Of a stretch of 64,000 bases of DNA, positions 1 to 64,000 are shown in pieces; position 1 is the first letter of the stretch, and the number at the start of each line of letters is the position of its first letter. Origin of the DNA: Ilex aquifolium (lineage: Eukaryota; Streptophyta; Magnoliopsida; Aquifoliales; Aquifoliaceae); assembly GCA_951799425.1 (NCBI GenBank), contig OX637391.1:20198551-20262550 (forward strand). The letters are read 5' to 3'. The notes beneath the pieces are model-generated. The model was not told the DNA's origin, ran no database searches, and worked only from the letters and a program-made list of their open reading frames with translations. The position numbers and the translations under genes are program-made.

Positions 1-1515
1 TGTGTCAAAATTTCAGCTCAATCGGACGGTTAGATCAAAAGTTATACCAATTCTACGAAGACTGGTCCGGAGCAGAAAAACAGTACCGGTACTCAGTACC
101 GGTACGCCGAAGCTACTGGTGTTCGAAGTACCAGTACGGTACAGTACCGGTACTCTGTAGAGTACCGGTACTGTCTTCTGAAAAAGCCCGAAATGCCTCC
201 AAATCACTTCCCACTTGCTTGGGGGTCCCACCAATGCTTCTCCCACTTGCCCCCAACATTTCCTTACACATTTCCATGCCTCCCTGACACAACTTGAAGA
301 CTTTTGAGGCTTGGCATTCAAGGAGGAAGAGAGAGAAATGGGCTGCCATGTGGGTTGCAGGCTAGCCTGTCCAAGGCTTCAACTCAACCTCCTATTGATG
401 GGTGGCCTGCACACAGCTGGGGGGACCACCATGCACGAAATTTGAAGGCTCACACTCCATATACTCAGCATTATTCAGCATTGCAAAGGGGAGTGACTAC
501 CTAAGCTTAGTTTTAGTTCCATGTAGAAGATGATGAATAGTGTAATGTAAGTTTATGTTTTGCATTTTCCTTTCCATTTCAATTGTTGTAAGCTTTAAAC
601 CTCTTGTAATCTTCATTCCTTGCACTTTAATCTTAGTTGTTTCAAGTTTATTCCAAGTTTACTTGAATGTTCTTCATTTCACCATTGTTGCTTCAAGTTT
701 TCTTCATTTCATCTTTTAAAATGGGTATTACATATTTTCCTTCATAGCTTTAGATTTATTGCTTCAAGTTAAGTTTCATGCTTTAAATCTTCATTTCTCT
801 ACAATGTCTTTCATTTACATTATGCTTATCTTTCTTTTATGCATGAGTAACTAGCTTTTAAGTTGGTTAATCCAAGAGAGAATTCCTCTTGGGTGTGCCA
901 CTTCAACTCATTTTCATTCCTCCTCTCAGAGTACGATGGCTCGGTTTGACTGGGTTGGGGTTAGGACATGGTTGTGAGTTCTTGATACACCGTAGGCATT
1001 GTCACGGGGTATGCTTGAATCCTCACCTCCATTTTAGTCCCGAGCTTCCCACGAATCAATCGTACTTCTAGGCTCTATTGGAGGAAGGATTGAGTTGATT
1101 TGGTATTCCCATTGGAATGACCTCTTTGGATTAGCCAACACTTGTTTTTATTTCATTTTCATTAAGAACACTATCACAAACCAAACTCAAAACTCAAAAG
1201 ATTTTACACTTTTCCCTTTTGTTCACCAAAATCACTTTCACACACTTGAACTTTCCTTCCCTGAGGAGACGACCTTGGAATACTTTTCCAAGTAAAACAC
1301 CGACACACAAAAGACTCTTTGCGATTGGGGAGCACTTTTGTTCACACACCCGCATTTCATTTACATTTTCATTCATTCCATCCTCCAATCCGTTGTTGCC
1401 TAATCTCTTGCATCATTCCGAGGGAGAGTGACACTCCCTTAGTCCTATAAGCCATATACACATGTCAAAGGGTGATGTTTAGGGGTAGGAAACAACAACG
1501 TTTTTTCATCAATCA
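1..1515 (+). mobile_element. Partial LTR / leader-like region of an unassigned Ty3-gypsy element
   Basis: No coding region is credible here. The stretch has the composition of a plant gypsy LTR. It holds a palindrome array (83-171), a weak TATA-like catatact near 455, and a T-rich stretch with many ttcattt/cttgtaat words (500-880) that looks like an R/poly(A) region. It also has the phrase ccctgaggagacgaccttgg near 1260, a type of phrase common near the 3' end of Athila-like LTRs. At about 1516 the sequence switches abruptly to gag of copy dA, with no PBS between them, so this is not simply the LTR of dA. Plus orientation is inferred from the order array, TATA-like, T-rich tail. The left end lies outside the window. 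The family is not identified. Confidence 0.5.
83..171. repeat. GTACCGGTAC palindrome array
   Basis: Four perfect 10-bp palindromes gtaccggtac lie at 83-92, 96-105, 144-153 and 162-171, with a one-mismatch copy gtaccagtac at 128-137. Spacing is irregular (13-32 bp). The phrase just upstream (3-50, gtcaaaatttcag) recurs beside another array at 33515-33550. Confidence 0.9.
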
Positions 1516-1516
1516 A

Positions 1517-3421
1517 ACGACATCACTTCATTCGCACAACATGATTCTGAGACTCTCTATGAAGCTTGGGAGCGATTCAAAGACTTACTCCGAAAATGCC
1601 CTCACCATGGTATTCCTAACTGGTTGCAAGTTCAAACGTTTTACAACGTGTTGTTTAGTGCTACCCGAACTAGTATCGACGCAGCTGCAGGAGGGGCATT
1701 GATGAGGAAGAATTTCGATGAAGCCTATGAGTTATTGGAGACGATGGCTGCCAACAATTATCAGTGGCCCTCTACAAGGATCAATCAACCAAAAGTAGCA
1801 GGGATTTATGAAGTTGATGCAATTACTGCATTGGTTGCACAGGTTGCTACGTTGTCAAAGAAGATTGATGCTCTAGCAGTGCAACCTATTCAGAGTGTGG
1901 CAGTTATCTATGAATTATGTGCAGGGAACCATTCGAGCAATCAATGTGCAATTAATCCAGAGTCGGTACAATACATTGGTAACCACAATAGGCAGCAATA
2001 TAGCAATAATTCCAACAATTATAACCCTGGTTGGGGGACTCATCCGAACTTTTCATGGAATAATAATCAAGCCCAAACTTCTGCTCCAAGACAATCATAC
2101 CCACCAGGCTTTCAGAATCAAGCTCCACCACAGCAGGAAAAGAAGTCAAATTTGGAGGAGCTGCTTTCCAGGTATATAGCACAAAGTGAGACAAGGATGA
2201 ATAGTATGGAAGTATCAGTCCGAAACCTGGAAAATCAAATGGGTCAGCTCGCTAATGCCATTAACAACCGACCTCAAGGCACTCTACCTAGTGATACGGA
2301 GATTAATCCCAAGAGGGAAGGTAAGGAGCACTGCAATGCTATTACTTTACGAAGCGGAAAAGAGTTACCTGAGGTTGTTGGTGGAACTCCAAGACAATCA
2401 CATGGAGATGATAGTGGGGGTAAAGAAATAAAAGATAGCAGGAATGTGGACCATAAAAAAAAGGAATGTGATCTAGTGGTAAATTCTGATGAAGGCAAGC
2501 AGAGTCCTATTGTGCCTCCCGTGCCGTTTCCACAACGTTTGCAGAAACAGAAGTGGGATAAACAGTTCTCTAAATTCATGGAAGTGTTTAAGAAGCTCCA
2601 AATAAAAATCCCTTTCGCAGAAGCAGTAGAGAACATGCCTAACTATGTGAAATTTTTGAAGGAAATTCTGTCAAGGAAGAGAAAACTAGGTGATTTTGAG
2701 ACAGTGACACTTACGGAGGAGTGCAGTGCTATTCTTCAAAAGAAGCTACCACCAAAGCTCAAAGATCCGGGTAGCTTCACAATTCCATGCACAATAGGCA
2801 GTCAATTTTTTGGGAAAGCATTGTGTGACTTGGGAGCTAGTATTAACTTGATGCCACTCTCAATTTATCAGAAATTGGGTTTGAAGGAAGCGAAGCCTAC
2901 TAATGTTACATTGCAGCTTGCAGATAGATCACTCACTTATCCAAGGGGGCATAGTTGAGGACGTTCTAGTTAAAGTGGATAAGTTCATTTTTCCAGCTGA
3001 TTTCATAGTCTTAGATTGTGAGGAAGATAGAGAAATACCTATTATTCTTGGGCGACCATTCTTAGCAACGGGGAGAACACTTATCGATGTACAGAAATGT
3101 GAGCTAACGATGCGAGTCCAAGATCAAGAGGTTACATTCAATGTATTTTCAGATATGAAATTTCCAGATGAAGTGGAAGAATGTTTTCGGGTTGATGTGG
3201 TGGAAGATGCAGTGAATGGGATATTCGTAGGAAGCCGTATTTCAAATTCTCTTAAGAACGCCGAGCTATATAAAGAGGAGGTGTTCCCGCATGGAGCGGT
3301 TGAAGTCAAGGAAGCCAATTCAAAAAGAACTTTCAAGGTGAACGTGCAGAGACTGAAGCAATATTGGGGCAGCGACATTGATCATGAAAAGACCTCAATT
3401 ATCCTTGCCGACCTGGGATGA
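1517..3421 (+). pseudogene. gag-protease with integrase C-terminal tail, frameshifted (Athila-type)
   Basis: The frame opens inside the gag capsid region (YEAWERFKDLL), passes a zinc-knuckle-like CX2CX3HX4C (ELCAGNHSSNQC) and a Q/N-rich linker, then reaches the aspartic protease with DLGASINLMP near 2830. An extra G in the run near 2946-2950 shifts the frame. The second frame (2903-3421) carries the rest of the protease ([19 protein letters not shown]) and then joins directly to the last part of an integrase (FPHGAVEVKE, FKVNVQRLKQYW). RT, RNase H and the integrase core are missing, exactly as in copy dB, so the loss is ancestral. The start codon is lost by truncation. Gag would form particles and the protease would process them; neither is likely functional here. 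Confidence 0.85.
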
Positions 3422-4747
3422 AACAGGAAGTAGTCAGGCTGAAGACTGTAAAACAAGCGCTAATTGGGAGGCAACCCAAATTTTAGTTTCTAAGTTTTAT
3501 TTTATTTTATTTTAATTTAGTTTTTTATAAGAAATAATGTAGTTAGTTAGTTAGAGCATTTAAATTGGTATGTCAATTGCTTGCAGGTCCCAAGGATTGA
3601 ACATAAAGTTGGAGCTCACACAAAGCCTTACTAGCAGCCAAGAACAACCCACCTATGTTTCCCGAATACACTCCTGACTCAATGGACGACGAGGACGCTA
3701 ACGATGATGCCAACTAGCAAAATCTCAGGGAAGTCCTCTATCTTAATTTTTCCCACTTTATACATTGAGGACAATGTTTAGTTTAAGTTTGGGGGTGTTT
3801 TCTTGTTTGCATTGGCATTATTAGGAATGCATTTAGATAGTATGTTCTGCATTTAGATTGCATGTTTTAGTACAACTTGAGCAATGGGTTGAGTAAATTT
3901 GATCATGGCCAATGATGAATGTGATTAATTGTTAATTCAAAGGAAATTGATGAACATGTTGAGTTTGTAGTTTGACATACTAGTTGGTTTTACACTATTT
4001 ATGATCCTTTCATGCATGAGCACATATCCATCTGTTTGGTTAGTTATCATTTAGATAATTTATTTGGCTAAGTGCTTGTGGGAGATATCAGTGAAACTCT
4101 AGAAAATTTATTTAAGCATCATTCGAAGCAAGTTTAGGCATTCATATAAGTTTGGGGGAAATATTGGTTCTGATGGGATAGTATAAAAAAAAAAATATGA
4201 GTTTTTGAAAAATTATTTTGATTTGATCTTTCATGAGTTAAAAATAAAAAATAAAAAAATAGGAAGACAAGAACAAGAAAGGGGCATGTGGTGAGTTGAG
4301 ATGGAGTGTAAAACGCACTCACTCATAAACACATGTTGAGAACGAGATGGAGCGTAAAACGCACTCGTTCAAGAAAAGGCGAGATGGAGCGTAAAACGCA
4401 CTCGCTCAATAGGAAGTGAGATGGAGCATAAAATGCACTCACTGAATGAATGAAAAAGAGAGAAAAAGAGAGAGAGAAAAAAAAATTTCTTTGTACCTTC
4501 TAGTTATATGTTTTGCCTTAACAAGCAGAGGTTGATGTGAAACGTAAATTTATAGAGTTGATATTGAGTATCTCCTACGGAGCGCTTGACTACGTAAATT
4601 TATCTGGGTGATGGCTAGTTTAAACAGTTAGAATATGCACATGTATTTAAAGGGTCATGAGCGGAGGCAAAATTAAGGAGTATGTTGAATTGATAGACTT
4701 TGCATTGTTTTGAAGTTTCCCATGAATAAATTTTTGTAGTAACTTTT
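3422..4747 (+). other. 3' noncoding region of copy dA
   Basis: No gene is visible. The region begins with a conserved tail, caggaagtagtcaggctg, shared with dB. It holds an internal polypurine-like tract, aagtttgggggtg, near 3785, and a hairpin array at 4290-4444. It ends near 4747 at the junction with inverted LTR DNA. The matching region in dB continues to a true polypurine tract and 3' LTR. Confidence 0.75.
4290..4444 (+). repeat. Four-unit hairpin array (gagatggagcgt...acgcactc)
   Basis: Four units start at 4298, 4344, 4381 and 4418. Each can fold into an inner stem gcgt-aaa-acgc enclosed by an outer stem. Unit 2 pairs gaacgag with ctcgttc, unit 3 pairs gcgag with ctcgc, and unit 4 pairs gtgag with ctcac. 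The inner stem changes as gcgt/acgc, gcat/atgc and gtgt/acgc (a wobble), so both arms change together. The same array is found in copy dB at 60194-60347. Confidence 0.85.
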
Positions 4748-4755
4748 TTAATTAT

Positions 4756-4773
4756 TCCTCGGTAACGGCGCAA
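4756..4773 (-). other. Inverted, mutated primer-binding site (tRNA-Asp type)
   Basis: Read on the minus strand this is ttgcgccgttaccgagga, close to the tggcgccgttgccgggga primer site of copy dB. It lies next to the inner end of the inverted LTR at 4780. Only about ten more bases beyond it resemble element sequence before copy dA begins. Confidence 0.75.
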
Positions 4774-4779
4774 AAAACT

Positions 4780-6117
4780 TGTTGTCCGAATTTGGTATTG
4801 ACAATTAACGTGCAAGTATACACGATCAACAAGTAATAAAGTGATAAGTAGAGTATCGTTCCCACGGAGAATTATTAATAATAAATTTCAAGTACTAACT
4901 TTATATCAATTCGATTTTATTTAAACAATTGGAATTGAACTATGGAATGAATAATTTAAACTAAATCTAAACTTAATAATCAAAGATTGAATTTAATGGA
5001 TAAGAGAAGTTAAGATTACAACTTCCCCTAATACTTCGTATAAATCTTTCCACTCTCTCTCCAGTTAATTGATCAAATTGAATTGTTAACTGAGACTTCA
5101 AAAGTATTTATCAAACCTCTTCCGATAGTAAGATAAGCATATCTCTCCCAATTAAATTTCTATATTCCTATGCAAAATAAGTTGGAATAGATTCATTAAG
5201 TTCAAACTCTCATACACGTTACACACGACATATAGGTATATTCCTATCCTATACACAAACCCAGCAATTCAATCCGAAGAAGAATTAACCAGACGCATGT
5301 CATCATATTCAGATCTAAACCTAGAATTCATCTCCCAATTTCATCTAGGTTATCAAATTAATTGATGGCCAAACAATTATAAATTAAACACAAAATATGA
5401 CAAACAACTCATATATGATTAACAAGAACTATAAACGAGAGTAGATAAATTTAACTAGACATTAGGTTCCGTTGCAATCTTAATAAAAATTTAGTTCATA
5501 ATGTAATTGAAAAACATCCTTCTCAAATTAAACAACATCTAGAAAATCAAGAAGAAAAAGTAAGGGAAAAGAATGAAAACTTAGTTGCAATCTTCAATCC
5601 TTCTCTAGCCGTCAAGTCCGATTTTCTTCGTGTCGGTTTCTTCGATTCTTGCCTTCAATTTTCTATCAATACTTGGACTTCTTCTCTCTATTTTCAGCCC
5701 CCAAAGTCATTATATTTATATTCTCCTCAAACCCTAGCACATAGGAGACATTAGAGTCCAATTTCGGGTCAAAAAGGAGTCATAATTCGCGTCCAACTTC
5801 AGTAGGGACGCGCTGGGGCGCTGGGACAGCGCTATATGGGCAGTAAGTGGGCGCTGGGGCGCTGAAACAGCGCTGGAACAGCGCTGGTCTGTTTTACCCT
5901 TCAGCTCCCTTTGTTGCCTAGCCTTCAAAAATCCAACATTTAAGCTCCAAATTGACCTTGTTTCCTTCCAAATGATCTTGTTTGATTCCAAATGATGATT
6001 CCTATCAAATAACATTAAAACACACAAAAAAAATAAAAAGGAACATAAAATAATTGAAAACTTGCAAATTCCTCAAGCCGAAAGTACTCAATTCGTAGGT
6101 ATAAAACCGACTCATCA
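4780..6117 (-). mobile_element. Inverted LTR of the dA/dB Athila-type family
   Basis: The reverse complement matches the LTRs of copy dB along its whole length. It starts tgatgagtcggttttatacc (minus strand, at 6117) and ends ggacaaca (at 4780). A TATA-like aatataaatataat lies at about 5708-5721 on the minus strand, and the GCGCTG array (5809-5888) lies upstream of it. Only the inner side keeps a PBS. There is no partner LTR in the same orientation, so this is one end of a lost element, or a rearrangement product fused to copy dA. Confidence 0.88.
5809..5888 (-). repeat. GCGCTG / CAGCGC palindrome array in the inverted LTR
   Basis: About 80 bp hold repeated gcgctg and cagcgc words, including cagcgctg palindromes near 5826, 5868 and 5879. 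On the minus strand the array lies about 90 bp upstream of the TATA-like box. Word order differs from the dB LTRs although the rest of the LTR aligns well, so the array evolves by rearrangement faster than its flanks. Confidence 0.85.
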
Positions 6118-6585
6118 CCAAACATGATAAAAGAATTGCAAAATGAACTAAAAGAATTCGTGTGCCAAAGTTAGGGTTTACAAGGTCTTCAATTTGTATT
6201 TATAACTTCCTAGGAAATAGATTGATTTTCTTCAGAATTCTAAGTCTGGCATCAGCGGATCCTTGACACGCGTCCGGACGCACGTCCCTCAACCGTTCGG
6301 ACGCAACTTCCAGTGACTTTATTCTTCTACTGATCGCCTTTCTGCCACTCGCGTCCGGACGCGCAATCTTCTTCCATCCGGACGCACTTTCCAGTGTGCT
6401 TTCCCTTGAGCTATGCTTCATCTTCCCATAATTTATCTCCAAAATTATGCTTTTGTCCTGCAAATTAACACAAATCAACATTTGATAGCATAACATCCGA
6501 ACTTGGATAAACTTTTATATTTATCACACTTTTATAATTAAATAATCAATCTTTCCTAGTAATAAATGTGATTATTAGACCTTAA
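6118..6585 (-). mobile_element. LTR fragment with GCGTCCGGACGC palindromes
   Basis: A perfect 12-bp palindrome gcgtccggacgc lies at 6270-6281, and the 14-bp cgcgtccggacgcg at 6350-6363. Each is followed 23 bp later (centre to centre) by a degenerate copy (ttcgga near 6298, tccgga near 6379). A minus-strand TATA box, gttataaatac (6196-6206), lies downstream of the array when read on the minus strand. No PBS or partner LTR is visible. The fragment ends where the Tat-A LTR begins, near 6586. Minus orientation is inferred from the TATA placement. Confidence 0.55.
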
Positions 6586-7567
6586 TCAATGAGCAATAAA
6601 CAATCAATCAATGGCAATCAAGGAATTAAAACTGTAAATAGAGAATCAACACAGGGATTTATAGTGGTTCGGTCTCGGATGACCTACTCCACTTTCGGGA
6701 ATGGCAGCGGTGGCCTGGTGTTCTTTATTGATGAATAAGATTCGTCGGAGGGATGTTCTCCGGGAGTATTACAGTGCTTTGGGAGAGAGGGAAAGAGAGA
6801 GAGCAATGTGTGTAGTAAGTGTGTGGGATCTTGGAGGCGTGCCCTTATTCCTGAGAGGGCTTACATTATATAGCTTGGATAAGGCGGTGACGTGAGGAAG
6901 AGGTCTTCCACTATTTTGGTAAGTGCAATCTCAGTAGGAATGGACTTCTTTGGCAAGCACAGTTAAGGTAGGAGTGGATCTCCGTATCCCGTCATTCTCT
7001 CCCTCGTGCTCCTATTCAGTCGGAGAAGAATCTTGATTGGATTGGACTTGATGTTGAGCTTGGACTTTGAGTTGGAATGGGCTGAACTTCGTATCGGTGT
7101 ACCAAGGCAAGAGCAATATAGAGAAGTAGGCGCCCAAGGGACCAGGTCCAAGTGATCAAGTTCAAGTGATCAGGTCCAAGTGATCAGGTCCAAGTGACCT
7201 GCCCAGCGGTGCCCAAGTGCAGCCATGCATGGTGCCCATGCCCTTTGGGCGTTTGCCTTGCTTTGGTGTTGACCTCTTGGTGTTTTCTTGGATCATCATA
7301 GGAGGCGGAGAATGAGGAAAAAAGGGAGCTCGCCTGGGCGGCGCCTAATGGATGGCGTCTAGTGGGCGGCGCCCAAGTGATGGGTGACCTCCTTGTTGGC
7401 GCCCCTTGGTCTCCCTTGGCCATTTGGCTTCCTTCTAGACTCCTTTTGGATGGGTTGACCCGACTGAATGGGTCTTAGCGACTTGGGCTTCTTCTTGAGT
7501 TTTTAATATTTGGGTCTTTCTTGATTTATTTTTATCGGGCTTGGCCCAGTCAAATTTGGGCTCGTCA
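6586..7567 (-). mobile_element. 3' LTR of Tat-A (U5 end truncated)
   Basis: It aligns with 16545-17509 and ends (minus-strand start) tgacgagcccaaatttg at 7567. The minus-strand TATA box gctatataatg lies at 6865-6875. Upstream of it on the minus strand (7098-7396) are many ggcgcc-type words such as ggcggcgcccaag. It also has extra copies of a 14-bp repeat (aggtccaagtgatc, 7141-7197) compared with the other LTR, which is evidence of local slippage in this region. Confidence 0.88.
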
Positions 7568-7583
7568 TTTGCCCCCCATGCTC
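7568..7583 (-). other. Polypurine tract of Tat-A
   Basis: The minus strand reads ggagcatggggggcaa directly against the LTR start. This is where plus-strand DNA synthesis would prime. A similar ggggggcaa tract sits at the same place in Tat-B. Confidence 0.75.
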
Positions 7584-7989
7584 CGAGCTCTAACTTTCTC
7601 AAAAGGAAGGGGTCGAGGGCATGCGCTTTGGCTTCATCGGGATTTTTTCTTGCTTTTCACGACACCCTTTCATTCTCGGGTCACTTGCTGAATTTACCGA
7701 AAAACTTCTTCTTTTTTTTACTGTGTCCTCGTCTGTAAATTGAGGTCACTGTTCATCTTCCTCATTCTTTTCTCACTTCAGGAGGCCTTTCTCAAAGGAT
7801 ATTCGTCCAAGCTCTCTTTGTTGAGCTTCTCCAAGAAGCTAACTCAAAGCTTCCTCAAGAAGCTTTGTCAAGCTTCCTCAAGAAGCTTCTTCTATTTAAT
7901 GGCCTTGAGTTCACTGTTCATCCTCACTTCATAGTTCCTCTCTATCTCTTTTTCCTTTAGCTTTTCTTCTTCTCCATCCAAGATAAACC

Positions 7990-10525
7990 ATGAAGACTAG
8001 GAGCTCGAGAGATGAGGGAGGTGAAGAGTCAAGGGGAGGCGCCCAAGGGGCCAGCCCAGGCGACGCCCAAGGGGCTGCCATAGGCGGCGCCCAAGGGGCC
8101 TGCCCAGGCGGCACCCAAGGGTCCTGCCCTCCTAGTCCCACTGTTGGCAGCCGCGGCGTGGTGGGGATGTCCACAGGTGGAGCGAGGCCCTTTGGAATTC
8201 TTGGTCCAAGGTTGGGTCCGAGCAATAAGGCTTCAGTCAATCCCCTCAGTAAGGTTTCAGTCAATCCCTTCAGTATATCAACAAGGGCTCAAGGCATAGG
8301 TGGGCAACAGAGTAGATCTTCAACAGAGACAGAGGGCAGCACCCATGGTTTAGACGGCGCCCTAGGCTCCTCAGGTGGTGCCCCCGGTGTAGTGGGTGAC
8401 GCCCAAAGGTCCTCAACCGGCGCCCTCGGTTGTGGGAGGCGCCCATGGGTCCCCAGGCGACATCACAGATATGGTGCAGTCCCCCATTCGCCAGTCCAGG
8501 AAACGAACGATAGCTGATTTGGATAGACCTAGCCCTCAAGGTATGCTTCAATGTTCTTTTTATTCTTCTGTCGACGTGATATATTTTTCTTACCCATGGT
8601 CTGAATTTGCTCATGTGGTCGTTTGTTCAGATGATAGGGAGCCCGCTGGGGATCTTGACGGAGGTCCAAGTGCAGAGGGAGACAATGTTCCCCATGTAGC
8701 TTCTATACTTAACTCCTTTAAATATGACGAAGATATCTCCGACATAGTTGTTTGGTATCGCATTCCGCCCTCTGTGATGTGTCGTCGTCCCGAGGCCGAT
8801 GAGTCCGCATGCTGTGATTCTTTAGACGAGATCGTCGTCTACGAGGGCATGTTGGAGCCTGGCCTGCGATTTCCTATCCCTGGGCCCATATGTCGGGTTC
8901 TAGGGCACTTGTCTCTAGTTCCAGGGAGGTTGGCTCCCAATGGTTGGAGGGTGATTATGGCATTCTTTACATTATGGCGATTGGTTCACCCTGCTACTGT
9001 CCCCCCGCCGTTTGAAGAGTTCCTGGCTACTTACACGCTTCGTGAGAACCCCGCTCCTTATCAGGGGTGGTATCGCTTCGCCCTAAGATCCGGCAGGCTT
9101 ATTGACGGGCTTACCTCCAACCTTCACAAGTGGAAGAGGAGATTCTTCTTCGTCGGGGGAGAGTGGGCTTCTGATTCCGACCGCAACGTGGTGCCCACAC
9201 GATGGGATACAGTCCCACAGACCACAAAAGGTAAAAATTTCACCTCTTACTTCTGCCTTGATTATTGCCTATTTGTTCTTATGGTGCCCCTGTCTCTTTG
9301 CAGATCCACCGACTCTAACTTCGGCTCAAGAGAGGATGCTCGAGATGGTTCGCAACAATCCGACCAAAAAGTTCTCTGAAATTATGTCGGCGTCTGGCAT
9401 TCCTACGGCTCTTACAAGGCCGAGGAGAAAAGGTACGCGACTCCTTTCGTTGTCCTTTCGAAAACACAACATGATATGATTCTTGACTTTCACTGGCTCT
9501 GTAGGTCTTCCTATTGACAGGCCACTGGTGGGGGAAGTTTTTACTTCCAGGGTAGTGCCTTCTCTCGCTCACCCTCCCAAGAGGGCTAAGACCAGTGCCC
9601 CCAGCTCTTCACGACCAGAGTCCACTGGTCAGGCTAGTCTCTCTAAGGCTGATCCTAGTGATGCCCCTCCTCCTTCCTTGGTTGATGTCTCATCTCCCCT
9701 GAGAGATTGTTCTTACACTGATACGGGGGCTGAGAGTCTGATGCCGTCTCCCGCCAGTACGGAGGACCGACCAAGTTTTCCCACTTCGGGTGCTTCTATG
9801 CTACAGGACGTGAGATTGGCAAAGGGGAGACTTCTCAACTACGTGACTGGAGTTGAGATTCAAGAGGTCGCTTCTCGAGGTCCCGAGGGCGTTGTTGATG
9901 CTGCTGTGGAGGGCCTTGCATTGGTAAGTTCTACGCTCCTTGCTTTGCATGTGGCTTTTCTGTAATACTTTGACTTTGTTCCTGAATCTTCTTGTATTTC
10001 ATCTTTGGATGTATATAGGTGGCTGCAGCCTTACCCTGCCTGTTTACCAATACTCTGAAGATCAGGGAGGCAGTCGACGGCCAGGCGAGGGAGAGGCAGA
10101 CGCGTGAGGCTGCCGAGGAGCAGCTTAGACTTGAGCGACAGGCCCGAGAGGATGCCGCGGAGCTTTCACGGTAGGCACGAGAGGATGCTGAGAAACAACT
10201 GAGGCTCGAGCGGCAAACACGAGAGGATGCCGCTGAGGAGCTGAGGCGAGCGCACGAGAGGACTGCCCAGCTTGAGGCCGATCTTCGGGCAGCACTTGAG
10301 AGAGCTACCCGGGTAGAGGCTCATTCTGTGGAGATGGAGAGGCTGCGGGACGTCATTGAGAGGGGCAGGGATGGTGCCTTCGTTGACGGCTACGAGGAGC
10401 TCAAAAGGAAGGTCACAGCGGCATACCCTTACAATGACTTCTCTATCTTTCCGCCTGATGAGGCCCCTGACTCTGATGATGATGATGAGGGGGATTATGT
10501 GAGTGGGAGCAGCGAGGGTCATTAG
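7990..10525 (+). pseudogene. Antisense extra gene of Tat-A (putative gypsy-type transposon domain, coiled coil), broken
   Basis: The gene is encoded opposite to gag-pol, between pol and the 3' LTR, where Tat elements often carry extra ORFs. ATG at 7990 opens a Gly/Ala/Gln-rich exon made of GAQGA-like repeats. Plausible GT-AG introns are 8541-8630, 9231-9303, 9433-9504 and 9924-10018. Exon 2 (8631-9230) carries GLRFPIPGPICRVLGHL and GRLAPNGWRVI, resembling the putative gypsy-type transposon family (Pfam PF04195). The last exon encodes charged heptad-like repeats (LRLERQ) and ends FPPDEAPDSDDDDEGD. Damage: a frameshift inside exon 1 before about 8400 and an in-frame TAG near 10169. Its role is unknown; the family occurs in retroelements and has no demonstrated reaction. 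Confidence 0.72.
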
Positions 10526-10745
10526 GAGTGATGCCTTTGTACTTTTTTTTTTTTGTTGACAGACTATGTCTATCTTTTGTAAAAAAACTCATGGGTTTAA
10601 ATGAAACACAACTTTTTTTAGAAAGTATTTTGAAATTTTATTTCTCAATTCCAAGTAAACATTTGAAAAAATCAGAAAATAGCAAAATGACTAGAAGGTA
10701 AATAGTACAAGTGGTGGCCCTCGACTCATAACTCACTGCCCCCAG

Positions 10746-11748
10746 CTACTGGTAGTACTTCTTTAAGTATTCTGCATTCCATGGATGAGCTAGGATCTTT
10801 CCTTCAAGGTTCTTGATTCTGTAGGTTCCTGGCCTTACTACCTCTGTGATGGTATAGGGACTCTCCCAGTTGGGTCCTAGTTTTCCTTCCCGGGGGTCTT
10901 TGATAGACAAGATGACCTTTTTTAAGACCAGGTCACCGGGTAAGAAGGACCGAGGCTTCACCCTCGAGTTGTAGTACTTGGTCATGCGACCCTTGTATTC
11001 TGCATTCTTGAGCATGGCTATCTCCCTCTCCTCCTCTACCAAGTCGAGGTTGATGCAGAGGCCTTCTTCATTACTGGTAGGGTCATGATGGTGGACCCTA
11101 AGGGAGTGTACCCCGATTTCAACGGGTATCACTGCCTCTGTTCCATAGGCTAGAGAGAAGGGGGTCTCGCCCGTAGGACTTCTTGGTGTGGTGCGATAAA
11201 CCCATAGTACTCCTGGGAGTTCGTCTACCCATTTCCCCTTTGCAGTCTCCAATCTAGCTTTCAGGTTACGAAGTATGGTCTGACCATGACCTCTGCTTGG
11301 CCGTTCGCTTGTGGATGTGCGGGGCTGGAGTGGGGTTGCTTGATCTGGAGGTCTGCACAGAAACCGTTGAGGAGTTTGTTGTCGAACTGCTTGGCGTTGT
11401 CGTTTACGATGGCATGTGGTATCACAAATCGACAGACTAGACTCTTCCATGTGAAGTCTTTTATCTTCTTGTCTGTGATTCTGGCCAAGGCTTCGGCCTC
11501 TGCCCACTTAGTGAAGTAGTCGATGGCTATGACTACAAACTTGCACTGGCCTCTACTCACAGGGAGGGGACCTAGGATGTCGATTCCCCACATGGAGAAG
11601 GGTCATGGGCTCTGGATGGCAGTGAGCTCTTCAGGTGGTTGTCTGAGAACAGTTGCAAAACGCTGACACTTATCACATCGCCTGACGAAGTCTTTGGCGT
11701 CTCAGATCATAGTAGGCCAATAATATCCCTGTCTAACTACTTTATGGG
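10746..11748 (-). pseudogene. Integrase of Tat-A, frameshifted
   Basis: Minus-strand frames show the core GIDILGPLPVSRGQCKF (first Asp), IVNDNAKQFDN (second Asp) and HPQANGQAE (Glu), so the catalytic triad is still readable. A frameshift near 11275 moves the reading into the C-terminal half (WVDELPGVLWVYRTTPRSPT, GKLGPNWESPYTI, ending WNAEYLKKYYQ). A stop also lies just before the first Asp region (near 11605). Integrase would join element ends to host DNA; this copy cannot make it in one piece. It is the last pol domain; the antisense gene begins 220 bp further on. Confidence 0.85.
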
Positions 11749-12480
11749 CTAGTGCGCGCCCCCTTGAATGGTTTCCACACACCCCTTCATGGATTTCCCT
11801 AATGGCATAGTCAGCTTCTTCGGGGGTGAGGTAGCGGAGTAGAGGGAAAAATGACTTTTCTTGTAAAGGGTGTTCTGTAGGATGACATACCTGGATGCTC
11901 TCATCCTTAATCTTCTGGCTTCCATTGGGTCGTCTGGGATAGTGCCCTCCTGCAGGTAAGCTCGAATAGGAGTCGTCCAGTTGGATTTTGAGGATGCGCA
12001 GTGGACCTCCTCCTCAGGTTTGGTGGTGCTGGGCTCAAACTGGTGACCTGTTAGTGCCGAACCCATGAGTATATTGGCAGAGAAAAACTTTGCGAGGGCG
12101 TCTGCCATAACATTCTCTTCCCGAGGTATATGGTGGATGTCGAAGTGGGCAAACCTTGTGAGTAGGGCTTGTACCACCAGGAGGTACTCTTGTATCTTTT
12201 CTTCCTTGGCTTCAAAATTTCCCCTCACCTAGTTGACTATGAGTTGAGAGTCACTATAGACTGTGAGGTTGAGTGCTTCCATCTCCAACGCTAACCTTAG
12301 GCCTGATATGAGGGCTTCATATTCTGCTTGATTGTTTGATGTGGTGAAGTGTAAGGAGATAGCATACTTTAGGGGTGTGCCATACGGGCTGATCAGTACT
12401 AGTCCGGCTCCACCCCCTTTGCTAGTGGAGGATCCATCTACGTAAAGCTTCCAGAATGGTGTAGTGGGTGATGGAGGAGA
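11749..12480 (-). pseudogene. Second (archaeal-type) RNase H and linker of Tat-A
   Basis: Minus-strand reading gives LYVDGSSTSKGGGAGLVL, NNQAEYEALISGLRLAL and YSDSQLIVN, the pattern of the additional RNase H found in Tat elements. A stop interrupts it at about 12229. It continues with HHIPREENVMADALAKF and a linker toward integrase. Asp-Gly-Ser, Glu and Asp-Ser positions of the active site can be recognised. Having two RNase H domains in one pol supports the Tat assignment. Confidence 0.82.
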
Positions 12481-12610
12481 ATGTGATGAAGGCTGAGAGG
12501 GCGAAGCCCTAGGGAGGCTGGGAGGTGCCCAGGGCCTAGTAGGTGACGCCCAGGGCCTGGTGGGTGGCGCCCTTGGCTAGGTGGGCGGCGCCCAAGGCTG
12601 CCCAGTCAGC
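12481..12610. repeat. GC-rich spacer with ggcgccc words between the two RNase H domains
   Basis: Near-tandem words ggtgacgcccagggcc, ggtggcgcccttggc and ggcggcgcccaaggc follow each other. The same ggcgcc-based word is over-represented in the LTR and in the antisense gene of this element. Here it lies in the poorly conserved spacer between conserved pol domains. Confidence 0.75.
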
Positions 12611-14339
12611 GAAGCTGCCTCATCCTTCTTCTCGGGGTAGTGGTTTTGCCCTTGGACATTATCTGGACTTGATTTTTGGTTGGTGGAGTCAGTGTGCACT
12701 GAGTAGGTGGGTGTGTGCGCGCCTGGTACCCCCTCTTGGGACTCCTGTAAGGGTGTGGACTCCGCTAAGAAGTCTGCGAGGGCTTGAGCTTTGATGGTGG
12801 CCCTAGGCTGGTACTGTATGTCGAATTCGCTCAATTCCACAGCCCACTTGAGCAACCTGCCGGAGACATCAGGCTTCCCCGAGATTCTTTTAAGTGGCTG
12901 GTCTGTGACCACTACGATAATGTTGCTCTGAAAGTAGTGGCGCATGCGTCTAGCTGTTGTAATGAGTGGAAGGGCCAATTTTTCCAATTACGAGTACCTT
13001 ACCTCTGCTCCTCGGTAGGCTCTGCTTACATAGTAGACGGGCTTCTGGGTGCCCTCATCCTCCCTGATCAGGACATAACTCACAGTAGAAGGTGAAGAAG
13101 AGAGGTAGAGGTACAGTCTCTCTCTTGGTATTGTATGGGAGAGCAGAGGTGGTGTGGAGAGGTAGGCTTTGAGCTTCTGAAAGGGTCCCTCGGCCTCTGG
13201 TCCCCACTGGAATGACCTGCGCAGGATTTTAAAGAAAGGTAGGCATTTATCGGCTGACTTAGAGACAAACCTGTTGAGGGCTGCTACCCTTCCGTTAAGG
13301 CGTTGGACTTCCTTTGTTGAAGCTGGGGACTTCATCTCCATGATGGCTCTGATCTTATCTGGGTTGGCTTCAATGCCCCTCTTGTGGACCATGAAGCCTG
13401 GAAACTTTCCCGAGCTGACGCCAAAGGCGCGTTTTTCGAGATTTAACTTCATTCTGTAAGCTCTCAACACCTCGAAGGTCTCTCGTAGGTGCGTTACATG
13501 ATATGCGACTACTACACTTTTCACTAACATGTCGTCTACATAGACTTCCATCATCTTTCCTATCTGGGCCTCGAACATCTTATTGACAAGGCGCTGATAT
13601 GTGGCTCCAGCGTTCTTAAGTCCGAAAGGCATTACTCTATAACAGTAAGTGCCTCTCGGGGTGATAAACGAGGTCTTCTCCTGATCTGAGGGAAACATGC
13701 TGATCTGATTGTGTACCCGGAGTAGGCGTCCAGAAAACTCAAGAGTTTGTGCCCAGCAGTGGCGTCAATAAGGAGGTCGATATGCAGGAGTGGGTAGCTG
13801 TCTTTGGGACAGGCTTTGTTGAGCTCCGTGAAGTCTACGCAGAGGCGCCACTTCCCATTGGCTTTTGTCACCATCACCACATTAGATAGCCAATCTGGGT
13901 AGGCTACCTCTCTCACAGATCCATTTGTTAGCAGCTTGTCTACCTCCTCTTCCATGGCTTACCCCCTTTCAGAGCTTACACTCCTCAACTTCTGGTGGAC
14001 AGGCTTGTATCCGGGATCAACATTGAGTCGGTGGGAGGCTACTTCAGGGTCGATGCCCTCCAAGTCTTCGTGGGACCAGACGAAGACATCTGTGTTTCGC
14101 CTGAGGAAATCTACCAAGGCGGAAGCCTGCTCCTAGGAGAGTGAGGAGCCTATGTAGACCTTCCTCTCTGGAAGGTGGTCGTTGACCACAACGGGCTGAA
14201 GTTCTTCTGCTGGTTCACCCCTTTCCAAGGTACTGTCTTCCCTGGGGTCATTCACTTCGACTTGGAGAGTCTCGTGTAGTCTCCTAGCCCTCATTGAGGC
14301 CACATAATACTCTCTGGCTGAGACCTGATCTCCTCTTAT
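12577..14339 (-). pseudogene. Reverse transcriptase and RNase H of Tat-A, with stops and frameshifts
   Basis: RT is readable as WLSNVVMVTKANGKWRLCVD, then after a frameshift near 13695 as MPFGLKNAGATYQRLVNKMF and YVDDMLVKS, the catalytic YVDD. RNase H follows (KPVYYVSRAYRGAEVRYS, a stop near 12988, then TDQPLKRISGKPDVSGRLLKW and ADFLAEST). Upstream, toward protease, stops interrupt the connecting stretch near 13956, 14133 and 14340. The RT would copy element RNA into DNA. Several independent lesions mean the copy is old or unselected. Confidence 0.85.
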
Positions 14340-15158
14340 CTACCCAATCCCACAGGAGGTTGGGAAACGGAGGAGAATGTGGTAGGTCGATGGTACTGCC
14401 CTTAGGGCATTAAGGGCATGGCGTCCAAGATTTATATTATAAACAGAAGGGCAATCTAGTACAAGAAAATTTACCATAATGGTAGAGCTCCTTGGCGCAG
14501 TTCCTGCTGTGACAGGCAGGGTGATAGATCCCAAGGGATGGACTCTCTCTCCTGAGAAGCCGACCAAGGGAGTCCTGACTAGTTGTAGTCGCTCTCTGCT
14601 GAGGTGAAGGCTGTCGTAGGCTGTGGCGAATAGGATGTCAGCTGAGCTACCGCTGTCGACTAGGACTCTCCTAACCTGGTAGTTGGCCACCATCAAGGTC
14701 AAAACTAAGGGGTCATCATGTGGAGCATGGACCCCTTCGAGGTCTCTGTCTGAGAAAGTGATGACCTCCTCTTCCCCATGTCGGGGTGTCTTCATTGGGC
14801 GAGAGTCATGTGACTCTACCTGTCTCGTTTTCCTGGCGTGCGCCTTCCTGGCGGAGTTGGAGTCACCTCCTCCTCCCAACCCTCCTGCAATGGTTTGGAT
14901 CTCACCAAGAGGCTGCTGGCGTTCGCGGTCTTCATGTGGTGGGGCTGGTCCTCGACCAACAACATACTGCCTCAGATGGCCCCGCTGGATAAGCTCCTCA
15001 ATCTGCTTCTTTAGCTGGAAGCAGTCTTCTGTATCATGGCCATGGTCGCGGTGGAAGCGATAGTACTTGCTGGGATTTCTGCGCTTGGGGTCAGATTTCA
15101 TCTTCCCGGGCCAACGAATTGTAGGGTCATCCTGTATCTGGAGCAGAATGTGCTCCAC
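14340..15158 (-). pseudogene. Gag zinc-finger region and aspartic protease of Tat-A
   Basis: The frame carries YYRFHRDHGHDTEDC, a Tat-type His/Cys-rich knuckle whose first Cys position is Tyr here, then QLKKQIEELIQRG. Further on comes the protease DSGSSADILF with its catalytic Asp-Ser-Gly and the flap-like LLGR counterpart NLGRHALNALRAV. The stop at 14340 truncates it before RT. In intact relatives this is continuous with gag and pol. Confidence 0.82.
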
Positions 15159-15182
15159 CGAGGCATTGAGTGGGGTAAAAGG

Positions 15183-16430
15183 TTATCGGTCTCTCGGAGG
15201 CAGTGATCCGAGACGGTCTTTCACGGAGACTCTCTCGGCTTTCCTCCTCTTGTTCTCGGTCTCTCTCCTGTCTTCGCGGGTTTCCTTCCTCTTCTCCTCT
15301 TTTCGGGAGGACTCACCTCGGCAAACCTTGGTGATGTCCTCAGCATTCATGTATTTCTGTGCCCTGGACAGCAGCTCGGGCATGCTGGAGGGCGGCTTTT
15401 TGAGTATGGAGAACATGAAACTGGAGGAGCGGAGTCCGGCGATAAAGGCGGCTAACGCTACCTTGTCATCTGGTTCGTCAACTTGGAGGACCTCCTCGTT
15501 GAAGCGGGCAAGGTAGCCTGTGAGGCTTTCATCCCTATCCTTCTTGATGATGAGCATGTGGGTCACTGGTTTCTGATGGCGACATCCCCCAATGAAGTGG
15601 GAGACGAAGGACCTGCTCAGCTCTACAAAAGAGTGGATGGAGGAAGGCTTGATCTTGGAGAACCACTGGCGGGCAGACCCCTTCAAGGTGGTAGGGAAAG
15701 CTCTGTACATAATCTCCTCAGGCACGTTGTGGAGTTGCATGAGGGATTTGTACGTGTCGAGGTGGTCCAGGGGGTCCTTGGTGCCGTCGAAGATCTCGAT
15801 ATTGGGCATCTTGAACTTCGGAGGCAGAGGATAATTGACAATATCAGCGGTAAAAGGTATATCAGTACGTCTTACCAGGTAGTCTACGGCCTCAGGCGCC
15901 TGTGCCTTGATGGCGTTGAGAGCATCACCGAGCTGGTTCTGTACCTCTCTAATCTTCTCGTCCCACTGGTTGGGGACATCTTCAGTCGGATGATGGTACT
16001 GGCTTTGATGGTCACCGTATTGACTCTCACCGTCTTCGTCCTCCTGCACAGGTACGTGTGAGAGAGTAGGAACACGCGAGCTTCCTGCGCGTTGAGGAGG
16101 GACTGCTGGGCGAGGGGTGCCCTGTGGCCTTGGGGCGTGTTAGCGAAGGACCCCCTGATGAGGGGCTGCCTGCTCCTCTACTGTTGGAGGGAGTGGTGCT
16201 CCTCCTGCAGGGTGAGAGGCGACGCCCCCTTGGGTGAGCATTAGCTGGATGATCTGCTGGTTTTGTTTCACCAACAGCTGCATGGTCTGCAAGAGCTGTT
16301 GCTGTTGTCCAACGGCTGGAGTTGTCGTGGCAGAGGGTTCCGAAGGTGCGAGGGGAGGCGGACCCTCCTCACAGTGAGCGGGGTTGTTGTCCCCTGGTTG
16401 TTGAGACCTCGACCTTGTAGTAATTGCCAT
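15183..16430 (-). pseudogene. gag of Tat-A, with internal stops
   Basis: It starts with ATG at 16430 (MAITTRSRSQQ), 38 bp inside the PBS. A stop at 16140 precedes the capsid part, which reads openly to 15183. That part carries the retrotransposon gag domain (IEIFDGTKDPLDHLDTYKSL, LKGSARQWFSKI, FVSHFIGG) and a Lys/Arg/Glu-rich C-terminus (SSRKEEKRKETREDRRETE). The stop at 15183 cuts it from the zinc-finger/protease frame. Gag is the structural protein of the particle. Confidence 0.85.
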
Positions 16431-16467
16431 GGATCAAAAGAGTAAGAAGGTAGTAGAAACTTAGTCG

Positions 16468-16487
16468 TTCCCACAGACGGCGTCAAA
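16468..16487 (-). other. Primer-binding site of Tat-A
   Basis: On the minus strand it reads tttgacgccgtctgtgggaa, two bases inside the 5' LTR end. Tat-C has the undamaged form tttggcgccgtctgtgggaa. I do not assign the tRNA. Confidence 0.78.
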
Positions 16488-16488
16488 C

Positions 16489-17509
16489 TGATGATGGACA
16501 AAATTGTCTTGTGCAAAATCAACAGTTAAGAAGGTATTAGGGTGTACTTAATAAGCAATAAACAATCAATCAATGGAAATCAAGGAATTAAAACTGTAAA
16601 CAGAGAATCAACACAGGGATTTATAGTGGTTCGGTCTCGGATGACCTACTCCACTTTTGGGAATGGCAGCGGTGGCCTGGTGTTCTTTATTGATGAATAA
16701 GAGTCATCGGAGGGATGTTCTCCGGGAGAATTACAGTGCTTTAGGAGAGAGGGAGAGAGGGAGAGAGAGATAACAATGTGTGTAGTAAGTGTGTGGGATC
16801 TTGGAGGCGTGCTCTTATTCCTGAGAGGGCTTACATTATATAGCTAGGGTAAGGCGGTGACGTGAGGAAGAGGTCTTCCACTATTTTGGTAAGTACAATC
16901 TCAGTAGGAATGAACTTCTTTGGCAAGCACAGTTAAGGTAGGAGTGGATCTCCGTATCCCGTCATTCTTTCCCTCGTGCTCCTATTCAGTCGGAGAAGAA
17001 TCTTGATTGGATTGGACTTGATGTTGAGCTTGGACTTTGAGTTGGAATGGGCTGAACTTCGTATCGGTGTACCAAGGCAAGAGGAATATAGAGAAATAGG
17101 CGCCCAAGGGACCAGGTCCAAGTGATCAGGTCCAAGTGACCTGCCCAGCGGTGCCTAAGTGCAGCCATGCATGGCGCCCATGCCCTTTGGGCGTTTGCCT
17201 TGCTTTGGTGTTGACCTCTTGGTGTTTTCTTGGATCATCATAGGAGGCGGAGACTGAGGAAAAAAGGGAGCTCGTCTGGGCGGTGCCCAATGGATGGCAC
17301 CTAGTGGGCGGCGCCCAAGTGATGGGTGACCTCCTTGTTGGCGCCCCTTGGTCTCCCTTGGCCATTTGGCTTCCTTCTGGACTCCTTTTGGATGGATTGA
17401 CCCGACTGAATGGGTCTTAGCGACTTGGGCTTCTTCTTGAGTTTTTAATGTTTGGGTCTTTCTTGATTTATTTTTATCGGGCTTGGCCCAGTCAAATTTG
17501 GGCTCGTCA
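16489..17509 (-). mobile_element. 5' LTR of Tat-A
   Basis: The LTR is 1021 bp. On the minus strand it starts tgacgagcccaaatttg (17509) and ends catcatca (16489). The TATA box gctatataatg is at 16835-16845 and the ggcgcc-rich U3 at about 17098-17345. It has fewer 14-bp aggtccaagtgatc copies than the 3' LTR. Confidence 0.9.
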
Positions 17510-17510
17510 C

Positions 17511-18985
17511 CTTTTATACTCACCACATTAGTAACTAAGTTCACCTCATGCTATATACACAGAGGCAGAGGCAGAAAATCGTATTAGGATAGACACAAAT
17601 GTTTTAAAAAATAATTTTTTTTTCTTACAATCGATGGAAATAGGATAATAATTTATATTTAATTACATCCTACTTAATACTTGAAAGTTCTTTAAACCCA
17701 ATACACTAAAAATTGGGAAGCCTAGTATATACAAACACCAACAATAAAAAAAAGACAAATTATGTCATTTTACAAAATATAGACTAATTAAAATCATTTA
17801 TAATTGACTCCGCTGAATTCTCGTACTTTGAAACCATTATATAACAATTTTATTTTCGGTATTTATCATTCATTCGATTATGCAGTTCAATATGCATTTT
17901 ATAATGTCTACCATAATTAGCCAAATAAATGTCAAAATCAAAAGTAAACTAGCTAATATGTATATCATATTTTTTCTTGTCTTAGAAAGTATAAAATGAT
18001 TATAGTATATTCAAATTTTATCTAGATGAGTACATATATGTTCAAAATGTGTTAGAAAAATCATATTCATTTGATATAATTGTACACTAATTGATATGCC
18101 AAAAAAATAGGGTGGGCATAGTTAAAAATATTAAAAAAATACTTAAAATACATATAGGTAATATCAAGAAAAAAAAATTGATGGTGGGCTGGCTCCGCCT
18201 AACACCTCATTAATAGTTAAGTTCACTCATTCTATGTACACCACTTTAATGAAAGAAGACATCGTAAGAAAAAAATAATGAAAGAAAATAATTAGTTTGA
18301 ATGCATAAATATATTTACAAAACAAGAAAAAAAAAAATAAAGCAAAACTGAAATAAGAAAAAAACAACCAAAAACAAAAACAAGTAAAAAAAATCAAACA
18401 TGCTGAAACAAGAAAAAAAAAAGAACGAAGCAAGAAAAAAAAAAGAGAGAAGCTGATCGAAACAAGTAAAAAGAAAAGAACGAAACTAGGAAAAAAACAG
18501 AAAGAAAGAAGCAAATCGAAACAAGAAGGAAAAAAAACCAAACAAAGATTAAAGGAACAAGTAAAACTACAAGACGCAAAAAAACATCAAGCACATACAC
18601 AAAATCGAACAAGAAAAAAAATAACAAACATAGATACAAAACCTTAACAAGATAATAAAGAACAAATAATTGAAAAACATACATATATATATACATACAT
18701 ATAAATTCTAAATAAAAATTTATTAAACTTGACAGATATATCAAAATATACCGAAAATAATGACAATCCATATAACAAACATGAAATCAAATATAGAATT
18801 AAATTGAAAAGTAATACTAACTTGTATCTTACTGAAAAATGCATATTAAAAAACTATTTTTATGAGTGCACGAGATGAGATATATAATGAAACCTTAATT
18901 ATAACAAAAAATAAAGTGAGTTTATTTATTAAAAAGGTGTGTATGTAGGATGAGGTGAGTTTAGTTACTAATGAGATGAGTATAG
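17511..18985. repeat. Inverted-repeat-bounded segment, possible DNA transposon or MITE remnant
   Basis: The left end (17511-17560, with attagtaactaag and tcacctcat) is an imperfect inverted match to 18938-18985 (with atgaggtgag and tagttactaat). A third copy at about 18205-18245 lies in the left-end orientation, so two units may overlap. No transposase is visible. Terminal bases and target duplications are not clear, so the exact limits are uncertain. Confidence 0.4.
18290..18680. repeat. A-rich low-complexity tract (aacaagaaaaaa-like repeats)
   Basis: Irregular 18-25-bp repeats of the form acaagaaaaaa and gaaacaag run for nearly 400 bp, almost free of T on the plus strand. Long minus-strand frames here translate to Phe/Leu runs and are composition artefacts. 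Confidence 0.85.
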
Positions 18986-19513
18986 AAGGGGTGAATTTCG
19001 TAATTTGATAATGAGAAATTAAATGAAGTGGGAATGAAATTTTGTGGGGGTGAGAAAACCCCACCCTTTAAGTTCATGTTATTTCAATTTTCCATTGTAT
19101 AACCTTGTATTTAGGAAAATACTATTTTGACTCCAAAAGTTAACATTATTTTTTGATTTCATCGATCACAAATATTGAATATGTAATGTGTTCAAATAAA
19201 TACTGAGATTCATAGTTAAATCAATTATCGTGATTGATGGAGTCAGCATTAGGTATAACGGTTACACCATATCAGCAATATTGATGTGATGTAATTATTC
19301 AATAAAAAAATTACAAAATAGATAAAATAGAGCCCATTTTCTATCATTGATGTGATTATATATTGAGCAATGTTAATGAACTTAAAAATTGATTTGATTA
19401 ATCACTGTCATTGATTTAATTGTGGGCTCTAATATTTATTGAGACTCATTATCTATTCAATAATTGTGATTGATCAAGTTAGCAAAACAAGTCAATTTTT
19501 TAAGTATAAGAAA

Positions 19514-20287
19514 TGATGGTGTATTTCTACTGAAAACGAACTATGGGTCTAGATATGGATATGCGTGAGACTAAATGTGGTGTCTGAGCTACAAGGCTCG
19601 TGCCAAACAATACCAGTTGATGCTTAGGGGAATAGAGGAAAGGGAGATAACACAATAGAATTACAGTGGTTCACTGGCCTGTGAGCTCGGCTAGTCCACT
19701 CTGCAATGGAGTCTCTTGCTCCTCTTTTCTTATTGATTGCATTGAGCATGTTACAGCGTAATGAGGAGGGAAATTAGGGTTCATCGTGGCTCTATCGCCT
19801 ATATCCCTCTTGATGGAAGCTTACCCCCCTTTTATAGCCTCTTGCTTATCTCTAATCCGATTTTACTTCCTACAATGAAGGGATCTTCCCCCATCTCTTC
19901 CTCCAATCCCGGAGTTACCTAAACTCTATATGGCTGGCTTTAACGGTCTATATCCCGAGATCTTTGCCTTCTACCATGGGATCCTCCTTAATATTTGGAG
20001 AGGATCTTGGTTGGTTAAGGGTTTTATGCCTTGGTTCCAGCTTGGCTTCTACTTCGGAGGTGTCCGCTATCATCCTGCTGTCTCCTCATCTTTTCCCCTA
20101 TTATCTTGCTTCGGGGAGCTCCAATACTGGCTGGACGAGCTCTGACTATGGCTTGGACGAGCTATGCTTGTCTTATCCGATCTCACGAGCTAAGCTCTGG
20201 TTGGTAGAGCTCTGCATACCTTACCTGAGCTCCCGAGCTGAGCTCATTTCCCGAGCTCATGTTTGGGGTTTATTTTAGGTATCATCA
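19514..20287 (-). mobile_element. 3' LTR of Tat-B
   Basis: On the minus strand it starts tgatgatacc at 20287 and ends caccatca at 19514. The minus-strand TATA box ggctataaaa is at 19830-19839. Upstream of it, 20116-20262 holds six gagctc palindromes (20116, 20137, 20207, 20227, 20240, 20253) and several half-copies. Confidence 0.93.
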
Positions 20288-20304
20288 GTTGCCCCCCAGC
20301 CCTT
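20288..20304 (-). other. Polypurine tract of Tat-B
   Basis: The minus strand reads aagggctggggggcaac directly beside the 3' LTR. It matches the position and core (ggggggca) of the Tat-A tract. Confidence 0.75.
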
Positions 20305-20926
20305 GGTTCAAGCGAGCTTGAGCAGGGGCTGAGCTGTTTCTCAAACCGAGCTAGATCTGCACGTGGCTGATCCTGACTTGCACGTGATTGGAGTCTTTTG
20401 GCGGTTTGTAGCAATCATGGCCTTCCTCGATTCCCGCGCATGTTTCAGCCCACGTCTCTTAGGCTCTAAATACCCAAACGGCTATCTGAACCGTCTTTTC
20501 CATTGTTCATCTTCTTTCGTTTTGATTTCCGATTCTCTAGCTTGAAGCTTTCTAATTCTTGCCCAAAACTGAGTCCCTTGTGTTTGATTTGAGGACCCGC
20601 GGTGCTTCTTTCCCCCAATTTCGCCCTGGACTGTTGCTCGTTTTCCTTTTCTATCTAGGTATGCTTTCCTTGTTCCCTTTTCAACTTTTCTCGTTCTGGG
20701 TCCTTTGAGTTCGAGGTGGCTGTTGCGTTTCTGGGCCCATAGGTTCTTCTACTTCTGGTCTCGCGACTGTTTCTTGTCTCCTCTTCCCCATTTTGTGGAT
20801 TGGAGTTCTATTGTGCACATACTCGCTGTTGGGAGTTATTGTGCTGACCCTAGGGTTATTAGAGAGTGTTTGTATGGTATTCCTCCTCTTTATCGTTCCT
20901 TTGATCTTCCTTTTTCCTGTCCGAAC

Positions 20927-23611
20927 ATGCGTGCCTCTTCTAGAGCTACTCGCTCCTCGGCTCCTCCCTCAGAGGGCAGGTCTGCCGAGGAGGAGACTGA
21001 ACTAGGGGAAGTGGGTGATGAAATCGATAACTTCCCCGGTGTTGATGCTGTTGAGTCCGGAGTTAGCGCCGAGGAGCTTCCCTCGTCATCTTCTCCTCTG
21101 CCTCCCAAGCCTGACAAAGGCAAGGGCAAAGTCAGCGGGGTTGAGGTATCTGGTAGTACATCATACCTAGGAGCTGCCCTAGATCATGCCGAGGTTGTGG
21201 GCCCTAGCAAGGTCCATCCTTCCTTTATGAAGATTTTCACTGCCCGCTATGGGTTCCCTACTGGTGTCCAGCCTTGGTGTCCAGATAGCTCCACCCTGTA
21301 TGTTGCCAAAGTTCATAAGAGGGTCTGCTTCTTCGAGGTCGCTTTCGAGAATGGCCTTCGCTTTCCTCTGCATCCATTCATCAAGAACGTTCTGCAGTAT
21401 TTCAATGTTTGTCCCTCTCAGCTTTCTCCTAACTTCTGGGGGATTCTGGTGGGGCTTCTAGTCTTCTTCAAGGACCACAGGCTCGGAATTCCCAGCATTT
21501 CCCTGCTTTTGGATTTCTTTAACGTCAAGCTGGCTTCTTCTGAGGGCTTTTTGTACATCTCCAAGCGAACCAATGCTAGGCAGATCATCTCTCATATTCC
21601 CTCCTCCCATAAACACTGGAAATAGCGTTTCTTCTTCGTTGGGGGTACCAATTGGGAATACAATCCTGCTGATAGGACGGATACTCTTGGTATCCCTAAG
21701 GCCTGGACTATTCCAGAGAACTTGCATGAGTCCTTGCTCGTGTTGGCTGAGTTTTGCTTTAAGAATCATAAGTTTCTGACTTTGATTTGCTTGCGTTGTG
21801 TCTAGGTACCAAACCTGAGCTCAGTGCTGAGGATGAGGAGGTAAAGTTGAAGTTGGTCAAGTGCAATCCGCGAAGGTATTCTGAGCTTATCCAGCCCTTT
21901 GTTTTGGTTGAGAGAGGATTTAGTCCTCCTGGGATAGAGGTAGAGGCTCCACCTCCTATTTCTATTGTCAGACCTGAGGAAGTAGCAGGTAATTCCTTTT
22001 TCTAATAGGTTGTGCTACCTCTCTCCCTGCTTCCTCATATATATGTAATTTTGGCTCAGACCTTTCAAGCTCTTCCGCCATGAAGCTCACCCCTGAGGGA
22101 CTCCAGGCCAAGATCGACCACTTATCGAGGAGTGGGAAAAGTGGCAAACGGAAAGCTGTGGTCGGTTCTAGAAGTAGCCCCGTTACTCGAGCTAAGGTTC
22201 AAAGATTGGGGGTGCCCTTTTCTTCTCCAACTCCGAGCTCATCAAAGCAGGCTCATACGTTGAACCCCCGATCGGACGTTGAGGCCCGCCTGCCATCAGG
22301 GGTCCAGCCCCCTTCAAGTAGAACAGATGAGCCAGGCGAGGCTTCTCCTTCCTCGACTGAGGTCAGGGAAGCTTTAAGGTTGGTCCCTGGCCTTTAACCT
22401 AATGCCTTCACCTATAGCCCTTCAGGGAAGATTGTTGAGTCCCTTCCAAAGGAGACTAGGGGTGATGGAATAAAGCGCCCCAAGGTGGAAGAGAATGAGG
22501 ACTCCTTTTTTTAGAACAACGACCTTGCTGCTAGGGCCATTTCTTTTGTCCTTACAGATTTTGACGTCCAAAAGGCTTCTTCCATGCCCCTCGAGGAAAC
22601 CATCAGCTCAGCTCTTCAGGGAACAGCTGTTGTAAGCTCCAACATCCTTACACATCCATTTTCCTTTTATGCGTATCCTTGAGCTTATTTATTATTTAAT
22701 ATATTTTTTTTTGTCCTTAGCTGGCTCTCCATGTAAAAGGCTTGGTGAATAGGATCCAATCCTCTAAGAGCTCTGCCAAAGCTTTAAAAGCATACGAGTT
22801 CAAGGTTGCTGAGCTTACTTTTGACAATGACGACCTCCGAGCTTAAGTGACAAGCTTCCAGGAGGAGTTGGAGAGACAAACTTCTTCTCTTCAGGGCTTA
22901 CAAAAGGCCAAAGATGCTGCTGACGAAAGAGAAAAGAGAGCCAGGGATGAGCTGAGGAAAGCCAGGGAAGAACTGAAGCTTAAATCTAAGGCTTGGGCTA
23001 AAGCCAGTCAAGAAGCTTTTGAAGCTCAGAGCTCTTTGCAGAGTGTAAAGGAGGATTATCTGACGGTGACTGAGGCTAATGCAGCACTCTGCACCGAGCT
23101 CGAGGCACAAAAAGCCCTTGTTCAAAAGAAGGACGGTGTGATTGCTGAGCTGAGGGATGATGTCACCACCCAGTGGGCCACTGGATGGCTCTCCTTCAAA
23201 CGCCGAGCTATAAAGACTTATCCGGACCTTGATTTCAACTTGGCTATTCCTACCGAGGAGGAGCTGGAGGAGACTAATACAGATGGCGAGGGGGATGGCT
23301 TGGCTCTTCCAAATGTTGTTCCAGAAGGTGTTGAGATGTCCATCCCTCCTGCTGAGATTTCTGAAGCTCTTGCTACTGGGACAGGCTCTGTTGCTGCAAT
23401 CCCTGAACTCCCAACTACAACTCTTGCTGTTCCTGCCATTACACCGTTCTCAGCTGACCTTGTGACTGAGGCGCTTGCTCAAAATTCGGAATCAACAGGA
23501 GCAGAGACCCATGCAGTTGGTACCCTTGGAAGTTTTCCTCTTCTCCCTGCTGCTGAGGGCTCATCCGCAGGGTTGCAAACTCCTTCAATTACACCTTCCT
23601 CAGACACTTAG
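20927..23611 (+). pseudogene. Antisense gene 1 of Tat-B (gypsy-type transposon domain plus coiled coil), broken
   Basis: The first in-frame ATG is at 20927 (MRASSRATRSS). Ser/Glu-rich N-terminus is followed by the domain with VCFFEVAFENGLRFPLHPF and SQLSPNFWGILVGLLVFF, resembling PF04195. A stop at 21623 interrupts RFFFVGG. Probable introns end at 21805 and span 21989-22059 and 22632-22720, placed much as in the Tat-A antisense gene. The last exon encodes a long charged coiled coil (QEELERQTSSLQGLQKAKDA...) followed by a Ser/Thr/Ala-rich tail; a stop at 22844 precedes it. It is homologous to the Tat-A gene and to the second antisense gene downstream. No function is established. Confidence 0.7.
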
Positions 23612-23760
23612 AGTTCTCCTTGTGTCAATGTAATTCTATTTTTCTCTTTTTTTTTTTATGTACTTCGAACTCGTGTTCTGGAATACAAACTTTAAAAAGT
23701 AATTTCTAGAATTTTGTTTTGAATTGTGATGTGTTGTGGTTTTGATTTGAGACATAATTT

Positions 23761-23840
23761 GCATGACTCTGTTTCACTTTGCATTCTCTTCTCCTTGTAC
23801 GCATGGCTCTGTTTCACTTTGCATTCTCTTCTCCTTGTAC
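23761..23840. repeat. 40-bp tandem duplication between the two antisense genes
   Basis: 23761-23800 and 23801-23840 are identical except one base (gcatgactctg versus gcatggctctg). A related sequence, aaactctgtttctctttac, follows the second antisense gene near 25488. This suggests that both genes share a duplicated 3' flank. Confidence 0.85.
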
Positions 23841-24365
23841 TTCCCTTGCCCCCATTACTTTGAGAAGTGCTTCAGTCCTTCTTAAAGCAAGATTATGGAC
23901 TTTATGAGCTGCCCGGTTCTTTTGACGAACTAAGGAACTCAACAGGAACTCATCATCCTGATGTGATCACGTTTCTCGGAACTGGAGGTCTTAAAGACTT
24001 GCTATGGGGATGCCAGGCTGCTAACCGAGTTGAGCTCAACTTCAGAAAAGTGTGAGGAATATTCTATTTAGGCGGGGTCAGGCCTATTTTCGAATTGTAT
24101 TGAGTGCGTTGGGAGGGGTTATCTTGTGCTGACTCATTTTCCCGCCTTTATCCAACTGTTTTCCAAAACCGTAACCACCTTTATTAATTAGGAAACCAAA
24201 AAGACCGCCGACTCTGCCTTTCGCGTGGCTCTTGGTTTCCTAAAAAACTTACAATCTTCTTTAAGTCTCCTAACATCTGCTGTGTTTCTTTCTCTTTTGC
24301 CAAAAATATTTCTGAGTTTCTTCTTGATCCTTCGTGACTACTATCTGTCTTCACTGTAATCTTTA

Positions 24366-25453
24366 ATGGCTACCTCCGTTTCTTCTCTGTTCAAGGAACG
24401 CATTTCCTTCGGAATCGAATGGAAGTGGCATTGTCGCTACTTGTCTCCTTCGACCCTAGAGCCTTCTAATTTGGTAGCCATCAAGAAGCGATTATTCCCT
24501 GAACTTGACTTGCCTTTGCGAGTTCCTAACCCTGACGAGCCTTGCAACTATCTTTCTCGAGGGGAAGTTTGTTTTTTCGAGGGTGCCATGGACATGGGTC
24601 TTCGTCTTCCCATTCATCCTTCCATTGGGCGAGTTCTTGCCCATTATGGACTGTGCCCCTCTCGTCTTTCCCCTCGAGGATGGGCGGCTATGGTCAGTTT
24701 TTTCCTCTTTTTGGCGCCTGTATGGCAATGGTAGGTTCCCTTCTGTTGCCGAATTCCTTTACTTCTTCGAGATCGAGGAAGATGATGCCCCCTGCTTCAA
24801 CTTCTTTCATTGGAGGCACTTTAATTCACCTCATTTGGTTCTAGGCCTTCCTTCCAATCCTGAAGGGTGGTCTAAACGCTTCTTTTTTGCTTCTGGGAAG
24901 TCTTGGCGGTCTCCTGAGCTGCGCTGTCTTGAAGCTAGGATTCCACGATCCTGGGAGAGTTTTTCTCGCATTGGTATGCTCAAGCTGAGATCCTTTGAAC
25001 TTTTCTCATGAAGATATATTCTTATTATATTCTTGTTGTGCAGGTCCTCCTGATCTGTATTTTGCAGAGATGATGAATATCGATGAGTTGCGGTTCGTAC
25101 AGCCTAGGACTTATTCGGAGTTGATGACGAATGAGAACCTTTACTTGCTTGGGGCTGAGGCTACTGAATATGAATTTTCCTCCGTTCCCTATTCTTCCTG
25201 GACCTCTCCCTCTGAGTCTGACGAGGAAGGGGACTCTAATGAGGAGGGGGACACTGGTGCGAGCTCGAAGAAGCGTAAGAGGGATGGCTCCTTCTCACCT
25301 GACTCTCTTTCCACTATTTTTCTTACCCCAGCAGGTCAGAAGCTTCTTGACTCACTCTACAAGGCTGAACAAGAAAAGGATGAGCTGAAGGAGGACAACG
25401 CTCGCCTGAAGGAGGAAGTTGTCGAGCTGAAGTCACAGCTTAAGAAGGATTAG
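24366..25453 (+). pseudogene. Antisense gene 2 of Tat-B, shorter paralogue of gene 1, frameshifted
   Basis: ATG at 24366 (MATSVSSLFKERISF) leads into VCFFEGAMDMGLRLPIHP and SRLSPRGWAAMVSFF, the same conserved stretch as in antisense gene 1. A frameshift near 24700 moves the reading into LYGNGRFPSVAEFLYFFEI and WSKRFFFASGKSW. A GT-AG intron is likely at 24974-25043. Exon 2 (25044-25453) carries PRTYSELM, an acidic stretch, a basic KKRKRD and a short coiled coil ending ELKSQLKKD. It lacks the long Ser/Thr tail of gene 1. Two such genes in one element imply a duplication or a second capture. Confidence 0.68.
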
Positions 25454-25587
25454 GAGTTCTGCCTCCTTGTACTCCCTTTCTTTACTGATTAATGCCAAAC
25501 TCTGTTTCTCTTTACATTTTCTTGAACGCTTGTATTCTTGAATTCTTCGAATATCAGATATTTCTTTTTGAACGTGCATGTTCATGT

Positions 25588-26056
25588 ATGAGCTGAGGGG
25601 CTCATCCCTTATCTGATGAGCTACGGAGCTTCTTCCGAATTCTATAAGCTTGGGAGCTTATTGTTTGTACATGAGCTGAGGAGCTCATCTTGAATTTTAT
25701 AAGCTTAGAAGCTTATCGTTTGTACATGAGCTGAGGAGCTCATCTTGGATTTTATAAGCTTAGAAGCTTATCGTTTGTTTATGAGCTGAGGAGCTCATCT
25801 TGGATTTTATAAGCTTAGAAGCTTACCATTTGCTTATGAGCTGAGGAGCTCATCTTGAATTTTATAAGCTTAGAAGCTTATCGTTTGCTTATGAGCTGAG
25901 GAGCTCATCTTGGATTTTATAAGCTTAGAAGCTGATCGTTTGCTTATGAGCTGAGGAGCTCATCTTGAATTTTATAAGCTTAGAAGCTTATCGTTTGTTT
26001 ATGAGCTGAAGAGCTCATCTTGAATTTTATAAGCTTAGAAGCTTATCGTGAGCTGT
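25588..26056. repeat. 55-bp minisatellite with two perfect hairpins per unit
   Basis: Units start at 25671, 25726, 25781, 25836, 25891, 25946 and 26001 (exact 55-bp period), with a diverged leader unit at 25588. Each contains atgagct-gagg-agctcat and ataagctt-ag-aagcttat, both perfect inverted repeats. The array fills the gap between the plus-strand antisense gene 2 (ends 25453) and the minus-strand pol (ends 26168), where two converging transcripts would meet. Confidence 0.93.
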
Positions 26057-26167
26057 AGAGCTTGTTTCATATGTACTTGTTATATATTTACTTACTTTGG
26101 ACACCATATGAGGATGAGCAAAAGACTCGTTTATTTTCCTTGAAAATAGCTCTATTACAAGGAAAAC

Positions 26168-27109
26168 TTACTGAAAGAACTTCTTAAGGTGCTCGGCATT
26201 CCAAGAGTGAGGTAGGATCTTTCCTTCCTCTGTTTGCAGCTCGTAGTTTCCTGGTCTGATTACCCTTGATATGATATAGGGTCCTTCCCAGTTGGGTCCT
26301 AGCTTCCCATGAGTGGGATCCTTCCTCGCAAGCAGAAGCCTCCTAAGCACCAAGTCCCCAATTTTGAAACTTCTGTGCTTTACCTTCCTGTCGTAGTACC
26401 TTGCGGTTTTCCTTTGGTAACTTTGAATGCGCTGCAGAGCTCTGTCTCTCTTTTCATCCAAGAGATCGAGGTTCAGTAGGAGAGATTTATCATTGTGCTC
26501 GGCGTCTGCCAACTCCACCCTAGGGGCCACTGCCTCGGTTCCAAAAGCCAAAGCAAACGGGGTTTCCTAAGTTGCAGACCTAGCGGTGGTCCTGTAGGCC
26601 CATAATACTTCAGGGATATACTCCACCCACTTGCCTTTTAGGTTTTCTAGTTTAGTTTTCAGAGCTACCTTTATGGTTCTGATTGTGACCTCTGCTTGTC
26701 CATTGGATTGAGGATGTGCAGGAGCTGAGAAGTAGTTCTTTATCCCGAGTTCAACACAAAACCTTTTAAATTTTGAGTTGTCAAATTGCTTTCCATTGTC
26801 AGATACGACTGCTCTAGGAACCCCAAACCTGCAAACTATAGATTTCCAAACGAAGTTTTGGACCTTTTGTTCGGTGATTGCCGCCAAAGGTTCGACCTCC
26901 GCCCACTTGGTGAAGTAATCCACCCCTATGATAGCAAACTTGCATTGTCCCATACCGGTGGGAAGGGGTCCAAGTATGTCCAAACCCCATTGCTGGAAGG
27001 GCCATGGGCTTACCACCGAGGTTAACAGCTCGGGTGGACAATGGGAAATGTTGGCATGTTCTTGGCAAGTCTTGCATTTCTTGACCAATTCGGTGGCATC
27101 CTTGAGCAT
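26168..27109 (-). pseudogene. Integrase of Tat-B, one internal stop
   Basis: Reads CKTCQEHANISHCPP (zinc-binding end), GLDILGPLPTGMGQCKF (Asp), VVSDNGKQFDN (Asp), HPQSNGQAE (Glu) and VLWAYRTTARSAT. A stop at about 26566 precedes the C-terminal part ALAFGTEAVAPRVEL to WNAEHLKKFFQ (26168). Apart from that stop it is well preserved. It is the 3'-most sense gene, facing antisense gene 2 across the minisatellite. Confidence 0.88.
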
Positions 27110-27880
27110 GGTGGGCCAATAATACCCTTACCTCAGTGTTTTTCCTGCCAAGGCCCGAACTCCGATGTGATTGCCACATATTCCCTCATGTACTTCTCTG
27201 AGTATATAATTGACGTCTTCATCTCCCACGCATTTAAAGAGAGGTGCTGAAAATCCTCGTTCGTACAGATTTCCTTACAGCATAGAAAATCTGGCTGACC
27301 TGGTTCTCAGCTTGGAGGCCTCCTTAGCATCGTCTGGCAAGGTTCCTTTCTGCAGGTATTCTATGATGGGGTCCATCCAGCTCGGCTGGGCTACGATTGG
27401 TAGCATTTCCTCCTTTTCAATGCTTACTGAAGGCTCTAGAAGGTGCTCCACTGGTATTAGCCTATCCAAATCTTCTTGTGAGGCAGTTGCTAACCTTGCC
27501 AACGCATCTGCTCGTGAATTCTCTGTTTTGGGAACGTGTCTGACCTTAACCTGCACAAACTTCTTAATTAGTTCTCGTACCTTTCTGAGGTAAAGGATCA
27601 TTTTTTTCTCCCCTCGCTTCGTAGGACTCCTCTATCTGTTTCACCACTAGTTGAGAGTCACTGCAGATCTCCAGCTGTTCTGCTTCCATAGAATGAGCAA
27701 AATTGAGCCCAGCGATGACAGCTTCATACTCTGCCTCGTTATTTGAAGCCTTAAACTCAAACCTAAGGGCATATTCGACATCTATTCCATCTGGAGAGGT
27801 CAGGATTATACCTGCACCGCTCCCCTAAGCATTGGCAGCTCTATCCACTTAAAGCCTCCATATGGGGAGGTCGGGTACTA
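27110..27880 (-). pseudogene. Second (archaeal-type) RNase H and linker of Tat-B
   Basis: Minus-strand reading around 27610-27800 gives ASNNEAEYEAVIAGLNFAH and EICSDSQLVVKQI. A frame break near 27602 is followed by VRHVPKTENSRADALARL and a linker to integrase (27275-27601). A further stop lies near 27828. It is the counterpart of 11749-12480 in Tat-A. Confidence 0.8.
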
Positions 27881-27881
27881 A

Positions 27882-29200
27882 CTATGTGATCTCCATAGGT
27901 GCTGCTGCTGTGAATTCTGCGATGAAATCCGCCAAAATTTGTCCTTTGATGGCAGTCCTCGGTTTATATCTGATATCAAACTCACTAAGCTCTATGGCCC
28001 ATTTAACCAACCTTCCAGAAGATTCCGGCTTATGTAGCACTTGCTTCATTGGCTGGTCTGTTGGAACCTCGATAGTATGAGCCTGGAAATAGGGCCTAAG
28101 TCTCCTAGCTGTTGTAACCAAAGCTAAAGTGAGTTTCTCCATCTTTGGATATCTCTCCTCCGCCCCCCTCAGAGCTCTGCTGCAGTAGTAGACTGGTTGC
28201 TGAGCTTTGTCTCGTTCCCTAACCAGTGCTGCGCTTGTTGAAAAATCTGAAACGGCCAGGTAGAGAGTAAGGACTTCCCCTTCTAAAGGGCTCACCAAAA
28301 TAGGGGGGAGCTCATGTAATTTTTTAAGGCTTTGAATACTTCTTCGCACTTGGTATCCCAATGGAATGCTTTTTTCAAGACTTGAAAGAACGGTTGGCAC
28401 TTATCGCTTGACCTGGACACAAAACGGCTCAAAGCAGTTATTCTACCTGTCAGGCGTTGTACCTCCCTTGTGTTGGATGGTGATTGCATATCTAACACCG
28501 CCTTAACCTTCTCTGGGTTAGCTTCAATTCCTCGGCTGCTAACTATAAAACCTAGAAACTTTCCTGCCGAGACCCCGAATGCACACTTCGCAGGGTTGAG
28601 TTTCATCTTGTACTCCTTTATGATCTGGAATGACTCAGCTAGGTGCTCGATGTGGAGCTCTGCCTCCAGTGACTTCACTAACATGTCGTCGATGTAAACT
28701 TCTATGGATGCACCTATCTGCTTTTGGAACATCCTGTTCACCAACCGCTGGTAAGTGGCTCCAGCGTTTTTCAATCCAAAAGGCATGACCTGATAACAGT
28801 ATGTTCCTTGTTCAGTCACAAAGAAGGTCTTCTCTTGGTCGTTGGGATCCATCCTGATCTGGTTATAACCTGAGAAGGCGTCCATGAAGCTAAGGAGCTC
28901 GTGTCCGGCTGTGGCGTCTACTATTAAGTCGATCCGAGGTAAGGGAAAGCTGTCCTTGGGGCATGCTCGGTTGCGATCAGTGAAGTCGATGCACAGTCGC
29001 CACTTACCATTGGTTTTTTTGACAAGAACCACATTTGCCAACTAGGTAGGGTAGTCAACTTCCCTGATGGCTTTTGCGTGGAGGAGTTTGCCGACCTCTT
29101 CGTTGATTGCTTTTTGGCGTTCCGGGGCGAAACTTCTTCGCTTCTGTTTGATAGGTTTGCAGATAGGATTCACGCTGAGCTTGTGCGTGATGATCGAGGG
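27882..29200 (-). pseudogene. Reverse transcriptase and RNase H of Tat-B
   Basis: RT reads VVLVKKTNGKWRLCIDFTD, LLSFMDAFSGYNQIRMDP, MPFGLKNAGATYQRLVNRM and YIDDMLVKS (catalytic YIDD). The frame breaks near 28292. RNase H continues in 27882-28400 with AVSDFSTSAALVRERDKA, QPVYYCSRALRGAEERY and ILADFIAEF. Upstream of about 29042 a stop separates RT from the part joining protease. The domains are nearly complete. Confidence 0.86.
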
Positions 29201-29253
29201 TTCAATACCTTCCATATCTTCTTGCTTCTAGGCAAACACTCCTATATTTTTCT

Positions 29254-31381
29254 TCAAGAACTAGATGAGAAGGCTTTTAACCTCTCTGCTAACTTGGACC
29301 CAATATAAACGAGGTGTTCTGGCTCCTTGTCAAGTTGAATTGGTTCCAGTTCTTCTGATGACAATGGTCTTGTTTCCAGCTCATCCCTCATGTCGAGTTC
29401 ATCCAATTGGATGTTCTCAACCTCTTTCATCTTTACAGACGCCATGTAGCATTCTCTTGCTACACGCTGATCTCCCCGGACAGCTCCGATTCCGTTTGCT
29501 GTAGGAAATTTAACGACCAAGTGATAGGCGGATGGGATTGCCCTCATAGAATTGAGGGAAGGCCTCCCCAGCAGGATATTGTATGCAGAAGGTGCATCCA
29601 ACACTAGGAATTTTACGGTCGTGGTGGCTTGGCAAGGTGGGTCACCTAGGGTGAGCACGAGTTGGATTGAGCCCAGAGGGAGCACCATTTCTCCTGAGAA
29701 TCCTAGCAAGTGAGTGTTTACAGGTTCGAGTTTTTCCCTTCCTATGTCCATCTTGTCGAAGGCAGGTGCAAAAATGATGGCTACCGAGCTCCCGTTATCA
29801 ATCAGAACTCGGTGAACGGTCCTGTTAGCTACCACGACTCTTACCACCAATGGATCATCATGGGGGTATTGGCATCCCTCCAAATCAGAATCTGAAAAAG
29901 TGATAGCTGTGTCTAAGCGTGGTGCTTTGGATACAGTATGCACTTCGAGAGCTTCTTTGACTCTGATTCGTCGGAGGTGTGTTTTCCTGGCTGAGCTGGA
30001 CTCTCTGCCTCCCGCAAATCCTCCAGATATCACTCTGATCTCACCTAGAGGCTGCTGATATGGCGCAGGTGCCTGCTGTTGGGGTGGCAGCGGTGGAAGA
30101 GCTCGATTCTGGTTGTCATGAGCCACAAAGCGACGCAACTGTCCTCGTTGAATCAAGAACTCGATCTCCTTCTTTAATTGAATACAGTCATCAGTATGAT
30201 GACCATGATCCCTGTGGTAGTCACAATACTTTGTGGGGTCTCTCTTGGCTGGATCAGCCTTCATCCGAGGTGGCCACCTTAGGAACTTCTCGTTTTGGAC
30301 CTCATACAGAACTTGAGATACAACGGCGGTGAGTGGGGTGAATCGCTGAGGTCCGTATCTAGGCTGTAGCTCAGGCTGCATGGGGCCCAAGCGGTCTCTA
30401 ACATTTCCTCTTCTCTTCGGGGAGCGATCTCTACCCCTCCTTGGAGACCTTTCTCGCCCCTTTTCTTTCCTGGGACTTCGGTCCCTTTTCTTCTCTTCTT
30501 TTTCCTTCTCCTTTCGTGAGGATGCACTTCCCACCTTGGAAAGGAGTGCTTCTTCACCGTTTATGTACTTTTCTGCCTTGGATAACACCTCAACCATGCT
30601 TGCTTGAGGGTTCTTTGATATAGAGAACATGAGATCCTTTGACTGGACTCCCAATCCGGCAATGAAAGCAGTAATGGCAAACTTTTCGTCAGGGATATCT
30701 ACCTTTAGAGATTCTGAATTGAACCTCTGAACGTAAGATCGCAGGTTCTCATCAGGCCTTTGTTTTATATTTAACAGATAATAGCTCGGCTTCCTATAGA
30801 TCCGAGCTCCGATGAAGTGAGACACAAAGGAAATGGAAAGTTCTTTGAAAGAAGAGATCGAAGTTTGGGGGAGCTTATTGAACCATGCTAAGGCTGACCC
30901 CTTCAGGGTGATGGCGAAGGCCCTACATCGCACAGGATTCTGGTACTCGTGCAACTCCATCTGGTTTTTGTAGGTGTTGAGGTGATCCATAGGGTCTTTT
31001 GTCCCATCGAAAACCTCTATCTGAGGCACTCTGAACTTCGGAGTAAGGGGGAAATGTAGTACCCCGGAAGTAAATGGGGATTCAGTTTGTTGCACCAAGG
31101 CATCCATTGTTACTGGGGTTTTGACCTTCACTGCCTCTCTCATGTGGCTGAGCTCTTGTTGGATGTCCTTGAAGCGGTGTTCCCAATATTGCTTCATTCT
31201 CTCCTGTTGGAAAGGAAGGAAATCATTCCTTTCCAGCCCTTCGTTCCGGCTTTGTGCTTCTTCGTTGATTCCCCTCCTAGGCGGCTGATGGGGTGCTTGA
31301 TTGCTTTCTCCTCCCTCGTTTGCTTCCCTGAGGGGGTCAAGGCACTGCCGTTCCCTAGGAGGAAGATTATTCGGGCCTTGC
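29254..31381 (-). pseudogene. gag (main part) and protease of Tat-B
   Basis: This is an open minus-strand frame of about 700 codons. The gag domain carries FRVPQIEVFDGTKDPMDHLN, LKGSALAWFNKLPQTSISSF and FVSHFIGA. An Arg/Lys/Glu/Ser-rich stretch (SPRKEKGRERSPRRGRDRSP) and a knuckle-like YCDYHRDHGHHTDDC follow. The protease reads LIDNGSSVAIIFAPAFD: the usual Asp-Ser-Gly is Asp-Asn-Gly here, which may disable it. The frame ends at 29254. Its N-terminus (33910-34168) is cut off by the solo LTR inserted at 31382-33909. Confidence 0.87.
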
Positions 31382-33909
31382 TGTAACGCCCCAAAACACA
31401 CCCTGGACGGCATTACATACTAAAACCATTTACAATCATGAGAGCAACTACACAACCTAATATCCAAAAGAATTTACTTCATCATTTAAGCACATACAAT
31501 AACATCCAAAAGAATATGCCCAACAATGGCATTTACATCCCAATAATTTAACTATTATAGCGCAGCGGAAAGTAGCAAAATTAAACTAGACTTTACAGTG
31601 TTCAAAAGAATATTCTAGTCTAGTACAAAAGAGAGGGTCGCTCTAAGCGTCCACCTCGAGATCCACGCTCCTGTCGATCGGAGTCTCCCAATGTGCGGGC
31701 TCCTAGACTCCCAAATTCTCCTCAAGAGTATAATCTGAAAAATGTTCAACTGTAGGGGGTGAGCACGAAGCTCTGTAGAAAATTTCTCCCAAACCCAACA
31801 AGGTTTAAAAAAAACATATAAAATGGGTCGGTCTCGTTTCACAAATATAATATAGAGCTTTTGAAGGAAAACATGGACAATTTATCAGATCTCAAGTTTA
31901 CGCATCAAGAATAATTCATGAGTGAGTGGAACCAATATACAATTAATAATCGATTTCCAAAACATAAACCGTATCTGGTGCAATGAACAATACTCATATA
32001 TAATTTATAATCCATCTCCACCATAAACTATTTCCCACAAGTTCTTGGGGCATCCCATACTACCCCAAAACTCTTGTCGAAACCGTTTCTGGTAGAATGA
32101 ACAATAACCCCCAAGAGATACTATAACAATCCCAGATATTCTAGTTCATCCTCAAGGCCATGTATGTTGATCGTTTCTCCTGAATCTTCTCAACGATTAT
32201 ACCTAGTCCACCCATAATAATCACAAGCACATTTGGAAAGGGGCGTATACCATACCCATGGCATTGCCGAATCCCTCCCCAGGAAAGGTATACCATCCCT
32301 AGTTCGAACTCCAGGCGTACGATAGCGGTTGTGTTGACAAACACCAACCCACTACGAATGCAAGAAACCATCTCCCCCCACTGGGTTCGACTGACATTTA
32401 CACTCTACGGCATATCTCGTAAGTAATTCAAGTCCATCACAAGCAACCATACAAAAGAGGAAACCAAGAATATCTCTATTCACAAACAATCCCAAGAAAT
32501 TATCAAATTCCCCAATTTCCCAAGCCATGTACCATAGCATAATTTTAAGAAAATGAACAAGAGATCATTAGCAACATCATTTTATTGTACAAGATAAAAC
32601 ACTAAAGTTTGGTAACCAAGACAAAAGGAATTTAAGAGGAAAAATCCATTTTCTTCAAAACTCGGGTTGGATTGTGAAAAAGAATGGTTCCATGGTTACC
32701 CAACCACCAAAATGTTTGAAACATGTCCTTTATTGCCAAAAATATCAAGAATCATGTACTACATATCATATATATGAGAAGACAAGTGAGAGACATACAT
32801 AAATATACAACCCTAGCCTCAATGTATGAGAAATGAGAGAAATACCCCTACCTCTTAGTTGTAGCTTCAATCTAAGACCCAAGCTTCAAAATCTTCCTAT
32901 TCTCCTTCCTTTTTCCGCTTAATTTCGTCCTCCTAGGGTTTCAAGAAATTTGGGTGTGAGTAATTGAAGAATAGAAGAAAAGAAATGGGTGGGGAAGTGA
33001 GATTTTTGAGAAATCTAGGGTTTGATCTTCACAAATGATGTAAATCTCTCTCTCTTGGATGTGTTTTTCTCTTCCTCTCTTCTCCTCTCAAGCTATCTAG
33101 GGTTTGGAGTGGTGTAATGAAGGCTAAGGAGGTGACAAAATGTATTTATAGTGGAGGAAAAATCGAGGGTTCGCGAACAGAAAATTCGGATTTTTACAGT
33201 GGCTACCGGTAGCTGCTTTTGGCTACCGGTAGCTCGGACACACGGGACCCTCGGCTACCGGTTGGCTACCGGTAGCTGATTCTTACTGGACCATCGGCTA
33301 CCGGTTGGCTACCGGTAGCTGATTCTTACTGGACCATTGGCTACCGGTAGCTGAATTTGGCTACCGGTAGCTTATTTTGGCTACCGGTAGTCACTACCCA
33401 GATTTTTCTACTTCCACTTCCAATGCCATTTTTGACCCATTTAGAGGTCGAATTGGAAAATTTCCATTAGATACACTTTTGTAGCTCTAGATGTCTACTA
33501 TCTACTGTCAAAATTTCAGGTCATTGGGAATTAAGAATAAAAAGTTATGATCGAAATAGTAGACCGTGTCCAAAATCCTTTATACCCAAATTTTCTCTAA
33601 AATGTGTTTTAACTCCAAAATACTTCCTAACTTCCAATACCCCCATATTACCACTCCCAATGTTTTTCTACCTTCCGGATTCAATGAAATCATTATTTTT
33701 ACCTACAAACTTTTAGAAACTTGTCTAATCACCCTTTCCAAGTTTAAACATCTTCGACACGTAACTTCTCCAATCAAATTGTCTCCATAGCATTTATTCC
33801 TACGGTTTATTCTTATATCACTACATATATCTACATCTTTTCAAATATTATTTACTATATATATATATATATCTCTATAAATATATAAAAGAAAATTCGG
33901 GGTGTTACA
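31382..33909 (-). mobile_element. Solo LTR, 2.5 kb, inserted in Tat-B gag
   Basis: Ends are tgtaacgcccc (31382) and ggggtgttaca (33909), flanked by a perfect 5-bp duplication cttgc (31377-31381 and 33910-33914). No internal gene, PBS or polypurine tract is present, so it is the product of LTR-LTR recombination. Minus orientation is supported by a TATA box actataaataca near 33141-33152, with the palindrome array upstream of it on that strand. The TGTAACACCCC start on the minus strand and the long LTR suggest a chromovirus of Del/Tekay type; that is a tentative family call. Confidence 0.9.
33202..33391 (-). repeat. GCTACCGGTAGC palindrome array in the solo LTR
   Basis: Perfect 12-bp copies start at 33202, 33222, 33265, 33308, 33340 and 33360, a near-perfect one at 33380, and half-copies gctaccggt at 33254 and 33298. 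Start-to-start distances are 20, 32, 11, 33, 10, 32, 20 and 20, all near multiples of a DNA turn. On the minus strand the array ends about 50 bp upstream of the TATA box. Confidence 0.93.
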
Positions 33910-34168
33910 CTTGCCGAGGTGGTTGTGTCTGCTGAGGACCTTGTAAGAGCTTCAAGAGCTCTTCATTTTGTTGGAGTAAGCGTTGATTGACCAAGCGAAT
34001 GGCGTCTAGTTCATTGTTTGCGGGAGGATCCACCATAGGAGGGTCGTCTTCAGTGGTGGGGACGAAATCATGAAGGTTTTCCGGCTGCCTTCCACTGGTG
34101 ACCTCCGGGGGATTCTGCATCCTTGGGGGATTAATCTGACTTTTACTCATGTTTCGTGTAGAGACCAT
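33910..34168 (-). pseudogene. gag N-terminus of Tat-B, separated by the solo LTR
   Basis: The first ATG is at 34168 (MVSTRNMSKSQINPP), 40 bp inside the PBS. It runs to LLKLLQGPQQTQPPRQ, where the cttgc duplication begins. Reading resumes at 31381 with PNNLPPRERQ. The stretch after ELDAIRLVNQRLLQQNEELL is Gln/Leu-rich with coiled-coil character. Confidence 0.87.
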
Positions 34169-34208
34169 CAATCACTGAAAAATCAGTATATTTGTAACAA
34201 GAACTGTC

Positions 34209-34230
34209 GTTCCCACAGACGACGCCAAAC
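34209..34230 (-). other. Primer-binding site of Tat-B
   Basis: The minus strand reads gtttggcgtcgtctgtggga directly beside the 5' LTR end. It has one difference (gtcgtc for gccgtc) from the Tat-C form. Confidence 0.8.
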
Positions 34231-35004
34231 TGATGGTGTATTTCTACTGAAAACGAACTATGGGTCTAGATATGGATATGCGTGAGATTAAATGTGGTGT
34301 CTGAGCTACAAGGCTCGTGCCAAACAATACTAGTTGATACTTAGGGGAATAGAGGAAAGGGAGATAACACAACAGAATTACAGTGGTTCACCGGCCTGTG
34401 AGCTCGGCTAGTCCACTCTGCAATGGAGTCTCTTGCTCCTCTTTTCTTATTGATTGCATTGAGCGTGTTACAGCGTAATGAGGAGGGAAATTAGGGTTCA
34501 TCGTGGCTCTATCGCCTATATCCCTCTTGATGGAAGCTTACCCCCTTTTTATAGCCTCTTGCTTACCTCTAATCCGATTTTACTTCCTACAATGAAGGGA
34601 TCTTCCCCCCTCTCTTCCTCCAATCCCGGAGTTACCTAAACTCCATATGACTGGCTTTAACGGTCTATATCCCGAGATCTTTGCCTTCTACCATGGGATC
34701 CTCCTTAATATTTGGAGAGGATCTTGGTTGGTTAAGGGTTTTATGCCTTGGTTCCAGCTTGGCTTCTACTTCGGAGGTGTCCGCTATCATCCTGCTGTCT
34801 CCTCATCTTTTCCCCTATTATCTTGCTTCAGGGAGCTCCAATACTGGCTGGACGAGCTCTGACTATGGTTTGGACGAGCTCTGCTTGTCTTATCCGATCT
34901 CACGAGCTAAGGTCTGGTTGGTAGAGCTTTGCATACCTTACCTGAGCTCCCGAGCTGAGCTCATTTCCCGAGCTCATGTTTGGGGCTTATTTTAAGTATC
35001 ATCA
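34231..35004 (-). mobile_element. 5' LTR of Tat-B, adjacent to the UGT promoter
   Basis: 774 bp. The minus-strand TATA box ggctataaaaa is near 34546-34556, so element transcription runs left, away from the UGT. Its U3, with the gagctc array (34833-34979), ends 262 bp before the UGT start codon. It is followed by the target duplication agaaa. Confidence 0.93.
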
Positions 35005-35266
35005 AGAAACATTTTTCTTATGTATTATATGATTGAATGATTATAAATTTTTATAAGACTCACTTATAAACTTATTTATTTATTTGTGAATGGATATATA
35101 AGGCGACACCGATAACGAGAGTTCCGATTACACCCATAATTTTTCCTATCTTTTGGAGTCGAATGGCATTGCTCTTGTATTTAATCTCAACCACAGTCTG
35201 ACAGTCATTCCATATCCACGTTCATTTGCTCATCTCTCTCTCTCTCTCTCCCTCTCTGCGGTCTCC
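35005..35266 (+). promoter_or_regulatory. UGT promoter and 5' UTR, clipped by Tat-B
   Basis: The TATA box gatatataagg is at about 35092-35102. A start site some 30 bp later would leave about 140 bp of 5' UTR. A (ct)n tract lies at 35233-35256, a common feature of plant leaders. Only about 90 bp of native DNA remain between Tat-B and the TATA box. Confidence 0.65.
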
Positions 35267-36706
35267 ATGGAAAACTCAAAACTTCATGTAGCAATACTAT
35301 CAAGCCCAGGTATGGGCCACCTCATACCGGTCCTCAACTTGGGCAACCGACTCCTTAGCCACCACAACGTTGACATCACCATCCTCCTGCTTGCAACTAA
35401 TTCATCACCAGCAGAATCTAAACTTCTCAAACCATCAACTGACCGGAATCAACTCAACATAATCGAAATCCCTCCGGTAGACATCTCTAGCCTAGTGAAC
35501 CCCAAGACCACAATTGTCACACAGCTCTGCATCATGATGCGAGCGGCTCTTCCTGGCCTCCGGTCCACAATCGCCGCCATGAAACCCCGCCCCGACGTCC
35601 TCATCGTCGACCTGTTTGGAACTGAGGCGTTGCCGGTCGCCGACGAGTTTGACATGCCCAAGTACATATATATTCCTTCTACTGCATGGTTTACAGCTCT
35701 AACTACGTACTGTCCAGTTCTTGATGAGGAGATAGAGGGTCAGTACGTTGATAAAAAAGGGCCGCTGAAAATTCCGGGTTGCAAGCCGGTTCGACCGGAA
35801 GATGTGGTTGATCCCATGCTGGATCGGAACGACGAGCAGTACCGTGAGTACCTACGGCAAGGGATCGAGTTCAGGCTGTCTGATGGGATTTTGTTGAACA
35901 CGTGGGAAGATCTGGAGCCTACATCACTCAAAGCTCTGAGAGAAAATGGAATCTTGCGGACAGTAGTGAATGTACCGGTTTACGACATCGGTCCTCTAAG
36001 AAGACCGGCTGAACCTGCCGGTTCAAAGAATCGGCTGATTGAGTGGCTTGACGTGCAACCAAGTGAGTCAGTGATTTACATATCCTTTGGGAGTGGAGGG
36101 ACATTGTCAGCTCAGCAGATCAATGAGTTGGCCTGCGGGTTGGAACTAAGCCAGCAGAGGTTTGTTTGGGTGGTGCGTCCACCCACCGAGGGTGGTGCCG
36201 ATGGGTCATTTTTCACCGTAGGGAACGGTTCTGATGGCACCCTGGACTACTTACCAGATGGGTTCTTAACTAGGACCCACAGCGTCGGACTGTTGATCCC
36301 ACAGTGGGGCCCACAGGTGGAAATCTTGAGTCATCAATCAATTGGAGGATTTTTATCACACTGTGGCTGGAACTCCACCTTGGAGAGCATAGCTAGTGGC
36401 GTCCCAATGATTGCATGGCCGCTCTACGCTGAGCAAAGATTGAACGCCACCATGCTGACGGAGGAGCTGGGCGTCGCCGTCCGGCCAGAAGTGTTGCCAA
36501 CGAAGAAAGTAGTGGGAAGGGAAGAGATAGAGAAGATGGTGAGGACCTTAATGCAGTACACAGAAGGGAAGGCAATGAGGGATAGAGTCAAAGAACTGAA
36601 ACACAGTGCAGCGAAGGCTTTGAGCAATGAAGGTTCTTCTTACAAATCAATGGCCATGGTCCTTGAGGATTGCCAGAGGAGAGTACAGTCTCATAAAAAA
36701 GAGTGA
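35267..36706 (+). CDS. UDP-glycosyltransferase, family 1, UGT72-like
   Basis: An uninterrupted single exon of 479 aa that would transfer a sugar from a UDP-sugar to a small acceptor in the cytosol. The first ATG (ccatgg context) is at 35267; an upstream in-frame TTG is not a plausible start. His18 in SSPGMGHLIPVLNLG and Asp115 in VLIVDLFGTE match the catalytic pair. The PSPG donor box spans residues 347-390, starts WGPQVEILSHQSIGGFLSHC and ends in Gln390, the residue usually linked to UDP-glucose preference. SFGSGGTLSAQQINELACGL and the overall pattern fit group E, UGT72, whose known members glucosylate monolignols, hydroquinone-like phenols or flavonoids; the substrate here is unknown. Lack of introns fits many group E genes. 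It is the only intact host gene in the window and was left on the right side when Tat-B inserted. Confidence 0.93.
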   Translation: MENSKLHVAILSSPGMGHLIPVLNLGNRLLSHHNVDITILLLATNSSPAESKLLKPSTDRNQLNIIEIPPVDISSLVNPKTTIVTQLCIMMRAALPGLRSTIAAMKPRPDVLIVDLFGTEALPVADEFDMPKYIYIPSTAWFTALTTYCPVLDEEIEGQYVDKKGPLKIPGCKPVRPEDVVDPMLDRNDEQYREYLRQGIEFRLSDGILLNTWEDLEPTSLKALRENGILRTVVNVPVYDIGPLRRPAEPAGSKNRLIEWLDVQPSESVIYISFGSGGTLSAQQINELACGLELSQQRFVWVVRPPTEGGADGSFFTVGNGSDGTLDYLPDGFLTRTHSVGLLIPQWGPQVEILSHQSIGGFLSHCGWNSTLESIASGVPMIAWPLYAEQRLNATMLTEELGVAVRPEVLPTKKVVGREEIEKMVRTLMQYTEGKAMRDRVKELKHSAAKALSNEGSSYKSMAMVLEDCQRRVQSHKKE

Positions 36707-37805
36707 AAAAAAATATTAGAAGAGATTTGGATTTCAAATTGCATCAGAAAGACATGCATTATGTAAAAGAGTAATCTATTTCGAATTAATTTATCCATCT
36801 AATTTGCAGAATTTTTTTTTTTATCATTGCATTTATAGTAGCCCATAATATTAGTTAGGATCTATTACTAGTCCAAAGAATGAATTAGGTCAATAAAATA
36901 AATAAAAATATGTAGTATTTTGTTTGTCAAATCGTGTGCTTTAGCTTCGAAAAAACAAAGTTGTGCAAAAGATATTGATAATAGTATTTGTACTTAATTT
37001 ATATGCCTAATGTATTATAATTATTAAATTTTTAATACACCCTTTCAACGCTCAGATCCACTATTAAATTAACGATAACAATTTATTAATTTTTTAAATT
37101 AAATCCTTAAATTATAGGGATAACATCGCACAGGAGATATAATCAGCCGTCAAGATGGAACAGCACTGTCGAATGCGACCGGTGAAAATCATTTCCGTAG
37201 GAATAGGTCAAAAGAAAAGAAAAATCAAGTTCGCCCGCAAGTTCTAACATGCTTATTGACTTGCAGGTTGTGTGGAAAATGAAACAAAACGGCGTTTCAA
37301 TTATATGATTTCAAATTCCTACGGAGTTCAAATAGGGTACGCATTTGACTAATTCAATTTATTCTGTTTTCGGTCCAGTTAAATTTATGCACACTTTAAC
37401 TAATTCTTCCTCGGTCCAGTTAAAGGTAGATCCGCCGGAACTAAAAAATTCATAAGAGATAAATCTCTTATGACCTAATCCCAAAAAATTACAAAAATTC
37501 AAATTCAAAGAGTTTGAATTTACAAATGATCTCTTTTATCACTTGGGTTTACAACTAAGGATGCACCCGACCTTCTGATAATACCCTAACCCATGAAGTC
37601 AAGGAAATTATAAGATATTAATCTAACAATAATGTATTGAGATTGTTAATTTAGGAACCTAAAAAGTTATAATCATTGACTTGATACTGAATTTCGTTTG
37701 ATGTTGAGATTTATTAATTGTTAATTCAATGATAACAATTAATTAAAGAATTTTAAAAAATTATTTCTTCAAAATTTTAGCTTTCTTATAAGAGAACCTT
37801 GAGTC
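36707..37805. other. UGT 3' flank and AT-rich intergenic DNA
   Basis: No second gene is visible. Plant-type poly(A) signals (aataaaataaataaa) lie near 36893-36908, about 190 bp after the stop codon. Two perfect hairpins occur further on: cataagagat-aa-atctcttatg near 37450-37471 and one built from aaattcaaa/tttgaattt near 37497-37523. Their role is unknown. Confidence 0.6.
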
Positions 37806-38375
37806 TGATGAGTCTAGATCCAACTGAGTCAAGCTCAATTAATGAGATAAGCCCAAGTCAGCTAAAAGGCAGGTCAAACCCAGCTCAAGGAGTTCGGTCT
37901 AGTCCAAAGTTCAAAGGATTCAAGAGTATTAGCACACGTTGGAAATAATTACCGGGATAGCCACTCTCGAAAATCAAGACTATATATAATTGTACTTATC
38001 CTCCCTGAAGGACTAGTGACCTATCCATCACGCCACCGCCTCAACTAAGATTCTATGCCTATAAATTATAAGCCCTCTCCATGAGAGGAGTGTCTCTCTA
38101 CACACCCTTTACATGACTATCTCTCTTATAGCTACCCAACATCACCTAAAGCTTACCCTTACTCTCTCCCCCACCATCTACTTTGTTAATAAAGTTCTCC
38201 GCCCACCGTTGCCACCTTAGAAAGTGGAGTAGGTCACCCTGACCAAACCACTATACATCTGCATGTTGTTTGTGTTGACCCAATCTTTGTCTCTTTCATT
38301 AATCGCTTCATTGATTACTTTGCATTATACACTCGACTGTTGATTGCGCATAAATCCACTTTTGTGCATCATCAG
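37806..38375 (+). mobile_element. 5' LTR of Tat-C (degenerate)
   Basis: Starts tgatgagtctagatcc and ends gtgcatcatca immediately before the PBS. The TATA box is cctataaattata near 38058. The U5 part, cttagaaagtggagtaggtc, is clearly related to the Tat-A LTR. The left boundary is inferred from similarity to the Tat-A start (tgacgag) and could be off by some bases. Confidence 0.65.
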
Positions 38376-38376
38376 T

Positions 38377-38396
38377 TTGGCGCCGTCTGTGGGAAA
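38377..38396 (+). other. Primer-binding site of Tat-C
   Basis: tttggcgccgtctgtgggaa lies one base after the LTR end. It is the best-preserved Tat-type PBS in the window. Confidence 0.85.
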
Positions 38397-38437
38397 CGAC
38401 TGCATTTTTTACCACCTTGCTACTTTCTTTCGAATCA

Positions 38438-41400
38438 ATGACAATTACAACCAGATTGATGAGCCAACAACCCGAAGATAAACGACCTAGCTCGTCGGGA
38501 GGAGGCCCCGCCTCCATCTCCACCAGCGGAACCATCCACTGCGGTGAATCCTGTGGTCGGGCAACAGCTGTTGGAGATTATGCAGTTGCTGATGAGTCAA
38601 AACCAGCAAATTCTCAATTGATGCTCCCCTCAAGAGGCGTCCTCTCTCAACCAGTAGGAGGAACACCACTCCCTCTAATAGGAGAGGTACCACAACCACC
38701 CCAGTCTGGGCGCCAAGGCGCCCTCTAGCGTGGCACCTAGTGCCAGGGCACCCCCATGCAGCACCAGGGCGCCCCTAGCTAGGGAGTCCCCCCACAGCGT
38801 GCAAGCGCCTCACATACTCCCCCTCCTCATGTACCTGCTCCACACGCTGTTGACCATCCTGGGCAGGAGGATTAGGGGGAGAACCAATATGCGGATCAAG
38901 AAAGCTACTACAATGATCCAACAGAGGATGTCCCTAACTAATGAGACGAAAATATTAAGGAGGTACAAAACTAGCTTGGCGATGCCCTCAACGCCATCAA
39001 AGCACAGGCGCTAGAGACGGTGGATTACCTGGTAAGACGTACTGACACTCTATTTGTGGCGGATGTTGTCAACTACCCTTTACCCTCAAAGTTCAAGATG
39101 CTTGCCATTGAGATCTTTGATGGCACCAAAGATCTGCTCGACCATCTTGACACGTACAAGTCTCTCATGTAGCTCCACAATGTGCATGATGAGATCATGT
39201 GCAGAGCCTTCCCTGCCACCCTGAAGGGATTTGCACGACAACGGTTTGCAAAGCTCAAACCCTCTTCTATCTACTCCTTCGCAAGTCTAAGAAAATCCTT
39301 CGTCTCCCACTTCATTGGGGGACGCCACTATCAGAAGTTAGTTATCCACCCGCTCACCATCAAGCAAGACCGGGATGAAAGCCTCATAAGCTACTTCACT
39401 CGTTTTAACGAGGAAGCTCTCTAGATAGAGGAGCCAAATGATAAGGTAACCATGACTGCCTTTATTGTAGGTATGCACTCCTCCAATTTCATGTTCTCTG
39501 TCCTAAAGAAACCACCCTCCAGTATGCCCAAGCTGCTGTCAAGGGCACAAAAGTACATGAATGTCGTGGATGTCACCAAGGCTAGATGAGGTGAGTCCTC
39601 TTGAGGAGGTGAGAAAAGGAAGGACACCCGCGAGGACGAACAGAAAGTAGAGAACAAGAGGAAAAGGATAGAAAGGATCTCTGTCAAGGACCGCCTCGCT
39701 CCCGTACCTCAGAGCAACGGCAAGCCTTTACGTCACTCAATACCTCAGTAGAGCACATCCTGTTCCAAATACAGGATGATTCTATACTACGGTGGCCAGG
39801 AAAGATGAAGTCCTTCCCAAACCGTAGGAATCTCAACAAATACTGCCGCTTCCACTGTGATCATGATCACGACACTGACAACTGCTTTGAGCTAAAGAAG
39901 TAGATCGAGGAGCTTATTCAGCGTGGTTAGTTACTATAGTATGTTGCTGGCAGAGGATAGACCCCGTCGCCTTATAGGAATTAGGAGGACAGAGAGTGCT
40001 AGTAACCCCTTGGAGAAATCCAGATGATCTCCGAAAGGTTAGGAGGAGGGGGTGACTCCAACTCCGCCAGGAAAGCCCACACTAGAAAAGCCAGAGAGGT
40101 AGAGTCGCATGACTTTCACCCTACAAAGACACCCTGGCACTGGGAAGAAGAGGTCATCACCTTCTCGGATAGAGACCTCGAGGGAATCCAAGTCCCTCAT
40201 GATGATCCTCTAGTCTTAACCATGATGGTAGCCAACTACTAGGTTTAGAGAATTTTGGTCGATAGCGGCAGTTCAACAGATATTCTATTCGCACCAGCCT
40301 TTGACAACCTTCACCTTGGCAGGGAGAGATTGCAACCCGTCAGGATACCCCTTGTTGGATTCTGGGGGGGAGAGGGTTTATCCCTTGGGTTTCATCACCC
40401 TAACGTTCACTGCAGCGACACCACCAAGAAGTTCCACCGTCATGGTGAACTTCATTGTAGGACTGTCCCCTGCCTACAACATCATTCTTGGATGCCCTAC
40501 ACCCAAAACCCTAAGGGCAGTGCCATCCACCTACCACCTACTCCTCTATTTCCCGACCCCCAATGGGATAGAAGAAGTCAAAGAAGATCAGGTCTCCACC
40601 TGGGAAAGCTATGTGACCTCTATGAAGGCCAGAAGGCCCCAAGAGACTCTCCAAGATGAAGTACTTGACACTCGGGATGATAAAACCTTGGAAAGAGGGG
40701 AACCAGCAGAAGAGCTTCAGCCAGTTGGGCTAGATGAGAGCCTTCCAAAGAAGAGAATTTATATTGGCTCGTCACTTTCTCAAAAGCAAGCATCCCGCTT
40801 GGTAGACTTTCTTACGCAGAACATAGATGTTTTTGCTTGGTCCCACGAAGACTTGGAGGGCTTCGATCTCAAGGTGGCCACCCACTGGCTCAATGTGGGT
40901 CCCAGGTACAAACCTATCTGCCAAAAATTGAGGAATATGAGCGCCGAGAGAGGCCATGCCATGGAAAAAGGAGTGGAGAAACTGCTAGATAACGGGTCAG
41001 TAAGGGAGGTAGCCTATCTGTATTGGCTATCAAACGTGGTGATGGTGACAAAAGCCAATGGGAAGTGGCACCTCTACGTGGACTTCAACAAAGCCTGTCT
41101 CAAAGACAGTTATCCCCTGCCACGCATCGACATCCTTACTGATGCCACCGCGTGACATGAGCTCCTGAGCTTTCTGGATGCTTAATCTGGGTACAACCAA
41201 ATTAGCATGTTCCCTCTAGACTAGGAGAAAACATCCTTCATCACCTCGAAGGGCACCTCTTGCTATAGGATGATGCCTTTCGGACTCAAGAACGTCGGAG
41301 CCACATACCAACGCCTCATGAACAAAATGTTCGAGACTCAGATCGGAAGACCATGCAAGTTTATGTGGACGACATGTTGGTGAAGAGCATGGCTGTGGCA

Positions 41401-43525
41401 GACCACGTGACATATCTCCAGAAGACCTTTGACATCCTAAGAGGCAAGAGCTTATAGGATGAAGCTGAACCCTTAGAAGTGCGCATTTGGCATTAGTTCA
41501 GGAAAATTCTTAGGCTTCATGGTCAATAAAAGGGGCATTGAAGCCAACCTGGACAAGATCAGAGCTATCCTGCAGATGAAGTCCCCAGCTTCTGTGGAGA
41601 AAGTCTAGCGCCATAACGGGAGGATAACAGCCCTCAACAGGTTTGTCTCAAAATCAGCAGAAAAATGTCTGCCTTTCTTTAAAATCCTCCGCAAAGCTTT
41701 CTAGTGGGGACTAAACATAGAGGAGGCCTTCCAAAAGTTAAAGGTCTACCTCGTTACAGCCCCCTTGCTCTCCCATGCCATACCAGGAGGGACCCCATAT
41801 ATCTACCTCTCGTCCTAAACCTCTACCGTGAGCTCTGTCCTTGTTAGGGAGGATGAAGGAGTCTAGAGGCCAGTATACTATGTAAGTAGGGCATACCGAG
41901 GAGTAGAGGTGAGATAGTCCGAGCTGGAAAAGTTGGCCCTCACACTTGTCACTACTGTCAAGCGCTTACGCCACTACTTTCAGAGTCATACCATCATGGT
42001 TGTTACGGATCAACCACTTAAGAGAATGCTGGAAAAGCCTGACGTGTCTGGTTGACTACTCAAATGGGCTATCGAGTTGAGTAAGTCTGACGTGCAGTAC
42101 CAGCCATAAAAGCGCAAGTGATTACAGACTTTGTGGCCGAGTCTACATCGCCACAAGATTCCCAGGAAAAAGTATCATGCGTCCCTGCGCTCACCTACCT
42201 AGTATATAGCGCCTCTAGTCACCATGAGGCAAGCCCAGACACTATCTCCAGAAAGTCTGACGTCTTGGAGATAGCCCCTCAAGCCCCTAGAGACCATACT
42301 CTAAGGACGGAGGTGCCCAGCTCCCTTATACCTACTCCTTCAGAGCCCTCAACACCCTCATTACCCATACCTCAACCTACTGTACTCCAGCCTAAGTGCG
42401 CTACTACACCTAAACAGGCCTCCCCTACTGGTACTGTACCATACTGGTGACTGTACGTTGATGGATCCTCTACTAGCGAGGGAAGGGGAGCAGGGTTAGT
42501 ATTGATCAACCCCATGGCACTCCACTCAAGTACGTTGTCTTTCTAAATTTCGTAGCATCAAACAACCAAGCAGAGTACGAGGCCCTCGTATCAGGTTTGA
42601 AGCTTGCGATCCAGGCAGAAGCCCTCTGCCTGACGGCTTATAGCGATTCCCAATTTATAGTCAATCAGGTGAAGGGAGACTTTGAAGCGAAGAAGGAAAA
42701 AAAATGCAAGAGTACCTATTAGTGGTCCAAGCTTTGTTGAAAAAGTTTAACCACTTCTAAATCCACCAAATGCCTAGGGAGGAGAATGCCATGGCAGATG
42801 CTCTCGCCAAGTTCGCATCTACAAACATACTCATGGGGCCAGCATTGACAGGCCACCAGTTTGAGCCAAGCAAGCTCAAGGCAGAGAAGGATGATGTTAA
42901 CTGTGCACCCTCCGAAGCCAATTGGATGACACTTATTCGAGCCTACCTAGAGGAAGGCGCTCTCCCAGAGAATCACGTGGAAGCTAAAAATTTAAGAATG
43001 AGAGCATCTAGGTACGTTATCCTGTGTGACACCCTCTACAAGAAAAGCTACTCACTTCCCCTACTCCGCTGCCTCTCCCCCGAGGAAGCCGATTATGCCT
43101 TGAGAGAAATCCACGAGGGGATATGTGGCAACCACTCAAGAGGGTGGGCATTAGCTTATAAGGCAGTAAGGCAAGGCTATTATTGAGAAAATGTGACAAG
43201 TGCCAGCGCTTTACAAAAGTGCCCAGACAGCCACCAGAAGAGCTCACCACCATCCCGAGCCCATGACCCTTCTCCATGTGGGGGATCGACATCCTAGGTC
43301 CCCTACCCATGAGTCGGGGTCAATGAAAATTTGTTGTAGTAGCTATTGACTACTTCACAAAGTGGGCAGAAGCCGAGGCCTTAGCCAGGATAACAGACCA
43401 GAAAGTGAAGGACTTCATCTGGAGGAACATAGTATGCCACTTCGAAATACCTCATGCAATTATAAGTGATAATGTCAAGCAGTTTGACAACAATCTCCTG
43501 AACAACTTCTGTGCAAACCTGCAGA
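38438..43525 (+). pseudogene. gag-pol of Tat-C, heavily mutated and truncated
   Basis: It runs parallel to the Tat-A polyprotein. Gag starts at ATG 38438 (MTITTRLMSQQ) with capsid motifs near 39100-39330 (IEIFDGTKDLLDHLDTYKSL). Protease DSGSSTDILFAPAFD is at about 40258, RT with YVDDM near 41355, RNase H at 41750-42110, second RNase H near 42440-42760 (LYVDGSSTSEGRGAGL), linker at 42770-43186 and integrase at 43190-43525 (GIDILGPLPMSRGQ, then the second Asp in IISDNVKQFDN). There are dozens of stops and several frameshifts. It ends abruptly inside integrase before the catalytic Glu, where unrelated DNA begins. Confidence 0.85.
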
Positions 43526-43526
43526 T

Positions 43527-44021
43527 AGGGGTGTTCACCCTACCCTACAGGTATGAAATATAGTCTTCCGTCTTCCTACTCGATACTTTGCGGAAGAATT
43601 TTTTCTTGGCTTACCCTACCCGATCAGGATTGGTATTCCTACCTGACTTCCTACCCGATTAATCGGATAGGAAGTCGGGTAAGCACTTTTGTAGCTATTA
43701 ATTTTTGGATCATTTATAATAAAACACAAGAAAGCATGAACATCAATCCATCATAATTGTTACATCAAAACATGAACTGTAAACATCTTGGGCAAAGTTA
43801 GTGTCATGTGTTCGATACACATCATCCCAATAAGAAACAATATAAACTTGTCAAAAAATAAACATCTAGAAAGTTCTCCTTGATTGCACATCAAGAATGG
43901 ATCAAGAAACAACTCCTTAACATTATGAAGTAGTAACGATAGAAATAAACATCAGAATAAATTGAAAAATAACTTTCATCTGGTGAAACCCAAAATGTTT
44001 TTAAACAAAATCCAGGCATAC
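43527..44021. mobile_element. Possible hAT-like transposon end interrupting Tat-C integrase
   Basis: The segment begins taggggtgttcaccctaccc, a form often seen at ends of plant hAT elements, right where Tat-C integrase breaks. A near-perfect 16-bp-arm inverted repeat lies at 43645-43676 (gacttcctacccgatt with one mismatch). The other end is not visible, because Athila-C is inserted at 44022. No transposase is present. Confidence 0.35.
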
Positions 44022-47000
44022 TGATTAGCACTTAAAGTTAGCATGTTACTAAGCCATTTTAAGACTAATTGTACTATGATGGAGTTTAAGTGATGTCATT
44101 TCAGGCCCTAAACTGAACAAGGACTAAAGAACAACAAGTACCACACTTGGATGCAACACCAGCACATTAGAGCCCAAAATTGGAAAAGCTTGGAGTACAG
44201 CCAGAACGTTCAAACGCCAACTCATGTTCGAACGTCCACATTGCACTGTAGCAGACTCAACTGCTAAGAGAAGGCGTGTTGCAGTTAGGAAAGAAGACTG
44301 AAGCTCTGAGGCACTTGAGTGTCACGTTCGAACGCCAACTCACGTTCGAACGTGCACTTGAGTTGATTGAAGACCAGACTACTGGATAGAGTTGGAACTG
44401 AACTACACAGAAGACCAACAGATCACTCCAGTGAAAGGGTCAGAACACATCTGGCGTTCGAACGCCCTTAGTGCAACAACAGAAGAAACGTTCCAATGGC
44501 AATCAACGTTCGAATGACCTTAGTGCAAAAACAGAAACAACGTTCAAACGCCAACTAATGTTCGAACGTTCTCCACAGACTGGCAGGAGAGTGGTTGGCT
44601 TTTCACTTGGACTTGGGCGGCATACATTATTCCTTTACCTCCTCTTGCCTATAAATACTCCCCTTGTTGGAGAGCTATGGGAGCCAAGTAGAAGGGTTTA
44701 TGGAGGCTTAGACTCCCACTCACATTGTAGATTTAAGCTTATGTTTTCCTTGTATGAAGTCTTTATTTTAGAGATTAGTTTGAATTTAGTCCAACATCTC
44801 CTTGTTTGTTATAAGAGTAGTTTTATGTTTATGCTTTCATTTACATACATAGAAGGGAGTTAGTTCATCCTTTGGTTGAGGAAGCAACCCTCCATTTCTT
44901 GGTTGAGGAAGCCACCCTCCAAATGTGACTAGCCTTCTCCTACTTTTATTGTTCATGTATTTCACTTCCATTGTTTGAGCTTCTTTTTTTCTTAGAAGAG
45001 TGAAACTCTTCCACTTTTCTAGAGCTTTACCAAAGCCGTGAAGGGTGGAACGTGATTTGATTAGTACTTAAAGTTGACATATTATTATGACATTTTAAGA
45101 CTAATTGTACTTTAATGGAGTTTAAGTGATGTCATTTCAGGCCCTAAACGGAACAAGGACCCAAGAACAACAAGTACCACACTTGGATGCAGCACCAGCA
45201 CATTAGGGCCAAAATTGGAAAAGCTTGGAGCACAGCCAGAACGTTCGAACGCCAAATCACGTTCGAACGTCCACATTGCACTGTAGCAGACTCAACTGCT
45301 GAAGAGAAGGCGTGTTGCAGTTAGGAAAGAAGACTGGAGCTCTGAAGTACTTGAGTGTCATGTTCGAACGCCAACTCACGTTCGAACGTGCACTTGAGTT
45401 GATGGAAGACCAGACCACTGCAGAGAGTTGGAACTGAACTTCACAGAAGACCAACAGATCACTCGAGTGAAAGGGGTCAGAGCAAATCTGGCATTCGAAC
45501 GCCCTCAGTGCAAAAACAGAAGAAACGTTCGAACGACAGTCAACGTTCGAACGCCCTTAGGGCAAAAACAGAAAGAACGTTCGAACGCCAACTCATGTTC
45601 GAACGTTATCCACAGACTGGCAGCAGAGTTGTTGATTGTTCACTTGGACTTGGGCGGCAAACACTATTCTTTCACCCCCCCTTGTCTCCTCCTCTTGCCT
45701 ATCAATACTCCCCTTGTTGGAGAGCTAGGGGAGCCAAGTAGGAAGTAGGAAAGTTGATGGAGGCTTAGACTCCCACTCTCATTGTAGATTTAGCTCATTT
45801 CCCTTGTATGAAGTCTTTATTTTAGAGATTAGTTTGGCTTTAGTCCAACATCTCTTGCTTGTTATAACAGTAGTTTTATGTTTATGCTTTCATTTTTCAT
45901 GCATAGAAGAGAGATAGCTCACCTTTTGGTTGAGGAAGCAACCCTCCAATTCTTGGTTGAGGAAGCCACCCTCCAAATGTGACTAGCTTTCTTCTACTTT
46001 TATTGTTCATACATTTCACTTCCATTGCTTGCGCTTCTTTCTTTCTTAGAAGAGTGAAACTCTTCCATTTTTCTAGAGCTTTACCAAAGCCGTGAAGGGT
46101 GGAATGTGATTCACCCATTCTTTGTTAAAGATTGGCTACACATTTGTTGTTACTTTATCTTATAAGTTCTCTACTTGGAGGGATGAGCATCACTCACTTT
46201 TCTAGCTTTACCCAAGCCATGAAGAGTGAGTAGTTTCTCATTCACTCTTTAGTAAGAGGAGAAGGGCATGTATAAGTTATCCAGGAATCATATTTGTGCA
46301 ATGTTTCTATGCTTACCGCTTATTTCCTCTTGTTATTGGACGACTGATTGCATCTAGCAAAGCTATGGTACTTTGTGTAATTGTGGGTTCTTTCTATGAC
46401 ACGGATGACTCTTGCATAGAAATACTCATCAGTTCAAGGCAAGTACCCCGGCTAGATCCTCATGACTACCCCTCAATCTTCCCCCTTATTGTACTTCATT
46501 TAAAGAATGGAATATTAATATCATAATTGGATGTCTTGTAGAAACACTTGCTTGTTTGTAGACGGGTTAAGTCTCGGCACAGGCAATTCTTGTAAACTTC
46601 TAGAAAGACGTCGGAATCATGTTCTTAATTCTCACAATCCATCTTTATCTTCCGATTAACTTGCTGTTGACACGGGATTTAATTGAGTTATCAAGCACAA
46701 TTATGACAAACCGGATAACTAGCTACATGTCCAGATCCTTGCACTAAAGAGTGACCTTTTTTTTATTAGCACCTATTTTGTTAAGAAAATCTTCCTGGAA
46801 AGAATCTTATATTCTGTCCAGAAAAACTCATATCTCACAGCAAATCTCAAAGGTTACAATCAATAGGTCTCTACCACTGCTCACCTCAGAAATATCAACA
46901 AAAGTTCCCTGTGGATTCGACTCCGGACTCAAACCGGATTATTACTACAGCTTGACCGCCTGCACTTGAGTGTACACATTTCGGATCAAGCCATCATGAT

Positions 47001-47890
47001 TCACTCAATCTTTACTAAAGATTGACTCCTTGTTCATTGTTATTTTATCTTTTAAGTCTTCTACTTGGAGGGATGAGCATCACTCACTTTTCTAGCTTTA
47101 CCAAAGCCATGAAGAGTGAGTAGTTTCTCATTCACTCTTTAGTAAGAGGAGAAGAGCATTTATAAGTTATCTGGGAATTATATTTGTGCTCTGTTCTAAT
47201 GCTTAACGTTTATTTCTCTTTGTTTATTGGATGATTGATTGCATCTAGCAAAGCTAAGGTACTTTGTATAATCGTGGGTTCTTTCGATGACATGGATGAC
47301 TCTTGCATAGAAAGACTCATCGGTTCAAGGCAAGCACCCCGGCTAGATCTTCAGGACTACCCTTCAATCCTCCCCCTTATTGAGCTTCATTTAAAGAATG
47401 AAAAATTAATATCATCATTGGATGTCTTGTAGAAACACTTGCTTGTTTGTAGACGGGTTAAGTCTCGCCACAGACAATTCTTGTAAACTTCTAGAAAGAC
47501 ATCGGAATCATGTTCTTAATTCTCACAGTCCATCTTTATCTTCCGATTAACTTGCTGTTGACACGGGAGTTAATTGAGTTATCAAGCACAAGTATAATAA
47601 ACCGGATAATTAACTACATGTCCAGATCCTTGAACTAAAGAGTGACCCTTTTTCATTAGCATTTATCTTCTGTTTTGTTAAGAAAATTCTCTTGGAAAGA
47701 ATCTTATATTCTCTCCAGGAAATCTCACCTCTCTCAAAAAATCTCAAAGGTCACACACGATAGGTCTCCACCACTGCTTATCTCAAAAACACCAACATAA
47801 GTTCCCTGGGGATTCGACTCTAGACTCAAACCGGATTATTACTACAGCTTGACCACCTGCACTTGGGTGTACACATTTCGGATCAAATCA
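44022..47890 (+). mobile_element. 5' LTR of Athila-C, interrupted by a solo LTR of the same family
   Basis: Two parts (44022-45057 and 47002-47890) make an LTR of about 1.9 kb, starting tgattagcacttaaag and ending ggatcaaatca. CGTTCGAACG-type palindromes lie at 44207-44568, the TATA box tataaata at 44650-44657, and the downstream phrase gggattcgactc near 47810. The middle is occupied by 45058-46996. Confidence 0.88.
45058..46996 (+). mobile_element. Solo LTR nested in the LTR of Athila-C
   Basis: 1939 bp, starting tgattagtacttaaag and ending ggatcaagccatca, flanked by a perfect duplication tgatt (45053-45057 and 46997-47001). It matches its host LTR throughout. Paired palindromes occur at 45242/45260, 45361/45379, 45526/45544 and 45578/45596. 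Its TATA box has changed to tatcaata near 45700. Confidence 0.9.
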
Positions 47891-47896
47891 AGTTTT

Positions 47897-47914
47897 TGGC
47901 GCGGTTGCCGGGGA
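47897..47914 (+). other. Primer-binding site of Athila-C (tRNA-Asp type)
   Basis: tggcgcggttgccgggga lies six bases inside the LTR end. It differs by one base from the dB site, which is complementary to the 3' end of plant tRNA-Asp. Confidence 0.85.
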
Positions 47915-48008
47915 GCTTTGAAAGGTGTTTTAAGGTAAAAGGTAAAAAGACCTTCATCTTTGTATAAATTATTTGGTTTACTGTAAATAACTTTGTTTTA
48001 TTTTCTTT

Positions 48009-49370
48009 ATGACTGAGGACACTCCTCACTATCAAAATTTGTCGGTAGAATCTTGTGAGTCTGTGAACCAGCCTGAACCAAATTCACCTAGATCAGTAAC
48101 AGACTCTTGTGAGAGTAATATGACAAATAATGAAAGAAATGGAGAAGTCTCTATGAGAGAGGAGGAAGTACCTAACAATCGAACTTTGCGGGATTACTTA
48201 AATCCCACAAGAAATAGTGTCCCCTCTTGTTTTATATTTCCTAAAAATGCTCCCCCCTTTACTGTAAAGCCGGGGATAGTGCAGTTACTACCCGTGTTTC
48301 CTGGATTAGATGCAGAGAATCCATATCTGCATATAAAAGATTTTGAGGAAGTATGTGGAACTTTTCAAGACAATTCTGAACTAGCCAAAATGAAATTGTT
48401 TTCTTTCTCTTTAAGAGATAAAGCCAAACAATGGCTAAATTCTTTGAAAGATTTTTCAATACCTAATTGGCAGGCATTGCAAAATGAATTTTTTAGAAAG
48501 TTTTTTCCTTTGCACCACACGAATGTATTAAAAAGGCAAATCATGAATTTTACGGTTAAAGACGGAGAAAATTTTTATCAAAGTTGGGAGAGATTCAAAG
48601 ATCTGCTCCAATCCTGTCCACATCACGCTTTTGAGAATTGGACCTTGGTAGGATTTTTCTATGGCTCCTTACCCTCTAGACTATGTCAGTTTGTCGAAAT
48701 GATGGCCCAAGGAGAATTTATGGGAAAAAGTCCGGAGGAGGCATTCAATTTCTTTGACACCATATCTGACAGTTCTCAGATATGGGACTCAGCCTCCCCT
48801 ACCACTGTAGAAGCCAGACGACCTACTTCCCAAGGAGGTAAATATGTCTTGAGAGAGGATGATGACTTGAGAGCAAAAATGTCTACGTTGTCTCGGAAGC
48901 TTGAAGCTTTAGAGATGAAGAAAGTCCATCAAGTTGATGTTAGCTCTTCCACATAACAAGTGTGTGGAATCTGTGCGCTAACAGGACACCCTACTGGGGA
49001 GTGTCCCACCATCCCAGCATTCAAAGAAGTCTTGTTGGAACAGACACATGCAGTTTCCAACTTCAACAAACCTTACTCCAACCCATATTCTGAAACATAC
49101 AATCCAGGGTGGCGAAACCACCCTAACTTCAGTTGGAAGAACACACAACCAATACCCATGAACCAACAACAAGGCTCATACCCACCACCTCAAGGACCTC
49201 CCGCATATCAACCATACCAACCACCACAAAAGAGGAGTCTTGAGGACACCCTGAATCAGTTCATGCAAAGCCAAATGAACTATAACAATAATTTCACACA
49301 GGCTTTCACTGATTCAAAACACACACCACTCAATCTTTCGAGGATCTTAAAATCCACATCGAGAAGTTGA
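48009..49370 (+). pseudogene. gag of Athila-C, one stop then frameshift
   Basis: ATG at 48009 (MTEDTPHYQNLSVES). The retrotransposon gag domain is well preserved (LRDKAKQWLNSLKDFSIPNW, FYQSWERFKDLLQSCPHHAF). A TAA at 48954-48956 interrupts it just before the zinc knuckle CGICALTGHPTGEC (CX2CX4HX4C). The same frame continues into a Pro/Gln/Asn-rich linker (PPPQGPPAYQPYQPP) and ends at 49370, where a frameshift separates it from pol. Confidence 0.88.
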
Positions 49371-52300
49371 CCCAATCCATGGTCACACACGAAAAAAGGC
49401 AAGTTTCCTGCCCAACCAAAGCAACCACAAGGCCAATTCCATGTAGGGAACCCTTCAACAACAGGAAACACACAAGACCAAGCCCAAGTTGTCACTACAC
49501 TAAGAAGTGGCAAGGTGATTGACAAGACCATCAGAGACATGCTCATTCCAAAGTCAAAGCCTGAGTCAATCCCAGTCAACCTATCATCTGAACCTGAACC
49601 AATTGAGACTGAACTTGAAGAAGAACCTGAGCCTATGATTGAACAAGAGCCAGAACCTTTTGAGGAAAAAGAACCTTCTTGTTCCATTTCCGCTCCTTTT
49701 CCTCATAGACTCAAAACCAAACAGAAGTTGAAAAATCAGGCTGAAATTTACGAGCTTTTCAAGCAAGTAAATATCAACATCCCACTTCTGGACGCAATCA
49801 AACAAGTCCCATCTTATGCCAAGTTTCTAAAAGACTTGTGCACAGTCAAGAAAGGTCAGAATGTTCAAAAAAGAGCCTTCCTAACAGAACAAGCCAGTGC
49901 CCTTCTTCAACATAAGACCCTTCCAAAATACAAAGACCCAGGGTGTCCGACGGTGTCGTGTATCATTGGAAACTTCAGGATTGAACAAACATTGTTAGAC
50001 CTTGGAGCCAGTGTTAATTTGTCACCCTACTCTGTCTATCAGCAGTTGGGTCTGGGTGAACTCAAACCCACTTGTGTCACACTCCAGTTGGCCGACAGAT
50101 TTGTCAAAACTCCTAGAGGCATTGTTGAAGATGTGCTTGTCCAAGTGGACAATTTTGTCTTCCCTGTTGACTTCATTGTTCTAGATACTCAGCCAGCAAT
50201 ACATTCTGAGAACCAAATTCCCGTTATTCTTGGTCGACCATTTCTAGCAACTTCCAATGCACTAATCAATTGCAGGAATGGAGTCATGAAATTAACCTTT
50301 GGGAATATGACTCTCGAATTGAACATTTTCAATATTGCTAAGCATCCAGAAGAAGAAAAGGAAGAAAGGGAAATAAACTCCATTGAATCTTTGATACAGG
50401 AACATCTGAATGACACATTATGTGAGGACCCTACTGAATCTTCTCTGTTAGAGCTCATCTCATCTGAAACAACAGATGATGACCCAAATCCACCAAGTTG
50501 CCTTGCTCATGCTGTTGAGACATGGGCCCCCAAATTCGAAGAGATTTTCCCAAGTGGCACAAAGCCAATCTCATCAAGTGCTAGGCCACCAAAGTCTGAA
50601 TTGAAACCTCTCCCATCTGACCTCAAATACGCATTCTTAGGAAAGGACGAATCATACTCAGTGGTAATTTCATCTAAGCTCACAGACTTGCAAGAGTCTA
50701 AATTGATTGGAGTTCTTCAAAGCCATAAAAGCAACATTGGATGGACCATCGCTGACTTGAAAGGTATAAGCCCATTAATCTGCAATCATGCTATATACCT
50801 TGAAGATGATTCAAAACCCTCTCGTCAAATGCAGCGACGACTAAACCCTCACATGAAGGAAGTAGTGAGAACTGAGGTACTCAAGCTTTTAGATGCGGGG
50901 ATAATCTTTCCCATCTCTGATAGCAAGTGGGTTAGTCCAACCCAAGTTGTGCCAAAAATATCTGGGGTCACAGTGGTAAAAAATGATGCAAATGAACTAG
51001 TACCAACTCGAGTCGTCACAGGATGGCGAATGTGCATTGATTATCGAAAACTCAATTTGGTAACTAGAAAATATCATTTTCCTCTTCCATTTCTTGACCA
51101 AGTCCTAGAGAGAATTGCAGGCCATGCATTTTACTGTTTCCTAGATGGGTATTCAGGGTATAACCAAATTGAGATAGCACTAGATGATCAGGAGAAAATA
51201 ACCTTCACATGCCCCTTTGGCACCTTTGCATTCAAAAGGATGCCATTTGGACTTTGTAACGCTCCTGCAACATTCCAAAGATGTATGCTAAGCTTGTTCA
51301 GCGATATAGTTGAAATTTTGTTGGAAGTATTCATGGATGATTTCTCTATATATGGTGATTCCTTTGATTTGTGTCTGACCAATCTGGAGAAAGTGCTAAC
51401 CAGATGTAAGGAAGCCAATCTAGTGCTCAATTGGGAAAAATGCCATTTTATGGTAACACAAGGCATTGTCCTTGGTCACATTGTGTCGTCTGAAGGCATG
51501 ATAGTTGACAAAGCAAAAATAGATCTGATTGGAAATTTGCCTGCCCCTAAGACTGTAAAGGATGTCCGATCATTCTTAGGGCATGCAGGTTTCTACAGGA
51601 GATTCATAAAAGATTTCAGCACCATAGTAAAACCCATGTGTCACCTTCTAAGTTGGGATGTAATCTTTGATTGGAATGAAGCATGCCAGAAATCTTTTGA
51701 TAAGCTAAAAGACATGTTAATTTCTGCTCCAATAATGCAACCCCCTAACTGGAATCTACCCTTTGAACTAATGTGTGACGTAAGTGACTATGTTGTAGGT
51801 GCTGTATTGGGACAAAGAAAAGATAAGAGACCCCATGTGATTTACTATGCAAACAAAACTTTGAATGATGCCCAAATGAATTATTCAACAATTGAAAAAG
51901 AATTGATTGCTGTAGTTTTTGCACTGGAAAAATTCCGTTCTTATCTTGTTGGTTCTTCTGTTACTGTATTCACTGACCATGCAGCCCTAAAATTCTTGCT
52001 CACAAAGAAGGACGCCAAGCCAAGACTCTTGAGATGGATACTCTTGCTCCAAGAGTTTGATCTTGTCATCAAGGACAAGAAATGTGTTGAGAATGTGGTG
52101 GCAGACCATCTGTGCAGATTAACAAATGAATTTTGTGAGGATGGACTGCCAATCAATGAAAAATTCCCCGATGAACAACTGTTCATGATTGATGAGACAC
52201 CATGGTACGCAGATATTGCTAATTATCTTGCTACTGGTACCTTCCCTCCATCTTTTACCATGATGGACAAAAAGAAATTTCTGAGGGAGGTTCATAACTT

Positions 52301-53454
52301 CTTTTGGGAGGATCCCTACGTATTCAAGTACTGTAAGGATCAAATCATAAGATGTTGCATCCCCGCTCATGAAAGCAGTCAGGTAATAAAATTTTGTCAT
52401 TCTGAAGCATGCAAAAATATTGCAGTGTGGATTTTATTGGCCCAAACTTTTCTAAGATGTCCATGCCTTTTGTTTAACTTGTGATAGATGCCAAAAGTTG
52501 GGAAGCATTTCTAAAAGAAATATGATGCCCTTAAACCCTATTCTGGTAATTAAAATTTTTGACTGTTGGGGCATCGATTTTATGGGACCATTTCCTCCTT
52601 CCTTTGACTATCTGTACATTTTAGTGGTTGTAGACTATGTATCCAAATGGGTTGAAGCAATTCCATGCTGAAACAATGATCACCAAACAGTGATCAAGTT
52701 TTTGAAAGAAAATATTTTGTCCTGGTTTGGAATTCCGAAATCAATCATAAGTGATGGGGGTGCTCATTTTTGCAATCGTCCCTTTTGGAATTTGATGAAA
52801 AAATACTTAATTTTTCACAAAATTGCAACCCCTTATCATCCACAGACCAGTGGACAAGCTGAGCTAGCTAATCGGGAGATCAAATTAATTTTGGAAAAAA
52901 CAGTGAACCCAGACCGCAAAGATTGGTCGTTAAGACTAACTGATGCACTCTGGGCGTACCGTACTGCTTTTAAAACAATTTTAGCCATGTCTCCTTATCG
53001 GTTAGTCTATGGAAAACCATGTCACTTGCCTTTGGAATTGGAACATAGGGCATAGTGGGCCATTAAAGCAATGAATTTTAACTTGGACAGGGTTGGACTA
53101 GCAATGAAACTTCAGATAAATGAATTGGAGGAATTGAGAAATGAAGCATATGAAAATGCTAAGATTGCTAAAACCAGGATGAAAAATTTTCATGACAAAA
53201 ACATTGTGCCGAAGTCTTTTGAGCTTTCTCAAAAAGTCTTGTTATTTAATTCAAGACTCCGCCTCTTTCCTGGTAAATTGAAATCAAGATGGACTGGGCC
53301 TTACATTGTCAAAAAGGTGTTTGGAAATGGAGCAGTTGAAGTGGAAAATCCGTCAAACGGTAACATCTTTACTGTTAATGGTCAGCGGTTGAAACCATTT
53401 TTGGAGGATTTTGTTAAAAATGTGGAAACCATTCTTTTAATGGAACCAGAATAA
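49371..53454 (+). pseudogene. protease-RT-RNase H-integrase of Athila-C, few lesions
   Basis: Frame 49515-52484 carries an acidic Pro/Glu linker, protease LLDLGASVNLSPYSVYQQLG, RT WRMCIDYRKLNLVTRKYHF, MPFGLCNAPATFQRC and FMDDFSIYG, then RNase H LMCDVSDYVVGAVLGQRKDK and VFTDHAALKFLL. Near 52405 a deletion/frameshift removes part of the integrase zinc finger. Integrase resumes with CWGIDFMGPFPPSFDYL (Asp), [12 protein letters not shown] (Asp) and HPQTSGQAE (Glu), with stops at about 52668 and 53054. The C-terminal KLKSRWTGPYIVKKVFGNGA and VNGQRLKPFLEDF end at 53454. All catalytic motifs are intact, so decay is recent. It is the type of pol that could serve dA/dB-like elements in trans. Confidence 0.9.
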
Positions 53455-54122
53455 TCCTCCGAGAATCGTGCCTGCCGACACTTAAGTGGATCGGGTCAGG
53501 AAAAATCTAACCCAACCTGACCCACTAGGTTGCCTTTATAAGGCACCCACTTTTTCTCCCAGCCGCCGCTGTTGGCCCCCCCCCCCATTTTCTTCTTCTT
53601 CTTTTTCTCTTCTTCTATTCTGTTCTTCTTCTTCGTTTTTCTATGTTATCCGAGAAACAACCCATGACCACACACTCCACAAACACAATCTTTTGCTTCA
53701 TGTTTTGCATTTTAATCTTATATTTGCTCATGGGTATCCTTCTCTTGTTCTCACTCACACACAAGGATTTTCAGCCTACCCGAAACCCAGATCTGCGCAC
53801 AGACGAGTAATTTGTATATTTTTATTTGTAGGTCTCGGCAGATGAACAGATCTCTACCATTCAACCTCATCTCCAAGATCCGTGAACTAGTAAATTTGAA
53901 ACATTGGGGACAATGTTCAGTTTAGGTTGGGGGGTGTGAGAGTACAGTTCATATTTGCCCGTAAATTTTAAAAAATTTTGTTGTTGTTGTTGTTGTTGTT
54001 CTGATCATTTTATGTACCTTGTCTTGTATAAATTGATGATTATGTTTGTGAGTCAGCTTCAATCGTCTTTGTGACTAGCAGACGTTAAAGAACCAAATAG
54101 TGAGTCTTAAAGCTTAGAAATC
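53455..54122 (+). promoter_or_regulatory. Intergenic leader between pol and the cysteine-rich ORF, possible internal promoter
   Basis: A stem gggtcagg/cctgaccc lies at 53493-53523. The TATA-like tgcctttataaggca at 53531-53545 is itself a 15-nt palindrome. A pyrimidine-rich tract, a splice-acceptor-like tttttatttgtag near 53820-53832, a polypurine-like ttaggttggggggtg at 53925-53939 and a (gtt)n run near 53979-54000 follow. The reading frame spanning 53486-53845 is low-complexity and not supported. A separate promoter or spliced leader for the next ORF is an inference. Confidence 0.4.
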
Positions 54123-54533
54123 ATGGATGTTAAACTTTTTTGGTTTAGTCTAGGAGTTCTACGCACTTTTCCATCTGATGTGCATACTGTAATCATGAGA
54201 AAAGCAAGACTAGTAAGGAAGGCTGAAATCCAAGAAAAACAAGCAAAACCCCTCTGTGGCAGAAGTAGCTTTGCTAAACGCCGTCGTGCCAAAAGACTTG
54301 GTGCTTGTAAACAGTGTGGCAGAGTCTTTCACGAGAAAAGATACAACCAGTGTTCTGAACCAATCTCCGGTCGTGCACTCGATCGATTAGACTGGATAGT
54401 AAATGGGCTGAGTAAGGATTACCCTGATACGCCATGCTATTCCGGTACTTTGCTTAACCGGTTTGTGAGAGAGGAAGTTGGGAGAGTCACTGGTTGTCCG
54501 TTCTACACAGACATAGAGGGAGACTCAGATTAG
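54123..54533 (+). CDS. Extra ORF of Athila-C resembling carla-/vitivirus cysteine-rich nucleic-acid-binding proteins
   Basis: An uninterrupted ORF of 136 aa with ATG at 54123 and TAG at 54531. A basic stretch at residues 47-58 (RSSFAKRRRAKR) leads into Cys62-X2-Cys65-X4-His70-X6-Cys77 (ACKQCGRVFHEKRYNQC). The order Gly-Arg-Ser, aromatic-Ala, Arg/Lys run, Gly-X-Cys-X2-Cys is the recognisable signature of the small 3'-terminal proteins of carlaviruses and vitiviruses (Betaflexiviridae), which bind nucleic acid and, in several viruses, suppress RNA silencing. The fourth metal ligand differs, and the C-terminal 55 residues (LDRLDWIVNGLSKDYPDTPC) have no assignment. It lies downstream of integrase where Athila elements may carry env-like ORFs. 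It stays open while gag and pol have stops. A host or retroelement zinc-knuckle protein is the main alternative. Confidence 0.55.
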   Translation: MDVKLFWFSLGVLRTFPSDVHTVIMRKARLVRKAEIQEKQAKPLCGRSSFAKRRRAKRLGACKQCGRVFHEKRYNQCSEPISGRALDRLDWIVNGLSKDYPDTPCYSGTLLNRFVREEVGRVTGCPFYTDIEGDSD

Positions 54534-54767
54534 GTAATTTTCTGTAGGAATGTGTACTTTTGTTGGGGGAAGGAAAACCAATGGTCCGAATTTTTTGTAA
54601 AAAGTGTAAAAATCTTTTTGTATAAAGTATAAAAATCTTTTTGTATAAATTCTTTTAACTGGAATGAAAATATGGGCCGAGTAAGGAATGTCCCAAAATA
54701 CCAACCTGAAGCGTGGGTAGGGGCTTATCCTGAGATGCCATAGGTTTTTGATTTAAATTTGTGTGTT

Positions 54768-56116
54768 TAATGAGTGGGTTTTATACCTACGAATTGAGTA
54801 CTTTTGGCTTGAGGAATTTGCAAGTTTTCAATTATTTTATGTTCCTTTTTGTTTGTTTTGTGTGTTTTGATGTTATTTTTTAGGGATGATCATTTAGAAG
54901 GAAACAAGATGATTTGGAAGGAAACAAGGTCAATTTGGAGCCAAAATGTTGGATTTTTTAAGGCTAAACAACAAGGGAATTTTAGGCTTGAAAGGGGACC
55001 CGCGCCCCAGCGCCAAAACCAGCGCCCCTGCGCTGGAAAGGGCAGTAACTCAGCGCCCCTGCGCTGATTTTGGCGCAGCTGCGCTTGTAGGGGAAGTTGG
55101 ACGCGAATTAGGACTCGTTTTTGACCCGAAATTGGACTCTAATGCCTCTTATGTGCTAGGGTTTGAGGGGAATATAAAAAGAATGATTTTGGGGGCTGAA
55201 AATATAGAGAAGAAGACCAAGAATTGATAGAGAATTGAAGGCAAGAATCGAAGAAACCGACACGAAGAAAATCGGACTTGAAGGCTAGTGAGGAGTTGAA
55301 GATTGCAACTAAGTTTTCATTCTTTTCTCTTACTTTTACTTCTTGATTTTTTGAGATGTTGTTTAATTTGAGAAGGATGTTTTTTAATTACATTATGAAC
55401 TAAATTTTTATTAAGATTACAACGGAACCTAATGTCTAGTTAAATTGATCTACTCTCGTTTCTAGTTTTTGTTGATCTTATATGAGTTGTTTGTCATATT
55501 TTGTGTTCAATATATAATTGTTTGGCCAACAATTAATTTGATAACTTAGATGAAATTGGAAGATGAATTCTAGGTTTAGATCTGAATATGATGACATGCG
55601 TCTGGTTAATTCTGCTTAGGATTGAATTGCTGGGTTTGTGTATATGATAGGAATATACCTATATGTCGTGTGTAACTTTTATGAGAGTTTGAACTTAATG
55701 AATCTATTCCAACTTATTTTGCATAGGAATATAGTAATTTAATTGGGAGAGATATGCTTATCTAACTATCGGAAGAGGTTTGATAAATAATTTTGAAGTC
55801 TCAGTTAACAACTTATTTTGATCAATTAACTGGAAAGAGAGTGGAAAGATTTATACGAAGCATTAGGGGAAGTTGTAATCTTAACTTCTTCTATCCGTTA
55901 AATTCAATCTTTGATTATTAAATTTAGGTTTAGTCTTAAATTAGTAAATTCATAGTTTAATTCCCATTGTTTATATAAAACCGAATTGATATAAAGTTAG
56001 TACTTGAAAGTTATTAGCAATAATTCTCCGTGGTAACGATACTCTACTTATCACTTTATTACTTGTTGATCGTGTATACTTGCACGTAAATTGTCAATAC
56101 CAAATCCAGGACAACA
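54768..56116 (+). mobile_element. 5' LTR of copy dB
   Basis: Starts taatgagtgggtttta (tg changed to ta; the 3' LTR keeps tg) and ends ccaggacaaca. Array of GCGC hairpins at 55001-55086: ccagcgc-ccct-gcgctgg, cagcgc-ccct-gcgctg and the 12-bp palindrome gcgcagctgcgc. The TATA box aatataaaaag lies near 55171, some 85 bp after the array. Confidence 0.95.
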
Positions 56117-56122
56117 AGTTTT

Positions 56123-56140
56123 TGGCGCCGTTGCCGGGGA
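56123..56140 (+). other. Primer-binding site of copy dB (tRNA-Asp)
   Basis: tggcgccgttgccgggga, 18 nt, is fully complementary to the 3' end of plant tRNA-Asp (the tRNA ends tccccggcaacggcgcca). It lies six bases inside the 5' LTR. Confidence 0.9.
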
Positions 56141-56246
56141 ATTATTCTAGTAATTATTTCAATAATAATTTCAATAAGTTTGATCTTAGTTTAAACTTAT
56201 TTGATTTTCTGTTTTAATTTTTTTTGCAAGCATTCTTGAATTTTGT

Positions 56247-58163
56247 ATGCTAACACGATCTAAAGGTCAGGAGCTACTACCGTACGAAGACGAAATCGAG
56301 AGAAGGTGCCGAAACTTGCGGAAGCAGTGTCAAGAAGTAAATAATCAAGAAATTATGGTTGAAGAAGAACAGAAATCGCTAAGGGATTATGCTATGCCTC
56401 TTGTTACAGAATTACAATCGAGCATTCAAAGGCCTGCAATTCAAGCAAATAGTTTCGAGATCAAGCCGGGTACCATCCAAATGATTCAGAATTCAGTGCA
56501 GTTTGGGGGTTTGCCTAACGACGACCCAAACGATCATTTGGTGAGTTTTCTGGAGATTTGCGACACGTTCAAGTATAATGGGGTTTTTGAAGATGCGATT
56601 AGACTCCGACTTTTCCCTTTCACACTTCGTGATAAGGCAAAGAGTTGGTTGCATTCATTGCCACCGGGTTCTATTACTACGTGGTCAGATTTAGCTCAAA
56701 AATTCTTAGCTAAATTCTTTCCACCAGCTAAAACTGCAAGGATGAGGAACAACATCACTTCATTCGCACAACATGATTCTGAGACTCTATATGAAGCTTG
56801 GGAGCGATTCAAGGACTTACTTCAAAAATGCCCTCACCATGGTATTCCTAAGTGGTTGCAAGTTCAGACGTTCTACAACGGGTTGTTTAGTGCTACCCGA
56901 ACCAGTATCGATGCAGCTGCAGGAGGGGCATTGATGGGAAAGAATTTCGATGAAGCCTACGAGTTATTAGAGACGATGGCTGCTAATAATTATCAGTGGT
57001 CCTCTACAAGGATCAATCAGCCAAAGGTAGCAGGGATTTATGAAGTTGATGCAATTACTGCATTGGCTGCACATGTGGCTACGTTGGCAAAGAAGATTGA
57101 TGCTTTAGAGGTGCAACCTATTCAGAGTGTGGCAGTTGTTTGTAAATTGTGTGCTGGGAACCATCCGAGCAATCAATGTGCAATTAGTTCAGAGTCGGTA
57201 CAATATGTTGATAACTTCAACAGGCAGCAACATGGCAATAATTTCAACAATTATAACCCTGGTTGGAGGACTCATCCGAACTTGTCTTGGAATAATAATC
57301 AAGCCCAAACTTCTGCTCCAACACAATCATACCCATTAGGCTTTCAGAATCAAGCTCCATCACAGCAGGAAAAGAAGTCAAATTTGGAGGAGTTGCTTTC
57401 CAGGTATATAGCACAAAATGAGACAAGGATGAATAGTATGGAAGTATCAGTCCGAAACCTGGAAAATCAAATGGGTCAACTTGCTAATGCCATTAACAAC
57501 AGACCTCAAGACACTCTACCTAGCAATACAGAGATCAATCCTAAGAGGGAAGGTAAGGAGCACTGCAATGCTATTTCATTACGAAGCGGAAAAGAGTTAC
57601 CTGAAGTTGTTGGTGGAACTCCAAAACAGTCACTTGGAGATGATAGTAAGGATGAAGATAGCAAGAATATGGAACACGAAAAGAAGGAAGAAGATCAAGT
57701 TGCATGTTCTAATGGAGGCAAGCAGAGTCCTATTGTGCCTCCCGTGCCGTTTCCACAACGTTTGCAGAAACATAAGTGGGATAAGAAGTTCTCTAAATTC
57801 ATGGAAGTGTTTAAGAAGCTCCAAATAAATATCCCTTTCGCAGAAGCAGTGGAGAACATGCCTAACTATGTGAAATTTTTGAAGAAAATTCTGTCAAGGA
57901 AGAGAAAATTAGGTGATTTTGAGACAGTGGCACTTACGGAGGAGTGCAGTGCTATTCTTCAAAAGAAGCTACCACCAAAGCTCAAAGATCCAGGTAACTT
58001 TACAATTCCATGCACAATAGGCAGTCAATTTTTTGGGAAAGCATTGTGTGACTTGGGAGCCAGTATTAACTTGATGTCATTCTCAATTTATCAGAAATTG
58101 GGTTTGAAGGAAGCGAAGCCTACTAATGTTACACTGCAGCTGGCGGATAGATCACTCACTTAA
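56247..58163 (+). CDS. gag-protease of copy dB, stopped inside protease
   Basis: 638 aa from ATG 56247 (MLTRSKGQELLPYED), the first ATG after the PBS. The gag domain spans about residues 75-230 (LFPFTLRDKAKSWLHSLPPG, LYEAWERFKDLLQKCPHHGI). A knuckle-like CKLCAGNHPSNQC (CX2CX3HX4C) follows near residue 300, then an Asn/Gln-rich linker and a second conserved block (NMPNYVKFLKKILSRKRKLG). The protease active site reads DLGASINLMSFSIYQKLG. A TAA at 58161-58163 ends the frame where copy dA keeps a coding triplet; the remaining protease lies in the same frame downstream. The structural part is complete, so this copy could still make Gag. Confidence 0.9.
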   Translation: MLTRSKGQELLPYEDEIERRCRNLRKQCQEVNNQEIMVEEEQKSLRDYAMPLVTELQSSIQRPAIQANSFEIKPGTIQMIQNSVQFGGLPNDDPNDHLVSFLEICDTFKYNGVFEDAIRLRLFPFTLRDKAKSWLHSLPPGSITTWSDLAQKFLAKFFPPAKTARMRNNITSFAQHDSETLYEAWERFKDLLQKCPHHGIPKWLQVQTFYNGLFSATRTSIDAAAGGALMGKNFDEAYELLETMAANNYQWSSTRINQPKVAGIYEVDAITALAAHVATLAKKIDALEVQPIQSVAVVCKLCAGNHPSNQCAISSESVQYVDNFNRQQHGNNFNNYNPGWRTHPNLSWNNNQAQTSAPTQSYPLGFQNQAPSQQEKKSNLEELLSRYIAQNETRMNSMEVSVRNLENQMGQLANAINNRPQDTLPSNTEINPKREGKEHCNAISLRSGKELPEVVGGTPKQSLGDDSKDEDSKNMEHEKKEEDQVACSNGGKQSPIVPPVPFPQRLQKHKWDKKFSKFMEVFKKLQINIPFAEAVENMPNYVKFLKKILSRKRKLGDFETVALTEECSAILQKKLPPKLKDPGNFTIPCTIGSQFFGKALCDLGASINLMSFSIYQKLGLKEAKPTNVTLQLADRSLT

Positions 58164-58190
58164 ACAAGGGGCATAGTTGAGGACGTTCTA

Positions 58191-58691
58191 GTGAAAGTGG
58201 ATAAATTCATTTTTCCAGTTGATTTCATAGTCTTAGATTGTGAGGAGGATAGAGAAATACCTATTATTCTTGGGCGACCATTTTTAGCAACGGGGAGAAC
58301 ACTTATCGATGTACAGAAAGGTGAGCTAACTATGCGAGTCCAAGATCAAGAGGTTACATTCAATGTATTTTCAGTTATGAAATTCCCAGAGGAAGCAGAA
58401 GAATGTTTTCGGGTTGATGTGGTTGACAAGACAGTGAATGAGGTATTCGTAGGAAGCTGTATTTCAGATCCCCTTAAGAACGCCAAGCTACATAAAGAGA
58501 AGGTAAAAATGTGGCATGATAAGCAGATCACTGTGTGGAAGTTTGAGCCAGTGTTCCCGCATAGAGCGGTTGAAGTTAAGGAAGATAATTCAAAGATAAC
58601 TTTCAAGGTGAACAGGCATAGATTGAAGCACTATTGGGGTGGCGACATTGATCTTAAAAAGACCTCAATTATCCTTGCCGACCCGGGATGA
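58191..58691 (+). pseudogene. Protease C-terminus fused to an integrase tail (copy dB)
   Basis: It continues the gag-protease frame after the stop: [39 protein letters not shown], a linker ending NAKLHKEK, then the integrase C-terminal segment [20 protein letters not shown] and [13 protein letters not shown]. Everything between the protease linker and this tail (RT, RNase H, integrase core) is missing. The tail is open in both dA and dB. Copy dA has lost a further 16 codons (58507-58554 here). Confidence 0.85.
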
Positions 58692-58940
58692 AACAGGAAG
58701 TAGTCAGGCTGAAGACTATAAAATAAGCGCTATTTGGGAGGCAACCCAAATTTTAGCTTTTAAGTTTTATTTCATGTTTGTGTCAATTTAGTTTTTTTTT
58801 TTTTTTAGATTATTAGTGCATTTTATTTAGTGAGTCAATTGCTTGTAGGTACCAAGGATCGAAAAGAAATAACAAAAAGAGTGAAAGGAAGGAAATAAGG
58901 GAGTTTGAACATGCAAAAGAAGGAGTCAAGATTGGAATTT

Positions 58941-59031
58941 CAGCGCAGCTGCGCCCATTTCAGCACCCCAGCGCTGATTTTCTGACCAGGCAGCGCCTAG
59001 GCGCCAAATTCAGCGCCCCTGCGCGCGCCTA
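58941..59031 (+). repeat. Internal GCGC palindrome array of copy dB
   Basis: It contains gcgcagctgcgc (58943-58954, also in the LTR), agcgctga, gcgcctaggcgc and cagcgcccctgcgc, i.e. the same words as the LTR array. It lies 2 kb upstream of the 3' LTR and is followed about 400 bp later by a TATA-like sequence. Confidence 0.88.
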
Positions 59032-60193
59032 CTGCCCAAAATGCAGTCCAAAAGCAGCCAAGCAGCGCCCCACCAGCCTGCAACGCAGCCCAGTGAAAAA
59101 AAAAAAATTTTGGAGTTACGGGGCCCATAATATATCAAATCGAAACTCTCGACGAGCCCTACAAGACTCAAGGTTAATTTGCAATGAGGGACACTATTAA
59201 AAGCCCAAAAAAGGTCTGGAAACGTGTGTTTGGGTCGTCCGAAGTTTTTTTTTTTTTTTTTCAAGTTTTGGGTTTAGCAGCGCCATCATTAACACAGCAG
59301 TCAGGGAGTTGGGGCACACAAAAATTCCTCCCATTCCTCCTACATTTCAAAGCTCTAACACATATTCTCTCCAACCCCTAATCATTCACAATTTCGTTGA
59401 ATCATCTTGGATTTCCCAATCTCCCTTATATAATAATCTTCCAGCTCAAGTGGCCTCAATTAGTATCAAGTAGCAGCAAGGGTTCCTCCATTCTCCATGG
59501 GTAACATGAAGCTTTACAACGTAAGATTAAGCTTTGCAATGTGAGTTCCTAGTCCACCTATGTTTCCCGCATACACTCCCGACTCAACGGACGATGAGGA
59601 CGCTGACGATGATGTGACCTAGCGAAGTCTCAGGGAAGTCCTATGTCTGAATTTTTCTACTCTATACATTGAGGACAATGCTTAGTTTAAGTTTGGGGGT
59701 GTTTTCTTGTTTGCATTTGCATTATTAGGTTTGCATTTAGATAGCATATTTTTGCATGTTTTAGTACAATTTGGGCAATGGGTTGATTGAATTTGATTAT
59801 GGCCAATGATGAATGGGATTAATTGTTAATTCAAGGGAAATTGATGAACATGTTGAGTTTGTAGTTTAACATACTAGTTGGTTTTACACTGGTTATGATT
59901 TTTTTTTCTTCATGCATGAGCACATATCTATCTGTTTGGTTAGTTATCATTTAGAGAATTTATTTGGCTAAGTGCTTGTGGGAGATATCAGTGAAACTCT
60001 AGAAAAATTTATTTAAGCATTATTCAAAGCAAGTTTAGGCATTCATATAAGTTTGGGGGAAATATTGGTTATGATGGGATAGTATAAAAAAAAAAAAATT
60101 GAGTTTTTGAAAAAAATTTATTTTGGTTTGATCCTTCATGAGTTAGAAAGAAAAAAAATAATAGGAAGACAAGAAACAAGAAAGGGGCATGTG

Positions 60194-60347
60194 GTGAGTA
60201 GAGATGGAGCGTAAAACGCACTCACTCATAAACACATGTTGAGAACGAGATGGAGCGTAAAACGCACTCGTTCAAAGAGAAGGCGAGATGGAGCGTAAAA
60301 CGCACTCACTCAATAGGAAGTGAGATGGAGCATAAAATGCACTCACC
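60194..60347 (+). repeat. Four-unit hairpin array of copy dB
   Basis: Units start at 60201, 60247, 60285 and 60322 and correspond one to one with copy dA. Unit 2 keeps the full gaacgag/ctcgttc outer stem. Unit 4 keeps gcat-aaa-atgc. The outer stem of unit 3 has one C-A mismatch compared with dA. Confidence 0.88.
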
Positions 60348-60750
60348 GAATGAATAAAAAAAGAGAAAAAGAGAGAGAGAAAAAAAAATATTTGTACCTT
60401 CTAGTTATATGTTTTGCCTTAACAAGCGGAGATTGATGTGAAACGTAAGTTCATAGAGTTCATATTGAGTATCTCCTATGGAGTGCTTGACTACGTAAAT
60501 TTATCTGGGTGATGGCTAGTTTAAACAGTTAGAATGTGCACATGTATTTAAAGGGTCATGAGCGGAGGTAAAATTAAGGAGTATGTTGAATTGTTAGACT
60601 TTGCACCGTTTTGAAGTTTCCCGTGAATTAGTATTTATAGTAACTTTTGGGGCTATTATTCAAATTCATATTGATCCATTGTTTGAGTAGTTGGTTGATT
60701 AATTTTTATAGTTTTTGTTCTTAGTATTTTGCTTGAGGACAAGCAAACAT

Positions 60751-60767
60751 TTAAGTTTGGGGGTATT
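60751..60767 (+). other. Polypurine tract of copy dB
   Basis: ttaagtttgggggtatt lies directly before the 3' LTR start tgatgag. An internal look-alike (aagtttgggggtg) lies about 1.06 kb upstream. Confidence 0.85.
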
Positions 60768-62116
60768 TGATGAGTGGGTTTTATACCTACGAATTGAGTA
60801 CTTTCGGCTTGAGGAATTTGCAAGTTTTCAATTATTTTATGTTCCTTTTTATTTGTTTTGTGTGTTTTGATGTTATTTTGTAGGGATGATCATTTAAAAG
60901 GAAACAAGATGATTTGGAAGGAAACAAGGTCAATTTGGAGCCAAAATGTTGGATTTTTTAAGGCTGAACAACAAGGGAATTTTAGGCTTGAAAGGGGACC
61001 CGCGCCCCTGCGCCAAAACCAGCACCCCTGCGCTGGAAAGGACAGTAACTCAGCGCCCCTGCGCTGATTTTGGCGCAGCTGCGCTTGTAGGGGAAGTTGG
61101 ACGCAAATTAGGACTCGTTTTTGACCCGAAATTGGACTCTAATGCCTCTTATGTGCTAGGGTTTGAGGGGAATATAAAAAGAATGATTTTGGGGGCTGAA
61201 AATATAGAGAAGAATACCAAGAATTGATAGAGAATTGAAGGCAAGAATCGAAGAAACCGACACGAAGAAAATCGGACTTGAAGGCTAGAGAGGAGTTGAA
61301 GATTACAACTAAGTTTTCATTCGTTTCTCTTACTTTTACTTCTTGATTTTTTGAGATGTTGTTTAATTTGAGAAGGATGTTTTTTAATTACATTATGAAC
61401 TAAATTTTTATTAAGATTACAACGGAACCTAATGTCTAGTTAAATTGATGTACTCTCGTTTCTAGTTTTTGTTGATCTTATATGAGTTGTTTGTCATATT
61501 TTGTGTTTAATATATAATTGTTTGGCCAACAATTAATTTGATAACTTAAATGAAATTGGAAGATGAATTCTAGGTTTAGATCTGAATATGATGACATGCG
61601 TCTGGTTAATTCTTCTTAAGATTGAATTGCTGGGTTTGTGTATATGATAGGAATATACCTATACGCCGTGTGTAACTTTTATGAGAGTTTGAACTTAATG
61701 AATCTATTCCAACTTATTTTGCATAGGAATATAGTAATTTAATTGGGAGAGAGATGCTTATCTAACTATCGGAAGAGGTTTGATAAATAATTTTGAAGTC
61801 TCAGTTAACAACTTATTTTGATCAATTAACTGGAAACAGAGTGGAAAGATTTATACGCAGCATTAGGGGAAGTTGTAATCTTAACTTCTTCTATCCGTTA
61901 AATTCAATCTTTGATTATTAAATTTAGGTTTAGTCTTAAATTAGTAAATTCATAGTTTAATTCTCATTGTTTAAATAAAACTGAATTGATATAAAGTTAG
62001 TACTTGAAAGTTATTAGCAATAATTCTCCGTGGGAACGATACTCTACTTATCACTTTATTACTTGTTGATCGTGTATACTTGCACGTAAATTGTCAATAC
62101 CAAATCTAGGACAACA
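60768..62116 (+). mobile_element. 3' LTR of copy dB
   Basis: 1349 bp, starting tgatgagtgggtttta and ending ctaggacaaca, followed by the target duplication gtgtt. Palindrome array at 61001-61086 with small differences from the 5' LTR (agcacccctgcgctgg for agcgcccctgcgctgg). TATA box near 61171. Confidence 0.95.
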
Positions 62117-62177
62117 GTGTTTGGCCTTCTTTGATTGTGTATAGTGTAGTAGAGAAAAAATTTAATTTTTGGTTCAA

Positions 62178-62477
62178 CGTTTGAACGCCAGGTGACGTTC
62201 GAACGTCATCTGCTTACAGTACTCAGCCTCTGATGAAGCTTCTGATGGAACTTAAAAAGTAGTAGGAGCTCAATCCGTTCGAACGCCAATAGACCGTTCG
62301 AACGAGATTAACGTTCGAACGCCAATAGAACGTTCGAACGAAGAGAACCTACAGTACTTTGGCCTCTAACAGAACTCAAAAGTACTGAGAGCTCACCACG
62401 TTCGAACGCCAAACCTCGTTCGAACGATCTGCTTAAAATCCTTCTACACACGTTCAAACGTCACCAACGTTCGAACG
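62178..62477 (+). repeat. Internal CGTTCGAACG palindrome array of Athila-C
   Basis: Eight perfect 10-bp copies start at 62196, 62276, 62295, 62312, 62331, 62399, 62417 and 62468, with near-copies at 62178 and 62451. Neighbouring copies are 17-19 bp apart, as in the Athila-C LTR, and are often joined by ccaa. The array ends 14 bp before a TATA box. Confidence 0.93.
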
Positions 62478-62485
62478 TCACACCT

Positions 62486-62502
62486 CAGGCTATAAAAGCC
62501 TG
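62486..62502 (+). promoter_or_regulatory. Internal TATA box enclosed in an inverted repeat
   Basis: caggctataaaagcctg is a TATA box flanked by pairing arms caggct/agcctg. It follows the palindrome array and precedes the next ORF's ATG by about 225 nt of C/A-rich, leader-like sequence without an earlier ATG in the ORF frame. Confidence 0.6.
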
Positions 62503-62715
62503 GTTCGTCTTCTTCATTTCAAAATCACCCAAAACCCCCAAAAACCCGAAAAACCCTTGAAGACTCTTCATTACCCAGCACCTAAAACGCTTACCATTCT
62601 CCATTTTCACCAAAAATCAAACATCCCAAGACCATTCCCATATCAAAAAACCTCCATTTTTACAAAGGAATTCAAGCTTTCAATACCTTCACAAACTCAA
62701 AACCCAAAAATCACA

Positions 62716-63711
62716 ATGCCTAGAGTTAAACTACCTGTCAGGCGAAACCTGATCAATTAGGAGCCTAATTTTGTAGAAGAGGTGATTGAAGAGAGGGAAG
62801 GGAGACCAGTGGTGAAAAGATTCGATCGAACACGATTCCCTAGTACTCTCAAGGCAGAAAGGTATGAAAACTTCTTCCAAAATCATGCAGTAGTATGTGA
62901 AAGAGATATTGTGATTACTGATTTTGCGGAATTGGGAATATTGGCGGAGATGGAGAGGAGGAATTGGGTGTGGTTTTTGCGAAATGGGGGAGATGCCGTT
63001 GCTTACTTGGTGCGGGAGTTTTACTCCAACACCGAGATCATCAACGGCGCAATCCGAACACACGTGAGGGGAGCCCACATTGATGTGAGTGAAGAGTATA
63101 TTAAGGAAATAAGGCAAGAAGTGCCTCGGGTACAAAACCCGACATACCCTCCAAGGAAGAATGAACCGTTGAATAGGGTAGGGAGAGAGTTGATAGGGAT
63201 TACTAATTTTTCATGGGATAGGCGGAGGTTTTTAAAACAGGGGGAGCTCACTGATAAATACAAGATGCTTAACTTAATTACGATGTCTAATCTCGCTCCC
63301 ATAGGACGAATGAGTGAGATTTTACCCGACATGGCCCGACTTTTGTATGTCATTGGCAAAGGACATGCCATCGACCTCCCCTCTCTCATCCTGAATGAAA
63401 TGAAGAAGGGGTGTGATGTAAAAAGGAGTGCACTCCCTTTTGCAACTTTGGTGACTGAAATATGCACGGAAAATGGGATCAAGGTGAGGCCGGAGATGGA
63501 AATCCAAAAGCCGATGGGGCCACTGAACAAGGCATCCTTCCGGAGAAGCCAAAGTCATAGTGGCGGCCCAGCGGCAAGACAAGAAGAACCCCCTGCCCAC
63601 GGAGTGGATGAGGTACAAGAGGAGCTTGATGAGATGGAGGATTATAGAGATGGAGAGAGAGAGAGAGAGACCACCCATAGGAGGCAGGTCCCAGCAGTCA
63701 GAGATCACTGA
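62716..63711 (+). pseudogene. Second extra ORF of Athila-C (putative plant transposon protein family), one early stop
   Basis: ATG at 62716 (MPRVKLPVRRNLIN), then an in-frame TAG at 62758-62760, then open to 63711 (about 331 codons in all). The region WFLRNGGDAVAYLVREFYSN, IRTHVRGAHIDVSEEYI and later LLYVIGKGHAIDLPSLIL resembles the putative plant transposon protein family (Pfam PF20167), often found in 3' regions of Athila-type elements and sometimes called env-like. No signal peptide or membrane span is visible. The C-terminus is acidic, then Arg-rich (YRDGERERETTHRRQ) over a (ga)n run. It is preceded by its own palindrome array and TATA box. Only one lesion separates it from an open gene, apart from the long distance to pol caused by copy dB. 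Confidence 0.7.
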
Positions 63712-64000
63712 GAGACATCATGATTGGCATCGAGGCCAACCAAGACAGGATTCTTCGACAGCAGGAGGAGATCCTTGGACTTCTGAGAGGTGGAGCTGGA
63801 AGACCTAGAGGAGAGTGAGAGAGAGAGAGATCACTATCCCTGTTCTTGTTCTTATGTTTTTTATGTTTGTTTAAAGTACTTCTTTTTATGAATTTCTTCT
63901 TTGATAGTTGTAAGTTTTTGTGTGATTGTGAATGAATCGAACCGTTGAAATTAAAAAATGATATTTTGAGAAATGAATGGTTCCATTTATCACTTTGTTT
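63712..64000 (+). other. 3' flank of the second extra ORF, window end
   Basis: A (ga)n tract is followed by T-rich sequence with tttatgttt and gtaagttttt words that looks like a 3' UTR. No LTR start or polypurine tract appears before the window ends. Confidence 0.5.

What the first reader, a model, noticed from the sequence alone, without database searches (positions are those of the whole stretch)
1..64000. Every LTR family carries its own palindrome, arrayed upstream of TATA
Seven unrelated-looking LTRs share one layout: a short palindromic word repeated 4-10 times in U3, then a TATA box. The words are GTACCGGTAC (83-171), GCGCTG/CAGCGC (5809-5888, 55001-55086, 61001-61086), GCGTCCGGACGC (6270-6382), GGCGCC (7098-7396), GAGCTC (20116-20262), GCTACCGGTAGC (33202-33391) and CGTTCGAACG (44207-44568, 45242-45605). 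Flanking sequence is not conserved between families; only the architecture is. Five of the seven have CG at the centre. This suggests a fast-evolving module, such as homodimer binding sites, a silencing or escape signal, or foldback RNA in the 3' LTR. I know of no general description of it.
Basis: partly seen in the sequence, partly recalled or inferred. Interest (0 to 1): 0.92.

Follow-up and report, generated by a model that had tools for sequence, protein, structure and literature searches.

The report
Swappable palindrome cassettes in retrotransposon promoters
In this plant genome several kinds of retrotransposon carry, just before their promoter, a row of identical short palindromes that looks like a docking array for a two-part DNA-binding protein; the palindrome differs between related elements, yet its place is kept, and one such array is shared by two unrelated kinds of element.

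Summary
Partly right. The arrays are real, but not general (2 of 10 other tRNA-Met-type stretches), and flanks are not always unrelated. The window's 33.2-33.4 kb array lies in a chromovirus-type solo LTR. Of 60 relatives sampled by one conserved flank, 59 carry an array at the same place, spelled with one of five 10-letter palindromes, never two of them in one LTR. In 37 of the 38 with TATAAATA or TCTAAATA, a palindrome (at most one mismatch) sits 56-59 bp before it, whatever the word. Two Athila-like elements carry a second array of their own word before an extra ORF; for the second I predicted the LTR word and found it. A 131-bp array is homologous between a Ty1/copia LTR and an Athila-like LTR, with unrelated flanks. 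Best reading: promoter-proximal binding sites for a dimeric factor, inherited by clade and at least once exchanged as a cassette. Family-specific palindromes before TATA and before an env ORF are known from Sireviruses (Bousios 2010). New here: Gypsy lineages, fixed register, one word per element, sharing across superfamilies. The binding protein is unknown.

The parts
31380..33909 (-). Solo LTR of a chromovirus-type Gypsy element; starts TGTAACACCCC; lower end approximate. By my reading it interrupts the gag of a Tat-like element (target-site duplication not checked)
   Evidence: homology to L013, L021, L001; L013 carries a tRNA-Met PBS and zinc knuckle, protease, SH3_Tf2-1 and Chromo matches (Chromo 22.1 bits, below its 25.1 cut-off)
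33202..33391 (-). Array of GCTACCGGTAGC units in that LTR
33143..33150 (-). TATAAATA, 57 bp from the centre of the nearest palindrome
   Evidence: read; spacing rule
6117..6588 (-). Upstream piece of the 5' LTR of an Athila-like element that continues in L005 (PBS at L005 6587); split by other insertions
   Evidence: 96.8% over 467 bp to L118; L118 to L005 97.2% over 609 bp
6270..6382 (-). GCGTCCGGACGC array, 4 units (2 with one mismatch) spaced 23-58-23; TATAAATA 71 bp further at about 6204
44022..45057 (+). First copy of the duplicated U3-bearing half of the 5' LTR of Athila-like element D; TATAAATA at 44650
44207..44568 (+). CGTTCGAACG array, 8 units (3 exact, 5 with one mismatch), close pairs 18 bp apart
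45058..46111 (+). Second copy of the same LTR half, 89.6% identical; array at 45242-45605; its TATA is mutated
47895..47914 (+). Primer binding site of element D (one mismatch to the recalled Athila-type string)
62182..62472 (+). Second, internal array of element D (first to last unit centre): 10 CGTTCGAACG units, 2 with one mismatch; last centre 18 bp before TATAAA at about 62491
62761..63711 (+). ORF with PF20167 (Transposase_32) in env position behind the internal array
   Evidence: same order PBS-gag-RT-INT-array-PF20167 ORF-LTR in L005, L117, L118
54751..56126 (+). 5' LTR of an Athila-like element in which only gag was recognised, with GCGCTG/CAGCGC half-words at 55001-55086; TATAAA 109 bp after the last one
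60749..62125 (+). 3' LTR of the same element (97.4%), half-words at 61001-61086; the element splits element D
19511..20287 (-). LTR of a Tat-like element with GAGCTC x6 at 20116-20262; TATAAA about 280 bp downstream
   Evidence: GAGCTC x5 also in relative L010
34228..35004 (-). Other LTR of the same Tat-like element, also with GAGCTC x6
83..171 (.). GTACCGGTAC array (4 exact, 1 degenerate) in a repeat whose LTR nature and orientation were not settled; no TATA-like site near
7098..7396 (-). GGCGCC x4 in the LTR of a Tat-like element; weak

Best explanation
Each array is a promoter-proximal set of binding sites for a DNA-binding protein that binds as a symmetric dimer and helps start transcription from the TATA box just downstream. 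Shown: the arrays, one word per LTR, the constant distance to TATA within a lineage, the same word at both promoters of an Athila-like element, spacing of neighbouring sites that goes with the word, and a cassette common to a Copia and a Gypsy LTR. Inferred: that a protein reads the sites, that it binds as a dimer, that it activates. The word is inherited by clade; a new word comes as a whole array, at least once through transfer of a ready-made cassette between unrelated elements (inferred from shared sequence with unrelated flanks), and persists where it keeps its distance to the core promoter. A host transcription factor family is the likelier reader, because the same words serve unrelated elements; a factor encoded by the elements is the main variant.
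For: (1) 59 of 60 sampled chromovirus LTRs have at least 2 copies of one palindromic 8-mer at positions 86-350, against 15 of 6000 shuffles and 12 of 740 random genome pieces. (2) Of the 59, none holds two of the four core 8-mers or two of the five 10-mers built on them (other, single palindromes do occur); words follow the flank tree with 5 changes, 0 of 200 shuffles as low (near-copies favour this). (3) Centre of the TATA-nearest exact palindrome to TATAAATA (34) or TCTAAATA (4): 56-59 bp in 33 of 38; 4 of the other 5 have a palindrome with one CpG-type mismatch at -57/-58; 57-59 in 20 of 20 near copies, up to 2 mismatches allowed. Spacers of eight representatives, compared between word classes, are 22-53% identical, 62% for CTACCGGTAG against CTTCCGGAAG, while upstream flanks are 83-89% identical to the window copy. 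(4) Athila-like pair: internal arrays with different words both 18 bp before TATA, ahead of homologous ORFs. (5) One word per element: predicted, found; five further sets and element D in the 59 clusters of the listing have the spacing LTR, internal array, LTR with one word (inferred from distances). (6) Close-pair spacing goes with the word: CGTTCGAACG 17-19 bp in Athila-like LTRs, an Athila-like internal array and chromovirus LTRs; GCGTCCGGACGC 23 bp in Copia and Athila-like arrays (the Copia and Athila-like LTR arrays are homologous, so not independent). (7) Cassette: 131 bp, score 121 against null maximum 34, flanks at null; the Copia side holds RVT_2, E 2.7e-52. (8) In 232 units of the GCTACCGGTAGC set the core ACCGGT has 3 changes in all, outer positions up to 72; in 135 units of the GTACCGGTAC set 20 against up to 65 (units were picked by likeness to the word, which favours the core).
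Against: No binding, expression, methylation or small-RNA data were available. GCGTCCGGACGC pairs in chromovirus LTRs are 20-22 bp apart, not 23. Of the 59 LTRs, 21 have no TATAAATA/TCTAAATA; 18 of these have a TTTAAAA-type site at a looser 43-56 bp and 3 have none. The two Athila-like LTRs differ in distance to TATA (86 and 71 bp). Phasing by the helical repeat is not general: mean cosine 0.86 for CTACCGGTAG, 0.88 and 0.67 on three spacings each for CGTCCGGACG and CTTCCGGAAG, but 0.18 for GTACCGGTAC and -0.37 for CGTTCGAACG, and spacings are not independent. Tandem duplication plus descent from few masters could explain uniform words within an LTR. The Copia-Gypsy cassette is one clear case. 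For GTTCGAAC (element D internal against chromovirus L081) the masked score was reached by 2.6% of shuffles, by 0 of 300; the D LTR itself gave no significant signal. Of 13 cross-lineage pairs, 5 were at 0.003 or below, but those looked at rest on short stretches of 15-31 bp.
Confidence: 0.63

Rival explanations
1. Element-matched reader: the elements encode the binding protein (activator or anti-silencing factor, working like VANC of VANDAL transposons), and word and protein co-evolve; the PF20167 ORF behind the internal array is the natural candidate.
For: One word at both promoters of an element and different words in relatives of the same lineage; arrays that grow by tandem duplication and change together resemble VANC targets as described in PMC5735166 (passages).
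Against: Chromovirus LTRs and the Copia element use the same words, and no PF20167 match was seen in the three of their ORFs that were scanned (two of L013; one of L003). The fold prediction of the PF20167 protein failed (mean pLDDT 37.7), so nothing shows that it binds DNA.
Confidence: 0.17
2. Hairpin or small-RNA module: the array acts in RNA as a source or target of small RNAs and so as a silencing signal or decoy, as proposed for maize Sireviruses.
For: Maize Sirevirus palindrome regions are small-RNA hotspots (PMC5311732 and PMC10760457, passages; the 2016 Genome Research paper is not held). In the GTACCGGTAC set 16 of 135 units are another palindrome, changed in both halves, which symmetric selection of any kind, RNA included, would give.
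Against: The palindromes here have no loop letters, so a single unit makes a poor hairpin (inference; no folding was run). Fixed DNA distance to TATA is not expected of an RNA signal. Units changed in one half only are commoner than symmetric changes: 78 against 9 of 232, and 30 against 16 of 135.
Confidence: 0.11
3. Neutral tandem duplication: palindromes are by-products of slippage and concerted evolution, without a reader.
For: Units lie in 43- and 52-bp tandem duplications; nonpalindromic repeats also stand upstream of TATA in L107 and L112.
Against: Does not explain why the repeated unit is palindromic in 59 of 60, why the distance to TATA is kept across words, or why word and spacing recur in unrelated elements.
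Confidence: 0.06
4. RNA kin recognition: self-complementary words in the U3 of genomic RNA promote dimerisation and packaging of like with like.
For: One self-complementary word per element; U3 is at the 3' end of the genomic RNA (general knowledge).
Against: Position is tied to TATA, a DNA feature; the internal array sits before its own TATA; unrelated elements share words.
Confidence: 0.03

Closest known systems
Sirevirus repeated motifs (Bousios et al. 2010, PMC2829016; section 9 read in full, other passages)
   Same: Family-specific palindromes in U3 upstream of TATA, 3-14 copies per 3' LTR; further copies before the ENV gene; 12 of 13 with a CGG-CCG signature; near-identical motifs in elements of low sequence homology
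   Different: There confined to Sireviruses (Copia) and reported absent from classic Copia elements; many motifs have a central spacer; no register to TATA across words and no shared cassette between superfamilies appear in the parts I read
Plastic 5' CpG island of Del (Tekay) LTRs (Cruz et al. 2014, PMC4029996; passages)
   Same: Same superfamily and, by recalled lineage name, the same lineage; 5' part of the LTR; variable in length and sequence
   Different: 'palindrom' does not occur in its held text, and it reports no LTR CpG island in eudicot Del elements; here a eudicot host has palindromic arrays (I ran no CpG-island call)
VANC target motif arrays of VANDAL transposons (Hosaka et al. 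2017, PMC5735166; passages)
   Same: Short element-specific motif arrays in non-coding DNA, spread by tandem duplication, changing together between relatives
   Different: Nonpalindromic motifs in a DNA transposon with a known element-encoded reader; no reader is known here
Maize structured regions with CACCGGACNNNGTCCGGTG (PMC10760457, passages)
   Different: Approach is RNA structure and small RNA; no cassette boundaries or TATA register in the passages seen

Membership tests
Sirevirus repeated-motif module | Palindromic, element-specific repeated motif in U3 | tested here: met
Sirevirus repeated-motif module | Located upstream of a TATA box | tested here: met
   37 of 38 with a palindrome at 56-59 bp; 21 of 59 lack that TATA; not met for 83-171, distant for GAGCTC and GGCGCC
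Sirevirus repeated-motif module | Additional copies between pol and the ENV-position ORF | tested here: met
   Athila-like elements D and L005/L117; not examined in the chromovirus or Copia elements
Sirevirus repeated-motif module | Host element is a Sirevirus (Ty1/copia) | tested here: not met
   chromovirus-type and Athila-like Gypsy elements; the Copia element L003 was not assigned to a lineage
Sirevirus repeated-motif module | CGG-CCG core | tested here: inconclusive
   four of the five chromovirus words have CCGG at the centre; GTTCGAAC, GAGCTC and AAGCTT do not
Sirevirus repeated-motif module | Array delimits a CpG island | not tested
   no CpG-island call was run
VANC-type anti-silencing target | Element-encoded protein binds the motif and removes methylation | not testable with these tools
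   no binding or methylation data; fold prediction failed
VANC-type anti-silencing target | Motif arrays in non-coding regions, changing together between related copies | tested here: met
Ty3/gypsy chromovirus (33 kb LTR lineage) | Integrase with chromodomain, tRNA-Met PBS | tested here: met
   L013: PF24626 E 1.2e-22, PF00385 E 1.5e-4 (22.1 bits, under the 25.1 cut-off), PBS exact
Ty3/gypsy, Athila-like (D and L005 elements) | gag-PR-RT-RH-INT order and extra ORF before the 3' LTR | tested here: met
   (the protease of L005 and the integrase piece of D score under their cut-offs); the lineage name rests on a recalled PBS

The most novel reading that the evidence does not exclude
Retrotransposons in this genome run on swappable cis 'passwords': a small vocabulary of palindromic words, each with its own spacing rule and its own reader, set in a fixed register to the core promoter, matched across all promoters of one element, and traded as about 130-bp cassettes between Copia and Gypsy elements, so that unrelated elements change expression niche or escape silencing by capturing each other's array; in Athila-like elements the PF20167 protein made from the internal promoter would be the matching reader.
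Probability: 0.15. Interest if true: 0.92.

Novelty: new variant of a known kind. Interest (0 to 1): 0.72.

Why it matters
U3 regions are held to be too variable to compare. Here a register rule (distance to TATA kept, letters replaced) and cassette sharing make U3 evolution readable: one can list words, place switches on the flank tree, and look for the factor that reads each word. It gives a concrete test of whether LTR promoters evolve by point change or by capture of ready-made enhancers, across the Copia-Gypsy divide, and it extends a module described for Sireviruses to Gypsy lineages of a eudicot.

Tried and rejected
Second motif CACTGGA/TCCAGTG beside the arrays: no more lineages than in shuffles, later seen to lie partly inside the Copia/Athila-like cassette. 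Protected CpG as a sign of low methylation: decay at array centres (0 of 98; 16 of 134) against flank CpG (2 of 68; 5 of 31) shows no clear difference, with few flank sites. Helical phasing as a general rule: rejected, only some words. w6270 as Copia-like: rejected; it is an Athila-like LTR. Cassette sharing for GTACCGGTAC between the 83-171 repeat and chromovirus LTRs: at null; two of four pairs were at 0.003, the one looked at resting on a 15-bp stretch in the other orientation. Fold of the PF20167 protein: unusable. Relatives of that protein in the protein database: one hit at E 1e-8 or better. Literature on plant factors binding CCGG palindromes: one search, nothing usable in the listing. 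A genome count of CCTTCCGGAAGG, one of GCTACCGGTAGC, the Athila- and Tat-type PBS counts and a PF20167 search of the genome did not complete.

The 80 became 69 by dropping any place less than 9 kb after the one before, and 60 were drawn with a fixed seed. L071, without an exact core word, was left out of the 59-row tree and tallies; it has a one-mismatch GTACCAGTAC. The sample holds only copies with an exact 22-bp flank in the first 29 Mb of one contig. The 20 near copies are half of the 40 best matches. The tRNA-Met sample took 10 of the 100 places listed, one per PBS variant, picked by me to avoid the commonest, chromovirus-like variants; even so L109, L110 and L111 end like chromovirus LTRs, and 700 bp does not reach U3 in long LTRs, so the 8 misses are not all clean. 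L114 and L115 are one family.

Full report
SETTING. The window is C1:20198551-20262550 of an 800-Mb genome in 103 contigs. An ORF at 35102-36706 is 90% identical to a glycosyltransferase of Ilex paraguariensis, the best hit, so the host is probably a holly or near relative (inference), a eudicot. The window is largely nested LTR elements: paired or related LTRs at 6588-7567/16550-17509, 19511-20287/34228-35004, 54751-56126/60749-62125 and a duplicated LTR at 44022-47886. Lineage names (Tekay/Del, Athila, Tat) are recalled, from primer binding sites plus the domain hits cited.

OBSERVATION. Within 300 bp the window has 3 palindromic 8-mers with 3 or more copies and 6 palindromic 6-mers with 4 or more, against 0.005 and 0.1 in shuffles. 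Three words are hugely over-represented in the genome against the reversed word: 3271 to 3, 5954 to 0, 8311 to 0. In 20 random 10-kb stretches of C1, arrays were listed in 7 (L009, L010, L011, L013, L017, L021, L025): two chromovirus LTRs with other words than the window's (L013, L021), one Tat-like relative with GAGCTC (L010), one satellite-like 55-bp array (L011), and three not assigned to LTRs. 'Every LTR family' is not borne out: of 10 stretches of 700 bp upstream of other tRNA-Met PBS variants only L114 and L115 (one family, AAGCTT) have a palindromic array; L107 and L112 have nonpalindromic repeats there. The caveat is that at least three of the ten (L109-L111) end like chromovirus LTRs and that 700 bp does not reach U3 in long LTRs. 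An Athila-like LTR end in L005 (cut by an insertion), the sequence before a Tat-like PBS at 38 kb, and direct-repeat pairs in L008, L018 and L026 (LTR nature unproven) also showed no array of 3 or more.

ONE LTR, FIVE WORDS. The 33.2-33.4 kb array lies in a solo LTR (minus strand) whose flanks align to L013 (89%), L021 (88 and 82%) and L001/L002 (83%), with another palindrome in the same place in each. A 22-bp piece of the flank occurs 3158 times in the genome, reversed control 0. Of 60 sampled copies 59 carry at least two copies of one palindromic 8-mer, against 15 of 6000 shuffles and 12 of 740 random pieces. By 10-mer the words are GTACCGGTAC 31, CTACCGGTAG 17, CGTCCGGACG 6, CGTTCGAACG 3, CTTCCGGAAG 2; no LTR holds two of these, or two of the four core 8-mers, though other single palindromes occur. 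On a tree of the flanks the five words need 5 changes (minimum 4; 0 of 200 shuffles as low). So the word is a clade trait that is replaced as a whole.

REGISTER. In the 38 of 59 with TATAAATA (34) or TCTAAATA (4), the centre of the nearest exact word lies 56-59 bp upstream in 33; four of the other five (L061, L080, L094, L077) have a palindrome with one CpG-type mismatch at -57/-58; L102 is the exception at 67. The 20 near copies fetched from the 40 matches all give 57-59. Spacers of eight representatives, aligned on TATA, are 22-53% identical between word classes, except 62% between CTACCGGTAG and CTTCCGGAAG. The 21 without that TATA are looser: 18 have a TTTAAAA-type site at 43-56 bp, 3 none. 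Other lineages keep other distances: Copia L003 37, Athila-like LTRs 71 and 86, the gag-only Athila-like LTRs 92-109.

TWO PROMOTERS, ONE WORD. Element D has CGTTCGAACG in its LTR (44.2k, 45.2k) and again at 62182-62472, 18 bp before a TATAAA and ahead of a PF20167 ORF in env position; the element at 54751-62125 is nested between. A neighbour left of the window (L005, L117) has the order PBS, gag, RT, INT, array, TATAAATA, PF20167 ORF, but its internal array is GCGTCCGGACGC, also 18 bp before TATA; the two ORFs are homologous (score 438, null maximum 53). I wrote down the prediction that its LTR would carry GCGTCCGGACGC, fetched the 3' LTR and found four units at 23-58-23 and no CGTTCGAACG. 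The window's 6270-6382 array belongs to the 5' LTR of the same element (96.8%). In the 100 places listed (59 clusters), five further sets have the spacing cluster, about 8.5 kb, cluster, about 3.5 kb, cluster with the same word, plus element D with its insertion; that these are LTR, internal array and LTR is inferred from the distances.

CASSETTE. L003 is a Ty1/copia element (RVT_2 E 2.7e-52). 131 bp of the Athila-like LTR, from 10 bp before the first palindrome to 5 bp after the last, align to 130 bp of the Copia LTR (score 121, null maximum 34), while sequence on either side scores at null. With palindromes masked the window copy still matches (52 against null maximum 24); the masked scores were 41 and 46, without shuffles. 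The layout 23-57-23, as far as its exact units are listed, recurs at both LTRs of L003's element and of one further copy (positions, PBS). So an array was passed between superfamilies; direction and route are unknown. A second, weaker case is CGTTCGAACG: layout 17-19-68-18 in element D's internal array and 18-18-68-17 in chromovirus LTR L081; masked similarity reached by 2.6% of shuffles and 0 of 300. Copia L003 against chromovirus arrays of GCGTCCGGACGC shows no significant spacer similarity (0.88 and 0.087), so there the word is shared without a visible shared cassette. L005's internal array against chromovirus L048 scored above all 300 shuffles, on a 31-bp stretch.

MECHANISM. Zero-spacer palindromes, a core that changes less than the outer letters, pair spacing that goes with the word and a fixed distance to TATA fit sites for a dimeric DNA-binding protein near the core promoter. 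The sharing of words among unrelated elements favours a host factor; one word at both promoters of an element would also suit a factor of the element's own. An RNA hairpin role is not excluded but does not predict the TATA register.

KNOWN WORK. Bousios 2010 (PMC2829016, section 9 in full) reports 13 Sirevirus palindromic motifs, clustered in the LTR upstream of TATA and, in elements with an ENV gene, before ENV, and calls them Sirevirus-specific. Cruz 2014 (PMC4029996, passages) reports a plastic CpG island in the 5' part of Del LTRs, absent in eudicots. Two maize papers (PMC5311732, PMC10760457, passages) cite the 2016 Sirevirus palindrome paper, which is not held. Searches for palindromes with Gypsy, chromovirus or Athila LTRs, upstream of TATA, and for exchange of regulatory sequence listed, by title and start of abstract, no description of these arrays in Gypsy elements or of a cassette shared by Copia and Gypsy; I read only parts of the papers named here, and most subscription papers are not in that library.

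CHANGES AFTER CHECKING.

Noticed in passing
C1:28.18-28.26 Mb (L013 lies in it): 17 flank places in a row about 5.1 kb apart on one strand: a tandem array of a chromovirus LTR with a shortened internal region; neighbouring units are 99.94% identical in L013.
   Followed up: partly
window 1516-6115: Internal sequence of the gag-only Athila-like family on + is followed directly by its LTR in inverted orientation.
   Followed up: no
window 44022-47886: The LTR of element D is duplicated in an unusual way: the U3 half twice in tandem, then the U5 half twice.
   Followed up: no
C1:26.239-26.254 Mb: A tandem run of tRNA-Met primer binding sites about 1.4-3.0 kb apart.
   Followed up: no
L107 and L112: Nonpalindromic short repeats stand upstream of TATA in two other LTR families.
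   Followed up: no
window 1-79, L011 6902-7020, chromovirus LTRs: A phrase like ATAACTTTT...CTGAAATTTTGACA, by eye, lies beside the arrays in both repeat kinds but in opposite orientation.
   Followed up: no
window 25637-26049: 55-bp tandem array holding both AAGCTT and GAGCTC palindromes; a similar TAAGCTTA array is in L011.
   Followed up: no
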